Of a stretch of DNA of 64,000 nt, positions 1-64,000 are shown in pieces. This stretch comes from Chitinophagaceae bacterium 26-R-25 (GTDB lineage Bacteria > Bacteroidota > Bacteroidia > Chitinophagales > Chitinophagaceae). The stretch covers positions 62,001 to 126,000 of the forward strand of contig JARWSJ010000003.1 of NCBI GenBank assembly GCA_029906195.1. Reading direction: 5' to 3'. The stretch's first letter is position 1. Each line of letters begins with the position of its first letter. Position numbers and translations under genes: made by a program. The notes beneath the pieces are model-generated. The model did not search any database, was not told the DNA's origin, and worked only from the letters and a program-made list of their open reading frames with translations.

Positions 1-2045
1 GCTTACGCAAATACTTCGCTAACGAAGATGGACGTGATGAAATCATTAACGACATTGAAAGTCGCGTTGCTGAATTGTTCAGCGACCGTTTGAAACGTGG
101 CGCAAACTGCATAACAGACGATGATATCAATTCAATCATCGCAAGCATAGGCCGCCCTGAAGACTTTGATGCCATTGATGCAGAACCTGCTGCAGCAACC
201 GGCAATGCAAATACAAATCAACAACAGCAAAACACTTATCAGCAAGCGGCGCAAGGGCCCTCCATGCCGTACAGCAAAGGAAGATTTTTCCGCAATGCAG
301 ATGACAAGATCATTGGTGGTGTGTGTAGCGGTATTGCCAACTATTTGCATCTTGATCCGGTAATTGTGCGCATCATCTTCGCTTTATTGTTTGGCGTTTT
401 GTTCTGGGTGTACATTTTATTGTGGGTGATCGTACCCTCACAATCTGTTCAATCCAGCATTACCAAAAGACTTTTTCGTAACGCCGATGATAAAGTAATT
501 GGTGGAGTATGCGGTGGCCTTGCGTCTTATTTCAATATCGATTCATGGATACCAAGATTGATATTCGCATTGCCATTCATCATCGGCATTATTTCCAGCA
601 GTTTCCACACATTCTTCTGGGATTGGAACTGGGGCTGGCACTTTGGCCCACGCATTATCACAAACTCTCTTGGCAGTACTTTATTTATCACGTACATCAT
701 TTTGTGGATTGCAGTTCCGTACGCAAGCACAGCATCTGAAAAACTAGAGATGCGTGGTGAAAAAGTGGACCTGAACACCATTCGCAACACTGTGAATGAC
801 GACCTGGCGAGCATGAAAACACGTGCTGAAAAATTTGGCAGCGAAGTAAAAGAAGCTGCGCAGAACATAGGTGAAAGAGCGAAAGAATTCGGAACTACTG
901 CAGGCAGCCGTGCCAAAGACTTTGGCGCAGAAGCGGGTTCCACTTTAAAAAAAAGAGGAAGTGACTTTGGCTCCGTAATAGGCACATTGTTTAAAATATT
1001 CTTCTTCTTTGTGGCGGGAATTATAGCACTGTCATTGTTTGGAGTATTGATAGGGTTGCTTTTCGGTGGCATGTCGGTTTACCCCTTGAAAAACTTTATC
1101 CTTGAGGGCTTTTGGGAAAACTTCCTTGCATGGATCGTATTGGTTTTCTTCCTTGCCTTGCCACTAGTTGGAATTATCACCTGGTTGATCAGACGCATTA
1201 TGGGTGTTCGTTCCCGCCGTCACTACCTGGGTTTTGTTTTCGGAATACTATGGGTAATCGGTTTAGTTTCCGCAATATTCCTGGTTGCTAATGTAACACA
1301 CGATTTCAAGTCGAGATCTGGTGTTGATGAAACACTAAGCATTACACAGCCAAGCAGCGGTAAAATATTTATCCAGGCAAATGTAAAACCGGGCACTTAC
1401 TATGATGACAACTGGTTTGGCGCAGACATGAACCATGCTCCTTTCTTTAACCTGTCAGATGACTCAATAATGTTGAGAACCGTTCGTATCAACGTAATAA
1501 AAAGTAAGGATTCATCTTACCACATTTACAAAGTGCGCTTCAGCCGCAGCCCTAGTACAGAAAGAGCAAAACAACTGGCAAGTAATATTCGATTCGATGT
1601 AAACCAGGCAGATTCTATCATTTCATTGCCAAAAGGTTTTGCCGTAGAAAGAGTTGATAAGTTCCGCAATCAGCAAGTGCTATTGATCGTTGAAGTGCCG
1701 GTAGGAAAAAGAATCGAAATGGATGAAAGCATTGACGACTACGAATGGTTCAATGTAAACATCGACAAACGCAGGGGCAGAAGAGGTATTAATGTAAACT
1801 TTGACGATGATGACTTAAACAACACATGCCATTGGGAAAGCAACGTGGAATATGTAATGACAGACAACTGCCTGGAAAGAGTTACCGAAAGACGCAAGAA
1901 AAACAACAACAACAAAGGTGGTCACTTCAACATGAAGATTGATAAAGATAAAGTTGGGACGATGACAACAACAACACTCATCCCGATAAAAAGCCAGCAA
2001 CAGATACAGCAGGCTACAGATACCACAACGACAAAAAGAAAATAG
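1..2045 (+). CDS. PspC-domain membrane protein (5' end outside window)
   Basis: Envelope-stress type membrane protein with two PspC units. The frame is open from base 3, and the residues before the first in-frame TTG (base 75) look coding (KYFANEDGRDEIINDIE), so the start lies upstream. Counting from base 75, PspC unit 1 spans about residues 70-121 and unit 2 about 132-220; each opens with RNADDK-[IV]-IGGVC and ends in a transmembrane helix. A charged helical segment (about 225-300), two more membrane helices and a long hydrophilic C-terminal region follow. PspC proteins are known from phage-shock and envelope-stress responses; the role here is inferred. The last 29 or so residues are low-complexity (TTTT, QQQ) and look like the wrong frame: a better continuation runs in the -1 frame from base 1958 (separate entry), so the annotated C-terminus is probably false. 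Confidence 0.85.
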   Translation, partial: LRKYFANEDGRDEIINDIESRVAELFSDRLKRGANCITDDDINSIIASIGRPEDFDAIDAEPAAATGNANTNQQQQNTYQQAAQGPSMPYSKGRFFRNADDKIIGGVCSGIANYLHLDPVIVRIIFALLFGVLFWVYILLWVIVPSQSVQSSITKRLFRNADDKVIGGVCGGLASYFNIDSWIPRLIFALPFIIGIISSSFHTFFWDWNWGWHFGPRIITNSLGSTLFITYIILWIAVPYASTASEKLEMRGEKVDLNTIRNTVNDDLASMKTRAEKFGSEVKEAAQNIGERAKEFGTTAGSRAKDFGAEAGSTLKKRGSDFGSVIGTLFKIFFFFVAGIIALSLFGVLIGLLFGGMSVYPLKNFILEGFWENFLAWIVLVFFLALPLVGIITWLIRRIMGVRSRRHYLGFVFGILWVIGLVSAIFLVANVTHDFKSRSGVDETLSITQPSSGKIFIQANVKPGTYYDDNWFGADMNHAPFFNLSDDSIMLRTVRINVIKSKDSSYHIYKVRFSRSPSTERAKQLASNIRFDVNQADSIISLPKGFAVERVDKFRNQQVLLIVEVPVGKRIEMDESIDDYEWFNVNIDKRRGRRGINVNFDDDDLNNTCHWESNVEYVMTDNCLERVTERRKKNNNNKGGHFNMKIDKDKVGTMTTTTLIPIKSQQQIQQATDTTTTKRK

Positions 2046-2241
2046 ACATTAAGATAGACAGTACCATTAACATTAAAACAAGCACCACACAAGTTGACCC
2101 AAATTCTTCTTTGCAGTCTACAACAAACAATAGTGTAGCAAAATGTGAAGAAGCAAGCAAACAACATTCACACTCGCCGTTCTTGGTTTTGGAGCAATTG
2201 TTTTAAAGATTTTTATACTTGCCAGCCGCCGTGCTATGTAG
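1958..2241 (+). other. Out-of-frame continuation of the PspC gene
   Basis: From base 1958 the -1 frame continues the acidic style of the preceding protein (DDDNNNTHPDKKPATDTAG, then KKKIDIKIDST) up to about base 2160. A second -1 step then opens a hydrophobic stretch, FTLAVLGFGAIVLKIFILA, followed by SRRAM and a stop at 2239-2241: a convincing C-terminal membrane helix. Two single-base losses, the first next to GGG at 1956-1958, would restore one frame. Either the sequence has two indel errors or the gene is decaying at its 3' end. Confidence 0.55.
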
Positions 2242-2268
2242 GTTGGCCGGCGAGGTTGAAGTTGGAAT

Positions 2269-2298
2269 AAACCCTGTTTTGTTTAAAACAGGGTTTTT
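2269..2298 (+). terminator. Rho-independent terminator after PspC gene
   Basis: Perfect 12-bp stem (AAACCCTGTTTT with AAAACAGGGTTT), loop GTTT, then a short T run. It lies 28 bases past the restored PspC stop at 2241 and over 220 bases past the annotated stop, which fits the longer, frameshifted reading of that gene. Confidence 0.8.
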
Positions 2299-2301
2299 GT
2301 A

Positions 2302-2400
2302 ATAACAGAATAACTGAATAATCGAATAACTGTGTGTTCTCTGTTTAAAAGGCTAATCGAATATCGACCATTCAGTTATTCAATTATTCAGTTATTCAGT
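2302..2400. repeat. Paired inverted repeat, family C (TTATTCAGTTATTCAG)
   Basis: Left arm carries GAATAACTGAATAAT, right arm ATTATTCAGTTATTC, with about 45 unrelated bases between. The same motif family recurs near 9921, 10045, 28751, 44734 and 47314, always between genes. This copy follows the terminator at 2269. Confidence 0.75.
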
Positions 2401-2491
2401 CTTTCCCTCGGCCAACTCTCGGCGAAATTTCGGCGAAGAATTTGACATACCCTATAAGCGAAATTATTTTTGTATTCAAATAAACGCCACC

Positions 2492-4726
2492 GTGAACAAA
2501 ACATCTATCACATTAACCTTTCTCCTGCTTTCTGCATTTTCATTTGCACAAACCACCTTATCCGGTATTATCAAGGATTACAAGGGCAAACCCATACCTG
2601 GCGCCAGCATCACATTAAGGGACACTTATGATGGTGCAACATCTGATTCTTCCGGACATTATAACTTCTCCACCCCAGAAAAAGGTGAAAAAATACTAAC
2701 TGTAACCTGCGTTGGTTACAAGCCATGGGAACAAAACATCACACTGCATGCGGGCCAAATGCCTATAAACATAATGCTGAAAGAAAATCTTGATGAATTA
2801 AAAGCAGTAATTGTAACCGCCGGTTCTTTCGAAGCAAGTGATTCAAAACGCACTACTGTATTAAATCCACTGGACATTGTTACAACAGCGAGTGCAAATG
2901 CAGATGTTACAGCCGCCATACGCACATTACCCGGCACACAACAAGTTGGTGAAAAAGAAGGCTTGTTTGTTCGTGGTGGTAGCGGCGAAGAAGCGAAGAT
3001 ATTTATTGACGGTACTTTGGTAAATAACTTCTTCTTCAGCAGCGTTCCTGACATTGCGCAACGCGGCCGTTTCAATCCATTTTTGTTTAAAGGAACTGTC
3101 TTTACATCCGGCGGCTACTCTGCTTTGTACGGACAGGCTTTGTCTGCAGCATTGATTCTTGAAACTGTTGATCTGCCGGAAAGGACCTCTGCAAACGTCG
3201 GTTTATCAACTGTTGGACTAAATGCGGGTTATCAAAAACTGGCGAAGAATAACAAGGCAAGTTGGGGTATTAACTACAACTACACCAACCTACTCCCTTA
3301 TTTTGCCATCGTTCCGCAAAAGCCGGATTACTTCAGGATGCCTTTGTACCACAACGCGGAAACCAACTTCCGCATCAAAACTTCAAGAACAGGCATGCTT
3401 AAGTTTTATGGTTATTTCAACTATAACCAACTGGGCCTGAGAAATCCCGACATTGACTCTGCAAAGCTTAAAAATGCTTTCGGCCTGTATAACAATAATG
3501 AGTATGCGAATCTTTCTTACAAAGAAGTGCTGGGCAGAAACTGGAAGCTTAATATCGGTACTTCTTACAGTCATAATCTTGACAACATAAATACCGACTT
3601 GCAAAACCAGGATAATGAAAATCAACACATCCCTTACTATCCCTATTTGCAAAAAGCTTTTAAAGTAGACTCGCGCAGCCAGCTGGCAACCGTTAAAACA
3701 GTGTTGGAGAAACACCTTAGCGGGATCAGCGCGGTACGATTTGGCGGTGAATATTTGTGGAACAAAGAAAATACAGACTATAGCAACGACACTCTTTTGC
3801 ATGCGTTGAGCGGCTATGTAGATAACTTCACCGCGTTATTTGCTGAAACAGATATCTACATTACCAATGACCTCGCGGCCAAACTGGGAACACGCTATGA
3901 GTATTCTTCTTACCTCAAAAAGTCAGACATTGTTCCCCGTGTTTCGATTGCCTATAAATTGGGAAACAAAGGACAGGTTTCTTTTGCCTACGGCATGTTT
4001 TATCAAAAACCTGAACGTAATTATTTGCTGTTTTCTAATAAGTACCTGTATCAAAAGGCAACACACTACATACTCAACTATCAAAAGCTTACAACCGAAC
4101 ATACTTTCCGCGTAGAAGCTTATTATAAAAAATACAATGATCTTTTGAAAACCGTTCCCGACACAAACAACCTTGGTTATGGTTATGCACAGGGGATTGA
4201 AGTTTTCTGGCGAGATAAAAAATCATTGAAGAATTTCGACTACTGGATATCTTATTCATATCTCGATACAAAGCGTGATTATTTGAACTATCCAAAATCA
4301 ATGCAGCCAAATTTTGCAGCGACACATACAGCCTCTGCAGTGGTAAAGAAATTTGTTTTGAACTGGAAAACACAATTCAACGCGTCTTACACCTTCGCAA
4401 CCGGAAGACCTTACTATAACTTAATGGCCGATGGCGCTGGAAAATATTACATTGCCGACCAGGGAAAAACAGTAACCTACAATAACCTGAGCTTTAGCGT
4501 GAATTATTTACCAAGGCTCGGAAAGAAAGACTCTAAAACATTTATTGTTTGGGTGCTTTCTGCAACAAATGTTTTGGGAAACAAACTGGTATATAATTAC
4601 AACTACTCAGCAGATGGAATGAACAAGGTTGCCGTAACGCCACCCGCTGGCAGGTTTTACTTCTTAGGCTGTTTCATTAGCTTTGGCATTGATAGAACAG
4701 AAGACGTGATTAATAACAATCTTTAA
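2492..4726 (+). CDS. TonB-dependent receptor with carboxypeptidase-like domain
   Basis: Outer-membrane, TonB-gated uptake channel. Signal peptide at residues 1-19 (ending FSFAQ), then a CarboxypepD_reg-like beta domain at about 21-100 (LSGIIKDYKGKPIPGASI), a plug at about 110-230 (RTLPGTQQ, GLFVRGGSGEEAKIFIDG), and a barrel to the end. At 744 residues it belongs to the small receptors and not to the 1000-residue SusC type, and no SusD partner follows. Start is GTG at 2492; the signal peptide begins directly there, which supports it. The ligand cannot be read from the sequence. The next gene, after a repeat-filled gap, encodes a small secreted helical protein. Confidence 0.85.
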   Translation: MNKTSITLTFLLLSAFSFAQTTLSGIIKDYKGKPIPGASITLRDTYDGATSDSSGHYNFSTPEKGEKILTVTCVGYKPWEQNITLHAGQMPINIMLKENLDELKAVIVTAGSFEASDSKRTTVLNPLDIVTTASANADVTAAIRTLPGTQQVGEKEGLFVRGGSGEEAKIFIDGTLVNNFFFSSVPDIAQRGRFNPFLFKGTVFTSGGYSALYGQALSAALILETVDLPERTSANVGLSTVGLNAGYQKLAKNNKASWGINYNYTNLLPYFAIVPQKPDYFRMPLYHNAETNFRIKTSRTGMLKFYGYFNYNQLGLRNPDIDSAKLKNAFGLYNNNEYANLSYKEVLGRNWKLNIGTSYSHNLDNINTDLQNQDNENQHIPYYPYLQKAFKVDSRSQLATVKTVLEKHLSGISAVRFGGEYLWNKENTDYSNDTLLHALSGYVDNFTALFAETDIYITNDLAAKLGTRYEYSSYLKKSDIVPRVSIAYKLGNKGQVSFAYGMFYQKPERNYLLFSNKYLYQKATHYILNYQKLTTEHTFRVEAYYKKYNDLLKTVPDTNNLGYGYAQGIEVFWRDKKSLKNFDYWISYSYLDTKRDYLNYPKSMQPNFAATHTASAVVKKFVLNWKTQFNASYTFATGRPYYNLMADGAGKYYIADQGKTVTYNNLSFSVNYLPRLGKKDSKTFIVWVLSATNVLGNKLVYNYNYSADGMNKVAVTPPAGRFYFLGCFISFGIDRTEDVINNNL

Positions 4727-4754
4727 TGTACGAAGTACGATGTACGGTGTACGA
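4727..4754. repeat. Single arm of repeat family B (TGTACGGTGTACGA)
   Basis: Begins right after the TonB receptor stop. It matches the left arms of the complete family B elements at 5556 and 30042; no right arm is present here, so this is a half element. Confidence 0.6.
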
Positions 4755-4770
4755 CAGTCGGCAAGCTCAA

Positions 4771-4873
4771 GCTCTCCGGAGCTTTTAGCTCCGGAGCATT
4801 ATTCTATCGCCTGAGGCGATAATGTTGCCAAAGGCAACAAAATAAAACTGCGAGGCTACAAGCCTCGCAGAGC
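4771..4873. repeat. Hairpin-cluster element, family A, copy 1
   Basis: A run of stem-loops: CTCCGGAGCTTTTAGCTCCGGAG, then TATCGCC-TGA-GGCGATA, then GTTGCC-AAA-GGCAAC, then CTGCGAGGC-TACAA-GCCTCGCAG. Copies 2 (44616) and 3 (60137) have the same layout with different but still complementary stem bases. It fills the gap between the receptor gene and the next gene on the same strand. Confidence 0.7.
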
Positions 4874-4909
4874 CAACAACATATAATAAAAAACAAACAC
4901 CAAATAAAA

Positions 4910-5551
4910 ATGAAAAAAACAATCCTCACGTTTTTTGCAATTGTTGCAACAGTCGCAGCATTTAGTCAGAGCGAAAGATATTCATCAGCGATGAAACAAA
5001 ACATTTCAATGCTGGATTCAGCTTTATCAAACGGAAAGATCATCGATCTCTCCAACAATTTTGAACGCATAGCCAATGCAGAGAAAACACAATGGCTTCC
5101 TTATTACTATGCATCTTACTGCACCATCATGGATGCGCTGATGCGTGAAGACAAAAAACAAGTAGATGTTATTGCTGACAAGGCAGACAGCCTGCTTACC
5201 AAAGCACAAGAATTGGCAGGAAGCGAAAACTCTGAGATATGCGTGATCAAAAGCATGATCGCTACGGCGCATATGACCGTAAATCCTCCGGCACGTTACA
5301 TGAAATACGGCAAGGCTTCCGATAACTATATCGAAAAAGCAAAGCAGCTTGACTCAACAAACCCAAGACCGGTTTACTTGCAGGGACAAAATACTTTCTA
5401 TACACCAAAAGTGTTTGGCGGTGGCAAAGAAAAAGCAAAACCTTATCTCCAAAAGGCAATGGCAATGTATGCGAAATTTGTTCCGGCAACCGACTTGTCA
5501 CCAAACTGGGGCAAGTCTGGCACGCAGTGGTTCTTGTCGCAGTGCGAATAG
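4910..5551 (+). CDS. Secreted helical protein of unknown function
   Basis: A 213-residue exported protein with a signal peptide at 1-19 (MKKTILTFFAIVATVAAFS). The mature part is alpha-helical and resembles a degenerate tetratricopeptide array: regular Ala/Leu/Tyr heptads such as ADSLLTKAQELAG, NYIEKAKQLD and AKPYLQKAMAMYAKF. A GGGKEKAKPYL segment is typical of the last repeat. It lies on the same strand as the TonB-dependent receptor upstream and may serve with it, but the gap holds a strong hairpin element, so co-transcription is uncertain. No catalytic motif is visible. Confidence 0.75.
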   Translation: MKKTILTFFAIVATVAAFSQSERYSSAMKQNISMLDSALSNGKIIDLSNNFERIANAEKTQWLPYYYASYCTIMDALMREDKKQVDVIADKADSLLTKAQELAGSENSEICVIKSMIATAHMTVNPPARYMKYGKASDNYIEKAKQLDSTNPRPVYLQGQNTFYTPKVFGGGKEKAKPYLQKAMAMYAKFVPATDLSPNWGKSGTQWFLSQCE

Positions 5552-5555
5552 CCAG

Positions 5556-5645
5556 ATGTACGATGTTAGATGTACGGTGTACGAAAATCTTTATGGTGTC
5601 AGATTAAAATGACTTTCGTACACCGTACTCCGTACATCGTACATC
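5556..5645. repeat. Paired inverted repeat, family B, copy 2
   Basis: Left arm GATGTACGATGTTAGATGTA then CGGTGTACGA; right arm TTTCGTACACCGTACTCCGT then ACATCGTACATC. The spacer shares GGTGT and ATGACTTTCG with the copy at 30042, so in this family part of the loop is conserved as well. Confidence 0.75.
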
Positions 5646-5706
5646 CCATATGCTGCTTGCAAAACCCGCAACCATTCCGTACTTTACAGTGCATAATTGA
5701 TCAATT

Positions 5707-8166
5707 ATGCCTGCCACTCCTCCTAAAGCCATAACGATCCTTTCCAACTTATTAAAATCGATCTGGCTGTTTTTCCCCTCCATACTGTTCATTCTTTTTG
5801 TGATGTTTATTTTTATTGGACTGGGTCAAGGGAAAGATGTCATCATCACGTTTATAGAAAATGTGAAGAACGACGGCAACGTCCATTCTTTTGGAGACAA
5901 TCTGATTGTAAAAACATACTTCTTCATCGCCATCGCCTTTTGGGTGTATGTGTCGTGGTATTCTTCACGAATCATCAGTTATATGAAGAAAGCCAAGCAG
6001 CTGGGCTATGTGCAGCAATTTGATGAATCATTAACGGAGGATCAATGTTGCGAAAAGTATGAAGTCAAACTTTCTTACCTGGATCATTTTCCACGCATAA
6101 TTGGTTATGCATGCTTTCTTGTTTTGATCCTTGCTTTTGAAAATCTTTTACATCCCGTATTCTTTAGTAAGGTAAGTCCATTCATATTGCTGTTTATCAC
6201 TCTCCTTATTCTCTGGTTATTTGACAGCCGTTTTATAAAACTCAGTAAAGAAAAGCCTGCGCTTATACGAAGATTGTTCAACCTGTCGGGCATACTGTTT
6301 ATATTCTTGCTGATTGTTTTTCAGCTTCCGGTTTTTCACAATAGCATTAAAACTGTATTTGTGCTGCTGGTGCTGGGTTTGCTGGTCTATTTTTTTTACA
6401 TCAACCTTCGGAGAAATGATTTGGAAAGAACACAGGCCCAACAAAACCTTGCGTTGCAGAAAGATGGTTTGATCAACCGCCTGCTAAAAAAAATAATGCG
6501 CTATGTGAACCTTCCCACCATTGAGATTGGTTATTTCAAATGGTTCAATATATTCGCGATCGTAGGTTTCATCATCTATCTTGCTGCCATACTCTCCTAT
6601 AAATTTGCGGTAAGCATCGGGCCGTTTCCTTTGGTACTATTGGCTTTTGCGATGTTGCTCGGCTTTGGCAACATCATCACCATGTTTTCTGTAAAAACAA
6701 AAGTCAATCTGCATTTCATCATATTTATCCTGGCGGCTTTACTACCTACACCAGAAAATCATTTTGTAAGGCAAGTACCTCTTACACAAAAGGCATCGTT
6801 CGTCTCCTATGCCAACAGAGAATCGATCGACCAGCATTTCATGTCGTGGTTACAGCACCACAATGATATTGACAGTGCAAGCGTGTATCCTGTTTATTTT
6901 GTGCTCGCAAACGGTGGCGCTTCAAGATCCGGTTATTGGGTGGCTTCCGTATTGGGCAGATTGGAGGATTCATCTATTGCGCAAACACCAAACGATCGTT
7001 TTTCTTCGCACGTTTTCTGCTTGTCTGGTACATCGGGCGGCGGCGTTGGCGTTGCAGCTTTTTTTACTTTATTAAAACATTCTAATGATGTTCCTCCTCA
7101 GCCGCAATTTGAAAAATCTGCAAAGAACTATCTCAAGCAGGATTTTCTTACTCACACACTCGCGCATATGCTCGGGCCAGACTACTTCAACTATTTACCT
7201 GTAATAAATTATCTCGTTCGATTCACAAAAGCGGGTGATCGTGCAAAGGCATTGGAAAACGGCTTTGAAGAATGCACCGACACATCTTATTATCGGCTTC
7301 GTTTCGATTCCACCAATATGTCGCAGTGCGTTACACAGCAAAATACTTACTCCAGCCTTCCAGTGTTATGCGTCAACACTACACGTGTGCAGGACGGAAC
7401 GCCGGGTGTTGTTTGCACCATAAAACTTGACAACCCTGTTTTTAATAAACGCGTCGATGTGCTCTCCCTTTTGCAAAATGACAAATCAATACGTTTGAGC
7501 TCGGCTGCAATTCTCGGCGCGAGATTTCCTTATGTAAGCCCTGCGGGCAGAATAGATGAACTGATTCCCAAGCAGCAGGGCGAACTAGATAAAAAGGACA
7601 GCAGGGCCAAAAGCAATGAGGATAAAGTAAAAGACAGCAGCAGGGCGCACTATTTTGTGGATGGCGGCTACTTCGATAACTCCGGCGCAGGTGTTGTACA
7701 GGAAATGATCACCGGCATGTTGCGTACTGCCGATACTGTTAGTGATCCTGTTTTAAAAGCACGCATAAAAAAATTAAAACTCGTTGTGTTGCACATTACC
7801 AACAGCCCGCAGGGCGATGTGGTATTAAAAAAAGTGACACCGTTTAAGAATGATTTGTCGGCACCGTTGCTTACTATCCTTGGTGCGTATGATATGCAAA
7901 CAACGGTCAACGATCGCAGGCTGGTAAGTTTCATCGGTAGTATAAAGCCTGGCAGAGACAGCATTTCAAACGCCATTTATTACCCGATACACTTATATAA
8001 TGACCCGACGATCGATAAAGACACGCTTTCGAAAGGGCCATATGCGATGAACTGGTTCATTTCAGATAGTGTTCTAAACCAAATGGACAAACGACTGAAT
8101 ACACAACCAAGGCTGCAGCAATTGATAGATCAACAGAAAATAAACGATGTACATTTTGTGCGTTAA
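5707..8166 (+). CDS. Membrane-anchored patatin-like phospholipase
   Basis: An 819-residue protein whose N-terminal half is membrane-embedded and whose C-terminal half resembles patatin-type lipid acyl hydrolases. About eight hydrophobic segments lie within residues 17-360. The hydrolase part shows an oxyanion-type loop NGGASRSG (from residue 402), the nucleophile elbow SGTSGGG with Ser443, and the dyad Asp in DGGYFDNSG (Asp652). The nearly 200-residue gap between Ser and Asp is within family range. The first ATG after the preceding repeat is used. Predicted action is hydrolysis of an acyl ester at the inner membrane; the substrate is unknown. The first glycine loop reads NGG instead of the common DGG, so activity needs testing. 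The gene is flanked by repeat elements on both sides. Confidence 0.75.
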   Translation: MPATPPKAITILSNLLKSIWLFFPSILFILFVMFIFIGLGQGKDVIITFIENVKNDGNVHSFGDNLIVKTYFFIAIAFWVYVSWYSSRIISYMKKAKQLGYVQQFDESLTEDQCCEKYEVKLSYLDHFPRIIGYACFLVLILAFENLLHPVFFSKVSPFILLFITLLILWLFDSRFIKLSKEKPALIRRLFNLSGILFIFLLIVFQLPVFHNSIKTVFVLLVLGLLVYFFYINLRRNDLERTQAQQNLALQKDGLINRLLKKIMRYVNLPTIEIGYFKWFNIFAIVGFIIYLAAILSYKFAVSIGPFPLVLLAFAMLLGFGNIITMFSVKTKVNLHFIIFILAALLPTPENHFVRQVPLTQKASFVSYANRESIDQHFMSWLQHHNDIDSASVYPVYFVLANGGASRSGYWVASVLGRLEDSSIAQTPNDRFSSHVFCLSGTSGGGVGVAAFFTLLKHSNDVPPQPQFEKSAKNYLKQDFLTHTLAHMLGPDYFNYLPVINYLVRFTKAGDRAKALENGFEECTDTSYYRLRFDSTNMSQCVTQQNTYSSLPVLCVNTTRVQDGTPGVVCTIKLDNPVFNKRVDVLSLLQNDKSIRLSSAAILGARFPYVSPAGRIDELIPKQQGELDKKDSRAKSNEDKVKDSSRAHYFVDGGYFDNSGAGVVQEMITGMLRTADTVSDPVLKARIKKLKLVVLHITNSPQGDVVLKKVTPFKNDLSAPLLTILGAYDMQTTVNDRRLVSFIGSIKPGRDSISNAIYYPIHLYNDPTIDKDTLSKGPYAMNWFISDSVLNQMDKRLNTQPRLQQLIDQQKINDVHFVR

Positions 8167-8223
8167 TAAAGCGATGTCGTTTAGTTTGCGAGAAGGCTCG
8201 CCCGGATGAATTCGGCTCGGACG

Positions 8224-8283
8224 GGCTTCGACAAGCTCAGCCTGACAGCACGAAAGGAGTGTCAGGCTGAGCTTGTCGAAGCC
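8224..8283. repeat. Paired inverted repeat, family F, copy 1
   Basis: Two perfect 24-base arms (GGCTTCGACAAGCTCAGCCT.. and its complement at 8260-8283) around a 12-base loop. The same arms occur at 59156-59215 with a different loop. It follows the patatin gene and could end its transcript. The rest of the 394-base gap holds the AT-rich imperfect hairpin at 8370-8418 and the promoter element at 8499. Confidence 0.8.
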
Positions 8284-8369
8284 TCGTTGATGAGAAACAA
8301 TGCCGTCCAATGTCCTTAAATAATCGAATCGAATACCTACTTATTAATTACCCAGTAGTGATAGAATCC

Positions 8370-8418
8370 TACACTTATTTCGCATTTTATAAGTATAAAA
8401 TCTAATGCGATAAGTGTA
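8370..8418. repeat. AT-rich inverted repeat upstream of OmpA gene
   Basis: TACACTTATTTCGCATT pairs with AATGCGATAAGTGTA (one bulge) around TTATAAGTATAAAATCT. No second copy was seen in the window. It may be the far end of a terminator or an operator of the OmpA-like gene; I cannot decide. Confidence 0.5.
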
Positions 8419-8498
8419 AACCTGAAGTTTTTACAAAAAGTTCGACCTTAAACTGTTAAAAAAATGATTTTTATGGCACGGTATTTATTTTGTTGATA

Positions 8499-8506
8499 TA
8501 CATTTG
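8499..8506 (+). promoter_or_regulatory. Bacteroidota -7 element TACATTTG
   Basis: Exact fit to TAnnTTTG, 54 bases before the ATG of the OmpA-like gene. No good TTG lies 19 bases upstream, so this is a partial promoter match. Confidence 0.45.
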
Positions 8507-8560
8507 CCCCGGCCGATTTTACCGTAAGTTTAAAACGTAGTTATTTTAAAAAACACGATT

Positions 8561-9433
8561 ATGCAAACCAAGTTTATTTTATTGACCGCACTAAGCTCTG
8601 TAACCTTATTTTCTTGCGTAAGCAAAAAGAAACTACAAGCTGAACACGACAACTATATTCGTGTAAGCGCGCAGAATGATTCTTTAAATAATCAATTGAG
8701 AGGATGTTTGACCGATAAAAGCAATGTGCAAGGTCAACTAAACAACCTTAAAATGGAGAATGACAATTTGAACAAACAAATTTCATTCCTGAAAGAGAAC
8801 AACACACAAGCCTTAAAGCAATTGCAGGATCTTTCTGTGATCTCTTCTTCACAGGCAGAAAGCATCAAAAAATCTATGGATAACATCGGCGCGAAAGACG
8901 CTTACATCCAGGATTTGCAAGCTTCATTGGCTCGTAAAGACTCTTTGAACATGGCTTTGGTGATGAACCTGAAAGGTGCTATTGGCAACCTTGATGACAA
9001 AGACATCAACATTAAAGTTGACAAAGGTGTTGTTTACATTGACATTTCTGATAAACTTCTTTTCAAAAGCGGTAGCTATGATATAACTGACCAGGCCAAA
9101 GTTGTTCTTGGTAAAGTTGCTACTGTGTTGAAAGCTCAACCAGATATCGAATTCATGGTAGAAGGACACACAGATAACGTTCCTTACCGTGGAAATGGTT
9201 TGATTAAAGACAACTGGGATCTTTCTGTATTGCGTGCTACAACTGTTGTTCGCACATTGCAAAAACAATATGGTCTTGAGCCAGCTAAAATGGCTGCTGC
9301 AGGACGTAGCGAGTACAAACCAGTTATGACAAACGATACTGCAGAAGGTAAAGCTGCAAACCGTCGCACAAGAATCGTTATCCTTCCACAACTTGACCAA
9401 TTCTTCAAATTGTTGGAAAGACCAAAATCATAG
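8561..9433 (+). CDS. OmpA/MotB-family peptidoglycan-binding lipoprotein
   Basis: A 290-residue protein with a lipoprotein signal (TLFSCVSKKK; Cys at about 19), a coiled coil at about 30-125 rich in Asn, Lys, Leu and Asp, and a C-terminal OmpA domain at about 160-280. The domain shows EGHTDNVPYRG (His203), WDLSVLRATTVVR and NRRTRIVI, the residues that in this family hold meso-diaminopimelate. The likely role is tethering the outer membrane to the cell wall. A terminator follows 30 bases after the stop. Unusually fixed codons (Gaa, Caa, Gct) suggest high expression. Confidence 0.85.
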   Translation: MQTKFILLTALSSVTLFSCVSKKKLQAEHDNYIRVSAQNDSLNNQLRGCLTDKSNVQGQLNNLKMENDNLNKQISFLKENNTQALKQLQDLSVISSSQAESIKKSMDNIGAKDAYIQDLQASLARKDSLNMALVMNLKGAIGNLDDKDINIKVDKGVVYIDISDKLLFKSGSYDITDQAKVVLGKVATVLKAQPDIEFMVEGHTDNVPYRGNGLIKDNWDLSVLRATTVVRTLQKQYGLEPAKMAAAGRSEYKPVMTNDTAEGKAANRRTRIVILPQLDQFFKLLERPKS

Positions 9434-9463
9434 TATTTAGAATACAAATAATTTTGATAAAAG

Positions 9464-9492
9464 ACCGTCTCCAAATGGAGGCGGTTTTTTTT
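9464..9492 (+). terminator. Terminator of the OmpA-like gene
   Basis: Stem CCGTCTCC-AAAT-GGAGGCGG with one G-T pair and an eight-base T run. A degenerate copy of this terminator with its following bases recurs at 9835. Confidence 0.8.
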
Positions 9493-9509
9493 ATTTCAAC
9501 GGAATGCCA

Positions 9510-9541
9510 GACCTGACAGGTTTATAAAACCTGTCAGGTCT
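9510..9541. repeat. Palindromic repeat, family E, copy 1 (CCTGACAGG)
   Basis: GACCTGACAGGTTT-AT-AAACCTGTCAGGTC, a near-perfect palindrome. Related copies lie at 54054, 54204 and 55984, and a half copy at 60099. Confidence 0.8.
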
Positions 9542-9593
9542 GTTAATTAACACGCCGCCTCTCGGGTCTGGTTATAAATATTCTGATTCCTTT

Positions 9594-9795
9594 CCGTTTT
9601 TCTACTAACATGCCGCCCCGCTGGGGCGCGTATTAAATTGATCATAATGTATTTGATTTCTACTAACGTGTCGCCCCGCAGGGGCTAATTGGATCATTCA
9701 AGATGTTTTATACAGCCTCAGCGGGGCGACACGTTAGTAGAAAAGGCAACAATTTAGAAAAGGCGAGCCTGCCCCAGAGGGGCGGCATGTTAAAC
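9594..9795. repeat. Nested GC-rich inverted repeats (CGCCCCGCAGGGGC)
   Basis: Two inverted repeats, one inside the other. Inner arms: TTTCTACTAACGTGTCGCCC (from about 9658) with its complement near 9722-9745. Outer arms: AACATGCCGCCCCGCTGGGG (from about 9607) with CCCCAGAGGGGCGGCATGTT near 9773. They dominate the 686-base gap between the OmpA-like gene and psd. I see no gene in that gap. Confidence 0.7.
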
Positions 9796-9834
9796 ATCGC
9801 GAAGCGAAAAGACTATGAACGTTGCAAGCCATAA

Positions 9835-9862
9835 GCCATCGCCAAATGGAGGCGTTTTTTTA
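9835..9862 (+). terminator. Degenerate second copy of the 9464 terminator
   Basis: TCGCCAAATGGAGGCG followed by TTTTTTT and TTCAAC aligns with the terminator at 9464 and its downstream bases. The block between the two copies is made of repeats only. Confidence 0.5.
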
Positions 9863-9920
9863 GTTCAACACGCCTGTTCCAAGTGTTTGCCCAATTCAAG
9901 GTATGAGACACAGAAACCTC

Positions 9921-10083
9921 AATTATTCAGTTAATCAGTTATTCAGTCATTGTGTTTGAAAGGGTTTCGACAAGCACATGCTGACCCGGCCTTTACACAA
10001 TGAGGCAGAGCTTGCCGAGTTCCTTTTTTGTATACTTAACTCAGATATTCGGTTATTCAGTTAATCAGTTATTCAGTTATTTC
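9921..10083. repeat. Two direct arms of family C around a family F half arm
   Basis: AATTATTCAGTTAATCAGTT at 9921 and GGTTATTCAGTTAATCAGTT near 10050 are direct, not inverted, copies. Between them lies TTTCGACAAGCACATGCTGA, a degenerate family F arm. This looks like a composite of broken elements just before the psd promoter. Confidence 0.55.
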
Positions 10084-10095
10084 CTCACCAATTCT

Positions 10096-10103
10096 TACTT
10101 TTG
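10096..10103 (+). promoter_or_regulatory. psd: -7 element TACTTTTG of psd
   Basis: Exact TAnnTTTG match ending 16 bases before the ATG at 10120. Transcription would start around 10110, giving a very short leader. This rules out the longer open frame that begins at 10000. Confidence 0.5.
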
Positions 10104-10119
10104 CCTTTTAATAGTAAAC

Positions 10120-10779
10120 ATGCATATACACAAAGAAGGATACAAATCCATAGCCATTGGAGCCATAGTTTTTGCCGTACTTAACCTTTTATCGTTCTAT
10201 TTCATTAGTTCCAGTCTTCCTATTGTCAGCCTTTTGATCTTCATTGTTACATTGGGCACATTTCTGTTTCTTATTTCATTTTTCCGCGTTCCCAATCGCG
10301 TACTCACAACCGGCGAAAATCTGGTTGTTTGTCCTGCAGATGGAAAAGTAGTTGTAATTGAAGAAGTTTTTGACGAAGAATACTTTCATGACAAGCGTTT
10401 GCAGATCTCTGTATTCATGAGCCCAGCGAACGTGCATCAAAACCGTAATCCGATAAGCGGAGAAGTAATTTATAATCAATACCATAAAGGAAAATACCTG
10501 GTAGCATGGCATCCAAAATCATCTACCGAAAATGAAAGACACAGTGTGGTGATAAAAAAAGGCAACACAGAAATTCTTGTAAAACAAATTGCCGGTGCAC
10601 TTGCAAAGCGTATCGTAAACTATTTGAAAGTTGGCCAGCCGGTGGCCCAGGCCGCTGAGTACGGCTTCATTAAATTTGGTAGCCGTGTAGACTTGCTGCT
10701 TCCTTTGGGAACAAAAGTGAATGTTCAACTGAATGAAGTTGTTAAAGGCGGAGTAACTGTTTTAGCTACTTTGCAGTAA
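10120..10779 (+). CDS. psd: Phosphatidylserine decarboxylase, short form
   Basis: Converts phosphatidylserine to phosphatidylethanolamine at the inner membrane. The protein has 219 residues with ATG at 10120, matching the short (PSD-A) class. An N-terminal membrane hairpin lies at about 11-55 (AIGAIVFAVLNLLSFYF). The conserved VCPADGKVV is at about 70-80, and MSPANVHQNR and WHPKSSTENER follow. The self-cleavage site is Gly-Ser in KFGSRVDLLLP; Ser188 would become the pyruvoyl group, leaving a 32-residue alpha chain. The frame stays open upstream to 10000, but that stretch is repeat and promoter sequence. A family D hairpin follows the stop. Confidence 0.92.
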   Translation: MHIHKEGYKSIAIGAIVFAVLNLLSFYFISSSLPIVSLLIFIVTLGTFLFLISFFRVPNRVLTTGENLVVCPADGKVVVIEEVFDEEYFHDKRLQISVFMSPANVHQNRNPISGEVIYNQYHKGKYLVAWHPKSSTENERHSVVIKKGNTEILVKQIAGALAKRIVNYLKVGQPVAQAAEYGFIKFGSRVDLLLPLGTKVNVQLNEVVKGGVTVLATLQ

Positions 10780-10787
10780 TAATATCT

Positions 10788-10887
10788 CAGCATAACGCTG
10801 AATGCCGAACGCCTAACGCATGGTGCTACACACTGAGCGTTAGGCGTTTTTCGTTATGCATTTTGCGTTAAGCATTTGGCGTTATGA
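10788..10887. repeat. Paired inverted repeat, family D, copy 1
   Basis: Arms built from CATAACGCTGAATGC, GAACGCCTAACGC and their complements GCGTTAGGCGTT and GCGTTATGAG. Sits between psd and the fasciclin gene; a terminator-like T run follows the inner stem (GGCGTTTTTCG). Confidence 0.65.
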
Positions 10888-10945
10888 GTGCAGTCATAAT
10901 TTGAATAAGCAGCAACTATTACATTGCGCAAAACTCATAAGTTAT

Positions 10946-11512
10946 ATGAAAAAGTTTTTCGCTCCCCTTTTTGCAGTTGCTATACTCTACACCTGGGGTT
11001 GCAACAATGCACCCGCAGACAAAACAACAACGCAAACCGCCACCGCAGCGCCCGAACCAGCTGGCGCAGGCCAGTCTGGCGTTAAGGATGACCAGTCAGA
11101 AAAGAATGTTGTGCAGGTTGCTGCCGGCAGTAAAGATCACACAACATTGGTAACAGCTGTACAGGCAGCAGGTCTTGTAGATGCATTGAGCAATGCTGGT
11201 CCCTTCACAGTGTTCGCACCTACAAACGAAGCCTTTGGCAAGTTGCCCGCAGGCACAGTGGATGATCTGTTAAAACCTGAGAAAAAAGATGCACTGATCG
11301 ACATTCTTCAGTACCATGTATCGCTTGGTGTATACAAACCCGAAGCACTAAATGATGGACAGATATTAGGACAAGTAAATGGTGGCAATGTTACCATTTC
11401 CAAGAAAGGTGATAAAATAATGGTTAACGGCACTGCTAATGTACTCGCTACAATTCCCGCATCTAACGGGATTATTTATGTGATTGATGGAGTGCTGAGT
11501 CCGAAGAAATAG
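10946..11512 (+). CDS. Fasciclin-domain lipoprotein
   Basis: A 188-residue surface or periplasmic protein. Signal peptide MKKFFAPLFAVAILYTWGC; the Cys at 19 is the likely lipid anchor although Trp-Gly before it is an unusual lipobox. A Thr/Ala/Pro/Gln-rich linker runs to about 50, then one fasciclin (FAS1) domain at about 55-186: TLVTAVQAAGLVDAL, GPFTVFAPTNEAFGKLP (H1-box-like), ILQYHV and a closing GIIYVIDGVLSP (H2-box-like). FAS1 domains mediate adhesion. ATG at 10946 is chosen because the signal peptide starts there; the open frame upstream to 10856 is repeat sequence. Confidence 0.85.
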   Translation: MKKFFAPLFAVAILYTWGCNNAPADKTTTQTATAAPEPAGAGQSGVKDDQSEKNVVQVAAGSKDHTTLVTAVQAAGLVDALSNAGPFTVFAPTNEAFGKLPAGTVDDLLKPEKKDALIDILQYHVSLGVYKPEALNDGQILGQVNGGNVTISKKGDKIMVNGTANVLATIPASNGIIYVIDGVLSPKK

Positions 11513-11522
11513 TTGAACGTCT

Positions 11523-11591
11523 AATGCAGAATGCCTAACGCATAACGCTTAGTGTGTAACACCATGCGTTATGCGTTAGGCATTCTGCATT
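11523..11591. terminator. Perfect 26-bp hairpin (family D, copy 2) between converging genes
   Basis: Arms at 11523-11548 and 11566-11591 match over all 26 bases, loop 17 bases. Placed between the fasciclin stop (+) and the haemoglobin stop (-), so it probably ends both transcripts. Confidence 0.7.
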
Positions 11592-11596
11592 GAGCG

Positions 11597-11956
11597 CTAT
11601 AAAATTTTCATCTGCATTATAGTCGCAATACTTTCCGCACGTTGTTTTGCAAGGTTTGCATTTGGCCCTTCAAACAATTCATCTACTGTTTCAAAAAACA
11701 CTTCCTCCCAGCGATCAAAAAGGCGTTTGTTTAAAGGTTGCTTTTCATGAAGCTTTTTATGTTTTGCGAGTGGGTCGCCTGTATAACCGCCAGAGTAAAA
11801 AATAGCGTTGCTCCAGAAACCATACATTTTGGGCAGATGTTTTTCCCAGTTTGTTTTTGCAAAAAAACCACTGAGCAGATCGTCCTTTACCACTTTCTGA
11901 TAAAAAAGATCAACCATTTTTTCAATATCCAGGCGGGTTGTGATGTCGGGTTTCAT
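11597..11956 (-). CDS. Group III truncated haemoglobin
   Basis: Small haem protein of 119 residues. The haem pocket is visible as FYQKV (B helix), FWSNAIFYSGGYTG and LAKHKKLHEKQPLNKRLFDRW; the His in AKHKKLH is the expected proximal ligand and the trailing FDRW is typical for group III. ATG at 11956 is preferred over 11998, because the longer form would overlap the nosY stop. It begins 22 bases after nosY on the same strand, so it is the last gene of the nos operon. In that setting it may handle NO or oxygen, protecting the copper enzyme or scavenging NO; this is inference from position. Confidence 0.88.
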   Translation of the reverse strand: MKPDITTRLDIEKMVDLFYQKVVKDDLLSGFFAKTNWEKHLPKMYGFWSNAIFYSGGYTGDPLAKHKKLHEKQPLNKRLFDRWEEVFFETVDELFEGPNANLAKQRAESIATIMQMKIL

Positions 11957-11978
11957 GTCGTTGGCAATAAGTAAAAAT

Positions 11979-12746
11979 CTAAAGGTCTTTCCGGTCAAAT
12001 TTTCTAAGAGAAATTAATAGGGGGCAAATCATCCACAGGGCCAATATAAGGAAGGACGTGACCATGCCCGCGGTTGTGCCAAAGAAGTCTTTGAAAACAG
12101 CACCAGTGTACCCCATAAGCGCTGACACATCCATTTTCAACAGAATCAATATGCGGCCAATGTCTATTGGGTTTAGCATGCTCACTGCAATCATTGGCTT
12201 TTCAATAGGATAGTCTGAAAATTGAAACAGCAGGAACAATACTATGCCATCAAAGAGTAAAGAAAAATACAACCAAAGAAGAATGGTCACGCCGATACCT
12301 TTGGCTTTATCCCTTATTCTAACAGCAGCAAACATCGCTATCGCCACAAATATGACAGACAACAAAATACCAACTGCCAGTATCATAAATCCAACTGCTG
12401 TTGCTTCAAAGAGAATGATGGGAATACCTGCGCCTATAAGAAATGCAATGGTAAACGAACCGGCAAGACCCGTAAAAAGTCCCAGCCATATTTTTTTACG
12501 TTGCAATGGCTGGCTCACCAATAGCTCTATAAACTCAGCACTATTGTAAATGTAGATCGTTGAGAAAATAATACTGATAAGCGGCACAATGATCAATACA
12601 ATATTCAGCAGACTCAGCAATCCTTTTGTACTGTTATCTTCCAGGCTGAAAATGGTAAACGATATAGCCAAAAGAAAAGCGGTATAAGAAAGAATGATCT
12701 TATTGCGCAGTATATCTGTTATGATGTATTTGATAATTTTTTTCAT
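11979..12746 (-). CDS. nosY: NosY-type ABC transporter permease
   Basis: Inner-membrane subunit of 255 residues with about six helices (for example LNIVLIIVPLISIIFSTIYIY, split about residues 45-70, and the last at about 225-245). The characteristic ISIIFSTIYIYNSAEFIELLVSQPLQRKKIW segment, here about 57-88, matches the family that partners NosF and NosD in maturing the copper centres of nitrous oxide reductase. It follows nosF after a 129-base gap filled by an AT-rich family L repeat. Confidence 0.88.
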   Translation of the reverse strand: MKKIIKYIITDILRNKIILSYTAFLLAISFTIFSLEDNSTKGLLSLLNIVLIIVPLISIIFSTIYIYNSAEFIELLVSQPLQRKKIWLGLFTGLAGSFTIAFLIGAGIPIILFEATAVGFMILAVGILLSVIFVAIAMFAAVRIRDKAKGIGVTILLWLYFSLLFDGIVLFLLFQFSDYPIEKPMIAVSMLNPIDIGRILILLKMDVSALMGYTGAVFKDFFGTTAGMVTSFLILALWMICPLLISLRKFDRKDL

Positions 12747-12772
12747 GATCGTGAAACGGTGTTAAGTCAAAA

Positions 12773-12873
12773 TGAAAAAGTCAAAAGTCAAAAACTTCCG
12801 GTGCTGATCTTTTTATGTTTATCTGGCGTCCCTGCATTAAAGGCTTTTTACTTTTTAATTTTGCCTTTTTACT
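12773..12873. repeat. AT-rich inverted repeat, family L, copy 1
   Basis: AAAAAGTCAAAAGTCAAAAA faces GGCTTTTTACTTTTTAATTT. Similar pairs occur near 34113, 45249 and 48607. This one splits nosF from nosY inside the operon and could reduce read-through. Confidence 0.5.
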
Positions 12874-12875
12874 TA

Positions 12876-13598
12876 TCAAAGTATGTCGCTAAACTGGTTC
12901 TGCTGCATGATCATCGCAATAGCCTTTGATAATTTATTTTCGCCGGTTTCAAATTGCAACAGATCAAATGGCTTGTAAAACACCATTTTACCATCCTGCA
13001 TATACATTACCTGTGTTACAATGTCATCCAGCTCACTCAATACGTGCGACGTTATGAGGATCAGCTTGCCCTTCTCTTTTTCCTTAACTATCTTTTGTTT
13101 TAAAATTTCTGATGCTACGGGATCAAGGCCAGCTGTAGGTTCATCAAGTATCAACACCTCCGGATTGAACATAAAAGCTAATGCCGCGCTTACTTTCTGT
13201 CTTGTACCGCCAGACAGTGTGCGCATTCTTTTATTCAGCAGACTTTTGAAGTTGAAATCATTGATAAGGTCATCGTCCAGACTACCGCTATGGTTCCTGA
13301 TATCTTTCATCATTTCCAGCACCTGGCCAATGGTCATATTTTCAGGATAGCGGCCTATCTGAGGCATATAGCCTATATCTGAGCGGTAGTGGCAATCTTG
13401 AGCAATATCTTTCCCTTTAAAAAGTATTTTGCCGCTATCTGGAACAACCATCCCCAAAATGGATTTGATGAATGTTGTTTTGCCGCTTCCGTTCGGCCCA
13501 ATCAATGCAATGCATTCGCCGGCCGGATACGTAACGGAAATATTGTCAAGCGCTTTTAATTTTCCAAACTGCTTCGATATATTGGTTGCACTGATCAT
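12876..13598 (-). CDS. nosF: NosF-type ABC transporter ATPase
   Basis: Cytoplasmic ATPase of 240 residues energising the NosDFY system, which delivers sulfur and/or copper for the CuZ site of N2O reductase. Walker A GPNGSGKTT at 34-42, Q-loop near IGYMPQ, signature LSGGTRQ at about 134-140, Walker B LILDEPTAGLDP at about 156-167 and the switch His in ITSHVLSELD. Length is about 60 residues shorter than classical NosF. The start overlaps the end of nosD by four bases (ATGA), so the two are translationally coupled. Confidence 0.92.
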   Translation of the reverse strand: MISATNISKQFGKLKALDNISVTYPAGECIALIGPNGSGKTTFIKSILGMVVPDSGKILFKGKDIAQDCHYRSDIGYMPQIGRYPENMTIGQVLEMMKDIRNHSGSLDDDLINDFNFKSLLNKRMRTLSGGTRQKVSAALAFMFNPEVLILDEPTAGLDPVASEILKQKIVKEKEKGKLILITSHVLSELDDIVTQVMYMQDGKMVFYKPFDLLQFETGENKLSKAIAMIMQQNQFSDIL

Positions 13599-14830
13599 AG
13601 ACGGAAAGGTAGTTTCATGAGCGGTTTTGTATCGGCAAGGTTTTCAGGCGTAAGTGTCGGCAATACCTTTTCGGTTTTATCAAGCAATGAGGTCATAAAG
13701 CTGTGAAACAAAATCATCGCCGGTGGATTTCTTTCTACGATCATAGAGTACATGCTCACCGGGCGGTAAGGTAAATCGCCAATACCGTTTTTATTAAGAT
13801 CGTATCCTTCATACTTGTCCCAATAGTTGCCATCAAAATTGTTCAACACAAGAGAGCCGTTTGTTCCCACATCGAATGTATTTCCCAGAAAAACATTGTT
13901 GTGCAATTCGGTTTCCATGCAGCTGGCCTGTATTTTTATGGCCCATCCATTATTTCTGAAAACGTTCTTCACCATTATCGTTCTGCTTACACCTTCCATG
14001 TAGATGGCACTTGTATTTTTAATAAAATGGTTGCCGTCTATATAGCTGTCTGCAATTTCTTTTAGCAAAATGCCATACGCTCCATCGCCCCAGTTTTCCT
14101 CAAAATAATTGTTGAACATTTTCACATGGTGTGAAAACATGACAGACACACCCGCACCATTGTAACGAAAAATATTTGAGATGTAGCTGTCGCTGTTTGA
14201 AAACATAAAATGCAAGCCGTATCGCAGATTACTGGTAGATACATTGCGCCAGATAACAGAGTTCGTTACAAATTCAAAATAAATTCCGTCGCGATGTCCT
14301 TTGATGGAATTGTTGATGATACGCATACTGTCACTTTTCCAACAGTGAATACCATTGCCGCTTGCCTGCTCTTGTTTCCTTGCAGAGGTTAACACATTAT
14401 TCTGAATAAGGCAGTTGGTGCCACGCTGTGTGTAAATGCCAAAGAATGTATCATCCAGCACATTATTTTGAACCACGGCATCGCGAACGTCGTATAATTT
14501 AATGCCCGCAATATCTTCCAGGCTGGACGTGCCGGAGTGAACAATTTTAAAGCCATCTATTACCACACCATTTGCTTTCACAGAAATGATCTGGTATTTA
14601 TTCTCTCCATCAAGTGTCGGGAGATCAATGCCTTTCAACACTATTTTTTTTGAGATAAAAATGTTTCCTTCTTTATAATAACCGCCATGAACCAGTACTG
14701 TGTCGAGTTCATTCGCGTGAGATATCGCTTCTTTTATTGTTTTTATTCTTTCATTTTTTCCCACATGTATAATGCTGCACATTCCCGGAAGAGAGTACAA
14801 AAAAAACAATATTAGAAAGTATATTTTCAT
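13595..14830 (-). CDS. nosD: NosD, periplasmic copper-centre maturation protein
   Basis: A 411-residue right-handed parallel beta-helix protein. Signal peptide MKIYFLILFFLYSLPGMCS at 1-19, then repeated beta-helix turns rich in N-N-x-[IVF] (VVQNNVLDDTFFGIY, CLIQNNVLTS, MRIINNSIKGHRDGIY, YIDGNHFIKN). ATG at 14830 is chosen because the signal peptide begins there; the longer frame to 14893 lacks any start signal. NosD is known to work with NosF and NosY in building the CuZ cluster of NosZ. It overlaps nosF by four bases. A GC palindrome GCCGCCATGGCGGC (14850-14863) lies just upstream. Confidence 0.92.
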   Translation of the reverse strand: MKIYFLILFFLYSLPGMCSIIHVGKNERIKTIKEAISHANELDTVLVHGGYYKEGNIFISKKIVLKGIDLPTLDGENKYQIISVKANGVVIDGFKIVHSGTSSLEDIAGIKLYDVRDAVVQNNVLDDTFFGIYTQRGTNCLIQNNVLTSARKQEQASGNGIHCWKSDSMRIINNSIKGHRDGIYFEFVTNSVIWRNVSTSNLRYGLHFMFSNSDSYISNIFRYNGAGVSVMFSHHVKMFNNYFEENWGDGAYGILLKEIADSYIDGNHFIKNTSAIYMEGVSRTIMVKNVFRNNGWAIKIQASCMETELHNNVFLGNTFDVGTNGSLVLNNFDGNYWDKYEGYDLNKNGIGDLPYRPVSMYSMIVERNPPAMILFHSFMTSLLDKTEKVLPTLTPENLADTKPLMKLPFRL

Positions 14831-14849
14831 CCGTATATCTTTTTGTTTT

Positions 14850-14863
14850 GCCGCCATGGCGGC
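14850..14863. repeat. 14-base palindrome before nosD
   Basis: GCCGCCATGGCGGC, a perfect palindrome 20 bases upstream of the nosD ATG. It could form a leader hairpin limiting nosD translation; single occurrence in the window. Confidence 0.35.
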
Positions 14864-14950
14864 AGATTTTTGGTCGGATGGTACTCCGCCCAAGCCTCAA
14901 TCGGTGTGAAAATTTATCATGCTCCGTTTCATGAATGGAAATCCCTCCTT

Positions 14951-15979
14951 TTAGTGATGTGAAGCATTCGCAATCTCTGCCCATTGCAATTTTGTGCCTT
15001 TAAAGCTTTCCTGTATTTTTTGTACGGCGCTTTCACTGGCAAACACCGCTATATTCCCGCCCATCGGCGTTTTGAAATCTTCGCTTTTGTAAAAGATGGC
15101 TTTTTCAACAGGCAATAATTCGCCCGTGTTATCAAAGTTCGTAAAATAATACGCTTTTACATCTGCTTCCGCTATTTGCTTATCATGGAGAAAAGCGAGT
15201 AAGCAATGCGTATCATCAAATTTGAAGATTTTTCCTTTTTTAGAAATGATCTCCGAAGAAAATTTAGGATCGCTAATTGTCATTCTACAACTGCTGCACT
15301 GATCGCTTCCGGCAACTATAGGTGTTGGTTTAGTAGAGCATGAAGTCATAAATACACTGCATGCTAAAAGAATAAGAGTTAATGGCTTCGCAAATCTTTT
15401 TGCATTGATACGTGCCTGTCTCATCTCAATGTAGCAGACAAAAACCGAAATAAGTGCCACGATGAAAACAATCAACCCTCCTGTAGACGGCAGAGAATAA
15501 GCAGCGAAATTCAGCAGCTGTTTATACCCTAACAATGGTGGCTGATACGCCATTCCCGGAACTTTAATTGCTGCATCGGGATTAAGATCGTGACCGTAGT
15601 TGTACTCCCATCTCCAGAAATCGATCATGGCGATCAAACAAAAAGCAAGGAACATTCCGGAAACTACGTAAAGCAATTTTCTTTTACCGGCGATTGCCGC
15701 AATAAGGAACAAGGCGGCAAAGGTGCCAAGAATGTAAGGCAATATGGTGAATTCGAAGAAATCATTTGCATGCAATGTTTTCATGCCAATGTAATGGTTA
15801 AGACCATTAATGATATCAACCTGGCCGGCCAGTTTTCCCGGATAAATCAATAGTGTTAATCCTTCAGGGTACTGCGGCGCATTCAAATCAATGCTCCACA
15901 TTGGAACAAATAGGGAAATAACAAGCCCAACAGAACAGAGAACAAGTAATATTCTTACCCAGCCTTTAATGTTGTTCAT
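14951..15979 (-). CDS. nosL: Fusion of a five-helix membrane protein with NosL
   Basis: A 342-residue two-part protein. Residues 1-185 hold a membrane domain: helices at about 9-27, 78-97, 101-120, 160-184, and a periplasmic loop with LNHYIGMKTLHANDF. Residues 200-214 look like a second signal peptide ending in a lipobox (SVFMTSC, Cys214). Residues 215-342 are NosL: SDQCSSCRMTISDPKFSSEI with Cys228, Cys231 and Met233, the likely Cu(I) ligands, then FDDTHCLLAF and GGNIAVFAS. NosL is normally a separate lipoprotein copper chaperone for NosZ. The embedded lipobox suggests a fairly recent join of two genes, or a protein cut in place. It lies between nosZ and nosD. Confidence 0.85.
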   Translation of the reverse strand: MNNIKGWVRILLVLCSVGLVISLFVPMWSIDLNAPQYPEGLTLLIYPGKLAGQVDIINGLNHYIGMKTLHANDFFEFTILPYILGTFAALFLIAAIAGKRKLLYVVSGMFLAFCLIAMIDFWRWEYNYGHDLNPDAAIKVPGMAYQPPLLGYKQLLNFAAYSLPSTGGLIVFIVALISVFVCYIEMRQARINAKRFAKPLTLILLACSVFMTSCSTKPTPIVAGSDQCSSCRMTISDPKFSSEIISKKGKIFKFDDTHCLLAFLHDKQIAEADVKAYYFTNFDNTGELLPVEKAIFYKSEDFKTPMGGNIAVFASESAVQKIQESFKGTKLQWAEIANASHH

Positions 15980-15984
15980 AAAAC

Positions 15985-16129
15985 AGGAATTAGGAATTAG
16001 AAATTAGGAGTTAGGAATTAGAGATTAAGAATCGTAGCGCACGGTTGAAATTGAATTGCATGGTAAACGCTTTCAACACAATAGTTAGCGAAAACCTTCT
16101 GATTCCTAATTTCTAATTCCTAATTCCTA
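15985..16129. repeat. Paired inverted repeat, family K, copy 1
   Basis: GGAATTAGGAATTAGAAATT on the left faces AATTTCTAATTCCTAATTCC on the right, 60-odd bases apart. It occupies the gap between nosZ and the nosL fusion, inside the operon. A second copy is at 61957. Confidence 0.7.
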
Positions 16130-16134
16130 CAGGG

Positions 16135-18123
16135 CTATTTAGTGCTGTCAGCAGGCGGTAAATTCTTACCAGTGCTGTAAGTAAGCGGAACATTGCTACC
16201 AACTGGAGAAACCCTCAGGTAGCCTTGCATTTCCTGGTGCAGCGCACTACAGAAGTCCGTGCAATAGAATGGCCAGATACCTGATTTTTCAGCAACCCAT
16301 TTCAAGGTTTGTGTTTCACCCGGCATGATGAGCAACTCTGCGTTATTCGCACCTTTTATAGCAAAACCGTGCGGTATATCCCAGTCTTGTTCAAGGTTGG
16401 TAACGTGGAAATAAACCTCATCACCTACTTTAATACCTTCAATATTATCCGGCGTAAAGTGAGAGCGGATACAAGTCATGTATATGTGTACTTTGTTGCC
16501 TTCTCTAACAACTTTTGTATTGCCTTCGCCTTTTGTAGCGTAAGGATTCGCGTTCTCTTCGATCTTGAAGAATTTAACGGAGTTTCCTTTTATAAGATCG
16601 GCAGAAACAGCTTGTGCATAGTGCGGCTCACCAATAGTTGGGTAGTCAAGTATCAGTTGCATTTTGTCGCCGGTGATATCGTACAGCTGTGCACTTTGAG
16701 CCAATTCAGGACCTGTAGGCAAATAGCGGTCTTTTGTAATTTTGTTATACGCAATTACATATTTCGCATTTGGCTTTTTAGTATCGCCACCAGGTATGCA
16801 AAGGTGACCAACAGAATAGTAAGTAGGCACGCGGTCAATTACTTTCAGATCTTTGATGTTCCATTTAACAAGCTCAGAAGAAACGAACATTGAAGTGATC
16901 GCATTTCCTTTACCATCAAACTCTGTGTGCAAAGGTCCAAGACCTGGTTTTTGAACTTCACCATACAATGCCGCGTCATATTTGATAACAGGAATACCAT
17001 CGTATTCGCCATCAAATTGTTTTCCGGCAATGGCGCTTTGAATTTTGCTGAAGCTGAATACAGGAATCAATGCAGCAAGTTTACCACTACCTACAATATA
17101 TTCACCAGTAGGATCGACATCGCAACCATGTGGAGATTTTGGACATGGAATGAAGTAGCAAATGTCTTTAAGATCTTTTGCGCTTAAAACAGTTACTTCA
17201 TTTTTCATTTCAGAAATTGAAGAGTGTGTCTTGTCATCATATGTATTGTGAACATATTTCGCTGGTATCTTTTTTCCTTTGCCGGCTTTCAAATATTCCT
17301 CTGCTTTTTTCCAGTTCACCGCCATGATAAAGTCCTTATCGCGCTGAGAAGCGTTTACTTCAAGCAACGTATTCGCTTGCTCAGTGTTATAGCAGGAGAA
17401 GAAGAACCAACCGCTGGAAGGACCTTTACCTGTATGGCTCAGGTCAAAGTTGATGGCCGGACATTCGATCTGGAATGCGATATCCATTTTACCGGATGTT
17501 TTGTCAACACCTATGAAACTGATATAACCTTTGAAATTCTTTTTATAAGTATTGATAGGCACATCACCATTTACATCATCCGGTGGCACGCTGAAACGTG
17601 TACCAGCAATAACATACTCGGTATTTTCAGTGATAAAAGGAGATGAGTGGTTACCTGCACTGTTTGGCAATTCAATAATTTCAGCAGTGCGGAAGGTTTT
17701 AAGATCAACCCTGGCAACACGTGGAGTGTTGTTGGCGTTTACAAAAACCCAACGACCATCGATCTCCCCATTGGTTTGTGACAGTTCTACGTGGTGCAGA
17801 TCATCCCAAGGCACATTTCCGTGAGTAGTGTTGAGCATTGGCTTGGTTTCTTCGCTGTAGCCCCATCCTTTTTCAGGATCAACTGAAAAAACGGGAATCA
17901 CGCGAAGTAAGCGTCCGCTCGGTAAGCCGTAAACGCTCAACTGACCGGAGAAACCTCCGGAAACAAAGTTGTAAAACTCATCGTATTTTCCGGGAGCCAC
18001 ATATGCTTTCGATGCAGCATCGGAGCTTACGGCAGTAGCGGCATTTTTTGGCTTACAAGCGCTTGCAGAAAGCAATAATGCGGCAGAAGAGATAGCCAGC
18101 AGTTGCTTTGTGGTGGTGATCAT
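16135..18123 (-). CDS. nosZ: Nitrous oxide reductase, clade II type
   Basis: Reduces N2O to N2 in the periplasm. 662 residues: export signal MITTTKQLLAISSAALLLSA followed by SAC, with no twin arginine, so Sec export and perhaps a lipid anchor, as in clade II enzymes. A seven-bladed propeller at about 50-540 carries CuZ ligands within DDLHHVELS, HGCDVDP, GPLHTEFD, HLCIPGG and EPHYAQ. The cupredoxin domain holds CuA: His at about 585 (IPHGFAIKG) and CTDFCSALHQEM with Cys621, Cys625, His629 and Met632. All metal ligands I can check are present, so the enzyme should be active. A cytochrome c gene lies upstream, and nosL, nosD, nosF and nosY downstream. Confidence 0.97.
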   Translation of the reverse strand: MITTTKQLLAISSAALLLSASACKPKNAATAVSSDAASKAYVAPGKYDEFYNFVSGGFSGQLSVYGLPSGRLLRVIPVFSVDPEKGWGYSEETKPMLNTTHGNVPWDDLHHVELSQTNGEIDGRWVFVNANNTPRVARVDLKTFRTAEIIELPNSAGNHSSPFITENTEYVIAGTRFSVPPDDVNGDVPINTYKKNFKGYISFIGVDKTSGKMDIAFQIECPAINFDLSHTGKGPSSGWFFFSCYNTEQANTLLEVNASQRDKDFIMAVNWKKAEEYLKAGKGKKIPAKYVHNTYDDKTHSSISEMKNEVTVLSAKDLKDICYFIPCPKSPHGCDVDPTGEYIVGSGKLAALIPVFSFSKIQSAIAGKQFDGEYDGIPVIKYDAALYGEVQKPGLGPLHTEFDGKGNAITSMFVSSELVKWNIKDLKVIDRVPTYYSVGHLCIPGGDTKKPNAKYVIAYNKITKDRYLPTGPELAQSAQLYDITGDKMQLILDYPTIGEPHYAQAVSADLIKGNSVKFFKIEENANPYATKGEGNTKVVREGNKVHIYMTCIRSHFTPDNIEGIKVGDEVYFHVTNLEQDWDIPHGFAIKGANNAELLIMPGETQTLKWVAEKSGIWPFYCTDFCSALHQEMQGYLRVSPVGSNVPLTYSTGKNLPPADSTK

Positions 18124-18213
18124 AATCTATTAATTGAGGGATTAAATAATTCTATTAGTAAGGTCCTTATAGCCCTTCCCACTAAAACGGGAGGGGTTGG
18201 GGTGAGGTGGCGA

Positions 18214-18693
18214 TTATTTTACGCCATCGTTCTTGCGCATGAATTCATAAACATGTCTTGCATCATCATCTGAAAGATTTTGATTCGGCATACGCACAAG
18301 ACATATTTCAAGCTGCGCCTGAGCTTTAGGATCCTTATTCAGCATCTCATCAGTATTGGTAACAAAGTTCATGATCCACTCAGCAGTGTGGCGGCTTGTA
18401 ACAGCTTTCCAGCCTGGACCAACAAGTTTTTCGTCAGTAGTTTTATGACAGCTTGAACATTTTAGTTGATATACTTTTTCACCTTCATCTGCCATTTTGG
18501 GATCAAGGGTGGCAGCAACATCTACATGTGTAAATTTACCTTCACCTCTTTTCGGGTCGTAAGAAGGATTTTCACTAGCCTTTTTTTCATCGCTGGCGGC
18601 GGTATTGTCTTTGGAAGCAGACTGGTTATTGCCTCCGCAAGCAGCTGCTAGCAGCGCAACGGAGAATGCAACGTAGACAAATGTTTTTTTCAT
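18214..18693 (-). CDS. Cytochrome c lipoprotein, likely electron donor to NosZ
   Basis: Single-haem class I cytochrome c of 159 residues. Lipoprotein signal MKKTFVYVAFSVALLAAACG (Cys19), a Ser/Asn/Lys-rich linker to about 60, then haem motif CSSCH at about 80-84, and a distal Met in VRMPNQNLSD. First gene of the minus-strand nos operon, 90 bases ahead of nosZ. Such cytochromes are typical of clade II nos clusters and probably pass electrons to the CuA site. The short gap to nosZ contains a GGGAGGGGTTGGGGTGAGGT stretch, a G-rich element seen widely in related genomes. Confidence 0.92.
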   Translation of the reverse strand: MKKTFVYVAFSVALLAAACGGNNQSASKDNTAASDEKKASENPSYDPKRGEGKFTHVDVAATLDPKMADEGEKVYQLKCSSCHKTTDEKLVGPGWKAVTSRHTAEWIMNFVTNTDEMLNKDPKAQAQLEICLVRMPNQNLSDDDARHVYEFMRKNDGVK

Positions 18694-18760
18694 ATCAAAT
18701 ATTATTTATGCAAGAATAAACAGCTTGCTATTGCATTTTTATGCGTAGAATCATATTTTT

Positions 18761-18774
18761 GGTCATACTTGACC
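18761..18774. promoter_or_regulatory. Fnr-type operator GGTCA-TACT-TGACC
   Basis: Perfect 5-4-5 palindrome, the spacing of Crp/Fnr-family sites (Fnr itself uses TTGAT-N4-ATCAA). It lies in the divergent promoter region, 68 bases before the cytochrome c ATG and 106 before the Crp/Fnr regulator ATG. Likely bound by that regulator. Confidence 0.55.
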
Positions 18775-18879
18775 CTCGCTTAACAACTGACACAGGAAAG
18801 ATGATTTTTGTCACCTACCCTGTTGCCAAAGATCATACGGTAATAATTTGATTTTGTGTTCTTTCAAACAAATTTTAAC

Positions 18880-19515
18880 ATGATCAACACTAACCTTTTA
18901 CTGTCCCTGGGAGCGTGTTATAGGAAAATTGAAGCGGGTGACTACATTTTTAAAGAAGGAAATCATTGCAACTTTTACCACCAGGTAGAAGAAGGGAAAA
19001 TTAAGCTCGTAAACATAGATGACAGTGGAAAGGAATTCCTGCAGGACATTGCCGAATCAGGAGATTATATTGGCGAAATCCCATTGTTCAATAGCGGCAA
19101 ATATGTAGTTTCAGCCGTAGCCATAACCGACTCCATCGTACTGCGATTATCGAAAGAGAGATTCGAGCAACTTTTAAAAGAAGATCACGAATTAAACGCC
19201 ATGTTCTTTAAAGCAATGGCAGATCGTCTCCAATTCAAAATGCAGATCCTGAAAGAAATCAGCAGTCATGATCCTGAGCATTGTGTAAGCAGCCTTCTTC
19301 AATATCTTGTCTCCTCAAAAAAATGCTATTGCGATAAATGTTCCCTGGTAAAACTTACGAGACAACAGATCGCTGATATGACCGGCCTGCGTGTAGAAAC
19401 CGTCATCAGAACCATCCGCGCCATGCAGGAAAAAGGTTATGTGGCAATAGAAAAGGGGAAAGTTTATTACAATAATATGCGTCCAGTCATAAATGACCGG
19501 TGTATGTCTTCTTAA
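18880..19515 (+). CDS. Crp/Fnr-family regulator of the nos cluster
   Basis: A 211-residue transcription factor, ATG at 18880 (GTG at 18856 would add eight residues). Cyclic-nucleotide-type beta barrel at about 12-115 (YIFKEGNHCNFYHQVEEGKIKL, about 20-41, and GDYIGEIPLF), dimer helix to about 140, and winged helix with LTRQQIADMTGLRVETVIRTIRAM. Cysteines occur at GACYR, NHCNF, EHCVS and in a CYCDKC cluster just before the DNA-binding domain; some could hold a metal or Fe-S cofactor, but classical Fnr ligand spacing is absent. Transcribed away from the nos operon, with a Fnr-type palindrome between them. Most likely controls nos expression in response to oxygen or NO. Confidence 0.88.
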   Translation: MINTNLLLSLGACYRKIEAGDYIFKEGNHCNFYHQVEEGKIKLVNIDDSGKEFLQDIAESGDYIGEIPLFNSGKYVVSAVAITDSIVLRLSKERFEQLLKEDHELNAMFFKAMADRLQFKMQILKEISSHDPEHCVSSLLQYLVSSKKCYCDKCSLVKLTRQQIADMTGLRVETVIRTIRAMQEKGYVAIEKGKVYYNNMRPVINDRCMSS

Positions 19516-19530
19516 TATTGAAAAAAAATA

Positions 19531-20730
19531 ATGTCGTTGTTTTCTAAGTGGATAAGGATTTCTTTTTTTAATCTTCTTATAGTTGCCCTTTGTGGCGTTA
19601 TTCTGCGATATAAAATTGTGTTCTCACTCCCTATCATCGAGCAAAAACATTTATTGCACGCGCATTCTCATTTTGCCTTCACGGGTTGGATAACACAAAC
19701 GATTTTTTGCTTCCTGGTTTTCTTCCTCCAAAAGAAAAATAGCATTGATGCATACGCGAAATACCGGTGGTTGCTGGTTGCAAACCTGCTGTCAGCCTAT
19801 GGCATGTTGATTTCGTTTATCATACAAGGTTATGCGCTGTACTCCATCACATTCTCAACTATATCTATTGCAGTACTTGCAATTTTTGCGGTTTACTATT
19901 GGCGCGACCTTAACCGATATGAAGGAAACACTTTAGCCGCATTCTGTTGCAAAGCGGCGCTCATTTTTGCACAAATATCTTCTTTGGCAACGTTCATGTT
20001 GGCCTGGCTTATGGTAAATAAGTTTGAGGGGCAATACTGGTATGTAGCAGCCATATATTTTTTCCTGCACTTTCAATACAACGGCTGGTTCTTTTTTGGC
20101 TGCCTTGCCATCCTATTCATGATGATCCCTAAAGAGAATTACAACAGCATTCTTGCGAAAAAATTATGCGTTACGCTGGTTGCCTGCTGTGTTCCTGCAT
20201 ATTTGCTTTCGGTAATAACTTTCGCCATCCCCGCTTATGCATACGCGATAGCTACAATTACCGGAATTGTACAATGTGTTGCTTTATTTTGGCTTTTAAT
20301 TGTTATGCGTCCCGCACTGAGCGTGGTTAAGAGCGGTAACAAATGGATATTTAAACTCGTCGCCGCAGCCGTGGCAATAAAATTTCTACTGCAAATGTTT
20401 TCTACAATGCCCGCGCTTTCTATTCTGGCTTTTGGCTCCAGGCCAATTATTGTAGGGTATTTGCACCTCGTGTTGTTGTGTATTGTCTCACTGTTCTTGT
20501 TAGCAGCAGCAAGGAATTATTTGAATTATAATTCTCTTTTCAAATTAGCAACCGCAATCTTCATCATCGGAATAGTTGCCAATGAAGCTGTATTGATGGG
20601 CCAGGGGCTAATGGGCTTTTACGGCATTCCGATGTCTCATGTCATTGAAACACTCTTTGTTATAACAGTAGTGATTTTGGTGGGCATATTGTTGCTAAAT
20701 ATTTCGATGAAAGAAGTGAAGGAACACTGA
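19531..20730 (+). CDS. Twelve-helix His-rich membrane protein, haem-copper-oxidase-like
   Basis: A 399-residue integral membrane protein with about 12 hydrophobic segments. His residues cluster at HLLHAHSHFAFTGW (His40, 43, 45, 47) at the start of helix 2, LHFQYNGWFFFG (His180), YLHLVLL (His312) and PMSHVIETL (His370), all at or in helices. This resembles haem-binding patterns of oxidase subunit I and NnrS families, but the full oxidase signature is not present, so the family is not certain. It begins 15 bases after the Crp/Fnr gene and is probably co-transcribed with it. It may relate to NO or respiratory haem-copper chemistry. Its stop codon lies within an inverted repeat arm. Confidence 0.7.
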   Translation: MSLFSKWIRISFFNLLIVALCGVILRYKIVFSLPIIEQKHLLHAHSHFAFTGWITQTIFCFLVFFLQKKNSIDAYAKYRWLLVANLLSAYGMLISFIIQGYALYSITFSTISIAVLAIFAVYYWRDLNRYEGNTLAAFCCKAALIFAQISSLATFMLAWLMVNKFEGQYWYVAAIYFFLHFQYNGWFFFGCLAILFMMIPKENYNSILAKKLCVTLVACCVPAYLLSVITFAIPAYAYAIATITGIVQCVALFWLLIVMRPALSVVKSGNKWIFKLVAAAVAIKFLLQMFSTMPALSILAFGSRPIIVGYLHLVLLCIVSLFLLAAARNYLNYNSLFKLATAIFIIGIVANEAVLMGQGLMGFYGIPMSHVIETLFVITVVILVGILLLNISMKEVKEH

Positions 20731-20850
20731 TTTTCATGATTGTCATGATTTGTCAAGATCTATTTTTATGTTGGGCTTTCTGCAAAAAGGGCGTGCCTTC
20801 AGTTTCAAATATCAAATCATAACAAATCATGACAATCATGAAAATCAGTG
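20725..20850. repeat. Paired inverted repeat, family I, copy 1, spanning two stop codons
   Basis: Identical 29-base arms (20725-20753 and 20822-20850) that begin CACTGATTTTCATGATTG. CACTGA encodes His-stop of the + strand gene ending at 20730 and, on the other strand, of the minus gene ending at 20845. Core shared with 42191. Confidence 0.85.
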
Positions 20851-21030
20851 CTCCTCTTTGTCTTTCTTTTGTGAAGGATCTTTCTTTCGTCCTGCATCTT
20901 TCAAGGCCTTATCTATCAGCCACTCCAGCTGGCCGTTCACGCTCCTGAAATCATCTGCGGCCCATTTTTCCAATGCGGCAAATGTTTGTGCATCTATCCT
21001 TAAAACAAATGATTTTTTATCTGAACTCAT
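20845..21030 (-). CDS. Arc-type ribbon-helix-helix DNA-binding protein
   Basis: A 61-residue basic protein: short strand KKSFVLRID at 5-13, helix 1 AQTFAALEKWAADD at 14-27, turn, and helix 2 VNGQLEWLIDKALKDAG at 31-47, then a Lys/Asp/Glu tail. That is the strand-helix-helix plan of Arc/MetJ repressors, which bind DNA as dimers through the paired strands. It lies 48 bases after the SPFH gene on the same strand; the two probably form an operon and this protein may repress it (see TTTGATAT repeats at 21958). Confidence 0.8.
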   Translation of the reverse strand: MSSDKKSFVLRIDAQTFAALEKWAADDFRSVNGQLEWLIDKALKDAGRKKDPSQKKDKEEH

Positions 21031-21078
21031 TCCTGCAATAATTAATGCTCAAATATATTTTATCCTCTACGTGCCGGA

Positions 21079-21948
21079 TTATTGATAGAGCGTTCCGGTA
21101 TTTAAAATCGGCTGCGCAGCTTTTTCACCGCAAAGCACCACCATTAAATTGCTTACCATTGCAGCTTTCTTTTCTTCATCAAGTGTAACGATTCCTTTCT
21201 TAGATAATTGCTCAAGCGCCAGTTCCACCATGCCTACAGCACCTTCTACGATCTTTGTTCTTGCTGCAACAATTGCAGTTGCCTGTTGACGTTGTAACAT
21301 TGCGCCTGCAATTTCCGGAGCGTATGCCAGGTGGCTGATACGTGCTTCTTTAATGATAATTCCGGCAGGAGCCAGTCTTTCATTTAACTCAGTTTCTAAC
21401 ATGGCAACAACACGTTCGCCGCCATCACGCAGCGTTATGTTGGCAGTTTCATCTTCCATATTATCATAAGGGCAAGTGCTGGCAAGGTGTCTTACCGCCG
21501 CCTCACTTTGTATTTGAACATACTGTTGATAGTCGGCTACTTCAAAAGTCGCTTTATAAGTATCACTCACCTGCCATACGATCACTGAGGCAATTTCGAT
21601 GGGGTTCCCCATTTTATCATTCACTTTCAATTGCTGACCATTAAGGTTTTGTGATCTCAGGGAAACTCTTGACGAAGTGTAAAAAGGGTTTACCCAAAGC
21701 AACCCGTTTGCCTTTATCGTTCCCACATATTTACCAAAAAATGTACAAACGCAGGATTGGTTAGGGTTGATCACTTTTAAGCCTTTGAGGAAGAAAACGC
21801 TTAAGATGAAAATAATTACACCTACCGCCCCGGCCCCAACGCTATGCAGCGAACCGGCCACTCCAAAAAGATAGATAGAGAAAAGAATGCCTGTAATCCC
21901 TAATATGAGTACCAGAAATCCCGAAACTGGTTTGAATACTTTTTCCAT
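21079..21948 (-). CDS. SPFH/band-7 membrane protein
   Basis: A 289-residue member of the stomatin/prohibitin/flotillin/HflK family. Two hydrophobic segments at about 8-30 and 36-55, then the SPFH domain at about 60-210: VINPNQSCVCTFFGKYVGT, VNDKMGNPIEIASVIVWQV, YDNMEDET and LNERLAPAGIIIKEARISHLAY. The C-terminal helix (MLQRQQATAIVAARTKIVEGA) is the usual oligomerisation region. These proteins scaffold membrane microdomains and proteases. Followed by a ribbon-helix-helix gene. Three TTTGATAT copies and a TTTGATATCAAA palindrome precede the start. Confidence 0.88.
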   Translation of the reverse strand: MEKVFKPVSGFLVLILGITGILFSIYLFGVAGSLHSVGAGAVGVIIFILSVFFLKGLKVINPNQSCVCTFFGKYVGTIKANGLLWVNPFYTSSRVSLRSQNLNGQQLKVNDKMGNPIEIASVIVWQVSDTYKATFEVADYQQYVQIQSEAAVRHLASTCPYDNMEDETANITLRDGGERVVAMLETELNERLAPAGIIIKEARISHLAYAPEIAGAMLQRQQATAIVAARTKIVEGAVGMVELALEQLSKKGIVTLDEEKKAAMVSNLMVVLCGEKAAQPILNTGTLYQ

Positions 21949-21957
21949 AAAAATTAG

Positions 21958-22001
21958 TTTGATATTAATTTGATATCAAAATTATATTACGGATTTGATA
22001 T
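21958..22001. promoter_or_regulatory. Three TTTGATAT repeats upstream of the SPFH gene
   Basis: TTTGATAT at 21958, 21969 and 21994, the middle copy within the palindrome TTTGATATCAAA (21969-21980). The CAAAATTA at 21977 would be a minus-strand -7 element (TAATTTTG). Overlap of repeats and promoter suggests an operator, possibly for the Arc-type protein of the same operon. Confidence 0.5.
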
Positions 22002-22029
22002 TTCTAAATTTTTTCATACCTATTTCGTA

Positions 22030-22111
22030 GAGACGCATGAAAATGCGTCTCTGGTGCGGCACCGAAAATGCGTCCCCGAAACAAGACAGAGACGCATTTT
22101 CATGCGTCTCT
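22030..22111. repeat. Inverted repeat, family J (GAGACGCATGAAAATGCGTCTC)
   Basis: AGAGACGCATGAAAATGCGT at the left and ACGCATTTTCATGCGTCTCT at the right; each arm is itself a palindrome. A terminator for the next minus-strand gene follows at 22124. Confidence 0.7.
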
Positions 22112-22123
22112 GCGGGTAATACC

Positions 22124-22158
22124 AACAAAAAAGGCTACCTCTTACGAGATAGCCTTCA
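22124..22158 (-). terminator. Terminator of the lytic transglycosylase gene
   Basis: AAGGCTA-..-TAGCCTT stem followed on the minus strand by TTTTTTG; starts 20 bases after the stop codon at 22179. Confidence 0.75.
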
Positions 22159-22178
22159 AATATGATCAAAACGTATTC

Positions 22179-23282
22179 TTACATTTTTCTTGCAATAGGC
22201 GCAGATTCATTTGCTGCCACCTTTTCTGTACCGCCACTCAACATCAACTGAACAGATTCGTTTAGGATTTGATACTTGTTCGCGTTGAAGAGATCCATTT
22301 TTTCCTCCGGCAATTTCAGGTCGTAGTTGTTGGAAGTACTAGCCATTACTTTGTCGAAAGCAGGATTGAAGCGGTTAAATTCGGTCAAATCCATGTTTAC
22401 ATATTTTGCAACCACCGTAGAGTTATATTTTCCGGCAACCGTCAGTGTTTTGCAAGTTTGCAATTCGTCAGAAGAGATTTTACGGTTAGCAGCATAAAGC
22501 CCCTGGGTTCCGTAATGTTCTTCAACTTCTGCCTTGGTAAGCGTAGTTAAACCACCCTGACCTTCAAAAATGTAGTGAGTACCAATGAATTTTTTAACGT
22601 GATTTCTGGATTCAGCAGGTAAATAATACTGCAACACCCAAAAATTGTTGCTGTGGCTTTTGCGCATCGCTTTCTGTACGTTACCAGCTCCGCCGTTATA
22701 AGCCGCGATCACCAATAACCAGTCGCCAAAAACAGCGTAAAGGTCCTTTAAATACCTTGCGGCAGCTTTGGTGCTCTTTACATAGTTGGTGCGCTCATCA
22801 TATTTGCGGGATACGCGAAGCCCCAGCGTTCTTGCTGTAGCCGGCATAAACTGCCACGGACCGACAGCTCCGGCCCATGAAACCGCTGTTGACTTCAGGC
22901 GGGATTCAATAACCGCCAGGTATTTCAATTCCGTAGGCAGACCCGCGTCTGCGAGCACCTGATCCATCATGTTGAAGTATGGGAGTGCCCAACCCTTCAT
23001 TTTGGAAAGGTCCTTTCCGTAATCTTCAATGTAATCTTTTACAAATGAAATTGCTTGTGGATTCAAGCGAGGCCCCTGAGTATTTAACCCGAGGTCTGTA
23101 GTGCTTTCGTAAAGGTTGGTGAAGCCTTTGCCATCTTTCTTTGTAGCCGGGCTGTTGTTTAGCAAAACAGCGCTGTCAATAATAGCTGGCTTTAGTTCTT
23201 TTTTTGTTTGGTCCTGCGCAGCAGCCGAATGGGTACAAATGGTGGCAAGCACGTAAGCGCTCAACAATAAAAGTTTTTTCAT
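22179..23282 (-). CDS. Lytic murein transglycosylase, MltD-like
   Basis: Cleaves peptidoglycan glycan strands in the periplasm. 367 residues with signal peptide at 1-22 (ending HSAAAQ), then the SLT domain at about 95-240: YLAVIESRLKSTAVSWAGAV holds the catalytic Glu in IES, followed by GPWQFMPATARTLGL and VIAAYNGGAGNVQKAM. The C-terminal third (KTLTVAGKYNSTVVAKYVNM) resembles a degenerate LysM wall-binding module. Next upstream on the same strand is gatA, 84 bases away. Confidence 0.9.
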   Translation of the reverse strand: MKKLLLLSAYVLATICTHSAAAQDQTKKELKPAIIDSAVLLNNSPATKKDGKGFTNLYESTTDLGLNTQGPRLNPQAISFVKDYIEDYGKDLSKMKGWALPYFNMMDQVLADAGLPTELKYLAVIESRLKSTAVSWAGAVGPWQFMPATARTLGLRVSRKYDERTNYVKSTKAAARYLKDLYAVFGDWLLVIAAYNGGAGNVQKAMRKSHSNNFWVLQYYLPAESRNHVKKFIGTHYIFEGQGGLTTLTKAEVEEHYGTQGLYAANRKISSDELQTCKTLTVAGKYNSTVVAKYVNMDLTEFNRFNPAFDKVMASTSNNYDLKLPEEKMDLFNANKYQILNESVQLMLSGGTEKVAANESAPIARKM

Positions 23283-23365
23283 TACTTCCTTTTTTAGTTT
23301 TCACAATACCGTATAGCTTCAATCAAGGGTAAACCAGGCCAGTAAATGGTACATTTTCAACAACC

Positions 23366-24793
23366 TTATTGTTGCATCATTTGATGCGAGAATCGCAACA
23401 AAGATAACTCACAAAATTGGTTCGTCATAGCCTGAACACCAAAAGGCATGCCATTCGAATGTGTAAAAACTGGGAGTGAGATGGCCGGAATTCCAACTAA
23501 ATTGGCATAGACTGTATAAATATCTGCCAAATACATAGCTGTTGGGTCACCGGATTTTTCCCCGAACTTGAATGCGGGAGAAGGAACGGTAGGAAGTATA
23601 ATTACGTCAAAATCCCTGAAAATCAGCTGGGTTTGATCGTATAATTGCTTGCGTACTTTTTGGGCCTGGGTAAAGTAAGCGTCAAAATATCCGGCGCTCA
23701 AAACGAACGTGCCGAGCATGATCCGACGTTTCACTTCTTTACCAAAACCTTGAGATCGCGACTGTGAATAAAAACTTGTTAAATCTATATTTTCATCATT
23801 TACCCTATAGCCGTACCGAACTCCATCGAACCTCGACAGGTTGGAGGAAGCTTCTGCGGTTGTAAGCACATAATAGGTAGGTACGATATACTCTAAGAAA
23901 TCAAAATCGATACCTGTAACCTGGTGACCCTTTTCAGATAGTCCGTTCAGGTAACTTTTCATGGCTTCTGTCATCTCCGCATCCAGGGAAGGATGGTCGA
24001 TAGCATCTTTGAAGTAGGCTATTCGTAATGGTTTAGATTCCTGAACCAGTGAGGAGTAAGATTCAACTTTTTCCCTGGCAACGGTACTATCGAAATCGTC
24101 GGCACCGGCCATTATTTCTAAAGCAAGGGCTATATCGGGAACATTTTTCCCGAAAATGCCAATCTGATCGAATGAAGAGGCATAAGCAATAAGTCCGTAG
24201 CGGGAAATGCGGCCATAAGTAGGTTTCAAGCCTATAATTCCGCAAAAATCTGCGGGTTGTCTTACAGATCCGCCTGTATCGCTGCCTAAGCTTACCATGC
24301 AAAGGTCTGCCTGTACAGCCACTGCGGAACCGCCCGAGGAACCACCCGGAACACGGCTTTCATCAATAGCGTTCAGTGTTGCCCCATAAAATGAATTCTC
24401 ATTGGAGGAGCCCATCGCAAATTCATCGCAGTTAAGGCTGCCAATGATAATAGCATCTTCTGCCAGCAACCTTTCGACTGCAGTGGCATTATAAGTAGCG
24501 GTAAAACCTTCCAGTATGTGAGAGGCTGCAGTTACTTTGTGTCCTTTATAGCAAATAACATCCTTTATACCAATAACAACGCCGTGAAGCCTTTTTAGTG
24601 GCTCGCCGCTTTTGCGCTTTTCATCAAGCTCTTTGGCTTTTTGCAAAGCTTCTTCAGCGTACACGTCCACGTAAGCATTGAGGTGCTTTTTTGCTTCAAT
24701 TTGTTGCAAATAAAATTCCACTGCCTGCAAACAGGTAGTGGAATTATTCAATAATGATATATGATATTGCTGTATTGAACTGTAAGTAAACAA
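23366..24793 (-). CDS. gatA: Aspartyl/glutamyl-tRNA amidotransferase subunit A
   Basis: Glutaminase subunit of GatCAB, which makes Gln-tRNA(Gln) and/or Asn-tRNA(Asn). 475 residues, usual length. Amidase triad: Lys77 (GIKDVI), cis-Ser152 (GGSSGGSAVAV) and Ser176 (SDTGGSVRQP). The start is a TTG at 24793: the next in-frame ATG is far inside, and residues from here (FTYSSIQQYHISLL) align with typical N-termini. gatB and gatC are not in the window. Confidence 0.95.
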   Translation of the reverse strand: MFTYSSIQQYHISLLNNSTTCLQAVEFYLQQIEAKKHLNAYVDVYAEEALQKAKELDEKRKSGEPLKRLHGVVIGIKDVICYKGHKVTAASHILEGFTATYNATAVERLLAEDAIIIGSLNCDEFAMGSSNENSFYGATLNAIDESRVPGGSSGGSAVAVQADLCMVSLGSDTGGSVRQPADFCGIIGLKPTYGRISRYGLIAYASSFDQIGIFGKNVPDIALALEIMAGADDFDSTVAREKVESYSSLVQESKPLRIAYFKDAIDHPSLDAEMTEAMKSYLNGLSEKGHQVTGIDFDFLEYIVPTYYVLTTAEASSNLSRFDGVRYGYRVNDENIDLTSFYSQSRSQGFGKEVKRRIMLGTFVLSAGYFDAYFTQAQKVRKQLYDQTQLIFRDFDVIILPTVPSPAFKFGEKSGDPTAMYLADIYTVYANLVGIPAISLPVFTHSNGMPFGVQAMTNQFCELSLLRFSHQMMQQ

Positions 24794-24907
24794 AGCCCGC
24801 CGAAAGGTAATAGAGTTGTAAAAATAGTTCTGTTTGTATCAATAGTTTCCATTGAGAAATACGGATTATTTCGCAGAGTCAGTATTGATAGAAGCTAGGC
24901 GAACAGA

Positions 24908-25156
24908 TTAGTGCTGCTCGTTGTTGCTTGTTGTAGAAGCTGGAGAAGCAGGTTTGCTGCTATCTTTCTCTTTCATGCCTTCTTCGATTTCTCTTGTTAC
25001 GCTATTTTTGGCGTCATTAAATTCACGAAGACCACGACCTACACCGCGCATTAATTCAGGGATCTTTTTACCACCGAACAACAGCACAACTACAACCAGG
25101 ATAACGATCCATTCTGTAAATCCCGGAGCCTGAATGAACAACAAAGATTGACTCAT
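24908..25156 (-). CDS. tatA: Sec-independent translocase component TatA
   Basis: An 82-residue protein with one membrane helix at about 12-28 ([17 protein letters not shown]), the conserved FGG hinge, then the amphipathic helix [20 protein letters not shown] and an acidic/Ser-Pro tail. TatA oligomers form the Tat pore for folded proteins. CAAAGGTA at 25180-25187 is a minus-strand -7 element (TACCTTTG) 24 bases before the ATG. Confidence 0.92.
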
Positions 25157-25270
25157 GACTTTTAATTTAAATTGAAAAACAAAGGTACTTGTTTATTATT
25201 ACTAATGTGATTCCGGGCGCAATTTAGTTTACAAACTGTTTAAAAAAAATAGTTAACGCCGCAATAACAA

Positions 25271-25303
25271 AAACAAAAAAACGGATGCATGAATGCATCC
25301 GTT
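25271..25303 (-). terminator. rplS: Terminator of rplS
   Basis: ACGGATGCAT-GA-ATGCATCCGT stem, followed on the minus strand by a T-rich run; lies 22 bases after the rplS stop. Confidence 0.8.
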
Positions 25304-25324
25304 CTATAACGATATTGAGATTTA

Positions 25325-25696
25325 TTATTGTGCAGTAGCAACAACAGCAGCTCTCTTCTTTTCTTTAATTCTTGCGCTTTTACCGCTTCTTTCACGCAGG
25401 AAGTACAGTTTAGAACGACGTACTTTACCTTTTTTGTTCAAAACGATAGAGTCAATGTTTGGCGAGAAGTAAGGGAATGTTCTTTCTACACCTACACCGT
25501 CTGAAATTTTACGTACTGTAAAAGACTGTGTAGAACCTTCTCCCTGACGTTTGATTACGTCACCTTTGAAAGACTGGATTCTTTCTTTGTTTCCTTCAAC
25601 GATTTTATAGTTAACAGTGACGTTGTCACCTGCTTTAAATTTTGGGAAATCCCTCTTCGGCGTTAACTGCTCGTGAACAAATGCTACTGCGTTCAT
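25325..25696 (-). CDS. rplS: 50S ribosomal protein L19
   Basis: Structural protein at the 30S-50S interface. 123 residues; hallmark segments [53 protein letters not shown] and [20 protein letters not shown]. The tail [11 protein letters not shown] is a usual Bacteroidota extension. Good promoter at 25720-25749; terminator at 25271, so it is a single-gene unit. Confidence 0.97.
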
Positions 25697-25719
25697 GATT
25701 TCTTTATTTTATCGGACGG

Positions 25720-25749
25720 CAAAGGTAACTGAAAATTTGAATAAACAAA
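25720..25749 (-). promoter_or_regulatory. rplS: Promoter of rplS (TTTG-N18-TACCTTTG)
   Basis: On the minus strand TTTG (25746-25749) is followed after 18 bases by TACCTTTG (25720-25727), matching the Bacteroidota sigma consensus. The ATG follows 23 bases later. Confidence 0.65.
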
Positions 25750-25778
25750 TAAAAAATCTAAAAAAAAGCTATTTTAAT

Positions 25779-25852
25779 GCTGAAAGCCTAACGCCTAACG
25801 CTTAACGCAATGGTTCACTGCGCTTTGCGTTAGGCGTTAGACATTCAGCGTT
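25779..25852. repeat. Paired inverted repeat, family D, copy 3
   Basis: GCTGAAAGCCTAACGCCTAA faces TTAGGCGTTAGACATTCAGC. Lies directly after the rny stop (minus strand) and likely forms its 3' hairpin. Confidence 0.7.
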
Positions 25853-25854
25853 TT

Positions 25855-27420
25855 TTATCTTGCTACGTTCACCGCTCTCTTTTCTCTGATTACGGTTACT
25901 TTGATTTGTCCCGGATAGGTCATTTCTGTCTGGATCTTCTGTGCTATCTCGAAGCTTAGTTTGTCACTATCGCCATCTGTTACTTTATCTGCTTCTACAA
26001 TAACCCTCAACTCACGACCGGCCTGGATAGCGTATGCTTTTTCAACGCCTTGATATGTAAGCGCCAGATTTTCAAGGTCTTTAATACGCTGTAAGTATTG
26101 TTGCATGATCTCTCTGCGGGCGCCAGGACGGGCACCTGAAATGGCATCACAAGCCTGAACGATCGGAGAGATTACATATTGCATTTCAACTTCATCGTGG
26201 TGGGCTCCGATTGCGTTTACTACCGCAGGGTTTTCACCATATTTCTCAGCCAGCTTCATACCGAGCAATGCGTGGCTCAATTCTGTTTCTTCATCAGGTA
26301 CTTTACCGATATCATGTAAAAGACCTGCGCGTTTTGCCAATTTCGGATTCATTCCCAATTCTGCGGCCATGATTCCGCAAAGGTTTGCTACTTCGCGGCT
26401 GTGCATCAACAGGTTTTGACCGTAAGAAGAGCGGAAACGCATTTTACCTACTATTCTTACCAATTCTTTATGTAAACCGTGGATACCTAGTTCAATTACT
26501 GTTCTTTCGCCGATTTCCATTACCTGCTCTTCGATCTGGCGGCGTGTTTTTTCAACTACTTCTTCAATTCTTGCAGGGTGGATACGTCCGTCGCTCACCA
26601 GGCGCTGAAGGCTCAGGCGGGCAATTTCACGACGTAGTGGATCGAAAGAAGAAAGGATGATGGCTTCGGGAGTGTCATCTACAATCAGGTCAACACCGGT
26701 TGCAGCTTCAATTGCACGGATATTACGCCCTTCACGACCGATGATCTGGCCTTTAATTTCATCACTTTCGAGGTTGAAAACAGTGATAGAGTTTTCAATT
26801 GCCTGTTCAGCTGCTGTACGCTGAATGGTTTGGATGATTATTTTGCGGGCTTCTTTGTTTGCTTTTTGCTTCGCCTCATCTATTATTTCCTGCTGTAAAC
26901 CAAGTGCTTGCGTGTGCGCTTCCTGTTTCAAACTTTCAACGAGCTGTGCTTTTGCTTCTTCTGCAGTGAGAGCGGCTACTTTTTCCAGTCTGCGGATATG
27001 CTCTTCCTGGTGCTTCTCTAGTTCTGTTCTTTTAAGATTAACAACTTCTATCTGCCTGTTCAGGTTTTCTTTGATCGCTTCGTTTTCTTTTAGTTGTTTA
27101 TCAAGATTCCCTTCTTTTTGGTTGATGCTTTGCTCTTTCTGTTTGATTCTGTTTTCTGCGTCGTTGATCTTTCTGTTTTTGTCCAGCACCTCTCTATCGT
27201 GCTCTGCCTTTAGTTGGACGAATTTTTCTTTGGCTTCCAGTAACTTTTCTTTTTTTAATGTTTCTGAACTGCCTTGAGCGTCTGCAACTATCTTCTGTGC
27301 TTGTCTCTCAGCGTCATCAAGCTTTTGCTGATGATTTTTGGCAAAAATGAATTTACCCGCTATGATGCCCGCTGCCGTAGCAGCTCCACCTATGATTATA
27401 TATATAACTGATGCGTCCAT
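25855..27420 (-). CDS. rny: Ribonuclease Y
   Basis: Membrane-bound endoribonuclease starting mRNA decay. 521 residues: membrane helix at 5-25, long coiled coil at about 30-190 (Lys/Glu/Gln-rich), KH domain at about 205-270 with [13 protein letters not shown], and HD domain at about 335-430 with [17 protein letters not shown] and IGAHHDEVE. All metal-binding His and Asp of the HD site are visible. The stop abuts repeat copy D3. Confidence 0.96.
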
Positions 27421-27625
27421 TACTCTTGGGATTTAAAAAATTTAATATATTATGATAAGCTCTCTCCAAACGCATAACTGTCTGATTGAGATTGTTAATT
27501 CGCGAAAATACAAAACGGGCTGCACTGGATAAAATCAGTTTTTACTTATTGGGTGATTTTTACCAGCGGCAACCAAAAAAAGATCGAATCCGGTAATTTC
27601 ACTGCACAAAATCGAAAAAAAGAAC

Positions 27626-28744
27626 ATGAGAAAATTTTTGTTGACCGCCATTGCGGCGACTCCGGCCCTGTTTTCCCAGGCTCAGAAAGCTGTGACCCTT
27701 AATGGTGAATTGAAAAATATAGACAATCCCATTGAAAAAGTGTTCATTTCTTACCGTTCCGGTTCTGAAAATATCAAAGACACCGCTGTTGTGTTTGATG
27801 GAAAATACAAATTCAATTTGAAACTGCAGGAACCGACAATTGCGCTTTTAAGTCCCGGCTATAAATCCGGCAGTATAGCTGGCGAAAAAATGAAAGCAGT
27901 TTTTCTTGATATGGAGAATATGAGCATGGTACAAACGGATTCTTTTTCCAATGTGCAAATGGCTGGCTCTAAAGCAAACGACGAGTTTAAAAAGCTGAAT
28001 GATTTACGTAAAGCGGTTAGTGGTGACCGTAATAGATTGATGCAGCAATATGCAGGTTTTGCAAAAGAGCAAAACAGGGACGGTATGAAGTCTGTGGAAG
28101 CAAGGATCGATAGCATTGACGAGGCAGTTAGAAAACAAACCGGCGCATATGTTATGAACAATCCATCTTCGCCCATTGCTGTGTTTGCATTACAACAATA
28201 TGCGGGCTATAGTGTGGATGTTTCCGAAGTAGCGCCTTTGTTTAATAAATTGCCGAAGGCTGCGCAGGCAACTCCATCCGGAAAAGAGTTGGCCAAATCA
28301 ATTGAGATTGCTAAAAAAACGGGCATTGGACAAGTGGCCATGGACTTTACGCAAAACGATACTTTGGGTAAGCCCGTTTCACTTTCATCTTTTCGTGGTA
28401 AATATGTGTTGCTTGATTTCTGGGCGAGCTGGTGCGGGCCTTGCCGTGCTGAAAATCCTAATGTGGTAAAGGCTTACAACGCTTACAAAAGCAAAGGTTT
28501 TGACGTGCTAAGTGTTTCGCTTGACAAGGAAACAGCAAAAGAAAGATGGTTAAAAGCCATTCATGATGATAACCTTACGTGGACGCATGTTTCAGACCTC
28601 CAATACTGGAACAATGCGGTTTCAAAAATGTATGGCATACAATCAATACCTCAAAACTTTTTGATTGATCCAAAAGGAAAGATCATTGGCAAGAATCTTC
28701 GCGGGGAGGAATTGGAGAAGAAGCTGGCGACGATTTTTAATTAG
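27626..28744 (+). CDS. TlpA-like thioredoxin with DUF4369 domain
   Basis: Periplasmic thiol-disulfide protein of 372 residues. Signal peptide at 1-19 (ending LFSQAQ), DUF4369 beta domain at about 22-110 (LNGELKNIDNPIEKVFISYR), a helical linker, and an AhpC/TSA-TlpA thioredoxin domain from about 235 with WASWCGPCRAENP, redox pair Cys270 and Cys273, and the cis-Pro in SIPQNFLID. Reductase for exported proteins or cytochrome c maturation; exact target unknown. Divergent from rny. A family C repeat follows. Confidence 0.9.
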   Translation: MRKFLLTAIAATPALFSQAQKAVTLNGELKNIDNPIEKVFISYRSGSENIKDTAVVFDGKYKFNLKLQEPTIALLSPGYKSGSIAGEKMKAVFLDMENMSMVQTDSFSNVQMAGSKANDEFKKLNDLRKAVSGDRNRLMQQYAGFAKEQNRDGMKSVEARIDSIDEAVRKQTGAYVMNNPSSPIAVFALQQYAGYSVDVSEVAPLFNKLPKAAQATPSGKELAKSIEIAKKTGIGQVAMDFTQNDTLGKPVSLSSFRGKYVLLDFWASWCGPCRAENPNVVKAYNAYKSKGFDVLSVSLDKETAKERWLKAIHDDNLTWTHVSDLQYWNNAVSKMYGIQSIPQNFLIDPKGKIIGKNLRGEELEKKLATIFN

Positions 28745-28750
28745 AGTTCA

Positions 28751-28850
28751 AGAACTGAATAACTGAGTAACTGAATAACTGAATCCTCTGGCCAACATGC
28801 CACATATCTTCGCACCTGTCGGTTATTCAGTTATTCGGTTTATCAGTCAT
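28751..28850. repeat. Paired inverted repeat, family C, copy 2
   Basis: GAACTGAATAACTGAGTAAC on the left, GGTTATTCAGTTATTCGGTT on the right, about 50 bases apart, in the gap after the TlpA-like gene. Confidence 0.7.
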
Positions 28851-28930
28851 TGTTTATGACTGGTTTGTCAACTTTCTCTGTTTATTTGAACAAACGCATC
28901 TTACCTTGACGGTTAAACGCAAAATTTCAC

Positions 28931-30034
28931 ATGAAAAGTTTTTTTACGTTCATTCTTCTTTTTACTTCCGCTGCGCTGTTTTCACAAACGCATGCATTTT
29001 ATACTACCAACAAAGACAGTTCGCAGTTTAATCTAACATTGGAGGGCGCTTCGCATTTTGCATCATTGCCTTTGAAATGTTTGCAGCAGGAGTACCCTAA
29101 TAAAACCAGCCATTTAAGTGTGAGCGACAGTGATCATTTGCGCACGCCAAAACAAATGCATCCGGCATTCTATGGTTGTTTCGATTGGCACAGTTGCGTG
29201 CATGGGCACTGGATGCTGGTGAGCCTTTTGAAAAAATTTCCTCAAATGCCCGAGGCGGCTGCAATACGAGCTGCCATTTCAGCCAATATTACTCCGGAAA
29301 ATATCAAAGGTGAGATTGACTATTTTATATCGCCTTTGTCAAGAAATTACGAAAGAACTTATGGCTGGGCATGGTTGCTAAAACTGCAGCAGGAACTGAT
29401 TGGTTCCAGCGATCCGGATGCCATCAGGTGGCGCACTACCCTGCAACCGCTATGCGACACGGTTATCAAATTATGGACGGATTATCTGCCGAAGCAAACT
29501 TACCCTAACAGAACGGGTGTTCATCCCAATACAGCTTTTGGTTTGGCGTTTGCGCTGGATTATGCAAGGGTGACCAAAAATGCAGCTTTTGAGGCCGCAA
29601 TTGTTAAAAGCGCAAAACAATTGTATTTGAAAGATAAAAATGCTCCTTCCAGGTGGGAGCCGGATGGCACGGATTTTCTGTCTCCTTCTTTGGAGGAGGC
29701 GGACCTGATGCGCAGGGTTTTGGATAAGCCAGCTTTCGTACAATGGTTCAACGCTTTTGTTCCGCTGGCATCTTTGCAGCATTTAACCAACCTTCCGGTG
29801 ATTTCTGACAGAAGTGATTACCAGATCGTACATCTGGATGGATTATGTTTTAGCCGCACCTGGTGCATGAAGGGGCTGGCAAATTGTTTGCCTGCCGGCG
29901 ATAAAAGAATTGCACTTTTGAGAAAATCGGCGATTCATCACTTGAATGCGAGTCTGCCAAATGTTGCCAGCGCCAATTATGGCGGCGAGCATTGGCTTGC
30001 GAGCTTTGCGGTATATGCTTTGGTGAGCGAGTAG
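28931..30034 (+). CDS. DUF2891 secreted protein
   Basis: A 367-residue exported protein, signal peptide at 1-18 (ending ALFSQ). The body matches DUF2891: HPAFYGCFDWHSCVHGHW, RTYGWAWLLKLQQEL, YPNRTGVHPNTAFGLAFALDYAR, FLSPSLEEADLMRRVL, HLDGLCFSRTWCMKGLANCL and GGEHWLASFAVYAL. The fold is expected to be an alpha/alpha toroid as in many sugar-active enzymes; activity is not established. The stretch with conserved His and Trp may be an active site. Repeat family B follows the stop. Confidence 0.85.
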   Translation: MKSFFTFILLFTSAALFSQTHAFYTTNKDSSQFNLTLEGASHFASLPLKCLQQEYPNKTSHLSVSDSDHLRTPKQMHPAFYGCFDWHSCVHGHWMLVSLLKKFPQMPEAAAIRAAISANITPENIKGEIDYFISPLSRNYERTYGWAWLLKLQQELIGSSDPDAIRWRTTLQPLCDTVIKLWTDYLPKQTYPNRTGVHPNTAFGLAFALDYARVTKNAAFEAAIVKSAKQLYLKDKNAPSRWEPDGTDFLSPSLEEADLMRRVLDKPAFVQWFNAFVPLASLQHLTNLPVISDRSDYQIVHLDGLCFSRTWCMKGLANCLPAGDKRIALLRKSAIHHLNASLPNVASANYGGEHWLASFAVYALVSE

Positions 30035-30041
30035 GGCTTAA

Positions 30042-30130
30042 ATGTGCGATGTTGGATGTACGGTGTACGAAATTCTTCAGGGTGTTACATATAGATGACT
30101 TTCGTACACCGTACGTCGTACCTCGCACAC
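30042..30130. repeat. Paired inverted repeat, family B, copy 3
   Basis: TGTGCGATGTTGGATGTACG on the left, CGTACACCGTACGTCGTACC then TCGCACA on the right. The outer arm bases differ from copy 2 (5556) in matched fashion: TGCGA here pairs with TCGCA, where copy 2 has TACGA with TCGTA. Confidence 0.75.
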
Positions 30131-30167
30131 CTGACTCCAAAGATTTTCCCAAATATTTTTCCGTTCC

Positions 30168-30197
30168 TTGCGGGATATGAAATATTTTATACTTTTG
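30168..30197 (+). promoter_or_regulatory. Promoter TTG-N19-TACTTTTG
   Basis: TTG at 30168-30170, 19-base spacer, TACTTTTG at 30190-30197: full match to the Bacteroidota consensus. Drives the DUF4290 gene, with a leader of about 125 bases. Confidence 0.65.
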
Positions 30198-30328
30198 TCT
30201 GTATAGAAATTACTTACACGGGATAAACAGCCATCTTTTCCCTAAAAGAAATTATGAATTGCAAACTGCTCCCTTACAACAGGAACAATTGTTGATTACA
30301 GTAAAAGATCCCGTTCAAAAAAAATTAC

Positions 30329-31069
30329 ATGGAATATAATACAAGCAGAAATCATTTGATGATGCGCGAATACGGCCGTCATATTCAAAAAATGATTGAA
30401 TATCTGATGACGATTGAAGACAAAGATCTTCGTCAGAAGAATGCAATGGCTGCTATTGAACTAATGGGATTCCTGAACCCGCATTTGAAAAATGTGGAAG
30501 ACTTCCGTCATAAACTTTGGGATCACCTTTTCCTGATTGCAGATTTTCATCTTGACGTGGAATCTCCTTATCCCATTCCTACGAAGGAGCAATTAAAAGC
30601 AAAACCGGATCCATTAAAATATCCAAAGCGCTATCCTAGGCACTCTCATTTGGGTAAAAACCTGGAGCTGGTTATTGACAAAGCACTGAAAGAAGAGAAT
30701 CCGGAAAAACGCAATGGTTTTGCCAACGCTGTTGCTTATTACATGAAGCTGGCATACAACAACTGGCACAAGGAAACCGTGCATGACGATGCGGTTCAGA
30801 GCGAGTTGAGCGCCATTACACACAATCAACTGGAATTTACCAATACACCATATGTAAAAAGCTACCGTGCGAACGAGAACAACAACCGTGGCGGCGGCGG
30901 TGGATATGGCGATTTCAGAAAGAATAATAACAATAACAGGAACCAAAAATTCCAAGGCGGTGGCGGCGGTGGAAGAAACAACCGTAACAACAACGGTGGG
31001 GATAACCGCAACAATGGTGGTGGCGGCCGCAACCAGAAATTTGGAAACAACAAGAAGCGTTTTCAATAG
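30329..31069 (+). CDS. DUF4290 protein with Gly/Asn-rich tail
   Basis: A 246-residue cytoplasmic protein. Residues 1-180 match DUF4290: MEYNTSRNHLMMREYGRHIQ, IELMGFLNPHLKNVEDFRHK, LWDHLFLIADFHLDVESPYP, RYPRHSHLGKNLE. From about 185 the chain is disordered and made of Gly, Asn, Arg and Gln (RGGGGGYGDFR, GGGGGRNNRNNNGG), like RNA-binding tails of cold-shock and RNA-chaperone proteins. Next gene is murA, a common pairing in this phylum. Function unknown; RNA binding is an inference from the tail. Confidence 0.85.
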   Translation: MEYNTSRNHLMMREYGRHIQKMIEYLMTIEDKDLRQKNAMAAIELMGFLNPHLKNVEDFRHKLWDHLFLIADFHLDVESPYPIPTKEQLKAKPDPLKYPKRYPRHSHLGKNLELVIDKALKEENPEKRNGFANAVAYYMKLAYNNWHKETVHDDAVQSELSAITHNQLEFTNTPYVKSYRANENNNRGGGGGYGDFRKNNNNNRNQKFQGGGGGGRNNRNNNGGDNRNNGGGGRNQKFGNNKKRFQ

Positions 31070-31098
31070 GTAAAAGCCGAAAAAAACCTTCTATCGAG

Positions 31099-31172
31099 CT
31101 GTCAAAAAGTAAAATTTACGAAAAGACTTCGTTTTTATATCTTGTCTTTCGTTTCACTTTTTGGCAGTTTTT
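31099..31172 (+). terminator. Long hairpin with T run after DUF4290 gene
   Basis: CTGTCAAAAAGT.. pairs with ..ACTTTTTGGCAG, inner arms GAAAAGAC and GTCTTTCG; a run of seven T follows. Imperfect but strong; ends 110 bases past the stop. Confidence 0.55.
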
Positions 31173-31355
31173 TTATTTTCACGCGGCGAAGCAACGGCGC
31201 AGCGAATTTGCTTTTGGGCTGAGTGAAACTGAAGTGCACTAATACCTTATGCTACGAGCTGTATGCAGATTGGCCAAATAAGAATCTTTTTATAAATACT
31301 TTTCCGCCCTGGCAGGGCATATTATTTTTTACAAACAACGAAAACGCAACCGGGA

Positions 31356-32660
31356 ATGAACATTTTTGAAGTAAGAGGAGGAAAAAAATTACATGGGGAA
31401 ATCACACCGCAAGGCGCGAAGAATGAAGCTTTGCAGATAATAAGTGCGGTGCTTTTGACGCCGGAAAAAGTTACCATTAACAACATCCCCGACATTCTTG
31501 ATGTAAACCTCCTGATCGAATTGCTGGGTGAGATGAATGTAAAAATCGAGCGACCCAACAGGCAAACCTGCATTTTCCAGGCGGATGATGTGAACATAGA
31601 TTATTTGCACAGCGAAGCATACAAAAAGAAGAGCGGCAAACTAAGAGGCTCTGTGATGTTTGCGGGACCGATGTTATCCCGTTACAGAAAAGCATTTATT
31701 CCAAAACCGGGTGGGGATAAAATTGGCAGACGCAGGTTAGATACGCATATTATCGGATTTGAAAGACTTGGTGCAGAGTTCAGTTACAACAACGAAGATG
31801 GCTTCTTCCACCTGGAAGCGAAAATGCTGAAGGGCACATATATGCTGCTGGATGAGCCTTCTGTTACAGGAACTGCAAACATAGTTATGGCAGCTGTAAT
31901 GGCATCTGGCACTACCACTATTTACAATGCAGCGTGCGAACCATACATACAGCAGCTTTGCAAAATGCTTAACCGCATGGGTGCAAAGATCAAAGGCGTG
32001 GGCAGTAATTTATTGACTATTGAAGGTGTTGAATATTTAGGCGGTACTGAGCATACGATGTTGCCGGACATGATTGAAGTTGGCTCCTTTATTGGTCTTG
32101 CAGCCATGACACAAAGCAATATCACGATCAAGAATGCGGGCCTTGAGCATCTGGGTGTTATTCCGGACAAGTTCAGGCAGCTTGGTATTGAGATGGAATT
32201 CAAAGGAGATGATATTGTTATTCCGGAACAATCCCTTTATGAGATTCAAACCTTCCTGGATGGCTCTGTACTTACGATGTACGATCATCCGTGGCCGGGT
32301 TTTACGCCTGATCTTTTGAGCATTGTGCTGGTGGTTGCCACGCAGGCAAAAGGTTCTGTGTTGATCCATCAGAAAATGTTTGAGAGCCGTTTGTTCTTTG
32401 TGGACAAACTAATTGATATGGGTGCACAGATCATTTTGTGTGATCCGCACCGTGCCGCGGTGATTGGATTGGGCCGTCAGCAAAACTTAAGAGGCATTAC
32501 CATGAGCAGTCCTGATATTCGTGCCGGTGTTGCTTTGCTGATAGCGGCTTTGAGCGCTGAAGGAAAAAGCACGATCCAGAATATAGAACAAATTGACCGC
32601 GGTTATCAATACATCGACGACCGGTTGAAAGCGCTGGGCGCAGATATAACGAGATTGTAA
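31356..32660 (+). CDS. murA: UDP-N-acetylglucosamine 1-carboxyvinyltransferase
   Basis: First committed enzyme of peptidoglycan synthesis: transfers enolpyruvate from PEP to UDP-GlcNAc. 434 residues, usual length. KNEALQIISAVLL (Lys for PEP binding), RGSVMFAGPMLSRY, SVTGTANIVMAAVMA, DIRAGVALLIAALSA and IDRGYQYIDDRLKALGA are in order. The active-site loop reads PGGDKIGRRRLDTH: Asp121 replaces the Cys that is alkylated by fosfomycin in E. coli MurA (Cys115). Such Cys-to-Asp forms stay active and are insensitive to the drug. Single MurA in this window. Confidence 0.96.
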   Translation: MNIFEVRGGKKLHGEITPQGAKNEALQIISAVLLTPEKVTINNIPDILDVNLLIELLGEMNVKIERPNRQTCIFQADDVNIDYLHSEAYKKKSGKLRGSVMFAGPMLSRYRKAFIPKPGGDKIGRRRLDTHIIGFERLGAEFSYNNEDGFFHLEAKMLKGTYMLLDEPSVTGTANIVMAAVMASGTTTIYNAACEPYIQQLCKMLNRMGAKIKGVGSNLLTIEGVEYLGGTEHTMLPDMIEVGSFIGLAAMTQSNITIKNAGLEHLGVIPDKFRQLGIEMEFKGDDIVIPEQSLYEIQTFLDGSVLTMYDHPWPGFTPDLLSIVLVVATQAKGSVLIHQKMFESRLFFVDKLIDMGAQIILCDPHRAAVIGLGRQQNLRGITMSSPDIRAGVALLIAALSAEGKSTIQNIEQIDRGYQYIDDRLKALGADITRL

Positions 32661-32664
32661 TTGT

Positions 32665-32698
32665 AAAAAAACGCTGGCTCATCACCAGCGTTTTTTTA
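32665..32698 (+). terminator. murA: Terminator of murA
   Basis: ACGCTGG-CTCATCA-CCAGCGT stem flanked by A run and T run; also usable by the converging minus-strand gene. Confidence 0.85.
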
Positions 32699-32719
32699 TA
32701 TGATCATTTGAAAAAATTC

Positions 32720-33481
32720 TTACTCAAACTTTTCATTCATTTGCTGGAAGGCAGATAAAAACATTTTGAATGGATTATCGGAATGTGGCCACGCGATATC
32801 TGTTTTTCTCAGAAAGTTTTGCATCTGCACCATTGCTTTTACACAATCAGTGGAATCATAAAAACAATTCTTCCATGCTTCGGGCTGATCTTCATAATGC
32901 TTTAATGAAAGGCCATTCCCATAGATCTTAATGACAGACGGTGTGCTGCGAACATCTATCGACTGCTTCTTGGTGTCGAGTGCCCATTCGAAATATTTTT
33001 CCCAGAAATGTAAGTGATTTTTTAAACGTGCAGATATCTGTTTATCGCTTTCTGCATGTGTTGGTTTAATGCGCCACCAATTGTTAACCGCTGAATAAGG
33101 ATTGTCGTTATCGGTCTTAAAAGCATCATTGCAACCTTCAAAATTATAATTGGTATTTGAGCCGTTATAATTGATGACGAGTTCATCAGCCATTAATGAG
33201 CCAATTGCAAGCTTGCTCGTTGTGTGGTGGTTGCTTTTTAAAATGATCTCATTGCTGGTTGCCGTCCATTGGCCATCATCGAAACTTGTAAGGTAGCTTG
33301 TGTAGGTGCCGTTTGGCTGCAGGTTCAAAAAGCTGGTGGGTTCGAGTTTCATGGTCGTTTCATCGCCTCCGGTGTGGTGGGTGAAGAACCAGATCTTGGC
33401 AAGGCGATCAGCGGTTGTGGCACATCCGGTCAAGCAAACAATAACGGCACAGACTACAACGGGGACAAGAAATTTTTTCAT
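32720..33481 (-). CDS. Lipoprotein of unknown function
   Basis: A 253-residue lipoprotein. ATG at 33481 gives MKKFLVPVVVCAVIVCLTGC with a clear lipobox (LTGC, Cys20); the longer frame to 33559 has no signal peptide. The mature part shows FFTHHTGGDETTMKLEPTSF, LQPNGTYTSYLTSFDDGQW and EIILKSN, a beta-rich pattern of lipocalin-like proteins in this phylum (WxxT..G.Y..Y). The second half is helical and Trp-rich. I do not recognise a named family. Divergent from a MarR regulator, which may control it. Confidence 0.75.
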   Translation of the reverse strand: MKKFLVPVVVCAVIVCLTGCATTADRLAKIWFFTHHTGGDETTMKLEPTSFLNLQPNGTYTSYLTSFDDGQWTATSNEIILKSNHHTTSKLAIGSLMADELVINYNGSNTNYNFEGCNDAFKTDNDNPYSAVNNWWRIKPTHAESDKQISARLKNHLHFWEKYFEWALDTKKQSIDVRSTPSVIKIYGNGLSLKHYEDQPEAWKNCFYDSTDCVKAMVQMQNFLRKTDIAWPHSDNPFKMFLSAFQQMNEKFE

Positions 33482-33579
33482 AACGTGGTTTAAGGATTTA
33501 ATATAAGTGCCAAAAATATTGATTAATAGCCTGAAGTAAAACACTTCAAATTTTAGCATTAATTTTTAAGACAAAAAAC

Positions 33580-33610
33580 TTGCAGGTGACGGGAATATTA
33601 GGTAGGTTTG
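33580..33610 (+). promoter_or_regulatory. Promoter TTG-N20-TAGGTTTG
   Basis: TTG at 33580-33582, 20-base spacer, TAGGTTTG at 33603-33610. Because the TTG at 33608 lies inside the -7 element, the MarR gene must start at the ATG 33632. Confidence 0.65.
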
Positions 33611-33631
33611 AATAGTTGCTTAACTAACTAT

Positions 33632-34072
33632 ATGCCAAACAACCAATTTAAAAGAGGTGAACTTTACAGTTTTATAACCGGTAAAGCCTCCACAGCGATA
33701 GCAAGACGATTGCAGAAAAAATTTAACAGTGCGGCGCTCAATTTAACCATTGAGCAATGGAGCGTTTTGTATCATTTGTGGAAACAGGACGGCATTAGTC
33801 AGCAGGAGCTTTGCAATGCTACTTTCCGCGATAAACCAAGCATTACAAGGCTGGTAGACAATCTTGAAAAACTTGATCTGGTAAAAAGGATCGCCTCTAA
33901 AGAAGACCGCAGGATCAACATGATCTTTCTTACCCCTCGTGCGCAGCAGTTGCAGGACCAAAGCATGGGATTAGCCACAGAAACCCTGAATGAGGCTTTG
34001 AAAACGGTACCGGAAGAGCAAATTGAAATTTGTAAATCGGTATTGCAAATTGTTTACGACAACTTGAAATAG
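33632..34072 (+). CDS. MarR-family transcriptional regulator
   Basis: A 146-residue dimeric winged-helix regulator. Dimer helices at both ends; DNA-binding part LTIEQWSVLYHLWKQDGISQ, then recognition helix NATFRDKPSITRLVDNLEKL at about 63-82, and wing DLVKRIASKEDRRINMIFLT with the conserved Asp-Arg-Arg. Ligand unknown. It lies between a divergent lipoprotein gene and, 190 bases downstream, an acyl-CoA dehydrogenase on the same strand; either could be its target. Confidence 0.88.
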   Translation: MPNNQFKRGELYSFITGKASTAIARRLQKKFNSAALNLTIEQWSVLYHLWKQDGISQQELCNATFRDKPSITRLVDNLEKLDLVKRIASKEDRRINMIFLTPRAQQLQDQSMGLATETLNEALKTVPEEQIEICKSVLQIVYDNLK

Positions 34073-34112
34073 GCAGGTGTTTTTAACAGGATTCACCCAC
34101 TACTGATAAATT

Positions 34113-34227
34113 AAAAGTGAAAAGTAAAAATTCAAAAAAGAGACTGTGCTTTGTTTTAAGTCAGTAATAAACGATTCGAAGATGCATCAAAACGTTTTTA
34201 CTTTTGATTTTTTACTTTTTACTTGGT
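34113..34227. repeat. AT-rich inverted repeat, family L, copy 2
   Basis: AAAAGTGAAAAGTAAAAATT faces TTTTTACTTTTGATTTTTTA, then TTTTTACTTG. It includes TACTTTTG at 34199-34206, a possible -7 element for the acyl-CoA dehydrogenase gene. Confidence 0.5.
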
Positions 34228-34263
34228 ATTTATCGACATATTAAATCATCAAAAAAAAGTCAT

Positions 34264-36057
34264 ATGAGCACCGAATTAAAAAAGGCCGCAGCACTTAAAG
34301 GAGGCGAATGGCTCATTAAAGAAAGTACCGCTTTCGACACGTTTGTTCCCGAGGATTTTAACGAGGAGCAGCAAATGGTCAAGGACATGTGTAACTCCTT
34401 CCTGGACTCGGAGGTGTTGCCTGCTATTGATCGTATTGACAAAATGGAGCCGGGCCTTATGCCTTCGCTCATGCAAAAAGCGGGTGAGCAAGGACTACTC
34501 TCGACTTCTTTGCCTGAGCAGTATGGCGGTCTTGGTAAAGATTTTATCACATCTACTTTGGTAAATGAAGGACTGGGCGGCGGTTATTCATTTTCCGTTG
34601 CTATTGCAGCTCATACGGGCATTGGCACATTGCCAATTCTATATTTTGGTAATGATGCACAAAAAGAAAAATACATTCCCAAACTTGCTACGGGTGAATG
34701 GAAAGGTGCTTATGGTTTAACTGAACCAAACAGTGGCAGCGATGCGCTGGGCGCAAAGACCTCTGCGAAACTTAGTGATGACGGAAAATATTATTTGCTG
34801 AACGGACAAAAATGCTGGATCACCAATGGTGGTTTTGCAGATGTGTATACCGTTTTTGCAAAAATTGATGGCGATAAATTCACAGGCTTTATAGTAGAAA
34901 GAGGGTTTGAAGGATTTACCCAGGGCCCTGAAGAACACAAAATGGGTATCAAGGGTTCTTCTACTGTTCAGTTGTATTTCCAGGATTGTAAAGTACCGGT
35001 TGAGAATGTGCTGGGAGAAATAGGACGCGGGCACATCATTGCTTTCAATATTCTGAATATTGGACGTTTGAAATTGTGTGCGGCTGCATTGGGCGGTGCG
35101 AAACGTGCATTCAACACTTCTATTGAGTACGCAAATACAAGAGAACAGTTCAAGCAACCGATCAGCAATTTCGGCGCTATCAAAAATAAGCTGGCAGAAA
35201 TGGCTATCAAGATCTGGGTGGCGGAAAGTGGTCTATATCGCTCTGCAAAATGGATCGATGATAAAGAAATTGAACTGGCGGCTGAAGGCAAACCATTTAA
35301 CGAAGCATTGCTGGGAGCGGCTGAGGAATATGCGATCGAGTGTGCGATGCTGAAAGTGTTTGGCAGTGAAATGCTTGATTTTATTGTGGATGAAGGTGTT
35401 CAAATTCACGGTGGTAACGGCTTTAGTGATGAATACGCTATTTCAAGAGGTTATCGCGATAGCCGCATCAATCGTATTTACGAAGGCACTAACGAGATCA
35501 ATCGCTTGCTGACTGTTGATATGGTATTGAAACGTGCGATGAAAGGAAAGCTTGATCTGATGGGCCCTGCGATGGCGGTGCAAAAAGAACTGATGAGTAT
35601 TCCTGATTTTGGCAGCGGCGATGACGAAGCGTTTGCAAAAGAAAAGAAACTGGTTGCTAATTTTAAGAAAGCAATTTTAATGGTAGCCGGAGCTGCTGTT
35701 CAGAAATTGATGATGAAGATTGAAAGCGAGCAGGAAATTCTGATGAATATTGCCGATATGGCGATTGAGACCTATCATGCGGAAAGTGCATTGCTTCGCG
35801 TAATGAAACTGGTTGATCAGCGTGGCGAAGCGTCTACTCAATTTGAGCTGGACATGATGCGCACTTATTTATACGATGCGGCTGATGCCATTAATAAGTT
35901 TGGTAAAGATGCGATCAATGCATTTGCCGAAGGCGACGAACAAAGAATGATGTTGCTCGGCCTGAAACGCTTTACCAAAGCGGAACCGTTTAACAGCAAA
36001 GAAGCGAAGAGAAGAATTGCGGCCAAAGTGATCGCTGATAATAAATACGCGTTGTAG
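34264..36057 (+). CDS. Acyl-CoA dehydrogenase
   Basis: FAD enzyme oxidising acyl-CoA to 2-enoyl-CoA in fatty-acid breakdown. 597 residues, about 200 longer than the basic family, the extra part being a C-terminal helical domain (from about 430) as in very-long-chain types. LTEPNSGSDALGAKTSA and WITNGGFAD (FAD/substrate loop), HKMGIKGSSTVQLYF, and the catalytic base Glu407 in YEGTNEINR. ATG at 34264 gives MSTELKKAAALKGGEWL; the frame upstream to 34204 is repeat sequence. A terminator follows, of which a perfect second copy lies 808 bases on. Confidence 0.92.
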   Translation: MSTELKKAAALKGGEWLIKESTAFDTFVPEDFNEEQQMVKDMCNSFLDSEVLPAIDRIDKMEPGLMPSLMQKAGEQGLLSTSLPEQYGGLGKDFITSTLVNEGLGGGYSFSVAIAAHTGIGTLPILYFGNDAQKEKYIPKLATGEWKGAYGLTEPNSGSDALGAKTSAKLSDDGKYYLLNGQKCWITNGGFADVYTVFAKIDGDKFTGFIVERGFEGFTQGPEEHKMGIKGSSTVQLYFQDCKVPVENVLGEIGRGHIIAFNILNIGRLKLCAAALGGAKRAFNTSIEYANTREQFKQPISNFGAIKNKLAEMAIKIWVAESGLYRSAKWIDDKEIELAAEGKPFNEALLGAAEEYAIECAMLKVFGSEMLDFIVDEGVQIHGGNGFSDEYAISRGYRDSRINRIYEGTNEINRLLTVDMVLKRAMKGKLDLMGPAMAVQKELMSIPDFGSGDDEAFAKEKKLVANFKKAILMVAGAAVQKLMMKIESEQEILMNIADMAIETYHAESALLRVMKLVDQRGEASTQFELDMMRTYLYDAADAINKFGKDAINAFAEGDEQRMMLLGLKRFTKAEPFNSKEAKRRIAAKVIADNKYAL

Positions 36058-36113
36058 AGTTTAAGTTACATAAAAGTAAAAATGGCCTCAGCGATGGAGG
36101 CCATTTTTTATTT
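36057..36113. repeat. 57-bp direct repeat, left copy (contains terminator)
   Basis: Identical over 57 bases to 36865-36921. Starts in the acyl-CoA dehydrogenase stop codon; includes hairpin ATGGCCTC-AGCGAT-GGAGGCCAT with A and T runs, usable in both directions. Confidence 0.95.
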
Positions 36114-36121
36114 TCTACAAT

Positions 36122-36598
36122 TTACTTTGTTGCTTTCTTAATTGTATATGGAATTTTCAAAGAATCCGGTAAATCCGAGTCTTTAAATATCATATACTCA
36201 TATCCAGGCGGCAGCTCTTGAGGTTCGTCGGGCTTGTAACCTGGAATTGCTGTAAATGGTGTTTGCCGTGCTCTCTCTTTAAGACTTCTAAGATAGACAT
36301 CATACGCCCCGGGTGACTTAGACAGTATCTTTAGCGTATCAAAACAATTTGCTGGCCTTGGTTTGTTTATTTCTGCAAAAAAAGCTTTTGCCTCATCCAG
36401 AGATTTAAACTTCAATACACTATCTGGGTTCACTTTCGCGTTCAACTCAATAGTAATTTTGTTTGGATCAAATCCCACAGCTTTTGCAAACTCTTTCGCT
36501 TTTTCAAGATCATCTTCTGTACTGGAAACTGGTATGCTTTTTCTGTGACAGCTACCTAGTGTCAATAAACTAATAAATACGACCAGTCCGCTTTTCAT
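36122..36598 (-). CDS. Small lipoprotein of unknown function
   Basis: A 158-residue lipoprotein, signal MKSGLVVFISLLTLGSC (Cys17). The mature part includes LEKAKEFAKAVGFDPNKITI, SLDEAKAFFAEINKPRP and a Pro-rich end GYKPDEPQELPPGYEYMIFK. No known domain is apparent. It stands alone, minus strand, inside an 808-base block framed by two copies of a 57-bp repeat, which suggests the gene arrived as a unit between duplicated terminators. The 265 bases behind its start show no other gene. Confidence 0.7.
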   Translation of the reverse strand: MKSGLVVFISLLTLGSCHRKSIPVSSTEDDLEKAKEFAKAVGFDPNKITIELNAKVNPDSVLKFKSLDEAKAFFAEINKPRPANCFDTLKILSKSPGAYDVYLRSLKERARQTPFTAIPGYKPDEPQELPPGYEYMIFKDSDLPDSLKIPYTIKKATK

Positions 36599-36864
36599 TT
36601 TGTTCTTTTTAATTTTTTTTGAATAAAAAGTAAGTCAAGAACAATAGGCCACTAATGTCTAAAACCTGCAAAAGAAAAATTGATCACCGGCGTTCGTGTT
36701 TCTATTTGCATTATGCTTTACGTAAAAGTCAAATGTATAGTAACTTAATATTTATCCTTTTTCAATTCGGTCATTTTTCTATTAGTCAAAAAAGACCAAA
36801 GCCATTCTTCAACTATGTTACAAAGCTTAACTAGCAAGAATTTACGACAATAAAACGCGGTGCG

Positions 36865-36921
36865 GAGTTTAAGTTACATAAAAGTAAAAATGGCCTCAGC
36901 GATGGAGGCCATTTTTTATTT
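36865..36921. repeat. 57-bp direct repeat, right copy
   Basis: Perfect copy of 36057-36113. About 20 bases before it (GACAATAAAACGCGGTGCG) still resemble the end of the acyl-CoA dehydrogenase coding region (GATAATAAATACGCGTTGTA), so the duplicated unit once reached into that gene. Confidence 0.9.
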
Positions 36922-36970
36922 GAAGATATTTCGTGTCAATAGAAAATGATCTAACAAGTTAAAAGCTCTC

Positions 36971-37060
36971 GCTTGTCATCCCGAGGAACGAGGAATCTGA
37001 GTGCCACGCATACAGTCTGTCTGTGTTACCCCAGATCCCTCGTTCCTCGGGATGACAAGC
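36971..37060. repeat. Paired inverted repeat, family H, copy 1
   Basis: GCTTGTCATCCCGAGGAACG pairs with CGTTCCTCGGGATGACAAGC. Copies 2 and 3 (58434, 61194) have CCCGACGAAGGAGG instead, paired with matching changes. It is one of three repeats filling 36599-37196, where I see no gene. Confidence 0.75.
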
Positions 37061-37149
37061 GGTCTTTGCCTACTAATTAAAAAAGCACGTTCCATACAAT
37101 CTGCCATTATCAAATATCAAACATTCTTTCTCCATCCCAAGATGATATT

Positions 37150-37192
37150 CAACATGACAATCATGACAATCATCACAATCATGACAATCTGC
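37150..37192. repeat. Family I fragment (direct CATGACAAT units)
   Basis: ACATGACAATCATGACAATC then ATCACAATCATGACAATCTG just before the stop of the aminotransferase gene; it resembles one arm of family I (compare 42325) with the unit repeated three times. Confidence 0.55.
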
Positions 37193-37196
37193 GTTC

Positions 37197-38453
37197 CTAT
37201 CGTAGCTTACTCAACGCTGCCTCCAATTTCCCAAACATCTCGCTGATATCTTCGAGCTTACAAGTACCAATGCTCAACCTGTACCACGGTGACGTTTTTT
37301 CTGCACCAAATGCGTAGAACGGAACCACTGCTAGTTTTGCTTCGCCCAAGATATATTCGGTAACATCCGATTGTGTAGCCAACACTTTTCCATCAACGCT
37401 TTTACCAACTATATCCATTTTGATGGTAAGATAAATAGCAGCTTGCGGAGCGATGGCATCTACAGCGTAGCCTTTATTTTTCAGCGCAACAAAGCCGTCG
37501 TGAATCAGATTCAACCTGTTGATCATTTCATTTTTGAAATGCGTAAGATATCTTTCAATCGCGTCTTCTTGTTTTAGGTAAGCAGCAGTTGCTTTTTGTT
37601 CTGCCATTGGCGCCCATGCTCCTACGTGGCTAAGCAATGCTTTCATTTTTGAAATGATGTGTGCCGGACCAAGTGACCAACCCACACGCACTCCGGTAGC
37701 GGCAAAGACTTTTGAAATACCATCTACAAAAATGGTATAGTCTTTCATTTTCGGTTGTAGTGTTATTGGATTGTAATGTTTGGTTTCGCCGTAAGTAAGC
37801 GTCCAATACATTTGGTCAAACAGCAGATACAATTTTTTTTCATGCTCGCCTCTGCTTGCATTTTCTTCAATGATGAGTTGGCATATTTTGTCAAGCTCTT
37901 CTTTTGGAAGCGTTGTGCCTGTTGGGTTTTGTGGGGTGCATAAGCAAATAAGTGCAGCGCCTTTCACATGCGGAGCAATATCTGCCGCAGTAGGCATGAA
38001 ATTATTTTCAGGCGTTGCTTCTACCACACAATGTTCTGCCTGGTTGAGGTTGGTATAGTGGTTGTTGTTCCAGGAAGGAACAGCGTAAATGACTTTGTCG
38101 CCTTTGTCTACCAATATTTTGAAGGTCGTATAAATTAAAGGGCGGCCACCACTTGCAATTAAAATTTCGTTGTTGGAATACTGCAGGCCCTCATGTTTTT
38201 GCAAAAAAGCCAATACAGATTCGCGCAGTTCGAGAATACCATCTGCCGGAGGGTAGTTGGTATAATGCTTTTGATAAGATTCGATGATAAGGGTTTCAAG
38301 TTCCTTTGGAATCGGGAAAATAGAAGGGTCAAAATCGCCAATTGTGTAATTGTAGATCTTTTCTCCTTTGCGGATACGATCATTGATTTCATTGCCCAAT
38401 CTCACAATTTCAGAACCTATCAGTCCTTCTGCGAGGACGCTTAACTTGCTCAT
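37197..38453 (-). CDS. Class I/II PLP-dependent aminotransferase
   Basis: A 418-residue fold-type I enzyme of the aspartate-aminotransferase superfamily. Cofactor features: GGRPLIYTTFKILVDKGD (phosphate loop), CTPQNPTGT (Asn), LLFDQMY (Asp-x-x-Tyr) and the Schiff-base lysine Lys248 in FVDGISKVFAATGVRVGW. The N-terminus (GDFDPSIFPIPKELE, YPPADGILELR) follows the same family. Substrate likely an amino acid with an alpha-keto acid partner, but I cannot name it. No linked pathway genes. Confidence 0.88.
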   Translation of the reverse strand: MSKLSVLAEGLIGSEIVRLGNEINDRIRKGEKIYNYTIGDFDPSIFPIPKELETLIIESYQKHYTNYPPADGILELRESVLAFLQKHEGLQYSNNEILIASGGRPLIYTTFKILVDKGDKVIYAVPSWNNNHYTNLNQAEHCVVEATPENNFMPTAADIAPHVKGAALICLCTPQNPTGTTLPKEELDKICQLIIEENASRGEHEKKLYLLFDQMYWTLTYGETKHYNPITLQPKMKDYTIFVDGISKVFAATGVRVGWSLGPAHIISKMKALLSHVGAWAPMAEQKATAAYLKQEDAIERYLTHFKNEMINRLNLIHDGFVALKNKGYAVDAIAPQAAIYLTIKMDIVGKSVDGKVLATQSDVTEYILGEAKLAVVPFYAFGAEKTSPWYRLSIGTCKLEDISEMFGKLEAALSKLR

Positions 38454-38491
38454 GTCAGGGAGTTTAATTTGCGCGCAAAGTTAATTGATCG

Positions 38492-39592
38492 CTACAACAT
38501 TACTTTTTTTCCTGTTTTGGCCGATTCTGTGGCGGCTTCGAGTATGCGCACTACAATGATGTTGTTTTCAAGAGAAGACAGATCATTGCCGGGATTTGTT
38601 TTCCCGGAAAGCACATCGCTTAAGTAAGGGATATTATCCTGATAGGCGGCCTGTTTTACCGAAACATCTTCGTATTTGTCTTTCATGCGCTGCAGCAAAT
38701 TATTTCCATTGAGTGCATGCAAATAACCGTTTACGCCAAACACTTCAAAGTCTTTAATGCTGAAAGGCCAGTTCCATGAAGCTTCAATGATTCCGGTTGC
38801 ATTATTGTATTCTAACAGAATGGTAGCATCATCATCGACTTTAGGATAAACGTTCGGTTTGATGTGGTGAACGATCGCCGTTACTGAAACGGGTTTTTGA
38901 CCTTTCATGAGCCATGTCATTAAGTTTGCGCCGTAGCAACCAAAGTCTCTGCTGGCGCCGCCGCCGTTTTTAACAGGATCGGTTAGCCACGATAGAAATG
39001 CAGCACTGCAGCCAATCTCTTTGGGTCCCTGGTGGCCATCATGCACAATCATTTTTCTTACATCTCCAATGGCATTTGCATCTACCATTTCTTTTATTTG
39101 CTGGTTGGTGTTGTACCAGGTGGTTTCATAATTTGTGAGTACTTGTACATTATATTTCTTAGCGAGTTCTTCTATGCGCAATGCATCTTTTACAGTTGTA
39201 GCCAACGGTTTTTCTACCATTACCGGAATGCCCTTCGGAGCGCAGTTTTCTACCACAGATAAATGTTCAGCAATAGCATTGTAGGCAAGCACCGCATCGG
39301 GCTTTACATGCTTTAATAGCTCCGGCAATGATTTATAAAAAATAGAATCTGGAAGTGAGTATTGTTTTTTGTACTTGTCAACCAGTTGTGCATCACTCTC
39401 TGCAATACCTACGATGACAACCTGGTTTTTCTTATACTGGTTCATCAGGTTGTGTATGTGATCGTGCGAAAGGCCGGCTACACCTACACGGAGTGGTTGT
39501 TGGGCTTGAGCAGCGCTAATACAAAAAACGAAAGTCAAAATAATATTTATACAAAACATTTTTTGCAAGAAGCATCTATTGAAAGCTTTCAT
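38492..39592 (-). CDS. Gfo/Idh/MocA-family oxidoreductase, exported
   Basis: NAD(P)-binding sugar oxidoreductase family. 366 residues from 39592, or 355 from Met at 39559, which gives the better signal peptide (MFCINIILTFVFCISAAQAQ). Rossmann start VGVAGLSHDHIHNLM, then VEKPLATTVKDALRIEE with the usual Glu-Lys-Pro, then DGHQGPKEIGC and a C-terminal beta sheet with EVFGVNGYLHAL. Export to the periplasm is seen in several such Bacteroidota enzymes, where the cofactor is carried tightly bound. Substrate not predictable. Confidence 0.85.
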   Translation of the reverse strand: MKAFNRCFLQKMFCINIILTFVFCISAAQAQQPLRVGVAGLSHDHIHNLMNQYKKNQVVIVGIAESDAQLVDKYKKQYSLPDSIFYKSLPELLKHVKPDAVLAYNAIAEHLSVVENCAPKGIPVMVEKPLATTVKDALRIEELAKKYNVQVLTNYETTWYNTNQQIKEMVDANAIGDVRKMIVHDGHQGPKEIGCSAAFLSWLTDPVKNGGGASRDFGCYGANLMTWLMKGQKPVSVTAIVHHIKPNVYPKVDDDATILLEYNNATGIIEASWNWPFSIKDFEVFGVNGYLHALNGNNLLQRMKDKYEDVSVKQAAYQDNIPYLSDVLSGKTNPGNDLSSLENNIIVVRILEAATESAKTGKKVML

Positions 39593-39708
39593 TGTTACAA
39601 CAGTTTGTGGTGAAAATTATTTTTAAAAGATATGAAAAATCCCCGCGAAAAAATTTATTTATCTTCACAGCTGCTAACCCTATCATAAACCCTATAATCC
39701 TTGAACGC

Positions 39709-40320
39709 ATGATGTTTGATGCAGAGACCCTAAAAGTAAAGTACGACAAGTACACAGATGAAGAATTATTCGAACTCCACTCAGCTATTAATGGCTATTC
39801 CGAAGAAGCAAAAGAAGCGTTTGATTTTATAGTTGCAAAAAAAGGCGGTTTGGAAGAGTTGCAATCCAGAATTAATAGCAAGCAAACAATCAAGAAGGAA
39901 ATCGAGAGAGTAAGAAATGAAGTGACGAAAGCCTATGTGCCTGGTGGTGAAATTTTGCTAAGAGAAACGATCACCTCTAATCTTCTAAGCGGTGACGAAC
40001 TTGAAAAGACAATCAACGAGCGCCAAAATGAATTGGTGGTTGATGAAAAAGATAAGCAAATAACTTCCAGAACAGTAATCGGAAGCGTTATAGGTGGTCT
40101 TGTTGCAAGCGTGGTCGGCGGAACGCTTTGGGGCATATTCCTGGTTCAAACGCATCGTATTTTCTATATAATGATATTGGGACTTGCCATATTATGCTAC
40201 GGAATTATTAAGCTTTTAACGAGGCAATCCAGGCAGAATAAATTGGTAGGCATCTCAACAGTGGTGTCTGTTGCACTTGCACTTCTCATAGGTTGGTTGA
40301 TATTTTCAGCGTTTGGATAG
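39709..40320 (+). CDS. Small membrane protein with DEELFELH-type N-terminal motif
   Basis: 203 residues from the ATG at 39709 (an upstream frame to 39592 lies in the divergent promoter region). Residues 1-45 (YDKYTDEELFELHSAINGYS, EEAKEAFDFIVAKKGG) form two helices; about 50-110 is charged and helical; three membrane helices follow (TVIGSVIGGLVASVVGGTLW, IFYIMILGLAILCYG, STVVSVALALLIGWLIFSA). The N-terminal helical pair resembles that of the membrane protein at 57618 (SNEELITIVRQTNAYQPEAV), so the two are distant relatives. Function unknown. Confidence 0.7.
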   Translation: MMFDAETLKVKYDKYTDEELFELHSAINGYSEEAKEAFDFIVAKKGGLEELQSRINSKQTIKKEIERVRNEVTKAYVPGGEILLRETITSNLLSGDELEKTINERQNELVVDEKDKQITSRTVIGSVIGGLVASVVGGTLWGIFLVQTHRIFYIMILGLAILCYGIIKLLTRQSRQNKLVGISTVVSVALALLIGWLIFSAFG

Positions 40321-40347
40321 TTTGGGATATCTTAAAGCTTAAACAAT

Positions 40348-40611
40348 TTAGTCCTGATAGTGACCATACAGTGAGTGGACAACGATTTTAGAATCTTCTA
40401 CTTTATACACAATGCGATGTTCATGGTTTATTCTGCGCGACCAATATCCCGAATAATTTGTTTTAAGTGGCTCGGGCTGCCCGAGGCCATCAAAAGGAGT
40501 TTTACAAGCATTTTCCAGAACGGAATAAATTTTCTTTACCATCTTCAAATCGTTCTTTACCCACCATCCTAAGTCTTGCCAGGCATTTGGCATAAAAACA
40601 AGATCAAGCAT
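40348..40611 (-). CDS. YoeB-type ribosome-dependent mRNA interferase toxin
   Basis: An 87-residue RelE-fold toxin of the Txe/YoeB family: FMPNAWQDLGWWVKNDLKMV, GLGQPEPLKTNYSGYWSRRI, NHEHRIVYKVEDSKI and the C-terminal HSLYGHYQD. The Glu-Arg-His set expected for cleavage in the ribosomal A site can be placed (Glu in QPEPL, Arg in SRRI/EHRIVY, His in GHY). The start overlaps the antitoxin gene by eight bases, as is typical for toxin-antitoxin pairs. Confidence 0.9.
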   Translation of the reverse strand: MLDLVFMPNAWQDLGWWVKNDLKMVKKIYSVLENACKTPFDGLGQPEPLKTNYSGYWSRRINHEHRIVYKVEDSKIVVHSLYGHYQD

Positions 40612-40819
40612 TAATCATTGTTTTTAGTTCTGCTAAACTAAGAGGCGTTGGGTTTACCTTTCCCTTTTCATAAGCTTCAATGCTTTTCATAATAGTCGGA
40701 TTGGTGACTTCATTCGACTCGATAGTTTTTACCTTTTTCACGAATGAAATCATTCTAAAAAACTCTTCTACAAATGAAGCTTTCTTATCCTCAACCTCAA
40801 TTTCCAATAAATATTTCAT
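40604..40819 (-). CDS. Antitoxin of the YoeB-type pair
   Basis: A 71-residue acidic, helical protein directly before the toxin gene (eight-base overlap). MKYLLEIEVEDKKASFVEEF and FRMISFVKKVKTIES, then IMKSIEAYEKGKVNPTPLSL and AELKTM, the last being the usual toxin-wrapping tail. It lacks a clear Phd/YefM domain, so the antitoxin class is open; the N-terminus looks like the KYLLEI beta type common in Bacteroidota. A good promoter lies at 40846. Confidence 0.82.
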   Translation of the reverse strand: MKYLLEIEVEDKKASFVEEFFRMISFVKKVKTIESNEVTNPTIMKSIEAYEKGKVNPTPLSLAELKTMINA

Positions 40820-40845
40820 AAGTCTTTCATTTTTACAACAATCAT

Positions 40846-40875
40846 CAAATTTAATGATTTCACAGCCTTTTTCAA
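40846..40875 (-). promoter_or_regulatory. Promoter of the toxin-antitoxin operon
   Basis: On the minus strand TTG (40873-40875), 19 bases, then TAAATTTG (40846-40853), an exact TAnnTTTG match 27 bases before the antitoxin ATG. ATTTGATGATTG-like bases overlap it. Confidence 0.6.
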
Positions 40876-40902
40876 AGGGTATTTGTAAAGTGTAACCAAA
40901 GG

Positions 40903-42135
40903 CTAATTCACCTGCATTGTCACTTTATCCTTTATAATGTGGTAAAGCTTTATTGATAATGCATGGAAAAGCATTTTAGCATTTGCGTTACGTTCAATGT
41001 AATATGCTGCTCTATCCAGTTCTTCTACAATGGCTTGTTGCTGTGCAACATCTGTTAGTTTATTAAAGCGCTCAGCAAAATCTTTTTCGTTTTGCGCCAA
41101 AGAAAATCCGTTGATCGCACTTCCCATATATTTCAGTCGAATGCTTTGCTCCAGCAAATGCGTGAAATAGCGAAGAAATTGCTTTTGTTTTTCACGTCCC
41201 TGCTTGCTTACCTCTTCGATCCATTTTACTTGTGCCGCAGGGCCATTCTTCAGCAATGCATTTAACCATTCACGCAAAAGATCGTTCCAGTCTTCATCGG
41301 AATGTTGGAGCATTTGCAATGCTTCGCGATAGTTGCCTTCGCTGATGCCGGCAATTTGTTGTGCTTGTGCCGGGGCAACTTTAGATTTTTCAGTGAGCGA
41401 TTTTTCAATGTCCGCCGGCTCCAGCATTGGAATTTTTACGAGCTGGGTGCGGGATAGTATGGTTTGTAAAATCAAAGATTCATTCTCCGCTACCAAAATA
41501 AAAAGTGTGTTGGCGGGCGGTTCTTCGATCAGCTTCAGCAGTTTATTTCCTTCATTTCCCAAATATTCCGGCATCCACAACACAAGCACTTTGTATTCGC
41601 TTTCAAAACTTTTCAGGTTCAATTTGCGAATGATCTCGTTACACTCATATGCCGTGATGTTACCCTGTTTATTTTCTGCGCCAATAAACTGTAACCAATC
41701 GTACGCATTACCATATGGGAATTTTTGTATAAACTCACGCCATTCTGTAATGTAGTCGGTACTCACGGGCTTGTCGCCACTTTTGCGTGGAATAACGGGA
41801 TAAGAAAAATGTATGTCGGGATGTGTATAGGTGTTTGCTTTTGAAAAGCCTTCCTGCTTTTGCATCCATGCGTCGATGGTTGCGGGCGTAAAATGGTCCG
41901 GCTCTGTTTCCGCAGGTTCAGGGTCGCCAAACAAAGAAACCGCAGCTTCTTTGGTTTTTTTAGCCGCAATGCCATTTTTGATACTTATGTAATTGGCAAA
42001 CGCCAGCGCCAAAGGCAAAGCGCCACTTCCTTCCTTTCCCAAAAACAACAGTGCATGGCTAAGGCGATTATTCGCCACCATGTCAATCAGCTGTTGCTTC
42101 GTTTCCTGCTGTCCGATAACGTCGTTGAATTGCAT
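40903..42135 (-). CDS. holB: DNA polymerase III subunit delta'
   Basis: Clamp-loader subunit of 410 residues. N-terminal AAA+ module with MQFNDVIGQQETKQQLIDMV, HALLFLGKEGSGALPLALAF and KLLKLIEEPPANTLFILVAE, followed by SRTQLVKIPML (arginine-finger SRT motif). The P-loop reads GKEGSGALP, lacking the Lys-Thr needed for ATP binding, as in other delta' subunits, which act as rigid stators. The C-terminal half is helical (LLEQSIRLKYM). The gene is about 75 residues longer than E. coli delta', usual here. Confidence 0.87.
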   Translation of the reverse strand: MQFNDVIGQQETKQQLIDMVANNRLSHALLFLGKEGSGALPLALAFANYISIKNGIAAKKTKEAAVSLFGDPEPAETEPDHFTPATIDAWMQKQEGFSKANTYTHPDIHFSYPVIPRKSGDKPVSTDYITEWREFIQKFPYGNAYDWLQFIGAENKQGNITAYECNEIIRKLNLKSFESEYKVLVLWMPEYLGNEGNKLLKLIEEPPANTLFILVAENESLILQTILSRTQLVKIPMLEPADIEKSLTEKSKVAPAQAQQIAGISEGNYREALQMLQHSDEDWNDLLREWLNALLKNGPAAQVKWIEEVSKQGREKQKQFLRYFTHLLEQSIRLKYMGSAINGFSLAQNEKDFAERFNKLTDVAQQQAIVEELDRAAYYIERNANAKMLFHALSIKLYHIIKDKVTMQVN

Positions 42136-42190
42136 GATGCAAAGTAATTTGAAAATGTGGGAATTTGAAAATTTGAAAATGGGAAGACGG

Positions 42191-42364
42191 AACGCAGATT
42201 TTCATGATTGTCATGATTTGTTATGATTTTTTTATTTGAGATCTGGTAGTCAATTACACTTCAACCTAATCCGATCTTAAATCTCGTTGATCTCCATGGC
42301 GGCCATATTCAATTTTCTAAAAACAAAATCATAACAAATCATGACAATCATGAAAATCTGCGTT
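42191..42364. repeat. Paired inverted repeat, family I, copy 2 (40-bp arms)
   Basis: Perfect 40-base arms at 42191-42230 and 42325-42364, starting AACGCAGATTTTCATGATTG. Inner bases match the copy at 20725, outer bases (AACGCA here, CACT there) do not, yet pair within each copy. Separates the holB and 3-methyladenine glycosylase genes (both minus strand). Confidence 0.9.
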
Positions 42365-42368
42365 CTCT

Positions 42369-42974
42369 CTATTGCTTCTTCCCGCTCACATAGCCATTGT
42401 CTTTCACGTAAAATCTGTAGGGCAACAACGCGTCTTCTGCGGCGTAGTCGACGCCTATGCGTGGGGAGGCTATGATGTTTTGGGTTGGAGTCTTGAAGCC
42501 GTCGTCGGCAATGTAGATGTCTTTGCCAAATAAAGTGTTACCGGTGTGGTGCGTGGCAATACCCAGGGCTTTGGACACATTGCCGGGACCGCGGCCTATT
42601 GAAAAATCGAGCTTTGTTTTTTTCATGCGTTCCAGCATTGTTTCTATCCCTTCCAGCGGTTCTATCGCTCTGATCAGGACAGCGTGAGGAACATCTTTCA
42701 CATTAGTAACCACATTAAAAAGATGGTGAATGCCGTAACATAAATACACATATGCTTTGCCGCCTTCGCCAAACATTATCTCGGTACGCTTTGTGCGGCG
42801 GCTGTTGTAAGCGTGTGAGGCTTTGTCAACTGCGCCGTTGTACGCTTCGGTTTCCACAATGCGTCCGGTAGTGATCGCTCCGTCGAAGTTTGTCACCAAA
42901 ACCTTCCCGATCAACTGCTTTGCAATTTTCACCACATCTTCCCGTTCATAAAACGCTTTGTCAAGTTTTTGCAT
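42369..42974 (-). CDS. 3-methyladenine DNA glycosylase, AAG/Mpg family
   Basis: Base-excision repair enzyme removing alkylated purines. 201 residues; conserved LIGKVLVTN, GRIVETEAYNGAVDKASHAY (catalytic Glu in the VETEAY motif), RTEIMFGEGGKAYVYLCYGI, HHLFNVVT, VLIRAIEPLEG and GRGPGNVSKALGI. A second, unrelated 3-methyladenine glycosylase (Tag) lies at 54311. Divergent from the EI24 gene. Confidence 0.94.
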   Translation of the reverse strand: MQKLDKAFYEREDVVKIAKQLIGKVLVTNFDGAITTGRIVETEAYNGAVDKASHAYNSRRTKRTEIMFGEGGKAYVYLCYGIHHLFNVVTNVKDVPHAVLIRAIEPLEGIETMLERMKKTKLDFSIGRGPGNVSKALGIATHHTGNTLFGKDIYIADDGFKTPTQNIIASPRIGVDYAAEDALLPYRFYVKDNGYVSGKKQ

Positions 42975-43037
42975 ATGTAATTTTTTGTACAGTATGGCTT
43001 CAAAGTAATAAATTTATGCACTTTAAAACTCAGGCCA

Positions 43038-43799
43038 TTGTTAAAGGAAATTGTTACAGCAATAGAATCGTACTTCAGGGCGCATCAGTTCATTAAGCGG
43101 CACAAGTTGTGGAAATGGATCTTAATTCCGGGATTGCTGTACATGATACTGTTCATTGTGGGTATGATCCTGTTCATCGATTCCTCCAATACAGCGGTCA
43201 ATTACCTGAGCCGGGTGATAGGCGTTGAACGCTGGCTGCAAAGGCAATCGAATGCTTTGCTGAGTTTTCTGTTTGTGATGGGTCAAATAATGATCAGACT
43301 GCTCTTGCTGTTCTTCTATTTTTCTTTATTCAAATATCTGTTTCTCATTATCGGTTCGCCGGTATTTGCTTACCTGAGCGAAAAAACGGAAGCCATTCTT
43401 GAAGGCCGTGATTTCCCATTTAGTTTCAAACAGCTTTTAAAAGATATTCTTCGCGGCATACGGCTGGCTTTAAGAAATGCGCTTTGGCAAACTGTTTACG
43501 TCGTTTCATTGTTGATTCTTTCATTTGTGCCTGTTGTAGGCTGGATCGTACCGGTGATTTCCGTTTTTATTGAATGTTACTATTATGGTTTCTCAATGCT
43601 TGATTACAGTTGCGAACGACACAAAATGTCACCCTCTGCGAGTATTGAATTTATTGGGAAACACAAGGGCCTGGCGATTGGAAACGGTTTGGTATTCTAT
43701 GTAATGCATGCTGTGCCGTTTTTGGGTTGGGTGCTGGCTCCGGCATATGCCGTGATTGCAGCAACTCTAAGTTTGTATTATCAAAATAAAGAAGTGTAA
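43038..43799 (+). CDS. EI24/CysZ-like membrane protein
   Basis: A 253-residue inner-membrane protein with at least four helical hairpins: ILIPGLLYMILFIVGMILF (about 30-49), FVMGQIMIRLLLLFFYFSLF, TVYVVSLLILSFVPVVGWIV and GLVFYVMHAVPFLGWVLAPA. LFKYLFLIIGSPVFAYLSEK and DYSCERHKMS are family landmarks of EI24 domains, related to sulfate transporter CysZ. Start is TTG at 43038; no in-frame ATG is available nearby. Substrate unknown. Confidence 0.82.
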   Translation: MLKEIVTAIESYFRAHQFIKRHKLWKWILIPGLLYMILFIVGMILFIDSSNTAVNYLSRVIGVERWLQRQSNALLSFLFVMGQIMIRLLLLFFYFSLFKYLFLIIGSPVFAYLSEKTEAILEGRDFPFSFKQLLKDILRGIRLALRNALWQTVYVVSLLILSFVPVVGWIVPVISVFIECYYYGFSMLDYSCERHKMSPSASIEFIGKHKGLAIGNGLVFYVMHAVPFLGWVLAPAYAVIAATLSLYYQNKEV

Positions 43800-43895
43800 T
43801 ACCGATTGGTAAAAACAATATAAACCAATTTCGACTTCGTCTCATTGCTCTATTTGTTTAATCCATCGGCATTGTAAGGTTCTAAAATTTATAAA

Positions 43896-44606
43896 ATGGC
43901 AAGTCTCGCGATAGGAAAAGTTTATCTTATTCCCACATATCTTGATGAAGAAAATGTAGCGGTCATCCCTGCTTACATTTTAGATGCGGTGAAAGAGTGC
44001 CGTGTGTTTTTTGTAGAAAACGAAAGAACTGCACGTCGCTATTTGAAGATGCTGTGGAAAGAAATGATCATCGATAACTACGAATGGCATACGATACACA
44101 AAGCTGAAGATGAGGTAAAGGATAAATTTAGAAAAGCGATACAAAGCGGCGCCACCATTGGCATTATAAGCGAAGCGGGTTGTCCGGGTGTTGCAGATCC
44201 GGGACAAATACTGGTGGGCGTGGCGCATGAAATGTTTGCCGAAGTAAAACCATTTGTGGGACCGAGCTCTATCTTGCTGGCATTAATGGCAAGCGGCATG
44301 AACGGACAATTATTTCAATTCAATGGCTATTTACCGATAGACAACGGTGCGAGAATAAAAGCGTTGAAAGACCTGGAAGCAGATTCTATTAAAAGGCAGT
44401 GTACACAAATTTTTATCGAAACGCCTTACAGAAACAATCAGCTCATAGAAACAATCCTAAAGACCTGCAAGTCTTCCACCAAACTTTGCATAGCTGTTGA
44501 CATCACCGGCAAAAACGAAAGCATCCAAACAAAATCTATTGCCGCCTGGCAAAAAAATAAACCGGACATTCATAAACGCCCGGCGATCTTTTTAATTACC
44601 TTCTAG
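43896..44606 (+). CDS. RsmI-like tetrapyrrole-methylase family methyltransferase
   Basis: S-adenosylmethionine-dependent enzyme of 236 residues, related to RsmI, which 2'-O-methylates C1402 of 16S rRNA. Glycine-rich SAM site ISEAGCPGVADPG, second loop VGPSSILLALMASGM, FNGYLPID and FIETPYRNNQLIETIL. It lacks the N-terminal GTLYLVATPIGN form of true RsmI (here ASLAIGKVYLIPTYLDE), so the target may differ; a shorter paralogue of RsmI is usual in Bacteroidota. Confidence 0.85.
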   Translation: MASLAIGKVYLIPTYLDEENVAVIPAYILDAVKECRVFFVENERTARRYLKMLWKEMIIDNYEWHTIHKAEDEVKDKFRKAIQSGATIGIISEAGCPGVADPGQILVGVAHEMFAEVKPFVGPSSILLALMASGMNGQLFQFNGYLPIDNGARIKALKDLEADSIKRQCTQIFIETPYRNNQLIETILKTCKSSTKLCIAVDITGKNESIQTKSIAAWQKNKPDIHKRPAIFLITF

Positions 44607-44615
44607 TTGTTCCGA

Positions 44616-44728
44616 AGCTCTGCAAGGCTTTTAGCCTTGCAGCATTATTCCGTTGACTCTGGCAACTTTTTTTTATTATCGCCGAAGGCGATAGAATGGA
44701 ACTGCAAGGCTACAAGCCTTGCAGAGCT
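44616..44728. repeat. Hairpin-cluster element, family A, copy 2
   Basis: CTGCAAGGCTTTTAGCCTTGCAG, then TATCGCC-GAA-GGCGATA, then CTGCAAGGCTACAAGCCTTGCAG and GAGCT; outer AGCTC pairs with GAGCT. Stems differ from copy 1 (CCGGAG instead of GCAAGG) but remain complementary. Confidence 0.8.
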
Positions 44729-44733
44729 GGAAA

Positions 44734-44819
44734 TGACTGAATAACTGAGTGTTTGAACGACAACGTTGTCTTAGAAAATCAACCACTCAGTTATTCAGTC
44801 ATTCAGTTATTCAGTTACT
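44734..44819. repeat. Paired inverted repeat, family C, copy 3
   Basis: TGACTGAATAACTGAGTG on the left, CACTCAGTTATTCAGTCA then TTCAGTTATTCAGT on the right. Directly follows the family A element; both lie between converging genes. Confidence 0.75.
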
Positions 44820-45213
44820 GTATTCCTCCCGTTCTTCCCGGCTGTACGTCCTGAATCTTCATAATGCTGTCAACAATAAATTCGCTGGCACCTCTCCAGG
44901 GAAGGGAACCGAGGTATTCTTTATAGTGTAGTTCGAAAAATTTGCCGCTATTGTTCATGATTTGTGCCGCCACCCTTTCGTTGGCAACAGAAAAATCAAA
45001 CTCATTGGACTGCAGGTTGCCGGGAGCTGCTGAGCGGAAACCGGTTTGAATGAGCCTGCCTTCATATGTTTTGAAGATGTAGCCTTTTTTCACGAAGAAA
45101 TTCAACTCGCCCGCCTTCGTGCCTTCCCCAAAAACGAAATAATATCTCCAGAAAAAGAAGATACCCAATCCCAGTACGATTACTATGATGAGAATATTTA
45201 CAAATTTTCGCAT
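44815..45213 (-). CDS. Single-pass membrane protein of unknown function
   Basis: A 132-residue protein, one N-terminal membrane helix (FVNILIIVIVLGLGIFFFW, about 4-22) and a periplasmic domain with VFGEGTKAGELNFFVKKGYI, FKTYEGRLIQTGFRS and ELHYKEYLGSLPWRG. The EGTRAG-L..F-K-G..FKT-EG pattern is conserved in Bacteroidota; some databases name such proteins after 6-phosphogluconate dehydrogenase, without basis in the sequence. Function unknown. Confidence 0.8.
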   Translation of the reverse strand: MRKFVNILIIVIVLGLGIFFFWRYYFVFGEGTKAGELNFFVKKGYIFKTYEGRLIQTGFRSAAPGNLQSNEFDFSVANERVAAQIMNNSGKFFELHYKEYLGSLPWRGASEFIVDSIMKIQDVQPGRTGGIQ

Positions 45214-45248
45214 AAAATTCTATTAATCAGTGTGAAAGATACTTGAGT

Positions 45249-45362
45249 TAAGTTAAAAGGCAAAATTCGAAAGTTAAAATCTTCTGTTGCTAAACTGCTT
45301 CTGAAACATATGGTTCACAAAATGGCATATTCTTTTTACTTCTTAATTTTTACTTTTTACTC
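45249..45362. repeat. AT-rich inverted repeat, family L, copy 3
   Basis: AAGTTAAAAGGCAAAATTCG faces TTTTTACTTCTTAATTTTTA. Lies in the divergent region between the small membrane protein gene and bshA. Confidence 0.45.
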
Positions 45363-45452
45363 ATTCGATTGTTGATTAATAATTGTTTAAAAAACGCTCA
45401 TTAGAAAATTGAATAACTTCGCAATCTTTTATCTTAATAAATACAAATTGTT

Positions 45453-46571
45453 ATGCGAATTGGAATAGTATGCTACCCCACCTTTGGCGGTAGTGGAGTA
45501 CTCGCGACGGAATTAGGAAAAGCATTGGCAAATAAGAATCACCAGGTACATTTTATAACTTATCAGCAGCCCGTTCGTCTTAATGAATTCAATGCAAATA
45601 TTTTCTATCACGAGGTACACGTGCCCACATATCCGTTATTTGATTATCCACCTTATGAAACAGCTCTGAGCAGCGCGATGGTAGATGTTGCCATCAATCA
45701 CAAGCTCGATCTGCTACATGTGCATTACGCCATTCCCCACGCGTCTGCGGCGTACATGGCAAAAAAGATTCTCGAAAAAGAAGGCATCAAAATACCTGTT
45801 ATCACTACGCTGCACGGTACAGACATCACACTGGTTGGCCGTGATAAAACCTATGCGCCGGTGGTTACATTCTCCATGAATGAAAGCGATGCCATTACTG
45901 CGGTTTCTCAAAACCTGAAAGATGAAACCTTTAAATTTTTCAAAATTGAGAAGGACATAGAAGTGATTCACAACTTCGTAGATGTTGGCCGTTTCCGCAA
46001 AAAACCGATTGATGCTTTCAAAAAAGTGATCGCTCCCAATAACGAAAGGATCGTTTTACACGCCTCCAACTTTCGAAAAGTAAAACGCATACCGGACGTT
46101 GTAAATGTCTTTGCAGAGATCCGTAAAGAGCTGCCGGCGAAATTGCTTTTCGTAGGCGATGGCCCTGAAAGACCAATGGCAGAAGAAATGTGCCGTAAGC
46201 TCGACCTGTATAGCGATATCCGTTTTGTGGGTAAACAAGAGCAAATGGAAGAGATTCTGGCTGTATCAGATCTGTTTCTTCTCACCTCCGAATATGAGAG
46301 CTTTGGTTTGGCAGCGCTGGAAGCAATGGCAGCAGGCGTTCCCGTTATCAGCACCAATGCGGGTGGTATACCGGAAATTCAGTTGCAGGGCAAGACAGGC
46401 TACATGAGTAACGTGGGCGATGTAAAGGAAATGAGTGAGCACGCCATTCACATTTTAAAAGAAGATGCTGTTCTGCAGGAGTTTAAGAAAAGGGCCGCAA
46501 AACACGCTGCAACATTCGATATCCACAACATCGTTCCGCAGTATGAAGAGCTGTATAACAGGTTTTTATAA
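45453..46571 (+). CDS. bshA: N-acetyl-alpha-D-glucosaminyl L-malate synthase
   Basis: First enzyme of bacillithiol synthesis: joins GlcNAc from UDP-GlcNAc to L-malate. 372 residues, GT4 glycosyltransferase (GT-B fold): RIGIVCYPTFGGSGVLATEL at the start, VHYAIPHASAAYMAKK, TLHGTDITLVG, HNFVDVGRFRKKP, and the nucleotide-sugar site SEYESFGLAALEAMAAGVPV. The N-terminal CYPTFGGSGVLA is diagnostic for BshA. Bacillithiol is the main low-mass thiol in this phylum. Confidence 0.95.
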   Translation: MRIGIVCYPTFGGSGVLATELGKALANKNHQVHFITYQQPVRLNEFNANIFYHEVHVPTYPLFDYPPYETALSSAMVDVAINHKLDLLHVHYAIPHASAAYMAKKILEKEGIKIPVITTLHGTDITLVGRDKTYAPVVTFSMNESDAITAVSQNLKDETFKFFKIEKDIEVIHNFVDVGRFRKKPIDAFKKVIAPNNERIVLHASNFRKVKRIPDVVNVFAEIRKELPAKLLFVGDGPERPMAEEMCRKLDLYSDIRFVGKQEQMEEILAVSDLFLLTSEYESFGLAALEAMAAGVPVISTNAGGIPEIQLQGKTGYMSNVGDVKEMSEHAIHILKEDAVLQEFKKRAAKHAATFDIHNIVPQYEELYNRFL

Positions 46572-46645
46572 AAAAAATGTAAATCTTTTTTAGCGGAAAT
46601 AAAACTTACTTTTTGAACAAAATTTAATTATCTTCGTAGTACTTA

Positions 46646-46690
46646 AAAGGCAACGCTTTCACTAATGTTGAAAGCGTTGCCCTTTTTTTC
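46646..46690 (+). terminator. Strong hairpin between bshA and greA
   Basis: AAAGGCAACGCTTTC pairs with GAAAGCGTTGCC.. around ACTAATGTT, followed by TTTTTTT. It ends bshA transcription or attenuates greA, whose ATG is 28 bases further. Confidence 0.85.
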
Positions 46691-46705
46691 ATTCCTGTCT
46701 AAAAC

Positions 46706-46713
46706 AAGGAGGG
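46706..46713 (+). promoter_or_regulatory. greA: Full Shine-Dalgarno AAGGAGGG of greA
   Basis: AAGGAGGG ends four bases before the ATG at 46718. Strong Shine-Dalgarno sites are rare in Bacteroidota genes. Confidence 0.6.
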
Positions 46714-46717
46714 TTTT

Positions 46718-47191
46718 ATGTCTGATGTAATTTATGTAAGTAAAGAAACACTGGAGCAAATGAAGATCGATTTGCACCACATGAAAACGGTAGAAAGACC
46801 TGCCGCTTCAAAAGCTATTGCTGAGGCCCGTGAAAAAGGGGATTTACGTGAAAATGCAGAATACGATGCGGCCAAAGAGGCTCAAGGGATGCTGGAGGCA
46901 AAGATCAAAAAATTTGAAAGTGATCTTGCCAATGCCAGAATCCTTGATGCTGACGCCATCGACACAAGCAAAGTTTCCATTTTAACCAAAGTAACTGTTA
47001 CCAATATAAAGACTAAAAAATCAGTTACTTATCAAATAGTATCTGAAAAGGAAGCTGATCTTAAATCCGGCAAAATTTCCGTGGGTTCTCCTATCGGACA
47101 GGGATTGCTTGGGAAAAAGAAAGGTGAAGTTGCGGAAGTGCAGGCGCCTGCAGGTGTCATTCAATTCAAGATTGAAAGCATATCAGCTTAA
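46718..47191 (+). CDS. greA: Transcription elongation factor GreA
   Basis: Rescues backtracked RNA polymerase by stimulating transcript cleavage. 157 residues, usual length: N-terminal coiled coil at 1-75 with AREKGDLRENAEYDAAKEAQ (tip Asp and Glu in GDLRENAEY reach the polymerase active site), and the C-terminal FKBP-like domain with KISVGSPIGQGLLGKKKGEV. Preceded by a hairpin and an unusually good Shine-Dalgarno site. A terminator follows 20 bases after the stop. Confidence 0.96.
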   Translation: MSDVIYVSKETLEQMKIDLHHMKTVERPAASKAIAEAREKGDLRENAEYDAAKEAQGMLEAKIKKFESDLANARILDADAIDTSKVSILTKVTVTNIKTKKSVTYQIVSEKEADLKSGKISVGSPIGQGLLGKKKGEVAEVQAPAGVIQFKIESISA

Positions 47192-47212
47192 AGCTTGCCT
47201 TAAATTTTTTGA

Positions 47213-47240
47213 AAAGCCCCGGAAATTCCGGGGTTTTTTG
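47213..47240 (+). terminator. greA: Terminator of greA
   Basis: AAGCCCCGGAA-ATTCCGGGGTTTTTT: stem of CCCCGGAA with TTCCGGGG and a T run. Confidence 0.85.
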
Positions 47241-47264
47241 TTTGGGGCACGCGGAATGCAGTTA

Positions 47265-47451
47265 GCACACAGATGACACGGATTAGACTGATTTACACGG
47301 ATCTATTCAAGGTCGAATAACTGAGTAACTGAATAACTGACCGTTTATGTTTAAGAACCAGCGTTCATTCAAACTTCAATTATTCTTTCATTCAATGATT
47401 CAGTTATTAAAAGATCAGTGTAAATCAGTCTAATCCGTGTCATCTGTGTGC
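47265..47451. repeat. Nested inverted repeats (outer 34-bp arms, inner family C)
   Basis: Outer arms, perfect over 34 bases, at 47265-47298 and 47418-47451, start GCACACAGATGACACGGATT. Inside lies a family C pair (GAATAACTGAGTAACTGAAT near 47314, TCAATGATTCAGTTATT near 47392). The 345-base gap 47192-47536 contains only the greA terminator and these repeats. Confidence 0.85.
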
Positions 47452-47536
47452 CATTTGTTGCCTTCTCCATTTTCAATTTTCAACTTTCAATTTTCAATTG
47501 CCTTTTACCTAACTTGTACTTATAAACAAAGAGGAA

Positions 47537-48610
47537 ATGGCAAAATTATTTGAACCACTCACCATTAAAGAGGTTACGTTTAGAAACAGAATTGTTGTTT
47601 CGCCGATGTGCGAATATTCTTCGGTCGACGGTTTTGCAAATGACTGGCACCTGGTGCATCTTGGAAGCCGCGCTGTTGGCGGTGCCGGACTGATCATTAC
47701 CGAGGCCACTGCCGTTAACCCGGAGGGGCGCATTTCACCTGACGATCTCGGCATCTGGAAAGATGAACACATAGAAAAGCTGGAGCAAATTGTAGAATTC
47801 ATTCATGAACATGGCGCAGTAGCCGGCATTCAACTGGCACATGCGGGAAGAAAGGCAAGCTCACTTTCTCCATGGAAAGGCGGTACACAAATTCGGATGA
47901 AAGACGGCGGCTGGCAAACAGTGGCTCCTTCAGAAATTCCGTTTCAGGAGCATTACGAAAAACCCAGAGCATTAACCATCGATGACATAAAACAACTGGC
48001 AATAGATTTTAAGGAAGCGGCAAAAAGAGCCGTGAAAGCCGGATTTAAAGTAATTGAAATACATGCGGCGCATGGCTATTTGATTCATGAATTTTTGTCG
48101 CCATTATCCAATCACCGGACAGATGCATATGGCGGAAGCTTTGAAAACAGGATAAGATTTTTATTGGAAGTAATAGAGGCCATTCATAGCGTATGGCCCA
48201 AAAGCAACCCTTTGTTTGTTCGCATTTCCGGAAGCGATTGGGTGGAAGGCGGCTGGAACATTGAAGAAAGTGTGAAGCTTGCTGCAATGCTTAAAGCCGA
48301 AGGTGTTGATTTGATTGACACTTCATCCGGTGGCTTATCGCATGAGCAAAAAATTCCTTTATCGCCCGGCTACCAGGTTCCCTTTGCAGAAAAAATAAAA
48401 GAAGAGACCGGCATTTTAACCGGGGCCGTTGGTCTCATCACCACAGCCGAACATGCCGAAAGTATTTTACAAAATAACCAGGCAGATGTGATCGTAATGG
48501 CGAGAGAACTTTTGCGTGATCCTTATTTTCCGCTTCATGCGGCACAAACGCTGGGAGTGGATATTCCATGGCCATCGCAGTATGAAAGAGCAAGGCCCAG
48601 GAAGAAATAA
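47537..48610 (+). CDS. Old Yellow Enzyme family ene-reductase (YqjM/NamA-like)
   Basis: FMN-dependent NAD(P)H oxidoreductase of 357 residues reducing activated C=C bonds or nitro groups. TIM barrel with RIVVSPMCEYSS (Cys tuning FMN, typical for the thermophilic-like YqjM class), GAVAGIQLAHAGRKAS (substrate His/Gly), EIHAAHGYLIHEFLSPLSNH, DAYGGSFENRIRFLLEV, VRISGSDW and VIMARELLRDPYFPLHAA. ATG follows GAGGAA. Likely role in detoxifying electrophiles. No linked regulator. Confidence 0.93.
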   Translation: MAKLFEPLTIKEVTFRNRIVVSPMCEYSSVDGFANDWHLVHLGSRAVGGAGLIITEATAVNPEGRISPDDLGIWKDEHIEKLEQIVEFIHEHGAVAGIQLAHAGRKASSLSPWKGGTQIRMKDGGWQTVAPSEIPFQEHYEKPRALTIDDIKQLAIDFKEAAKRAVKAGFKVIEIHAAHGYLIHEFLSPLSNHRTDAYGGSFENRIRFLLEVIEAIHSVWPKSNPLFVRISGSDWVEGGWNIEESVKLAAMLKAEGVDLIDTSSGGLSHEQKIPLSPGYQVPFAEKIKEETGILTGAVGLITTAEHAESILQNNQADVIVMARELLRDPYFPLHAAQTLGVDIPWPSQYERARPRKK

Positions 48611-48692
48611 AAATTCAAAATTAAAAAGTCAAAAAATGGGAGCGCTTTTCCGGAGTTTCGTTTTTGACTTTTTAATTTTTACTTTTTACTTT
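48607..48692. repeat. AT-rich inverted repeat, family L, copy 4
   Basis: AATTAAAAAGTCAAAAAATG faces TTTTTGACTTTTTAATTTTT; better matched than the other family L copies. Immediately follows the ene-reductase stop. Confidence 0.6.
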
Positions 48693-48745
48693 GAATCTCT
48701 GATATTTGCAAAGATTTTGAAATTCAGCAATTGAAATTTCAATCT

Positions 48746-48820
48746 GGTCCCGTAGTTCAATGGATAGAATAGGAGTTTCCTAAACTCTAGATACAAGTTC
48801 GATTCTTGTCGGGACTACCA
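48746..48820 (+). tRNA. tRNA-Arg, anticodon CCU
   Basis: 75-base cloverleaf: acceptor GGTCCCG with CGGGACT (first pair G-T), D arm GTTC..GAAT, anticodon stem GGAGT/ACTCT with loop TTCCTAA (anticodon CCT, reads AGG), T arm ACAAG-TTCGATT-CTTGT, discriminator A and encoded CCA at 48818-48820. Confidence 0.93.
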
Positions 48821-48848
48821 AGCTTTCCACTTTGGAAGGCTTTTTTAT
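48821..48848 (+). terminator. Terminator of tRNA-Arg
   Basis: AGCTTTCC-ACTT-TGGAAGGCT hairpin with one G-T pair and TTTTTT, starting right at the tRNA 3' end. Confidence 0.8.
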
Positions 48849-49006
48849 TTTTAAAACCCCACATTGATTTACTGACAATAATTGAAGGTCGCTTGCAAAG
48901 TAGAATATCACAAATCGTAGGATTGAAAGACTGCAAAACTATTAAGACTGGTGTTATAAGAAATTTTGATGCAGAATCCGATATTTTTCACCTCTTTTAT
49001 TTTCCT

Positions 49007-49014
49007 TAATTTTG
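49007..49014 (+). promoter_or_regulatory. -7 element TAATTTTG before the kinase gene
   Basis: Exact TAnnTTTG, 7 bases before ATG 49021 and 17 before ATG 49031. A TTG start at 49012 would lie inside it and is therefore unlikely. Confidence 0.45.
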
Positions 49015-49020
49015 CAGCAA

Positions 49021-49672
49021 ATGTTAGCAAATGGTACCCGAAACAAAATTAAGAATATCACTGCAGGAATTATCGTTGAAGGGTGCGAAGATCATTGCGC
49101 AACAATCAGAAATCTCCTTTGTACAAGCTTTCCAACAAGTACAACAGTTAAAGAAGACTTCGAAAGTAAGTCAATCATTAAAGAAAAGCAGATAGATTTC
49201 ATAGAAGCTTTTTGTGATACCAATAACTTTTGGGCCACCAACAGTCCAGGAGAAGACAGGTATTTAACAAGAGGCGGTGAAGCGCGAGTTTATCTTCACC
49301 CCGACAACAAAAATGTTATTAAATTAAATGATGGAGTCTATTATGCTACCTGGCTCGAATTTTTTAACGGTATTTTTGTTACATAACCTAATTTTCACGA
49401 ACACAGCCTATTTGTTAACTGGTTTCATGAAAGAGAACAACACTCTTTATGCAGTCTTAAGTCAACCATTCGTTACCTCCGACGCTCAAGCCGATTTAGA
49501 TGACATAAAAAGGTTTCTCACCTTCAACGGTTTTGAAAATAATAGAAGAAACGACTACATCCACAAAGAACTCGGACTGATTCTTGAAGATATGCATGAT
49601 GAAAATGTGCTTGTTAATTCCGAGACATTATTCTTTATTGACACGGTTTTTTACACTGTTGCCTTTCAATAA
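49021..49672 (+). pseudogene. Frameshifted kinase of the polyvalent-protein type
   Basis: Two overlapping frames together read as one protein. Frame 1 (49021-49386): CEDHCATIRNLLCTSFPTST, VKEDFESKSIIKEKQIDFIE, GGEARVYLHPDNKNVIKLND (glycine-rich loop and Lys), YYATWLEFFN. Frame 2 then continues (FLLHNLIFTNTAYLLTGF, LYAVLSQPFV, LGLILEDMHDENVLVN with the catalytic-loop pattern H-D-E-N, FFIDTVFY) to the stop at 49672. The shift falls at the T run near 49370 (GGTATTTTTG). The pattern matches the putative serine/threonine/tyrosine kinase domain of polyvalent proteins on Bacteroidota mobile elements. Lies 200 bases after a tRNA gene, a common integration site. A remnant or a sequencing indel. Confidence 0.7.
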
Positions 49673-49724
49673 TTCATAATACTTTAATATTGTAATCCAG
49701 GTCGAAAAATACCTTGGTTTTGCC

Positions 49725-50549
49725 ATGCATCACCATCACCTCGAATTTGATTCTCCTTCAGCACTCCGCGACACCATAAAATGTTTTTGGTACGACAGAA
49801 GGGACGTTGGAGACCAGGTATCGAGTTATGATGTCATGCCGGATGGTTACGCAGAAATCATCTTCTATTTCGGAAGTCTTTACTCTATTCCTGCTGATGG
49901 AAGTTTACAACCATTGCCATCTCCTTTTATGATGGGTTTGCTCAATCAGCCCGTTTCTTTTTCTACGATTAACCGTTTAGAAATTATTGGCGTCAGGTGT
50001 TTTCCGTGGACCGTTTTTGATTTGCTGGGGCTCGCCTCAAGTAAAAAAGAGGTGCATTTTTTCGAGCACCCGGTGGCGCGGCTTCAATCATCTTTGAGTG
50101 AGTTGGTGAAAGCAGGTAGAATTGAAGGTGCAATTTCTCAACTGCAACAATATTTTCTCGATGCACATTCACATGTTGCCGCCAACAGCATGCTTGCCAA
50201 AGCAGGTGTGGCTATGCGCAAGGCAAATGGAAGCATGCCTGTAAGCGAAGTGGCCGCAGCAGCCCATGCAACGGTACGTACGCTGGAAAGAAACTTCAAG
50301 CAATCTTCTGGCCATACAGTTAAGGATGTCTCCGGCTTAATACGTTTTGAGCAGGTGCGCAATCAATTATGGCGCGATCCTGATGCTAACATCGCTGGCC
50401 TGGCTGCGGAATTTGGCTATGCCGACCAGGCGCATCTGAGCAAGGAATTCAAACGTTATAGTGGTGCCACACCTGCCGCCTTTGCACGAAAGGCAAAGAA
50501 ATCGCAACTGTCCGTGAGCAAAGATTTTGTCGCATTTGTACAAGATTGA
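49725..50549 (+). CDS. AraC-family regulator with DUF6597-like sensor domain
   Basis: A 274-residue transcription factor. N-terminal ligand-type domain (SALRDTIKCFWYDRR, YDVMPDGYAEIIFYFG, GLLNQPVSFSTINRLEIIGV RCFPW at about 70-95) and a C-terminal double helix-turn-helix at about 165-255: SEVAAAAHATVRTLERNFKQ, IAGLAAEFGYADQAHLSKEF, YSGATPAAFARK. It ends 41 bases before the Tet(X)-like monooxygenase on the same strand and probably regulates it. Confidence 0.88.
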   Translation: MHHHHLEFDSPSALRDTIKCFWYDRRDVGDQVSSYDVMPDGYAEIIFYFGSLYSIPADGSLQPLPSPFMMGLLNQPVSFSTINRLEIIGVRCFPWTVFDLLGLASSKKEVHFFEHPVARLQSSLSELVKAGRIEGAISQLQQYFLDAHSHVAANSMLAKAGVAMRKANGSMPVSEVAAAAHATVRTLERNFKQSSGHTVKDVSGLIRFEQVRNQLWRDPDANIAGLAAEFGYADQAHLSKEFKRYSGATPAAFARKAKKSQLSVSKDFVAFVQD

Positions 50550-50587
50550 CAACGTAGCCTTCCGGAATTTTGTGCTTCAATTAATGA

Positions 50588-51712
<1,125 letters not shown>

Positions 51713-51747
51713 GCGAGCAAACCCAATCTTCAATGCATTTTCTATAG

Positions 51748-51778
51748 AAACCCGCTCGTTTGACGACGCGGGTTTTGC
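51748..51778 (+). terminator. Terminator after the Tet(X)-like gene
   Basis: AACCCGC..GCGGGTT hairpin followed by TTGCTTTT; placed between converging genes. Confidence 0.75.
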
Positions 51779-51793
51779 TTTTCCCTGAAGCAT

Positions 51794-52927
51794 CTAGGGC
51801 ATTTGTGTTCGTGCATAATTTATCAGTTCACTCAAAGGATTTCCGCCGCCGCAAACATTGAAACTGGCATTCTGTCCGCTTTGAATGCCCACTACTCTTG
51901 GCCATGGCTCACTATCCCACCATCCAAAATAAGGCCCTCCGGATTGTCCCGGAATAACATCAATCTTGTGTTTGATGCGATAAGCACTTCGTCCCGCTTC
52001 CGAGCCTGTATCTTCTCCAAAAAAAGATTGGTAGCCGATAAAAACAGGCCGGTTTGCGCTGCCAAGATCAGCAGGGTAACCAATATGTCCCCAATAATCG
52101 CCATTATCCCAGCCCGTGTTGTATCCACGGGAACCCATCCAACCGGTTGTATTACCCATTGCATGATCGAGAACGCAAACAACATAGTCAAACGCTTCTT
52201 CGTTTGTATCAAGTCCGTCACTGCCATCTGCTTTGTTCCACGAGTAAATCAACGTGGCAAATGCATTGCCAAAGGGCTCGCTGGTATCAAACTTTAGCGG
52301 TGTGAATTTCACCCATCCTGCTGTATTGTTCGGACCCCAATTAATAACGTGGCTTGCCGTCATCATGTGGCGCGGACCAATCATTACGCCCGATCCTGAT
52401 CCCCCTGCTGTTTCCACTTTTCCGCAGGTGCACCAGGGAAAGGAAGTGTCAGAAAATATATACCTGCTATCCGGCGGAAAAATTGTTGTAGGAACATCCC
52501 TTTTTAAACGAAGTAACTTTTTTTCGTCCAACCCAAACATTTGCTTCACGACCAACTTCTTGTCGAGCGTTTTGGGAAACTGCGAGAGCCCAAGATGTTT
52601 TGGAAGAATACCCTCCGTCTGATATGCTGCCTCGGCGCCCTTTAACGTCGACCTCGAAAGTTTTACCGATTTGATATCAGGCGGAAAAACATGTATTCCG
52701 GGTTGAGAGCTTTTTACAATTATTTGTATCGATCCGGTTTTTTTATCGGTGCTGACTTTTGCTTTTCCGCGGTACTCTTTGGGAAGAATAATATTGCCGA
52801 CTTGCATTTCAAAGGCCTTGGTTGACCTTGCTGCTTTTTTGATACCGATAGAAGCGGCCCATTCTTTAACAAGCAAAGGACGTGGTGCAGCGTCGGTGGC
52901 CATTTTTTTAGAGGTTTTTTTTGCCAT
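51794..52927 (-). CDS. Trypsin-like serine protease
   Basis: A 377-residue protein from ATG 52927 (the frame runs on to 53041 without a start signal). Residues 1-150 are basic and Lys-rich (AKKTSKKMATDAAPRPLLV) with no signal peptide, followed by a chymotrypsin-fold domain: SGVMIGPRHMMTASHVINW (catalytic His), EAFDYVVCVLDHAMG (Asp) and DVIPGQSGGPYFGWW (Ser in GQSGGP). The combination resembles V8/glutamyl-endopeptidase-like enzymes. GNIILPKEYRGKAKVSTDKK may be a propeptide. Without an export signal its destination is unclear. Confidence 0.83.
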   Translation of the reverse strand: MAKKTSKKMATDAAPRPLLVKEWAASIGIKKAARSTKAFEMQVGNIILPKEYRGKAKVSTDKKTGSIQIIVKSSQPGIHVFPPDIKSVKLSRSTLKGAEAAYQTEGILPKHLGLSQFPKTLDKKLVVKQMFGLDEKKLLRLKRDVPTTIFPPDSRYIFSDTSFPWCTCGKVETAGGSGSGVMIGPRHMMTASHVINWGPNNTAGWVKFTPLKFDTSEPFGNAFATLIYSWNKADGSDGLDTNEEAFDYVVCVLDHAMGNTTGWMGSRGYNTGWDNGDYWGHIGYPADLGSANRPVFIGYQSFFGEDTGSEAGRSAYRIKHKIDVIPGQSGGPYFGWWDSEPWPRVVGIQSGQNASFNVCGGGNPLSELINYARTQMP

Positions 52928-53162
52928 AATCGATTTATGATAAGTGAAGAAATAAGGGGTTACAATCTTTACTGATTTATCGCATCTAAAAGTTGAAGTA
53001 GCTTTAGCGATAGACGAAAAATAGCAGCAGGCTGGAAACAAAAAGAATATAATTGGGTATCTGCATTGCGTTTGATGACCACCATTAAAGTCGGGAATGT
53101 AACCCTAAAATCTATCATGCCGCAGTTGAGAACTTCCTACCTTTAATCTAAAATAAAACACC

Positions 53163-54023
53163 ATGATTGCATTTTTAGGAATGGGCCTTTTAGGTTCAAA
53201 CTTCACAAAGGCACTGATCAAAAAGGGAGAAAAAGTTCAGGTATGGAACAGAACGGCATCAAGGGCAAAAGCATTGGAGTCAGTTGGTGCCAAAGCATTT
53301 GACAACATTACAGATGCTGTGAAAGATGTAGATGTAATTCATATTGTAGTAAAAGATGACGCTGCTGTAAATGAAGTATTGACGGCTGCTGAGCCAGGGA
53401 TGAAGCCTGGCGCAACTATCATAGACCACACCACCACTTCTGCTGAAGGCGCAGTGGAAAGAACGAAAGCATGGAAAGCAAAAGGTTTTACTTACCTGCA
53501 TGCGCCAGTGTTCATGGGACCGCAAAATGCACTGGAAAGCACAGGCGTGATGCTTGCATCGGGCGACCAAAATGTTATTTCAAAAGTAGAACCTGCTTTA
53601 GCAAAAATGACGGGCAAATTCATCAACCTGGGCCCGCAGGAAGGCAAAGCTGCAGGGATGAAACTGATCGGCAATCTTTTTCTTATATCATTGACGGGCG
53701 GCCTTACCGACATGCTCTCTTTGGCTAAGGCGCATGATGTTTCTTTCGACGATGTGAAAGGATTGTTTGATAACTGGAACCCGGGAGCAATGGTGCAGGC
53801 AAGGTTGCAACGCATCACCAGCGGTGATTACACCAATCCTTCATGGGAATTAAATATGGCAAGGAAAGATGCAGGCTTAATGATGAAGAAAGCATCGCAG
53901 GCGGGCACACCATTAAACGTGATCCCTTCTGTTGCTGCCGAAATGGACAAATGGATCGAAAAAGGATTCGGCAATAATGATTGGACGGTGATCGCGAGTG
54001 ATGTAGTGAACGGGAAGAAATAG
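53163..54023 (+). CDS. 3-hydroxyisobutyrate-dehydrogenase-like NAD(P) oxidoreductase
   Basis: Beta-hydroxyacid dehydrogenase family, 286 residues. Rossmann start MIAFLGMGLLGSNFTKALIK, WNRTASRAKAL for NADP binding, DHTTTSAEGAVERTKAW, HAPVFMGPQNALE (substrate loop), and KAAGMKLIGNLFLISLTGG with the catalytic Lys in MKLIGN. Related to glyoxylate/succinic semialdehyde reductases. No pathway partner adjacent. Confidence 0.9.
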   Translation: MIAFLGMGLLGSNFTKALIKKGEKVQVWNRTASRAKALESVGAKAFDNITDAVKDVDVIHIVVKDDAAVNEVLTAAEPGMKPGATIIDHTTTSAEGAVERTKAWKAKGFTYLHAPVFMGPQNALESTGVMLASGDQNVISKVEPALAKMTGKFINLGPQEGKAAGMKLIGNLFLISLTGGLTDMLSLAKAHDVSFDDVKGLFDNWNPGAMVQARLQRITSGDYTNPSWELNMARKDAGLMMKKASQAGTPLNVIPSVAAEMDKWIEKGFGNNDWTVIASDVVNGKK

Positions 54024-54053
54024 GATCTTTTTTATACACGGATGCAGCAAAAA

Positions 54054-54084
54054 GACCTGACAGGTTTTTAAAACCTGTCAGGTC
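54054..54084. repeat. Palindromic repeat, family E, copy 2
   Basis: AGACCTGACAGGTTTTTAAA followed by ACCTGTCAGGTCT; 31 bases past the oxidoreductase stop and probably its terminator. Confidence 0.8.
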
Positions 54085-54203
54085 TTGTACCACCATGCTG
54101 CTTCATTTACATCGAAATTTTATTGGCAGCCAGAGTACCTAATATGTTGCACATAAAGAACCTGGATTCGCAATTCGCGAATTGCGAATTGGGCAACGCA
54201 AGA

Positions 54204-54263
54204 CCTGACAGATTTTGCGACTTGCTACCAATAGTCTTGCAACTTGCAAACCTGTCAGGTCTT
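54204..54263. repeat. Inverted repeat, family E, copy 3 (long loop)
   Basis: AAGACCTGACAG on the left, CTGTCAGGTCTT on the right, with TTTTGCGACTTGC and GCAACTTGCAAA pairing loosely inside. Preceded by the small palindrome ATTCGCGAATTGCGAATT. Together with copy 2 it fills the 287-base gap before tag. Confidence 0.65.
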
Positions 54264-54310
54264 ATCTGGCTTACAAATAATTTCTATTTTCACTTTCAAA
54301 TACCTCCACC

Positions 54311-54862
54311 ATGTCTTACTGCAGCGCAATTGAAACAATGACCGGCGATAGAAAGGCTTTGCACAAAGCTTATCATGATAATCACTACGGCTTTCCTATT
54401 CATGATGATAATGAACTTTTCGGCAGATTGATCATGGAGATAAACCAGGCAGGGCTTAGCTGGGAAACCATCCTGAAAAAAGAAGAGGCTTTCAGAAAAG
54501 CATACCACAATTTCAATATTAAAAAAGTAGCGGCTTATACCGAAAAAGACAGGGAACGTTTGCTGAATGACGCGGGCATTATTCGCAACCGGCTAAAAGT
54601 AAATGCTGCGATAGAAAATGCCAAAACGATTGTGGCATTACAAAAAGAATTTGGTTCATTTGAAAAATGGCTGGAGAGCCATCACCCAAAAACAAAGGAA
54701 GAATGGGTGAAGCTTTTTAAAAAAACCTTTCGTTTTACCGGCGGGGAAATTGTGAATGAGTTTTTACAGAGCATTGGTTATTTGCCGGGAGCTCATGCTG
54801 ACGGTTGTGTGATACTCAAGAAAATTCAAAAGACCAAACCGCTTTGGATGCAGAAGAAGTAG
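54311..54862 (+). CDS. tag: DNA-3-methyladenine glycosylase I
   Basis: Base-excision repair enzyme removing 3-methyladenine. 183 residues: KAYHDNHYGFPIHDDNELFG, LIMEINQAGLSWETILKKEE (substrate pocket), RLLNDAGIIRNRLKVNAAIE and SIGYLPGAHADGCVILKK with the His/Cys of the Tag zinc snap. The common YHDxEWG reads YHDNHYG here, and the first zinc Cys is at residue 4 (SYCSAIE). A second glycosylase of another fold lies at 42369. Confidence 0.92.
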   Translation: MSYCSAIETMTGDRKALHKAYHDNHYGFPIHDDNELFGRLIMEINQAGLSWETILKKEEAFRKAYHNFNIKKVAAYTEKDRERLLNDAGIIRNRLKVNAAIENAKTIVALQKEFGSFEKWLESHHPKTKEEWVKLFKKTFRFTGGEIVNEFLQSIGYLPGAHADGCVILKKIQKTKPLWMQKK

Positions 54863-54879
54863 GCAAGCGTTTTTTTCAC

Positions 54880-54972
54880 CACTAAGACACTAAGGACACT
54901 GAGTTCCGCTAAGGGTTTCCGATAGAGCAGATTCTCTTAGTGAAGCTTCGTGCACTTAGTGACTTAGTGGTA
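54880..54972. repeat. Inverted repeat, family M (CCACTAAGACACTAAGGACA)
   Basis: CACCACTAAGACACTAAGGA on the left, GTGCACTTAGTGACTTAGTG on the right, between converging genes. A common type in Bacteroidota genomes; one copy here. Confidence 0.65.
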
Positions 54973-54976
54973 AATC

Positions 54977-55879
54977 TTACTGTACGAACTGAAACACGAC
55001 CTCCGCAAACTCTTTGTTATTCTCAAAGTAAAGAATATGCCCACCCTCAATAACTTTCACTTGCTGATTAGGAAATTTGAATAGCTTGTAATGTTCCGGG
55101 CCAATGTTGTTGTCTTTCGTTCCAGTTATTACAAGCACAGGCACTTTCACATTTCCAGTTTCTTTCGTAAAATCTCCCCAATATAAAGGCATCGCAAATA
55201 CATGCCGGGCAAATGAATTGTTGCGCTCTTCACTGTTGTCTACGCTATCCAGTTTATCAACAGCTGCTTTGTTGTTCGATAGTATTTTATACTCAACGTC
55301 TGCCTTACGCAACTGCGTTTTTGCTGCAATAAATGCCTGCAGCACCGAATCTTTTGGAGCAACGATGTGGGTGCCGAGTGTTTGATTGATAAATGCGATT
55401 TGATTAAGCAAAGAATTGTCAACGTAAAGCGTCGTATTCAGCATGATCAAACCCTTCACATGCTCAGGATATTTTTCTGCATACTTCAGGGCAAGTATGC
55501 CGCCGAATGAATGTGCGATCAAATAGACTTTATTTTCGCCGGTTTGCTTTCTGATCGTTTCAATATCTTCTACCATTCTTTCGGGACTGTAATCGTTCTT
55601 TGCAGGAGATGTGGAACGACCACAACCACGCTGATCGAAATAATACATGGTGAGTTTTTGTTCCAGCACACTGCCACCCAAATCTTCAAATGATTTGCTC
55701 CACGCGCCGGGGCCGCCGTGCACGAATATGCAAGGCGTTCCTTTGCCAGCCTTATTTACAAAGAGAGAAACACTATCAGAAGTAAGTACGTGAATATTTG
55801 TAACGTTCCTTTCGCTTTGGCTATACGTATTGTAGTTTGTGCATAATGCTATCAATAGAAAAAGCAAACTATTTCTCAT
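54977..55879 (-). CDS. Exported alpha/beta hydrolase, proline-iminopeptidase-like
   Basis: A 300-residue secreted hydrolase. Signal peptide at about 1-20 (ending NTYSQ), oxyanion motif HGGPGAW (54-60), DQRGCGRST (82-90), nucleophile Ser124 in IAHSFGGILAL, catalytic Asp in VITGTKDNNIGPEHY and His in EGGHILYFE. The HGGPG plus DQRG-GRS signature is typical of the S33 peptidase group. Substrate not defined. Confidence 0.9.
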   Translation of the reverse strand: MRNSLLFLLIALCTNYNTYSQSERNVTNIHVLTSDSVSLFVNKAGKGTPCIFVHGGPGAWSKSFEDLGGSVLEQKLTMYYFDQRGCGRSTSPAKNDYSPERMVEDIETIRKQTGENKVYLIAHSFGGILALKYAEKYPEHVKGLIMLNTTLYVDNSLLNQIAFINQTLGTHIVAPKDSVLQAFIAAKTQLRKADVEYKILSNNKAAVDKLDSVDNSEERNNSFARHVFAMPLYWGDFTKETGNVKVPVLVITGTKDNNIGPEHYKLFKFPNQQVKVIEGGHILYFENNKEFAEVVFQFVQ

Positions 55880-55983
55880 GGGTTGTTAATATTGTTTAAA
55901 AAGAGTTCAATATTAACATGCGGGTTTCTTAAATGCAAATGAAACATCTATTTTCAAGGAGGTGCTATACTATTCGCAGCGAA

Positions 55984-56015
55984 GACCTGACAGGTTCTTA
56001 AAACCTGTCAGGTCT
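55984..56015. repeat. Palindromic repeat, family E, copy 4
   Basis: AGACCTGACAGGTTCTTAAA followed by ACCTGTCAGGTCT, in the divergent region between the hydrolase and the next gene. Confidence 0.8.
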
Positions 56016-56044
56016 GGTGCAACATTTCCTACAGTTAAACTTAT

Positions 56045-56425
56045 ATGTTCAAATATCCCGTCATAATTTTCACCTTTCTATTTGCACACAATATTTGCGT
56101 TGCACAACGCGACTGTGAAATAAATTATATCCGCGGAAGACAAGCGAGCTATAAAGATTCCGCCCGTGGGTTTTTACTTTATTGTGATGAAATCAAAAAT
56201 ACATTTGAATACCGCATTTACAATTACACAATAGACAGCGTAACACGCATCTACTGCGGAACTTTGAAAACAGCCGCAGATACATTGTACCTCAATTATA
56301 ACCAAGGCAAAATGCCTGCAAACTTTAAGCCTTTTCTTATAAAAGAATTTTCCGGCAATTATTACATTCAGTATTTCGACGACGGAACGAGAAAGTTTCT
56401 TTGGAAGCGTCCGTTAGGGTATTGA
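56045..56425 (+). CDS. Small secreted protein of unknown function
   Basis: A 126-residue protein with signal peptide at 1-20 (MFKYPVIIFTFLFAHNICVA). The mature part is beta-rich and Tyr-rich (LLYCDEIKNTFEYRIYNYTI, YCGTLKTAADTLYLNYNQGK, YYIQYFDDGTRKFLWKRP), with two Cys that could pair. No family recognised. It overlaps the end of the converging membrane protein gene by 12 bases. Confidence 0.7.
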   Translation: MFKYPVIIFTFLFAHNICVAQRDCEINYIRGRQASYKDSARGFLLYCDEIKNTFEYRIYNYTIDSVTRIYCGTLKTAADTLYLNYNQGKMPANFKPFLIKEFSGNYYIQYFDDGTRKFLWKRPLGY

Positions 56426-57025
56426 ATTATGCCTCTGCAAAAGCAATTTTCTATAGGAAGAAATCATGTACAGCCCATAGCACGAAGTAGCAATAGCGAC
56501 GCCCGTTCCCACAAATGCAAAACCATCCAACTCTGTAATAGATTTTCTTAAAAGCAACAACATTGCAGTGATGGCAACGATGGTTGTCCACGTAGCAAGA
56601 TAGTAATCAACATTTCTTTTGAACACACGTGCCAGCGGATAGAAGTGCAAACCCACAACCAGCGCAATGGCGGGAATGACAAGCTCCGGATGGTGTAGAT
56701 TTATCACAATGTTTACGGCAATAGGAATAAAAATTCCTTCCAATCCGAAAATGATCCCGAACCATTTACCGGTACGTTTTTTCTCGGCCATGTCTGCATC
56801 GGAAGTGGCCTCGGGAAATTGTTTTGCCGTTTTGAAAATATTAAACGCATATACAACAAACAAAACAGCAAGAGCAATGAACACAACAGCTATTAAATGA
56901 TGGTCCCGGCCCTGGTAGCCGTGGTTTGCTATCAATGCCCACATGGTAGTAAAGAGTGCCATTAACAAAGCGCCGCCGCCAATGCTTGAAATAGCGATAC
57001 GAGGTAGTGAATGTTCCGTTGTCAT
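56414..57025 (-). CDS. Six-helix membrane protein of unknown function
   Basis: 203 residues from the ATG at 57025 (57043 would add six). Hydrophobic segments: ALLMALFTTMWALIA, LIAVVFIALAVLFVVYAF, WFGIIFGLEGIFIPIAVNIV, VIPAIALVVGLHFYPLA, YLATWTTIVAITAMLLLL and GFAFVGTGVAIATSCYGLYM. The conserved HFYPLAR before helix 5 is seen in uncharacterised Bacteroidota proteins of the same size. Function unknown. Confidence 0.78.
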   Translation of the reverse strand: MTTEHSLPRIAISSIGGGALLMALFTTMWALIANHGYQGRDHHLIAVVFIALAVLFVVYAFNIFKTAKQFPEATSDADMAEKKRTGKWFGIIFGLEGIFIPIAVNIVINLHHPELVIPAIALVVGLHFYPLARVFKRNVDYYLATWTTIVAITAMLLLLRKSITELDGFAFVGTGVAIATSCYGLYMISSYRKLLLQRHNSIP

Positions 57026-57074
57026 AAGTAAGTGTTTGGTCAAAGGGGAGGCAATATAGCAAATTTAAATATGT

Positions 57075-57320
57075 CTATGTGCTTTCCTTACTGTCGGTTA
57101 CATATTTGCCCGCGGCTTCAAAAAACTTTACTAACTGTTTATAACAAAAAAAGAAGTCTAATCTCTTTTTTGATTCTTCGAACAAATGATTATCAGAAGT
57201 GAGGCATATTTCCATGGCATTGTGTAGCAAGGATTGGATTTCTTCGAGGCCACACGTATCGAAAAGATCCTCCAAAGAGATTTGCAAATTGATGTCGGAT
57301 AGGGTGTTTTTTTTATTCAT
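57075..57320 (-). CDS. Small hypothetical protein
   Basis: 81 residues, acidic and helical: LSDINLQISLEDLFDTCGLE, EIQSLLHNAMEICLTSDNHL, FEESKKRLDFFFCYKQLVKF. No known domain and no repeat character. It has an ATG start and a free-standing position 50 bases before the next minus-strand gene. The 297 bases between it and the gene at 57618 are AT-rich and show nothing else. Moderate confidence that it is expressed. Confidence 0.5.
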   Translation of the reverse strand: MNKKNTLSDINLQISLEDLFDTCGLEEIQSLLHNAMEICLTSDNHLFEESKKRLDFFFCYKQLVKFFEAAGKYVTDSKEST

Positions 57321-57617
57321 GTTATAAGATTTTCGCTTTCCCGGTAAAATGAATTTGCAAAGGTCGGAAACGGTTTTTTTCGAGACAATTACCTATAGGA
57401 GAGTAAATGAAAAATTCGAAAAAAGTAAAGTAATACGATGATTCCCTATGTATATTGTAGCGATTTTATTACTGTGTTTTATAAGCTGAAATAATAAAGT
57501 CAAATTGCTAAATAAAAAACAACCCTATTTTCGTCAAATCAATTTTTTTGCCATTTGAGATAGACAAATATTGGCTCAAATAAGAGTCTTGTTATAAAAC
57601 CCTTTTAACCCTACCAT

Positions 57618-58325
57618 ATGACCTTTAATTTCTACGAAGAATTTCAAAATCATTCTAACGAAGAACTCATTACCATTGTAAGGCAAACAAATGCCTACCA
57701 ACCAGAAGCAGTTGCGGCCGCTTATCAGCATCTAAACGAACGAGAAGTAAGTCAAAATGAAATTTTGGGCGTGAAAGAAATTTCGGAGAACAATTACACT
57801 ATCGGTACAAACGAAGACAGACAGGAGGATTTGCTGGTTCCTCACATTAAAGAGCCCCAACAGGGCATATTCCCTAACAAATGGATCAATATTTTATTAG
57901 GCATAATCGCCCTTCAGTTTTTTTACAGAGCAGGCGATAATTTATATTATTTTTATAAGCATTCGATCCCCTTATCGTTCTTACTTAATTATAATTCGTT
58001 AATAACGTATGTTATACTTCCCACGTTATTCCTGTTGATTTTTAAACGCTATAAACTCGCTTGGTTCATTTTCTTTGTACCAAACTTACTTTCAGCACTT
58101 GTAGTTATCGCACGAAAAGCGACCGCGATAGCATATGATTATGTTGATAATTATATGTCCCTGCTCTCACCTGCTATTGCTGTAGCTATTAGTCTTGCTT
58201 ATGTGGTAATTCTTTGGAAAGAAGAAGTGGCTAATCTGTTTTCAATTTCAAAATCTACAAAGCAAAAAACAGCTTTGATCGTTCTCGGACTTAGCTTTTT
58301 GTTATGGGTATTCCAGCCACAATAA
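57618..58325 (+). CDS. Membrane protein related to the one at 39709
   Basis: A 235-residue protein: N-terminal soluble helices (FYEEFQNHSNEELITIVRQT, NAYQPEAVAAAYQHLNEREV) and, from about 95, five membrane segments (WINILLGIIALQFFYRAG, YVILPTLFLLIFKRYKLAWF, IFFVPNLLSALVVIAR, LLSPAIAVAISLAYVVILW, TALIVLGLSFLLWVF). The helical pair with SNEEL/TDEEL followed by a run on Ala-Glu matches the N-terminus of the protein at 39709. Function unknown. Confidence 0.72.
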   Translation: MTFNFYEEFQNHSNEELITIVRQTNAYQPEAVAAAYQHLNEREVSQNEILGVKEISENNYTIGTNEDRQEDLLVPHIKEPQQGIFPNKWINILLGIIALQFFYRAGDNLYYFYKHSIPLSFLLNYNSLITYVILPTLFLLIFKRYKLAWFIFFVPNLLSALVVIARKATAIAYDYVDNYMSLLSPAIAVAISLAYVVILWKEEVANLFSISKSTKQKTALIVLGLSFLLWVFQPQ

Positions 58326-58433
58326 TTCAAAACATAAAACCAACATAACAATCACTTTGTAAAAGTTCCGCCAACTTATTCGTAAATTTTCATTCCAATA
58401 TGTTTTGGTGTCGATAATTACTAAGCAAAGATT

Positions 58434-58524
58434 GCTTGTCATCCCGACGAAGGAGGGATCTGAGTTTTACATTAACAGACTGTTTGAGTAGCTCCCAGAT
58501 CCCTCATTCGTCGGGATGACAAGC
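58434..58524. repeat. Paired inverted repeat, family H, copy 2
   Basis: GCTTGTCATCCCGACGAAGG on the left, TTCGTCGGGATGACAAGC on the right; spacer of about 30 bases differs from other copies except for ACAGACTGT. Confidence 0.8.
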
Positions 58525-58593
58525 GACGTCGCTCTGTTTCTTTAAACATGTTGATTAATCAAGTTTAAATTTTCATTTCAAAAAAAACTTACC

Positions 58594-59082
58594 ATGAGTG
58601 CTTCTACAAACCACGCGAAACTCGCCATTGAACAGGTTATTGCAGAATGGCAAAAGCAAAACAAAAGAGTGGATGATATGCTGGCGAAATTTTCCGCTGA
58701 ACAATTCAATAGTGAAATCGCTCCCGGAAAAAATACCGGCACTTACCTGCTGGGACATTTGATCGCTGTGAATGACAACATAACTACCTTTCTTGGTTTT
58801 GAAAGAACATATGCACACTACGACGACATGTTTGTGAAAAATCCTGATAAATCGGGCCTAACATTTCCTTCACTGGATGAATTAAAAACTGCCTGGAACA
58901 AAGTGAATGAAACACTGGCCAAACATTTCAGTTCGCTGTCAGTAGAAGATTGGTTTGCAAAACACACAGCCGTTTCACAAGCTGATTATGAAGCCAATCC
59001 ACAACGAAATAAACTCAACATTGTGATCAACAGAACAAACCATCAATCTTATCATGTAGGGCAGATGGTGTTGTTGGGGTGA
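58594..59082 (+). CDS. DinB-family metal-dependent enzyme
   Basis: A 162-residue four-helix bundle of the DinB/YfiT superfamily. Metal-binding His appear at TYLLGHLIAVND (helix 2) and in NRTNHQSYHVGQMVLLG (helix 4), the usual three-His pattern. The N-terminus is helical (LAIEQVIAEWQKQNKRVDDM). Members act as thiol-dependent transferases, some with bacillithiol, which this organism makes (bshA at 45453). Specific activity unknown. Confidence 0.88.
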   Translation: MSASTNHAKLAIEQVIAEWQKQNKRVDDMLAKFSAEQFNSEIAPGKNTGTYLLGHLIAVNDNITTFLGFERTYAHYDDMFVKNPDKSGLTFPSLDELKTAWNKVNETLAKHFSSLSVEDWFAKHTAVSQADYEANPQRNKLNIVINRTNHQSYHVGQMVLLG

Positions 59083-59155
59083 GTTGCGGGAAATATTAGT
59101 TAAATTTACACGAAGGACCAAGAGTTAATGATTCGGTACGTTTAGTTAGCAATAA

Positions 59156-59215
59156 GGCTTCGACAAGCTCAGCCTGACACTCTGTTTGTGCTGTCAGGCT
59201 GAGCTTGTCGAAGCC
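59156..59215. repeat. Paired inverted repeat, family F, copy 2
   Basis: 24-base arms identical to those at 8224-8283, loop CTCTGTTTGTGC. Lies between the DinB gene and the AraC-type gene at 59293. Confidence 0.85.
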
Positions 59216-59292
59216 CGTTAAACAATAAACAATGCGTTGCTATCTAAAACCTGCCGCGCCTATTAATTATTAATTATTAATTACTGCCTCTC

Positions 59293-60099
59293 GTGCATTA
59301 TCGTCAAATACCACCACCACCTTATCTTGCGAAGCACGTTCGCTATTTCTGGACGTTGCGGAATAATGATGTGCACCATACCACGGATGTTTTCCGTCCG
59401 CTGCCGGATGGTTGCCCCGGCCTGATCTTTCAACCGGGTTTTGCGCAGCAGGATTATACATTGCCCGACTTCTTTTTATACGGACAAACTACGCAGCAAA
59501 ACGAAATTGTATTAAACGAAAAGGTAGACACCATTGGCGTGTACTTTTATCCCGATGCGTTGCGATCTGTGTTTGGCTTACATGCGGAAACCCTTACCAA
59601 CACCTGCATGAACGTTGTTGACGTTTCCCCAAAAAAATACATTTCCATAAATGATCAATTGCTGAACACCGCTTCGGTCGAAGAAAAGATCAATATTATT
59701 GCTGCCTATCTTTTCGAATTAATTCAAAAGAATAGCCACCATTACAATGCAGAAGCGCAATATATTTTCTCGGCAATTTCTAAAAGCAAAGGCAATGTTT
59801 CGCTGAAGGATCTGCATGCAGATACACGCCTTTCGGAAAGAAGTTTTGAAAGAAAATTCAAGCAGCATATTGGTATTTCTGCAAAATTATTTTCACGCAT
59901 TTGCCGCTTCCAAACTTCACTGACGCAATTGCGAAACAATAATTTCCAAAAGCTTTCTGACATTGCCTACGAAAACGAATACGCAGATCAATCGCACTTT
60001 ATCCGCGCCTTTAAAGAATTTGCAGGCTGCACACCGCAACAGTTTCAAAAGCAAACGAATGAAATTGTAGAGAATTTTCCTTTGGTTGTTGGTAGCTAG
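59293..60099 (+). CDS. AraC-family regulator with DUF6597-like domain
   Basis: A 268-residue transcription factor, GTG start at 59293 (MHYRQIPPPPYLAKHVRYFW). Sensor domain: RPLPDGCPGLIFQPG, FFLYGQTTQQNEI, TIGVYFYPDALRSVFGL. DNA-binding domain at about 165-255: SLKDLHADTRLSERSFERKF, KQHIGISAKLFSRICRF, LSDIAYENEYADQSHFIRAF. Similar plan to the regulator at 49725. It may control the cytochrome/DUF1772 genes downstream, but that is only positional. Confidence 0.87.
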   Translation: MHYRQIPPPPYLAKHVRYFWTLRNNDVHHTTDVFRPLPDGCPGLIFQPGFAQQDYTLPDFFLYGQTTQQNEIVLNEKVDTIGVYFYPDALRSVFGLHAETLTNTCMNVVDVSPKKYISINDQLLNTASVEEKINIIAAYLFELIQKNSHHYNAEAQYIFSAISKSKGNVSLKDLHADTRLSERSFERKFKQHIGISAKLFSRICRFQTSLTQLRNNNFQKLSDIAYENEYADQSHFIRAFKEFAGCTPQQFQKQTNEIVENFPLVVGS

Positions 60100-60136
60100 A
60101 CCTGACAGGTTTTTCAAGCTGCCTGATTAATAGTAA

Positions 60137-60226
60137 CAAGGCTTGTAGCCTTGAAGCCTTTTCTATTGCCTATGGCAATCGCTGGAAGCGACAAAATAAA
60201 ACTTCAAGGCTACAAGCCTTGAAGAG
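60137..60226. repeat. Hairpin-cluster element, family A, copy 3, with family E half arm
   Basis: CAAGGCTTGTAGCCTTG, then ATTGCC-TAT-GGCAAT, then CTTCAAGGCTACAAGCCTTG and AAGAGC. A lone family E arm (AGACCTGACAGG, 60099-60110) precedes it. Confidence 0.75.
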
Positions 60227-60293
60227 CACCCCCTGTCGGTTTTGTTCTATTTTAAGAATTCCATTCTTTCTTGTTTTGTGGAAAAGAAACAAA

Positions 60294-60593
60294 ATGAGAC
60301 AGCTCACAGCATCATTCGCCATCATCTTTCTTTTATTTACGATCATCACTGGTTTTACATCAAATGTTACAGGTAAAGAATTGTACTTGCACAATTGCGC
60401 CACATGTCACGGCGAAACAGGCGACAGGGGCCGGTTTGGCGCCAAAGACCTAACGAAAAGTATTCTGCCGGATTCCGCTATCATCCTGCAAATGCAAAAC
60501 GGCAGGAAGATAATGCCTTCGTTTCGGAAAAGATTAACCGCCGACGAAATGCAGCAAATTATGCAGTTCGTAAAAACCTTGCGCCAAAACTAA
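60294..60593 (+). CDS. Small cytochrome c
   Basis: A 99-residue single-haem cytochrome c: signal or anchor at about 8-22 (FAIIFLLFTIITGFT), haem motif CATCH in LHNCATCHGETGDRG, and an axial Met in KIMPSFRKRLTADEM. ATG 60294 is preferred; the frame upstream to 60219 runs into the family A repeat. It may be an electron carrier for the oxidoreductase activity suggested for the following DUF1772 gene. Confidence 0.85.
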   Translation: MRQLTASFAIIFLLFTIITGFTSNVTGKELYLHNCATCHGETGDRGRFGAKDLTKSILPDSAIILQMQNGRKIMPSFRKRLTADEMQQIMQFVKTLRQN

Positions 60594-60635
60594 AACCCTT
60601 CAACATCATTATTTGTTTTCAAATCAATAATCAAA

Positions 60636-61145
60636 ATGAAAAGATCTATGTTTTCGCTGTTAAATATTTTGTTGATCGCCGCTGCAGTTTTATCTGCGTT
60701 AATTGCCGGACTGTTCTATGCGTGGTCGTGTTCCATTATTCCCGGACTTGCAAAGCTGGATGGGAGAACTTATGTATCGGCCATGCAGTCATTTAACAAA
60801 GCAATCCTGAACCCCGTGTTCTTCTTAAGTTTTATGGGAACGTTGATCATGTTGCCCGTTGCAACATTTGCGCATTTTCACCAGCCGTTATCTGCGCGAT
60901 TTTGGTTGTTGCTTGGCGCGACCGTTCTTTATGTTGTGGGGGTGTTTGGCGTAACTGCCTTTGGAAATGTTCCGTTGAACAATATGCTGTCGTCATTCGA
61001 TCTGCCTTCTGCTTCAAACGAAGCAATCAATAGTGTGCGCGCAAAATTCGAAGCGCCGTGGAATAGTTTGCACAGCATTCGCACCGTCGCTTCAATTGTA
61101 GTGTTGCTGTTGGTTGTTTGTGCGTGTGTGCGAGGAGAGAATTAA
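60636..61145 (+). CDS. DUF1772 (anthrone-oxygenase-like) membrane protein
   Basis: A 169-residue membrane protein with four helices (ILLIAAAVLSALIAGLFYAW, FFLSFMGTLIMLPVATFA, FWLLLGATVLYVVGVFGVTA, SIVVLLLVVCACVR). Family markers: AGLFYAWSCSIIPGL, FGNVPLNNMLSSFDL and WNSLHSIRTVAS. DUF1772 members include fungal anthrone oxygenases; in bacteria the role is unproved. 42 bases after the cytochrome c gene and likely in one transcript. Confidence 0.88.
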   Translation: MKRSMFSLLNILLIAAAVLSALIAGLFYAWSCSIIPGLAKLDGRTYVSAMQSFNKAILNPVFFLSFMGTLIMLPVATFAHFHQPLSARFWLLLGATVLYVVGVFGVTAFGNVPLNNMLSSFDLPSASNEAINSVRAKFEAPWNSLHSIRTVASIVVLLLVVCACVRGEN

Positions 61146-61193
61146 TAATTAAATGTTGTTTACCTAAGCTGTTTGAAAAATTAAAAGCATCTC

Positions 61194-61288
61194 GCTTGTC
61201 ATCCCGACGAAGGAGGGATCTGGGTGACTGTTTATGCAACGTGTCAGTTGTGTTAGACCCAGATCCCTCCTTCGTCGGGGTGACAAGC
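61194..61288. repeat. Paired inverted repeat, family H, copy 3
   Basis: GCTTGTCATCCCGACGAAGG on the left, CCTTCGTCGGGGTGACAAGC on the right. The only mismatch between arms is one A/G at the GGGGTGAC point. Between converging genes. Confidence 0.8.
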
Positions 61289-61355
61289 AGTCTTTCCTTA
61301 CGAATCCCAACCTCCATTCCATTTGGAAAAAGTTGGCTAATTAAACAACGTTGAA

Positions 61356-61838
61356 TTAATTGCCTTCCCCATCTCTCGCATCCTCAAGTTCTTTGATATT
61401 CAGTTTAGCCATTTTCATCATTGCTTCCATGCCTCTTCTTGCTTTAGCGGGATCGGGGTCGCCGAGTATTTCATTCAACACTCTTGGTATGATCTGCCAC
61501 GATAAACCAAATTTATCTTTCAGCCAGCCGCAGCGTGAAGGTTCGCCGCCATTTGCGATCAGCTTGTCCCACTTTTCATCAATTTCTTCTTGTGTGTCGC
61601 AAAGTACAAACAGAGAAAATGCTTCGGTGAATTTGAACATAGGACCACCATTCAAAACCATAAAGTCCTGGCCGTCGATGGAAAAAATAGCCGTCATCAA
61701 TTGTCCCTCCGGACCCGGCCCGCCTTTTCCATAATAGCGTTTATTTCTGATGCTGGTGTTTTTAAAAATGCTGGTGTAGAGATTCATGGCCTCTTCTGCA
61801 TTATTATCATACCACAGGAATGGCGTTATTTTTTGCAT
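61356..61838 (-). CDS. VOC-fold protein (PhnB-like)
   Basis: A 160-residue member of the glyoxalase/VOC superfamily: ITPFLWYDNNAEEAMNLYTS, MTAIFSIDGQDFMVLNGGPM, FTEAFSLFVLCDTQEEIDEK, GWLKDKFGLSWQIIPRVLNE and a C-terminal helix. Start is ATG at 61838 (TTG at 61847 less likely). Several VOC proteins with this ending (PAKARRGMEAMMKM) are common in environmental Bacteroidota; function unknown. Confidence 0.9.
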   Translation of the reverse strand: MQKITPFLWYDNNAEEAMNLYTSIFKNTSIRNKRYYGKGGPGPEGQLMTAIFSIDGQDFMVLNGGPMFKFTEAFSLFVLCDTQEEIDEKWDKLIANGGEPSRCGWLKDKFGLSWQIIPRVLNEILGDPDPAKARRGMEAMMKMAKLNIKELEDARDGEGN

Positions 61839-61956
61839 AATTGACAAGTTTTAATGTTTACTTTTTGTTGTTGTTATTCTAACACAAACATAAGGAGGTT
61901 GAATCTTCGGAGTGATGGGGAGTTGCGACAAATTGGAGGCAGATTGTGCAACTCAA

Positions 61957-62089
61957 TTAAGAATTAGGAATTAAGAATTCTTTGCTTCGGCTAGTGTTTA
62001 CAAAGAAGATGCACTCTGTTAATGATTCAATACTATCAATAACAGAGTGCATCTTCAATTCTTAATTCCTAATTCCTAATTCCTAATTC
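61957..62089. repeat. Nested inverted repeats (family K, copy 2)
   Basis: Outer: AATTAAGAATTAGGAATTAA faces TTAATTCCTAATTCCTAATT. Inner perfect arms GAAGATGCACTCTGTTA (from 62006) and AACAGAGTGCATCTTC (from about 62041). Confidence 0.8.
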
Positions 62090-62092
62090 GCC

Positions 62093-63076
62093 CTAAGCTA
62101 CAGCTTGCTTATTATACTTATTTCTATACTCCAGCGGCGACAATCCTGTTGTTTTTTTAAACACAGTGCGGAAGGCTTTAATGTCGGAGTAGCCAACGTC
62201 GTACATAACTTCCTGGATATTTTTTCTGCTTGTTTCAAAGCTTTTTTTTGCGGCTTCTACTTTTACACGTTGTATGTATTCGGTAACGGTATTGCAGGTA
62301 GCTTTTTTAAATCTGCGTTCAAGGCTTCTGCGGCCCAGTGCAAGGTTGGAAGCCAGTTGATCAACAGTGATGCGTTCCTGGAAATTATTTTCAATAAACT
62401 CCTGCGCTTTTTTCACCGGCTCATCTTCATGATTTTTTTGTCCCTTAAACATGATGAACGGAGACTGGCTATCGCGATCAATGTCAATCATAAACGCCTT
62501 TGCAACCACTATCGCTATCTCGCGCCCTGCATATCTTTCTACGAGATAAGCAAGAAGATTTACGTAAGAGTAAGCACCGCCACTCGTGTAGATACCGTCA
62601 GCTTCTGTTATTATTTTATCATCTACAAGGTTCACGTCGGGAAACATTTCGCGAAACTCATTGCTAAATCTCCAGTGTGTGGCGCATTGTTTTCCTTTTA
62701 GCAAACCTGTGGAGGCAAGGAAGAAACTGCCGACACAAAAGCTCGCCAGTTCAGCGCCGTTTGCACGTTGGTCCATTATCCACGGAATAAACTCTTTATT
62801 CATTTCAATAGATGCGGCAATGTCGTTTCCCAGCATGGCTGGGATAACAATGAGATCTGTCTTCTTCACATCACTGATCACCTTGTGAGGATCAATAGTG
62901 AAAAGTCCATTGCGTTGGCTAACGTCATGCGCAAGCCCTACAAGTTCCACTTTAAACAGAGGATCTCTTCCCATGCTCGCAAGTATACCGTTTACTTCAC
63001 AGAACACCTGGTGACTACCTTCAATATTCGTTACGCTTGTGTGGCCACGAGGTACTAATATGGATATGTGTTTCAT
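62093..63076 (-). CDS. GlxA-type regulator (DJ-1/PfpI plus AraC HTH)
   Basis: A 327-residue transcription factor of two modules. N-terminal DJ-1/PfpI glutamine-amidotransferase-like domain at about 1-200 with elbow LASFCVGSFFLASTGLLKGK (Cys at about 115) and CATHW; C-terminal AraC double HTH at about 220-325: RITVDQLASNLALGRRSLER, RFKKATCNTVTEYIQRVKVE, IQEVMYDVGYSDIKAFRTVF, KTTGLSPLEYRNKY. Divergent from the RibD-type gene, which it may regulate. Confidence 0.92.
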   Translation of the reverse strand: MKHISILVPRGHTSVTNIEGSHQVFCEVNGILASMGRDPLFKVELVGLAHDVSQRNGLFTIDPHKVISDVKKTDLIVIPAMLGNDIAASIEMNKEFIPWIMDQRANGAELASFCVGSFFLASTGLLKGKQCATHWRFSNEFREMFPDVNLVDDKIITEADGIYTSGGAYSYVNLLAYLVERYAGREIAIVVAKAFMIDIDRDSQSPFIMFKGQKNHEDEPVKKAQEFIENNFQERITVDQLASNLALGRRSLERRFKKATCNTVTEYIQRVKVEAAKKSFETSRKNIQEVMYDVGYSDIKAFRTVFKKTTGLSPLEYRNKYNKQAVA

Positions 63077-63159
63077 GCAATAAAAGTAGAAAATCTTATT
63101 GTCGTAATCAACCCCTTAGAATGTTGCATTTGCACCTCACTACCTTTTTGCGGGCATGG

Positions 63160-63167
63160 TAAGTTTG
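63160..63167 (+). promoter_or_regulatory. -7 element TAAGTTTG
   Basis: Exact TAnnTTTG, 25 bases before the ATG of the RibD-type gene; no good -33 partner was found. Confidence 0.4.
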
Positions 63168-63192
63168 TATTGTAATTAATAAATGCTCCACT

Positions 63193-63756
63193 ATGCGAAA
63201 ACTTATTGCTCAAACGCTCATTAGCCTTGACGGCTATTTTGAGGATAACAACAGGGGCCTTAGCTGGCACAATGTGGACCAGGAGTTTGATAATTATACC
63301 ATTGAAATGCTCGGCGGCCTGGGCACGCTGCTTTTTGGAAGGGTGACTTATGAACTCATGGAAAGTTTCTGGCCAACAGAACAAGCGATAAAATCGGATC
63401 CCTTTGTGGCAAGGTATATGAATGAATTACCTAAAGTCGTTTTTTCTAAAAAGTTAAAAACTGCTACGTGGAACAATACCAAAGTGGTGAATGCAAACAT
63501 TACGGAGGAAGTACAAAAATTAAAGGAGCAGCCGGGCCGGGACATCTCATTGTTTGCCAGTTCCAACCTCGCCAAAACATTCGTTGAACACGGCCTAATC
63601 GATGAGTTTCATTTCCTTATAAACCCTGTCGTACTGGGCACCGGACACAGCTTTTTAAATGGTTTGCAAAGCAAGCAAAAACTTAAGCTGATAAATTCCA
63701 AAGTTTTCAATTCAGGTAACGTGTTACTCTGTTACGAACCTGTGAGAGCTAATTAA
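63193..63756 (+). CDS. Dihydrofolate reductase-like (RibD C-terminal) protein
   Basis: A 187-residue NADPH-binding protein of the RibD_C/DHFR superfamily: MRKLIAQTLISLDGYFEDNN, GTLLFGRVTYELMESFWP, LPKVVFSKKLKTATWNNTKV, ISLFASSNLAKTFVEHGLID and EFHFLINPVVLGTGHSFLNG. Substrate unknown; such stand-alone proteins are common in the phylum. Upstream, divergently, lies a GlxA-type regulator. Confidence 0.9.
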   Translation: MRKLIAQTLISLDGYFEDNNRGLSWHNVDQEFDNYTIEMLGGLGTLLFGRVTYELMESFWPTEQAIKSDPFVARYMNELPKVVFSKKLKTATWNNTKVVNANITEEVQKLKEQPGRDISLFASSNLAKTFVEHGLIDEFHFLINPVVLGTGHSFLNGLQSKQKLKLINSKVFNSGNVLLCYEPVRAN

Positions 63757-63792
63757 TTAACTCGCTATTTACTAATTAAAAAATGCTTTATC

Positions 63793-64000
63793 ATGGAAAG
63801 AGGAACAATCAAAAAAACAGTGGACATAAATGCTCCTGCAGCAAAAGTCTGGAACGTACTCACACAAGATGAGTATACACGCATCTGGTACGCAACCTTC
63901 ATGGAAGGAACCCATGCCATTACAGATTGGAAGCAGGGCAGCAAGGTAACTTTTCTTGATGGCGACAATAATGGCGTATTCGGAAAAATTGTTGAACTGA
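63793..64000 (+). CDS. SRPBCC (AHSA1-like) protein, 3' end outside window
   Basis: Start of an SRPBCC/START-fold protein: 69 codons are visible (MERGTIKKTVDINAPAAKVW, NVLTQDEYTRIWYATFMEGT, DWKQGSKVTFLDGDNNGVFG) and the frame is open at the window edge. The pattern matches activator-of-Hsp90-like (AHSA1) proteins of bacteria. 36 bases after the RibD-type gene and probably co-transcribed. Confidence 0.88.
   Translation, partial: MERGTIKKTVDINAPAAKVWNVLTQDEYTRIWYATFMEGTHAITDWKQGSKVTFLDGDNNGVFGKIVEL

Follow-up and report, generated by a model that had tools for sequence, protein, structure and literature searches.

MITEs are recognised by terminal inverted repeats, a target-site duplication and an autonomous element with the same ends. 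REPINs, in the parts of PMC3116915 and PMC3733652 that concern their structure, are extragenic pairs of inverted palindromes found mostly between co-directional and convergent genes, and compensatory changes inside the REPIN hairpin are already described there as common. Bacterial inverted repeats whose arms evolve more slowly than their loops are linked to terminators in a section of PMC13155455. Hairpins have also been discussed as sites of template switching: a passage of PMC8794818 reports 69 loop-only inversions in rRNA genes and presents compensatory change together with loop inversion as the strongest possible support for template switching, and a passage of PMC8604942 describes 10 spacer inversions in yeast genes. 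In plastids, the small hairpin inversions treated in a section of PMC6824564 have loops of 4-24 bases, 6 of 11 lying between tail-to-tail genes, and a section of PMC6005162 on such inversions cites Kelchner and Wendel 1996.

Here we describe about 20 dispersed inverted-repeat families in Pinibacter, located mainly directly 3' of genes. The reading that we consider probable is that these palindromes are of mobile origin (MITE- or REPIN-like), and that at the DNA level their loops are inverted and their arms occasionally copied. A literature search combining the genus name with repeats found none, searches on inverted loops, homogenised arms and bacterial hairpin microinversions showed nothing on point among the papers listed, and an Rfam search matched only one tRNA.

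Inverted-repeat families and their placement

The window, that is, the whole stretch of 64,000 nucleotides analysed, contains 20 non-overlapping inverted repeats with a score of at least 18, compared with none in any of 20 local dinucleotide shuffles. The preliminary description had placed such repeats in nearly every gap over 80 bases, which is an overstatement: with a score of at least 16 they are found in 21 of 46 such gaps in the window and in 285 of 816 in 1.486 Mb of the genome. Convergent gaps (86/148) and co-directional gaps (193/575) are preferred over divergent ones (40/163), and the repeats start at a median of 11 bases past the stop codon (193 gaps). Arms diverge more slowly (about.10) than loops (about.21), with flanks at.13-.18. 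Predicted folds were strong in all five window elements tested.

Three family A repeats (AATAACTGA words) lie in the window, at 2308..2397 (arms 25 bp, loop 40), 28749..28852 and 44732..44803. The gap of the first holds a same-family repeat with a similar loop in P. aurantiacus and family J in the third species; the arms of the second are imperfect in the source genome and in the sister species G002 and perfect in P. aurantiacus. Family P (GGCTTCGACAAGCTCAGCCTGACA) is present at 8224..8283, with a REPIN-like 24-12-24 layout, and again as 24-12-24 at 59156..59215. Family E (AACGCC words) is found at 25776..25852 and at 11523..11591, where the outer arms surround a loop of 3, the DNA fold is predicted at -34.3 kcal/mol (z -13.7) and different words occupy the orthologous gap in each of the two sister species. 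Family B (GAATTAGG words) at 15985..16128 aligns with both sister species, and the gap of the second copy (61955..62081) holds family C words in P. aurantiacus. Family I (GAACGCAGATTTTCATGATT words) is represented by the CACT variant of the outer bases at 20720..20855 and by a repeat at 42190..42365 with family H words to its left; at the latter locus in G002, H words flank both sides, giving H[I]. Family D (AAAGTAAAAAT words) occurs at 48608..48688 and at 34105..34234, where it extends into the next gene's called start and was not found in the 60-base orthologous gap of either sister species. Family O (CATCCCGAGGAACGAGG), the core of a MITE-like family, is found at 36970..37061, 58434..58524 and 61194..61288, the last being of the GACGAAGGAGG type with diverged TIR-like ends AATGTTGTTTA...TAAACAACGTT and AATTAAT outside. 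Family Q is present at 60137..60221 and as a CAAGGCT double hairpin at 44616..44728, whose loop has the orientation of P. aurantiacus and is inverted relative to G002, an ambiguous case because Q loops recur elsewhere. Family J (ACACGGATTAGAC words) at 47265..47451 has family A words nested in its loop and an intrinsic-terminator-like hairpin upstream. Single repeats represent families U (GTCGCCCC, with CTAC/GTAG; 9657..9743) and K (GTACGATGTACG words; 30043..30129), and the GTAG-tagged palindromes of family S (GTAGAGACGCAT) form an inverted pair at 22029..22111.

The well-matched arms that had first been pointed out are indeed there (26/26 at 11523, 41/41 at 42190, 24/24 at 8224 and 59156). 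The arm at 20720 is 34 bp long with one mismatch, and the 34/34 match at 47265 is part of a longer arm of 40 bp that has one mismatch. Both quoted variant pairs, CACT versus AACGCA in family I and the pair in family H, were found in the quoted copies.

The search beyond the genus covered families A, J and P. A spread of the families through the phylum is contradicted by pattern searches of 296 genomes, where the exact family A pair pattern occurs in one (the source genome) and the family J arm pattern, with at most 2 mismatches, in three (the source genome and two others with 1 and 2 matches). The exact family P pattern matched 12 stretches, all of P. aurantiacus, in a set from which records of the source genome may be absent.

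Unit insertion, nesting and turnover

Whole units have inserted at sites that are empty in a sister species: P and E in P. aurantiacus, O in G002 and R at two gaps. Polarity is nearly fixed, with no reverse-polarity arm pairs in 12 of 13 families and two in Q; a simple word match gave reverse-polarity repeats in O (5/26), E (1/19) and L (1/6). Pairs of different families in one gap are nested in 17 cases (two of them family O's own ends around its core), disjoint in 10 and crossing in 0, and insertion inside an older element's loop would produce such nested palindromes. Turnover is also evident: where both the source genome and P. aurantiacus have an inverted repeat in the same gap, the family differs in 27 of 63. 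A point against this reading is that loops of non-orthologous copies are only weakly alike. In view of the near-fixed polarity and the unit insertions we reject the independent placement of single arms. The preliminary description dismissed both drift and the insertion of a mobile unit as explanations; for most of the pattern this is not supported, since unit insertion and one-sided drift account for the bulk of it. Comparison of orthologous gaps in sister species, proposed in the preliminary description, yielded the footprint expected of template switching (see below) and also insertion, nesting and turnover. We propose that whole units would insert between genes, for the most part shortly past the 3' end of one, and that their arms would afterwards drift mainly one side at a time.

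As for what moves them, family P arms occur 101 times genome-wide with at most 2 mismatches (48 forward, 53 reverse), and by eye most of the arms listed stand in pairs 36 bases apart, that is, as paired inverted palindromes in high copy. Families S and T start with GTAGAGAC, a GTAG tag not seen in P, O or A-J as listed. The genome has two PF01797 genes for about 20 families. One of them, L030, looks intact and has J-, I- and Q-like repeats but no GTAGAGAC in its vicinity; the other, L029, is a broken Y1 transposase gene, likewise with no GTAGAGAC, that has U-like palindromes on one side at a distance of up to 300 bases. With this complement we reject a current RAYT driving all families. The palindromes beside L029 make a RAYT link possible for family U; none was seen for S, T or the others. 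For the word-repeat families A-J, a search for the transposase family PF01797 found no mover, and no target duplication was seen, which speaks against a mobile origin.

Family O is MITE-like. Its terminal repeat CAATGTCGTTTAGTTAAG has 38 genome-wide matches with at most 2 mismatches, versus 3 for the reversed control pattern, and stands at both ends of several family O copies, many others having diverged or no recognisable ends. In one clean case AATT lies on both sides of the element in G002 and is single in the source genome, which is a target-site duplication. Inspection of the 38 terminal-repeat matches by eye brought to notice neither an autonomous parent nor a pair at transposon length.

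Arm variation and RNA-level selection

The preliminary description held that arms match within a copy and vary between copies. For this comparison, copies were collected from 1.486 Mb of the genome by arm profile alone, with no complementarity required, giving 12 families with between 8 and 51 copies each; the comparison excludes K-N, R-V and Q, which has 6 copies. Arm identity within copies was close to that with permuted partners (within/permuted: A.920/.919, B.923/.892, C.907/.917, D.887/.874, E.803/.789, F.918/.878, G.892/.879, H.891/.879, I.922/.914, J.909/.858, O.955/.936, P.982/.976). Concordance at variable columns exceeded permutation in B, F, J and O (p about 0.003 or below) and in E and I (0.016-0.027; raw per-family p-values), and did not in A, C, D, G and H, while P has no variable column. 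An earlier set-up with 6 more flanking bases and 13 families gave B, F and J (p at most 0.0015), E (0.018) and D (0.047; all raw), and concordance fell short of expectation in C (p.997), O (.999) and P (.925), so that the paired variation of family O is clear in the final set-up and absent in the earlier one. Clear paired variation is confined to B, F, J and O, and for most families tested the claim is not confirmed; arms varying in concert became a minority effect once complementarity was not required for copy collection. The near-perfect arms that drew attention come from the best-matched extreme of a wide range, and the headline claim was largely a choice of good examples.

One explanation of the paired changes is that stems are kept by selection as RNA, for termination or 3'-end protection, the changes being compensatory. 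The preference for convergent and co-directional gaps, the start just past stop codons, the slow divergence of arms relative to loops and the strong predicted folds all speak for it, and the position and slow arm divergence would also fit a function. Selection on RNA should be visible in the mismatches that are tolerated. On the sense strand, however, 187 long-loop inverted repeats in co-directional gaps carry G·U and A·C mismatches about equally (117 vs 126), whereas in the positive control, which consists of 82 terminator-like hairpins from this genome, G·U far outnumbers A·C (34 vs 3; Fisher p 2e-7); a three-species count in which orthologs are repeated gives 122 G·U and 170 A·C. In addition, arms change mostly on one side only, different arm types are joined in 14 of the 16 family O pairs of a G002 stretch, and a separate terminator-like hairpin precedes 18 of 193 inverted repeats. 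RNA-level stem selection, which the preliminary description had offered as one of two explanations, is neither needed nor seen; we reject it on the mismatch asymmetry and its positive control and consider it quite improbable. Individual copies may possibly act as passive terminators.

Between sister species, arm changes are mostly one-sided, with a several-fold excess of paired changes. Choosing inverted repeats in one species only, six overlapping comparisons gave 5, 9, 16, 13, 13 and 7 paired changes, transversions among them, versus 1.2, 1.5, 3.2, 1.1, 2.3 and 0.9 expected. Two-sided non-complementary changes are also above independence (5, 4, 10, 2, 7 and 3 versus 2.4, 2.9, 6.3, 2.2, 4.7 and 1.8), so part of the paired excess may reflect uneven rates or misalignment, and the excess is the weaker of our two footprints. 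Paired changes are clustered at own3 226977 (3 paired, 0 single), the number of loci being small. A count requiring the repeat in both species gave 9 paired changes versus 0.2 expected, with one gap entered twice; it is biased upward because of that requirement, and one-species selection is fairer. First ortholog counts included poorly aligned elements and were dropped for these stricter ones.

Loop inversion and comparison with known systems

The stronger footprint is in the loops. Among the 41 loci in three species whose loop is recognisable, 8 carry it in opposite orientations in sister species, the arms keeping their places. These loops are 26-96 bases long and flanked by arms of 17-42 bp, and the families concerned (H, A, I, T and Q) have arms unrelated to one another. 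More specifically, the source genome and P. aurantiacus share a same-family repeat in the same gap in 78 cases, where loops are forward in 25, inverted in 7 and neither in 46. The match threshold was set at 99% of 6041 same-family pairs from different gaps, of which 35 pass inverted, so that about 0.45 inverted loops are expected against the 7 observed. At the 8 loci, loops align at 0.74-0.93 inverted and 0.54-0.64 forward, and arms at 0.65-1.0 forward and 0.39-0.88 as reverse complement, the top value being in the self-palindromic family T. Left flanks are forward at 8/8 and right flanks clearly so at 5, the right flank next to the repeat aligning poorly at 468277, 230124 and 106607. The inversion was polarised to the source lineage at 3 loci and to P. 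aurantiacus at 1. A looser test (13 inverted in 66 comparisons) and a small-sample one (9/71; 6 inverted loci, of which 8310 and 159581 are absent from the final 8) were superseded by these stricter tests.

Could the same palindromes, moving and drifting, produce this without any further process? Inverted loops would then be independent insertions in opposite orientation or whole-element flips by a transposase. The insertions and turnover described above agree with this, and some loops recur elsewhere in both orientations; at 150349, 230124 and 106607 similar loops occur elsewhere, and opposite-orientation insertion is therefore possible. However, each of the other five inverted loops is unique to its own locus, with no further match in the 2.9 Mb searched. 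A whole-element flip would swap arm mismatch markers, and at the 4 readable loci these stay on their own side (8 comparisons retained, from 6 distinct markers, 0 swapped, 8 otherwise altered; at forward loci 30, 0 and 38). Drift only also leaves the paired arm changes above independence. We hence regard mobility and drift by themselves as an unlikely account. Flipping of the loops through arm-to-arm recombination, by a site-specific invertase or of the RecA type and possibly as a switch, is very improbable: arms of 17-42 bp could serve such an exchange, but the inverted loops belong to families with unrelated arms, and an exchange far from the loop would have swapped arm markers, of which none were.

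Loop inversion with collinear arms is what template switching at DNA hairpins would be expected to leave behind. The preliminary description had named template switching as its other explanation, and this gains support, chiefly from the 8 loci and also from the paired-change excess. Long DNA hairpins would be substrates for template switching during replication, and loops would now and then flip. We infer that the inversion is due to template switching by the polymerase and not to some other exchange close to the loop, and arm copying would explain the paired variants of B, F, J and O. A more radical version, in our view improbable, is that fold-back DNA synthesis propagates the families: at each copying one arm would template the other, loops would flip continually and 3'-of-gene niches would be recolonised by different families, perhaps with a helper enzyme. 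If so, the chromosome would keep a standing population of flipping hairpins through a replication process and not through RNA selection.

Covariation in hairpin stems is commonly taken as a mark of functional RNA. In the Pinibacter set there are paired changes and the repeats lie 3' of genes, but the G·U signature that selection on RNA would leave is missing, and the set's loop inversions are evidence for a DNA-level process able to mimic covariation. Sense-strand G·U versus A·C counts together with loop orientation form a control usable for other genomes, and the repeats offer a natural system for measuring how often long loops invert.

Among described systems, REP/REPIN elements share with the Pinibacter repeats the inverted palindrome pairs, the extragenic position in co-directional or convergent gaps and, in S and T, the GTAG tag; they differ in that some 20 families face a single intact-looking RAYT-type (PF01797) gene and a broken one. 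The likeness to MITEs is in family O, the core of elements of about 200 bp with a terminal repeat, whereas we noticed no ends of this kind next to families A-J. Plastid hairpin inversions, as covered in those sections of PMC6824564 and PMC6005162, likewise flip loops between related species at sites downstream of genes, but the Pinibacter loops are longer than those in PMC6824564 and the palindromes are dispersed multi-copy families. Arm homogenisation and loop inversion are both predicted for template-switch mutation in the relevant passages of PMC8794818 and PMC8604942. The rRNA loops in the former are typically 4 bases and up to 7-8, and the inverted yeast spacers in the latter differ by 2-5 substitutions, whereas in Pinibacter intergenic loops of 26-96 bases are inverted at 8 of 41 loci.

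Abundance and placement of the repeats

Inverted repeats were analysed in 1.486 Mb of the 6.51 Mb source genome (23%), with genes called by a codon-usage script, and compared with Pinibacter aurantiacus MAH-26 and a second genus relative; Pinibacter belongs to the Chitinophagaceae of the Bacteroidota. Positions refer to the window, to own1 and own2 (contig C1, 100001-500000 and 1700001-2100000) or to own3 (contig JARWSJ010000003.1 from base 1, the window being own3 62001-126000). Inverted repeats scoring at least 18 number 20 in the window and 0 in each of 20 local dinucleotide shuffles, and the perfect arms cited in the preliminary description are present. Its statement that nearly every gap carries a repeat was too strong: repeats scoring at least 16 occur in 21 of the 46 window gaps longer than 80 bases, and in 285 of 816 across the 1.486 Mb.

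Only 7 of 276 repeats of score at least 16 lie inside called genes (four stretches, three species). Among gaps of at least 60 bases in the 1.486 Mb, such a repeat is found in 193/575 co-directional, 86/148 convergent and 40/163 divergent gaps, and in co-directional gaps the first repeat starts a median of 11 bases after the stop codon of the upstream gene. Density along the genome is uneven: own1 and own2, of 400 kb each, contain 32 and 129 repeats, respectively, and own3 contains 163 in 686 kb. In three gaps (window 47192-47451; own3 148149, in the sister species; own3 169127), a family J element directly follows, on the 3' side, the T-run of a hairpin resembling an intrinsic terminator, as if this site were a preferred target of the family.

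Labels A to V denote 22 word families sorted by regular expression over three species, which leaves 32 of 275 repeats without any label; family R is absent from the source-genome stretches used for this sorting. The scan also picked up repeated GTTCCACGTGGAAC palindromes at own3 205527-206042 and in the orthologs, which lie outside these families and which we take to resemble ParB-type parS sites.

Probable mobile character and turnover of the families

Family O is MITE-like, as judged by its ends and one duplication; its parent element was not seen. Family P has a REPIN-like layout, and families S and T carry a GTAG tag, which is the tag of REPs as given in PMC3733652. At locus L029 (1130-1800; contig C1 near 1715410), a Y1_Tnp-type (RAYT-like) gene is broken into two frames, and several U-like palindromes (AGCCCCAGCGGGGCT, CTACGAAC) lie within 300 bases of it on one side; this gene is possibly the former mover of family U. 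The only unbroken PF01797 match found in the source genome is an intact-looking protein of 187 aa at locus L030 (1228-1791; contig C1, 2605487). For families A to J, present or past movement as units is suggested by nearly fixed polarity, nesting and a species-specific insertion (of E). Wider searches with two of these families, A and J, in 296 genomes of the phylum found them to be rare beyond the genus.

In a first set of 203 gaps of the source genome, 163 had an ortholog in P. aurantiacus and 151 in the second relative. Where both species carried a repeat of score at least 14, the arms shared fewer than two 8-mers in 27/63 and 17/45 gaps, respectively, which are upper figures for family change since a few represent related words or weak hairpins. 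The window gap 11513-11596, for example, contains family E in the source genome, a GAGAGTTGA type in P. aurantiacus and a TTGAAAATTG type in the second relative. Insertions facing an empty sister site were found in P. aurantiacus for families P (own3 131584) and E (own3 136627) and, among the matches listed, at least twice for family R (own3 15277 and 42891); in the second relative, an insertion of family O at own3 238824 shows long terminal repeats and a duplicated AATT. The P insertion lies at the centre of a short host palindrome, TTATTTAAATAA, and host sequence therefore lengthens the arms of the insertion.

Different families sharing a gap were nested in 17 cases (two being the ends of O around its own core, and several having an unlabelled partner), disjoint in 10 and crossing in 0; H[I], J[A] and A[E] each recur. 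At window 4727-4909 (own3 66727), a Q element has CTCCGGAGCT...AGCTCCGGAG as its first hairpin in the source genome and CTGCAAGGCT...AGCCTTGCAG in P. aurantiacus; its second hairpin is unchanged, so that the paired changes form a block in one hairpin.

Arm pairing, loop inversion and arm divergence

Selecting only near-perfect repeats builds pairing into the result, and copies were therefore collected by arm profile (nhmmer, with profiles derived from detected repeats), pairing hits on position and strand alone in 13 families. The gain in arm identity within a copy over permuted partners was -1 to 5 points (12 families, 8 to 51 copies each). By uncorrected p values, paired variation is clear in families B, F, J and O; E and I show it weakly, and it is absent from A, C, D, G and H. 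Inclusion of 6 flanking bases puts O, P and C below expectation for paired variation. In family P, whose 24-12-24 elements form about 50 pairs, the two arms mostly do not share their mismatches to the consensus, except in one pair, where the first base is shared (listed places, by eye). Different arm types are combined in 14/16 family O pairs in the second relative, 3/14 in the source genome and 0/2 in P. aurantiacus (unpaired arms 3, 5 and 1). Such a pattern is what unit-copy spread and drift would yield.

Loops of at least 18 bases from same-family repeats in the same gap were aligned in both orientations, with a 99% threshold taken from a null of 6041 pairs that belong to one family but come from different gaps. 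Forward, inverted and undecided loops numbered 25, 7 and 46 between the source genome and P. aurantiacus, 4, 4 and 19 between the source genome and the second relative, and 12, 1 and 21 between the two relatives; a further 110, 65 and 50 repeats had no same-family partner. A recognisable loop was present in 41 gaps. At least one comparison was forward in 38 of them and inverted in 8, and 5 gaps count both ways because three species were compared. The inverted loci, which rest on assemblies of which one is probably short-read (Platanus) and each involve an element of at most 180 bases, belong to families H (own2 124076, 93/96 bases; own3 226977, 85 bases), A (own2 230124, 47/60; own3 150349, 38/37; own3 516013, 27), Q (own3 106607, window 44616-44728, 59/65), T (own3 190458, 26) and I (own3 468277, 26).

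At all 8 loci, arms and left flanks align forward and loops inverted; right-flank alignment is poor at 468277, 230124 and 106607. A search of 2.9 Mb (E 1e-3) returned no other match for the loops of 124076, 190458, 226977, 468277 and 516013, and further matches for those of 150349, 230124 and 106607. Arm-difference markers retained their side in 8 comparisons, which cover 6 distinct markers at 150349, 468277, 516013 and 230124, were swapped in 0 and otherwise altered in 8; at forward loci the counts were 30, 0 and 38. At these four loci, respectively, 10, 8, 19 and 17 bases separate the loop from the closest marker that kept its side, and the turned piece there is therefore the loop with at most that much arm. 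By three-species polarity, the source lineage turned at 150349, 468277 and 516013, and P. aurantiacus at 226977.

Arm changes were counted around homologous loops in six comparisons with shared data, repeats being picked in a single species and then followed in its partner. Changes to only one side of a paired position dominate (77, 81, 76, 38, 94 and 48). Two-sided complementary changes numbered 5, 9, 16, 13, 13 and 7, versus 1.2, 1.5, 3.2, 1.1, 2.3 and 0.9 expected if independent, and non-complementary ones 5, 4, 10, 2, 7 and 3, versus 2.4, 2.9, 6.3, 2.2, 4.7 and 1.8, the both-changed expectation being split one to two. The latter also exceed expectation somewhat; the paired excess stands but is probably inflated in part by uneven rates. 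It is most striking at own3 226977 (3 paired, 0 one-sided). Divergence was.09-.17 in arms,.20-.23 in loops and.13-.18 in flanks.

RNA, DNA and published parallels

Were the stem important at the RNA level, mismatches on the sense strand would be expected as G·U and not as A·C. In co-directional gaps, 187 repeats with long loops gave 117 G·U against 126 A·C, and 21 with short loops 10 against 12; convergent gaps gave 51 and 44 in long-loop repeats, and divergent gaps 27 and 41. An earlier three-species count, with orthologs counted repeatedly, gave 122 and 170. The test has power, since 82 terminator-like hairpins of the source genome (stem 7-13, loop 3-8, T-run) gave 34 and 3 (Fisher p 2e-7). 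Several paired arm changes are transversions, such as G-C to T-A, for which no passage through G·U is possible.

Template switching between arms, which would both homogenise arms and invert loops, is in our view the best mechanism for the inverted loops; an identical signature would be expected of cruciform resolution, or of strand exchange near the loop. Both consequences of template switching are predicted by PMC8794818 and PMC8604942. The former lists 69 loop-only inversions in rRNA, typically of 4 bases and some of 7-8 (Fig. 1F, Table 1); the latter describes 10 spacer inversions with 2-5 substitutions in yeast genes, and states that published bacterial data favoured transversions. Loops of plastid hairpins flip likewise, mostly 3' of genes, one study giving 11 cases whose loops span 4-24 bases (PMC6824564, PMC6005162). 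Finally, a survey of perfect inverted repeats published in 2026 reports that, in bacteria, spacers are more polymorphic than arms, more so near terminators, which its authors take as function (PMC13155455); the slower divergence of arms in our repeats agrees with this part of the survey.
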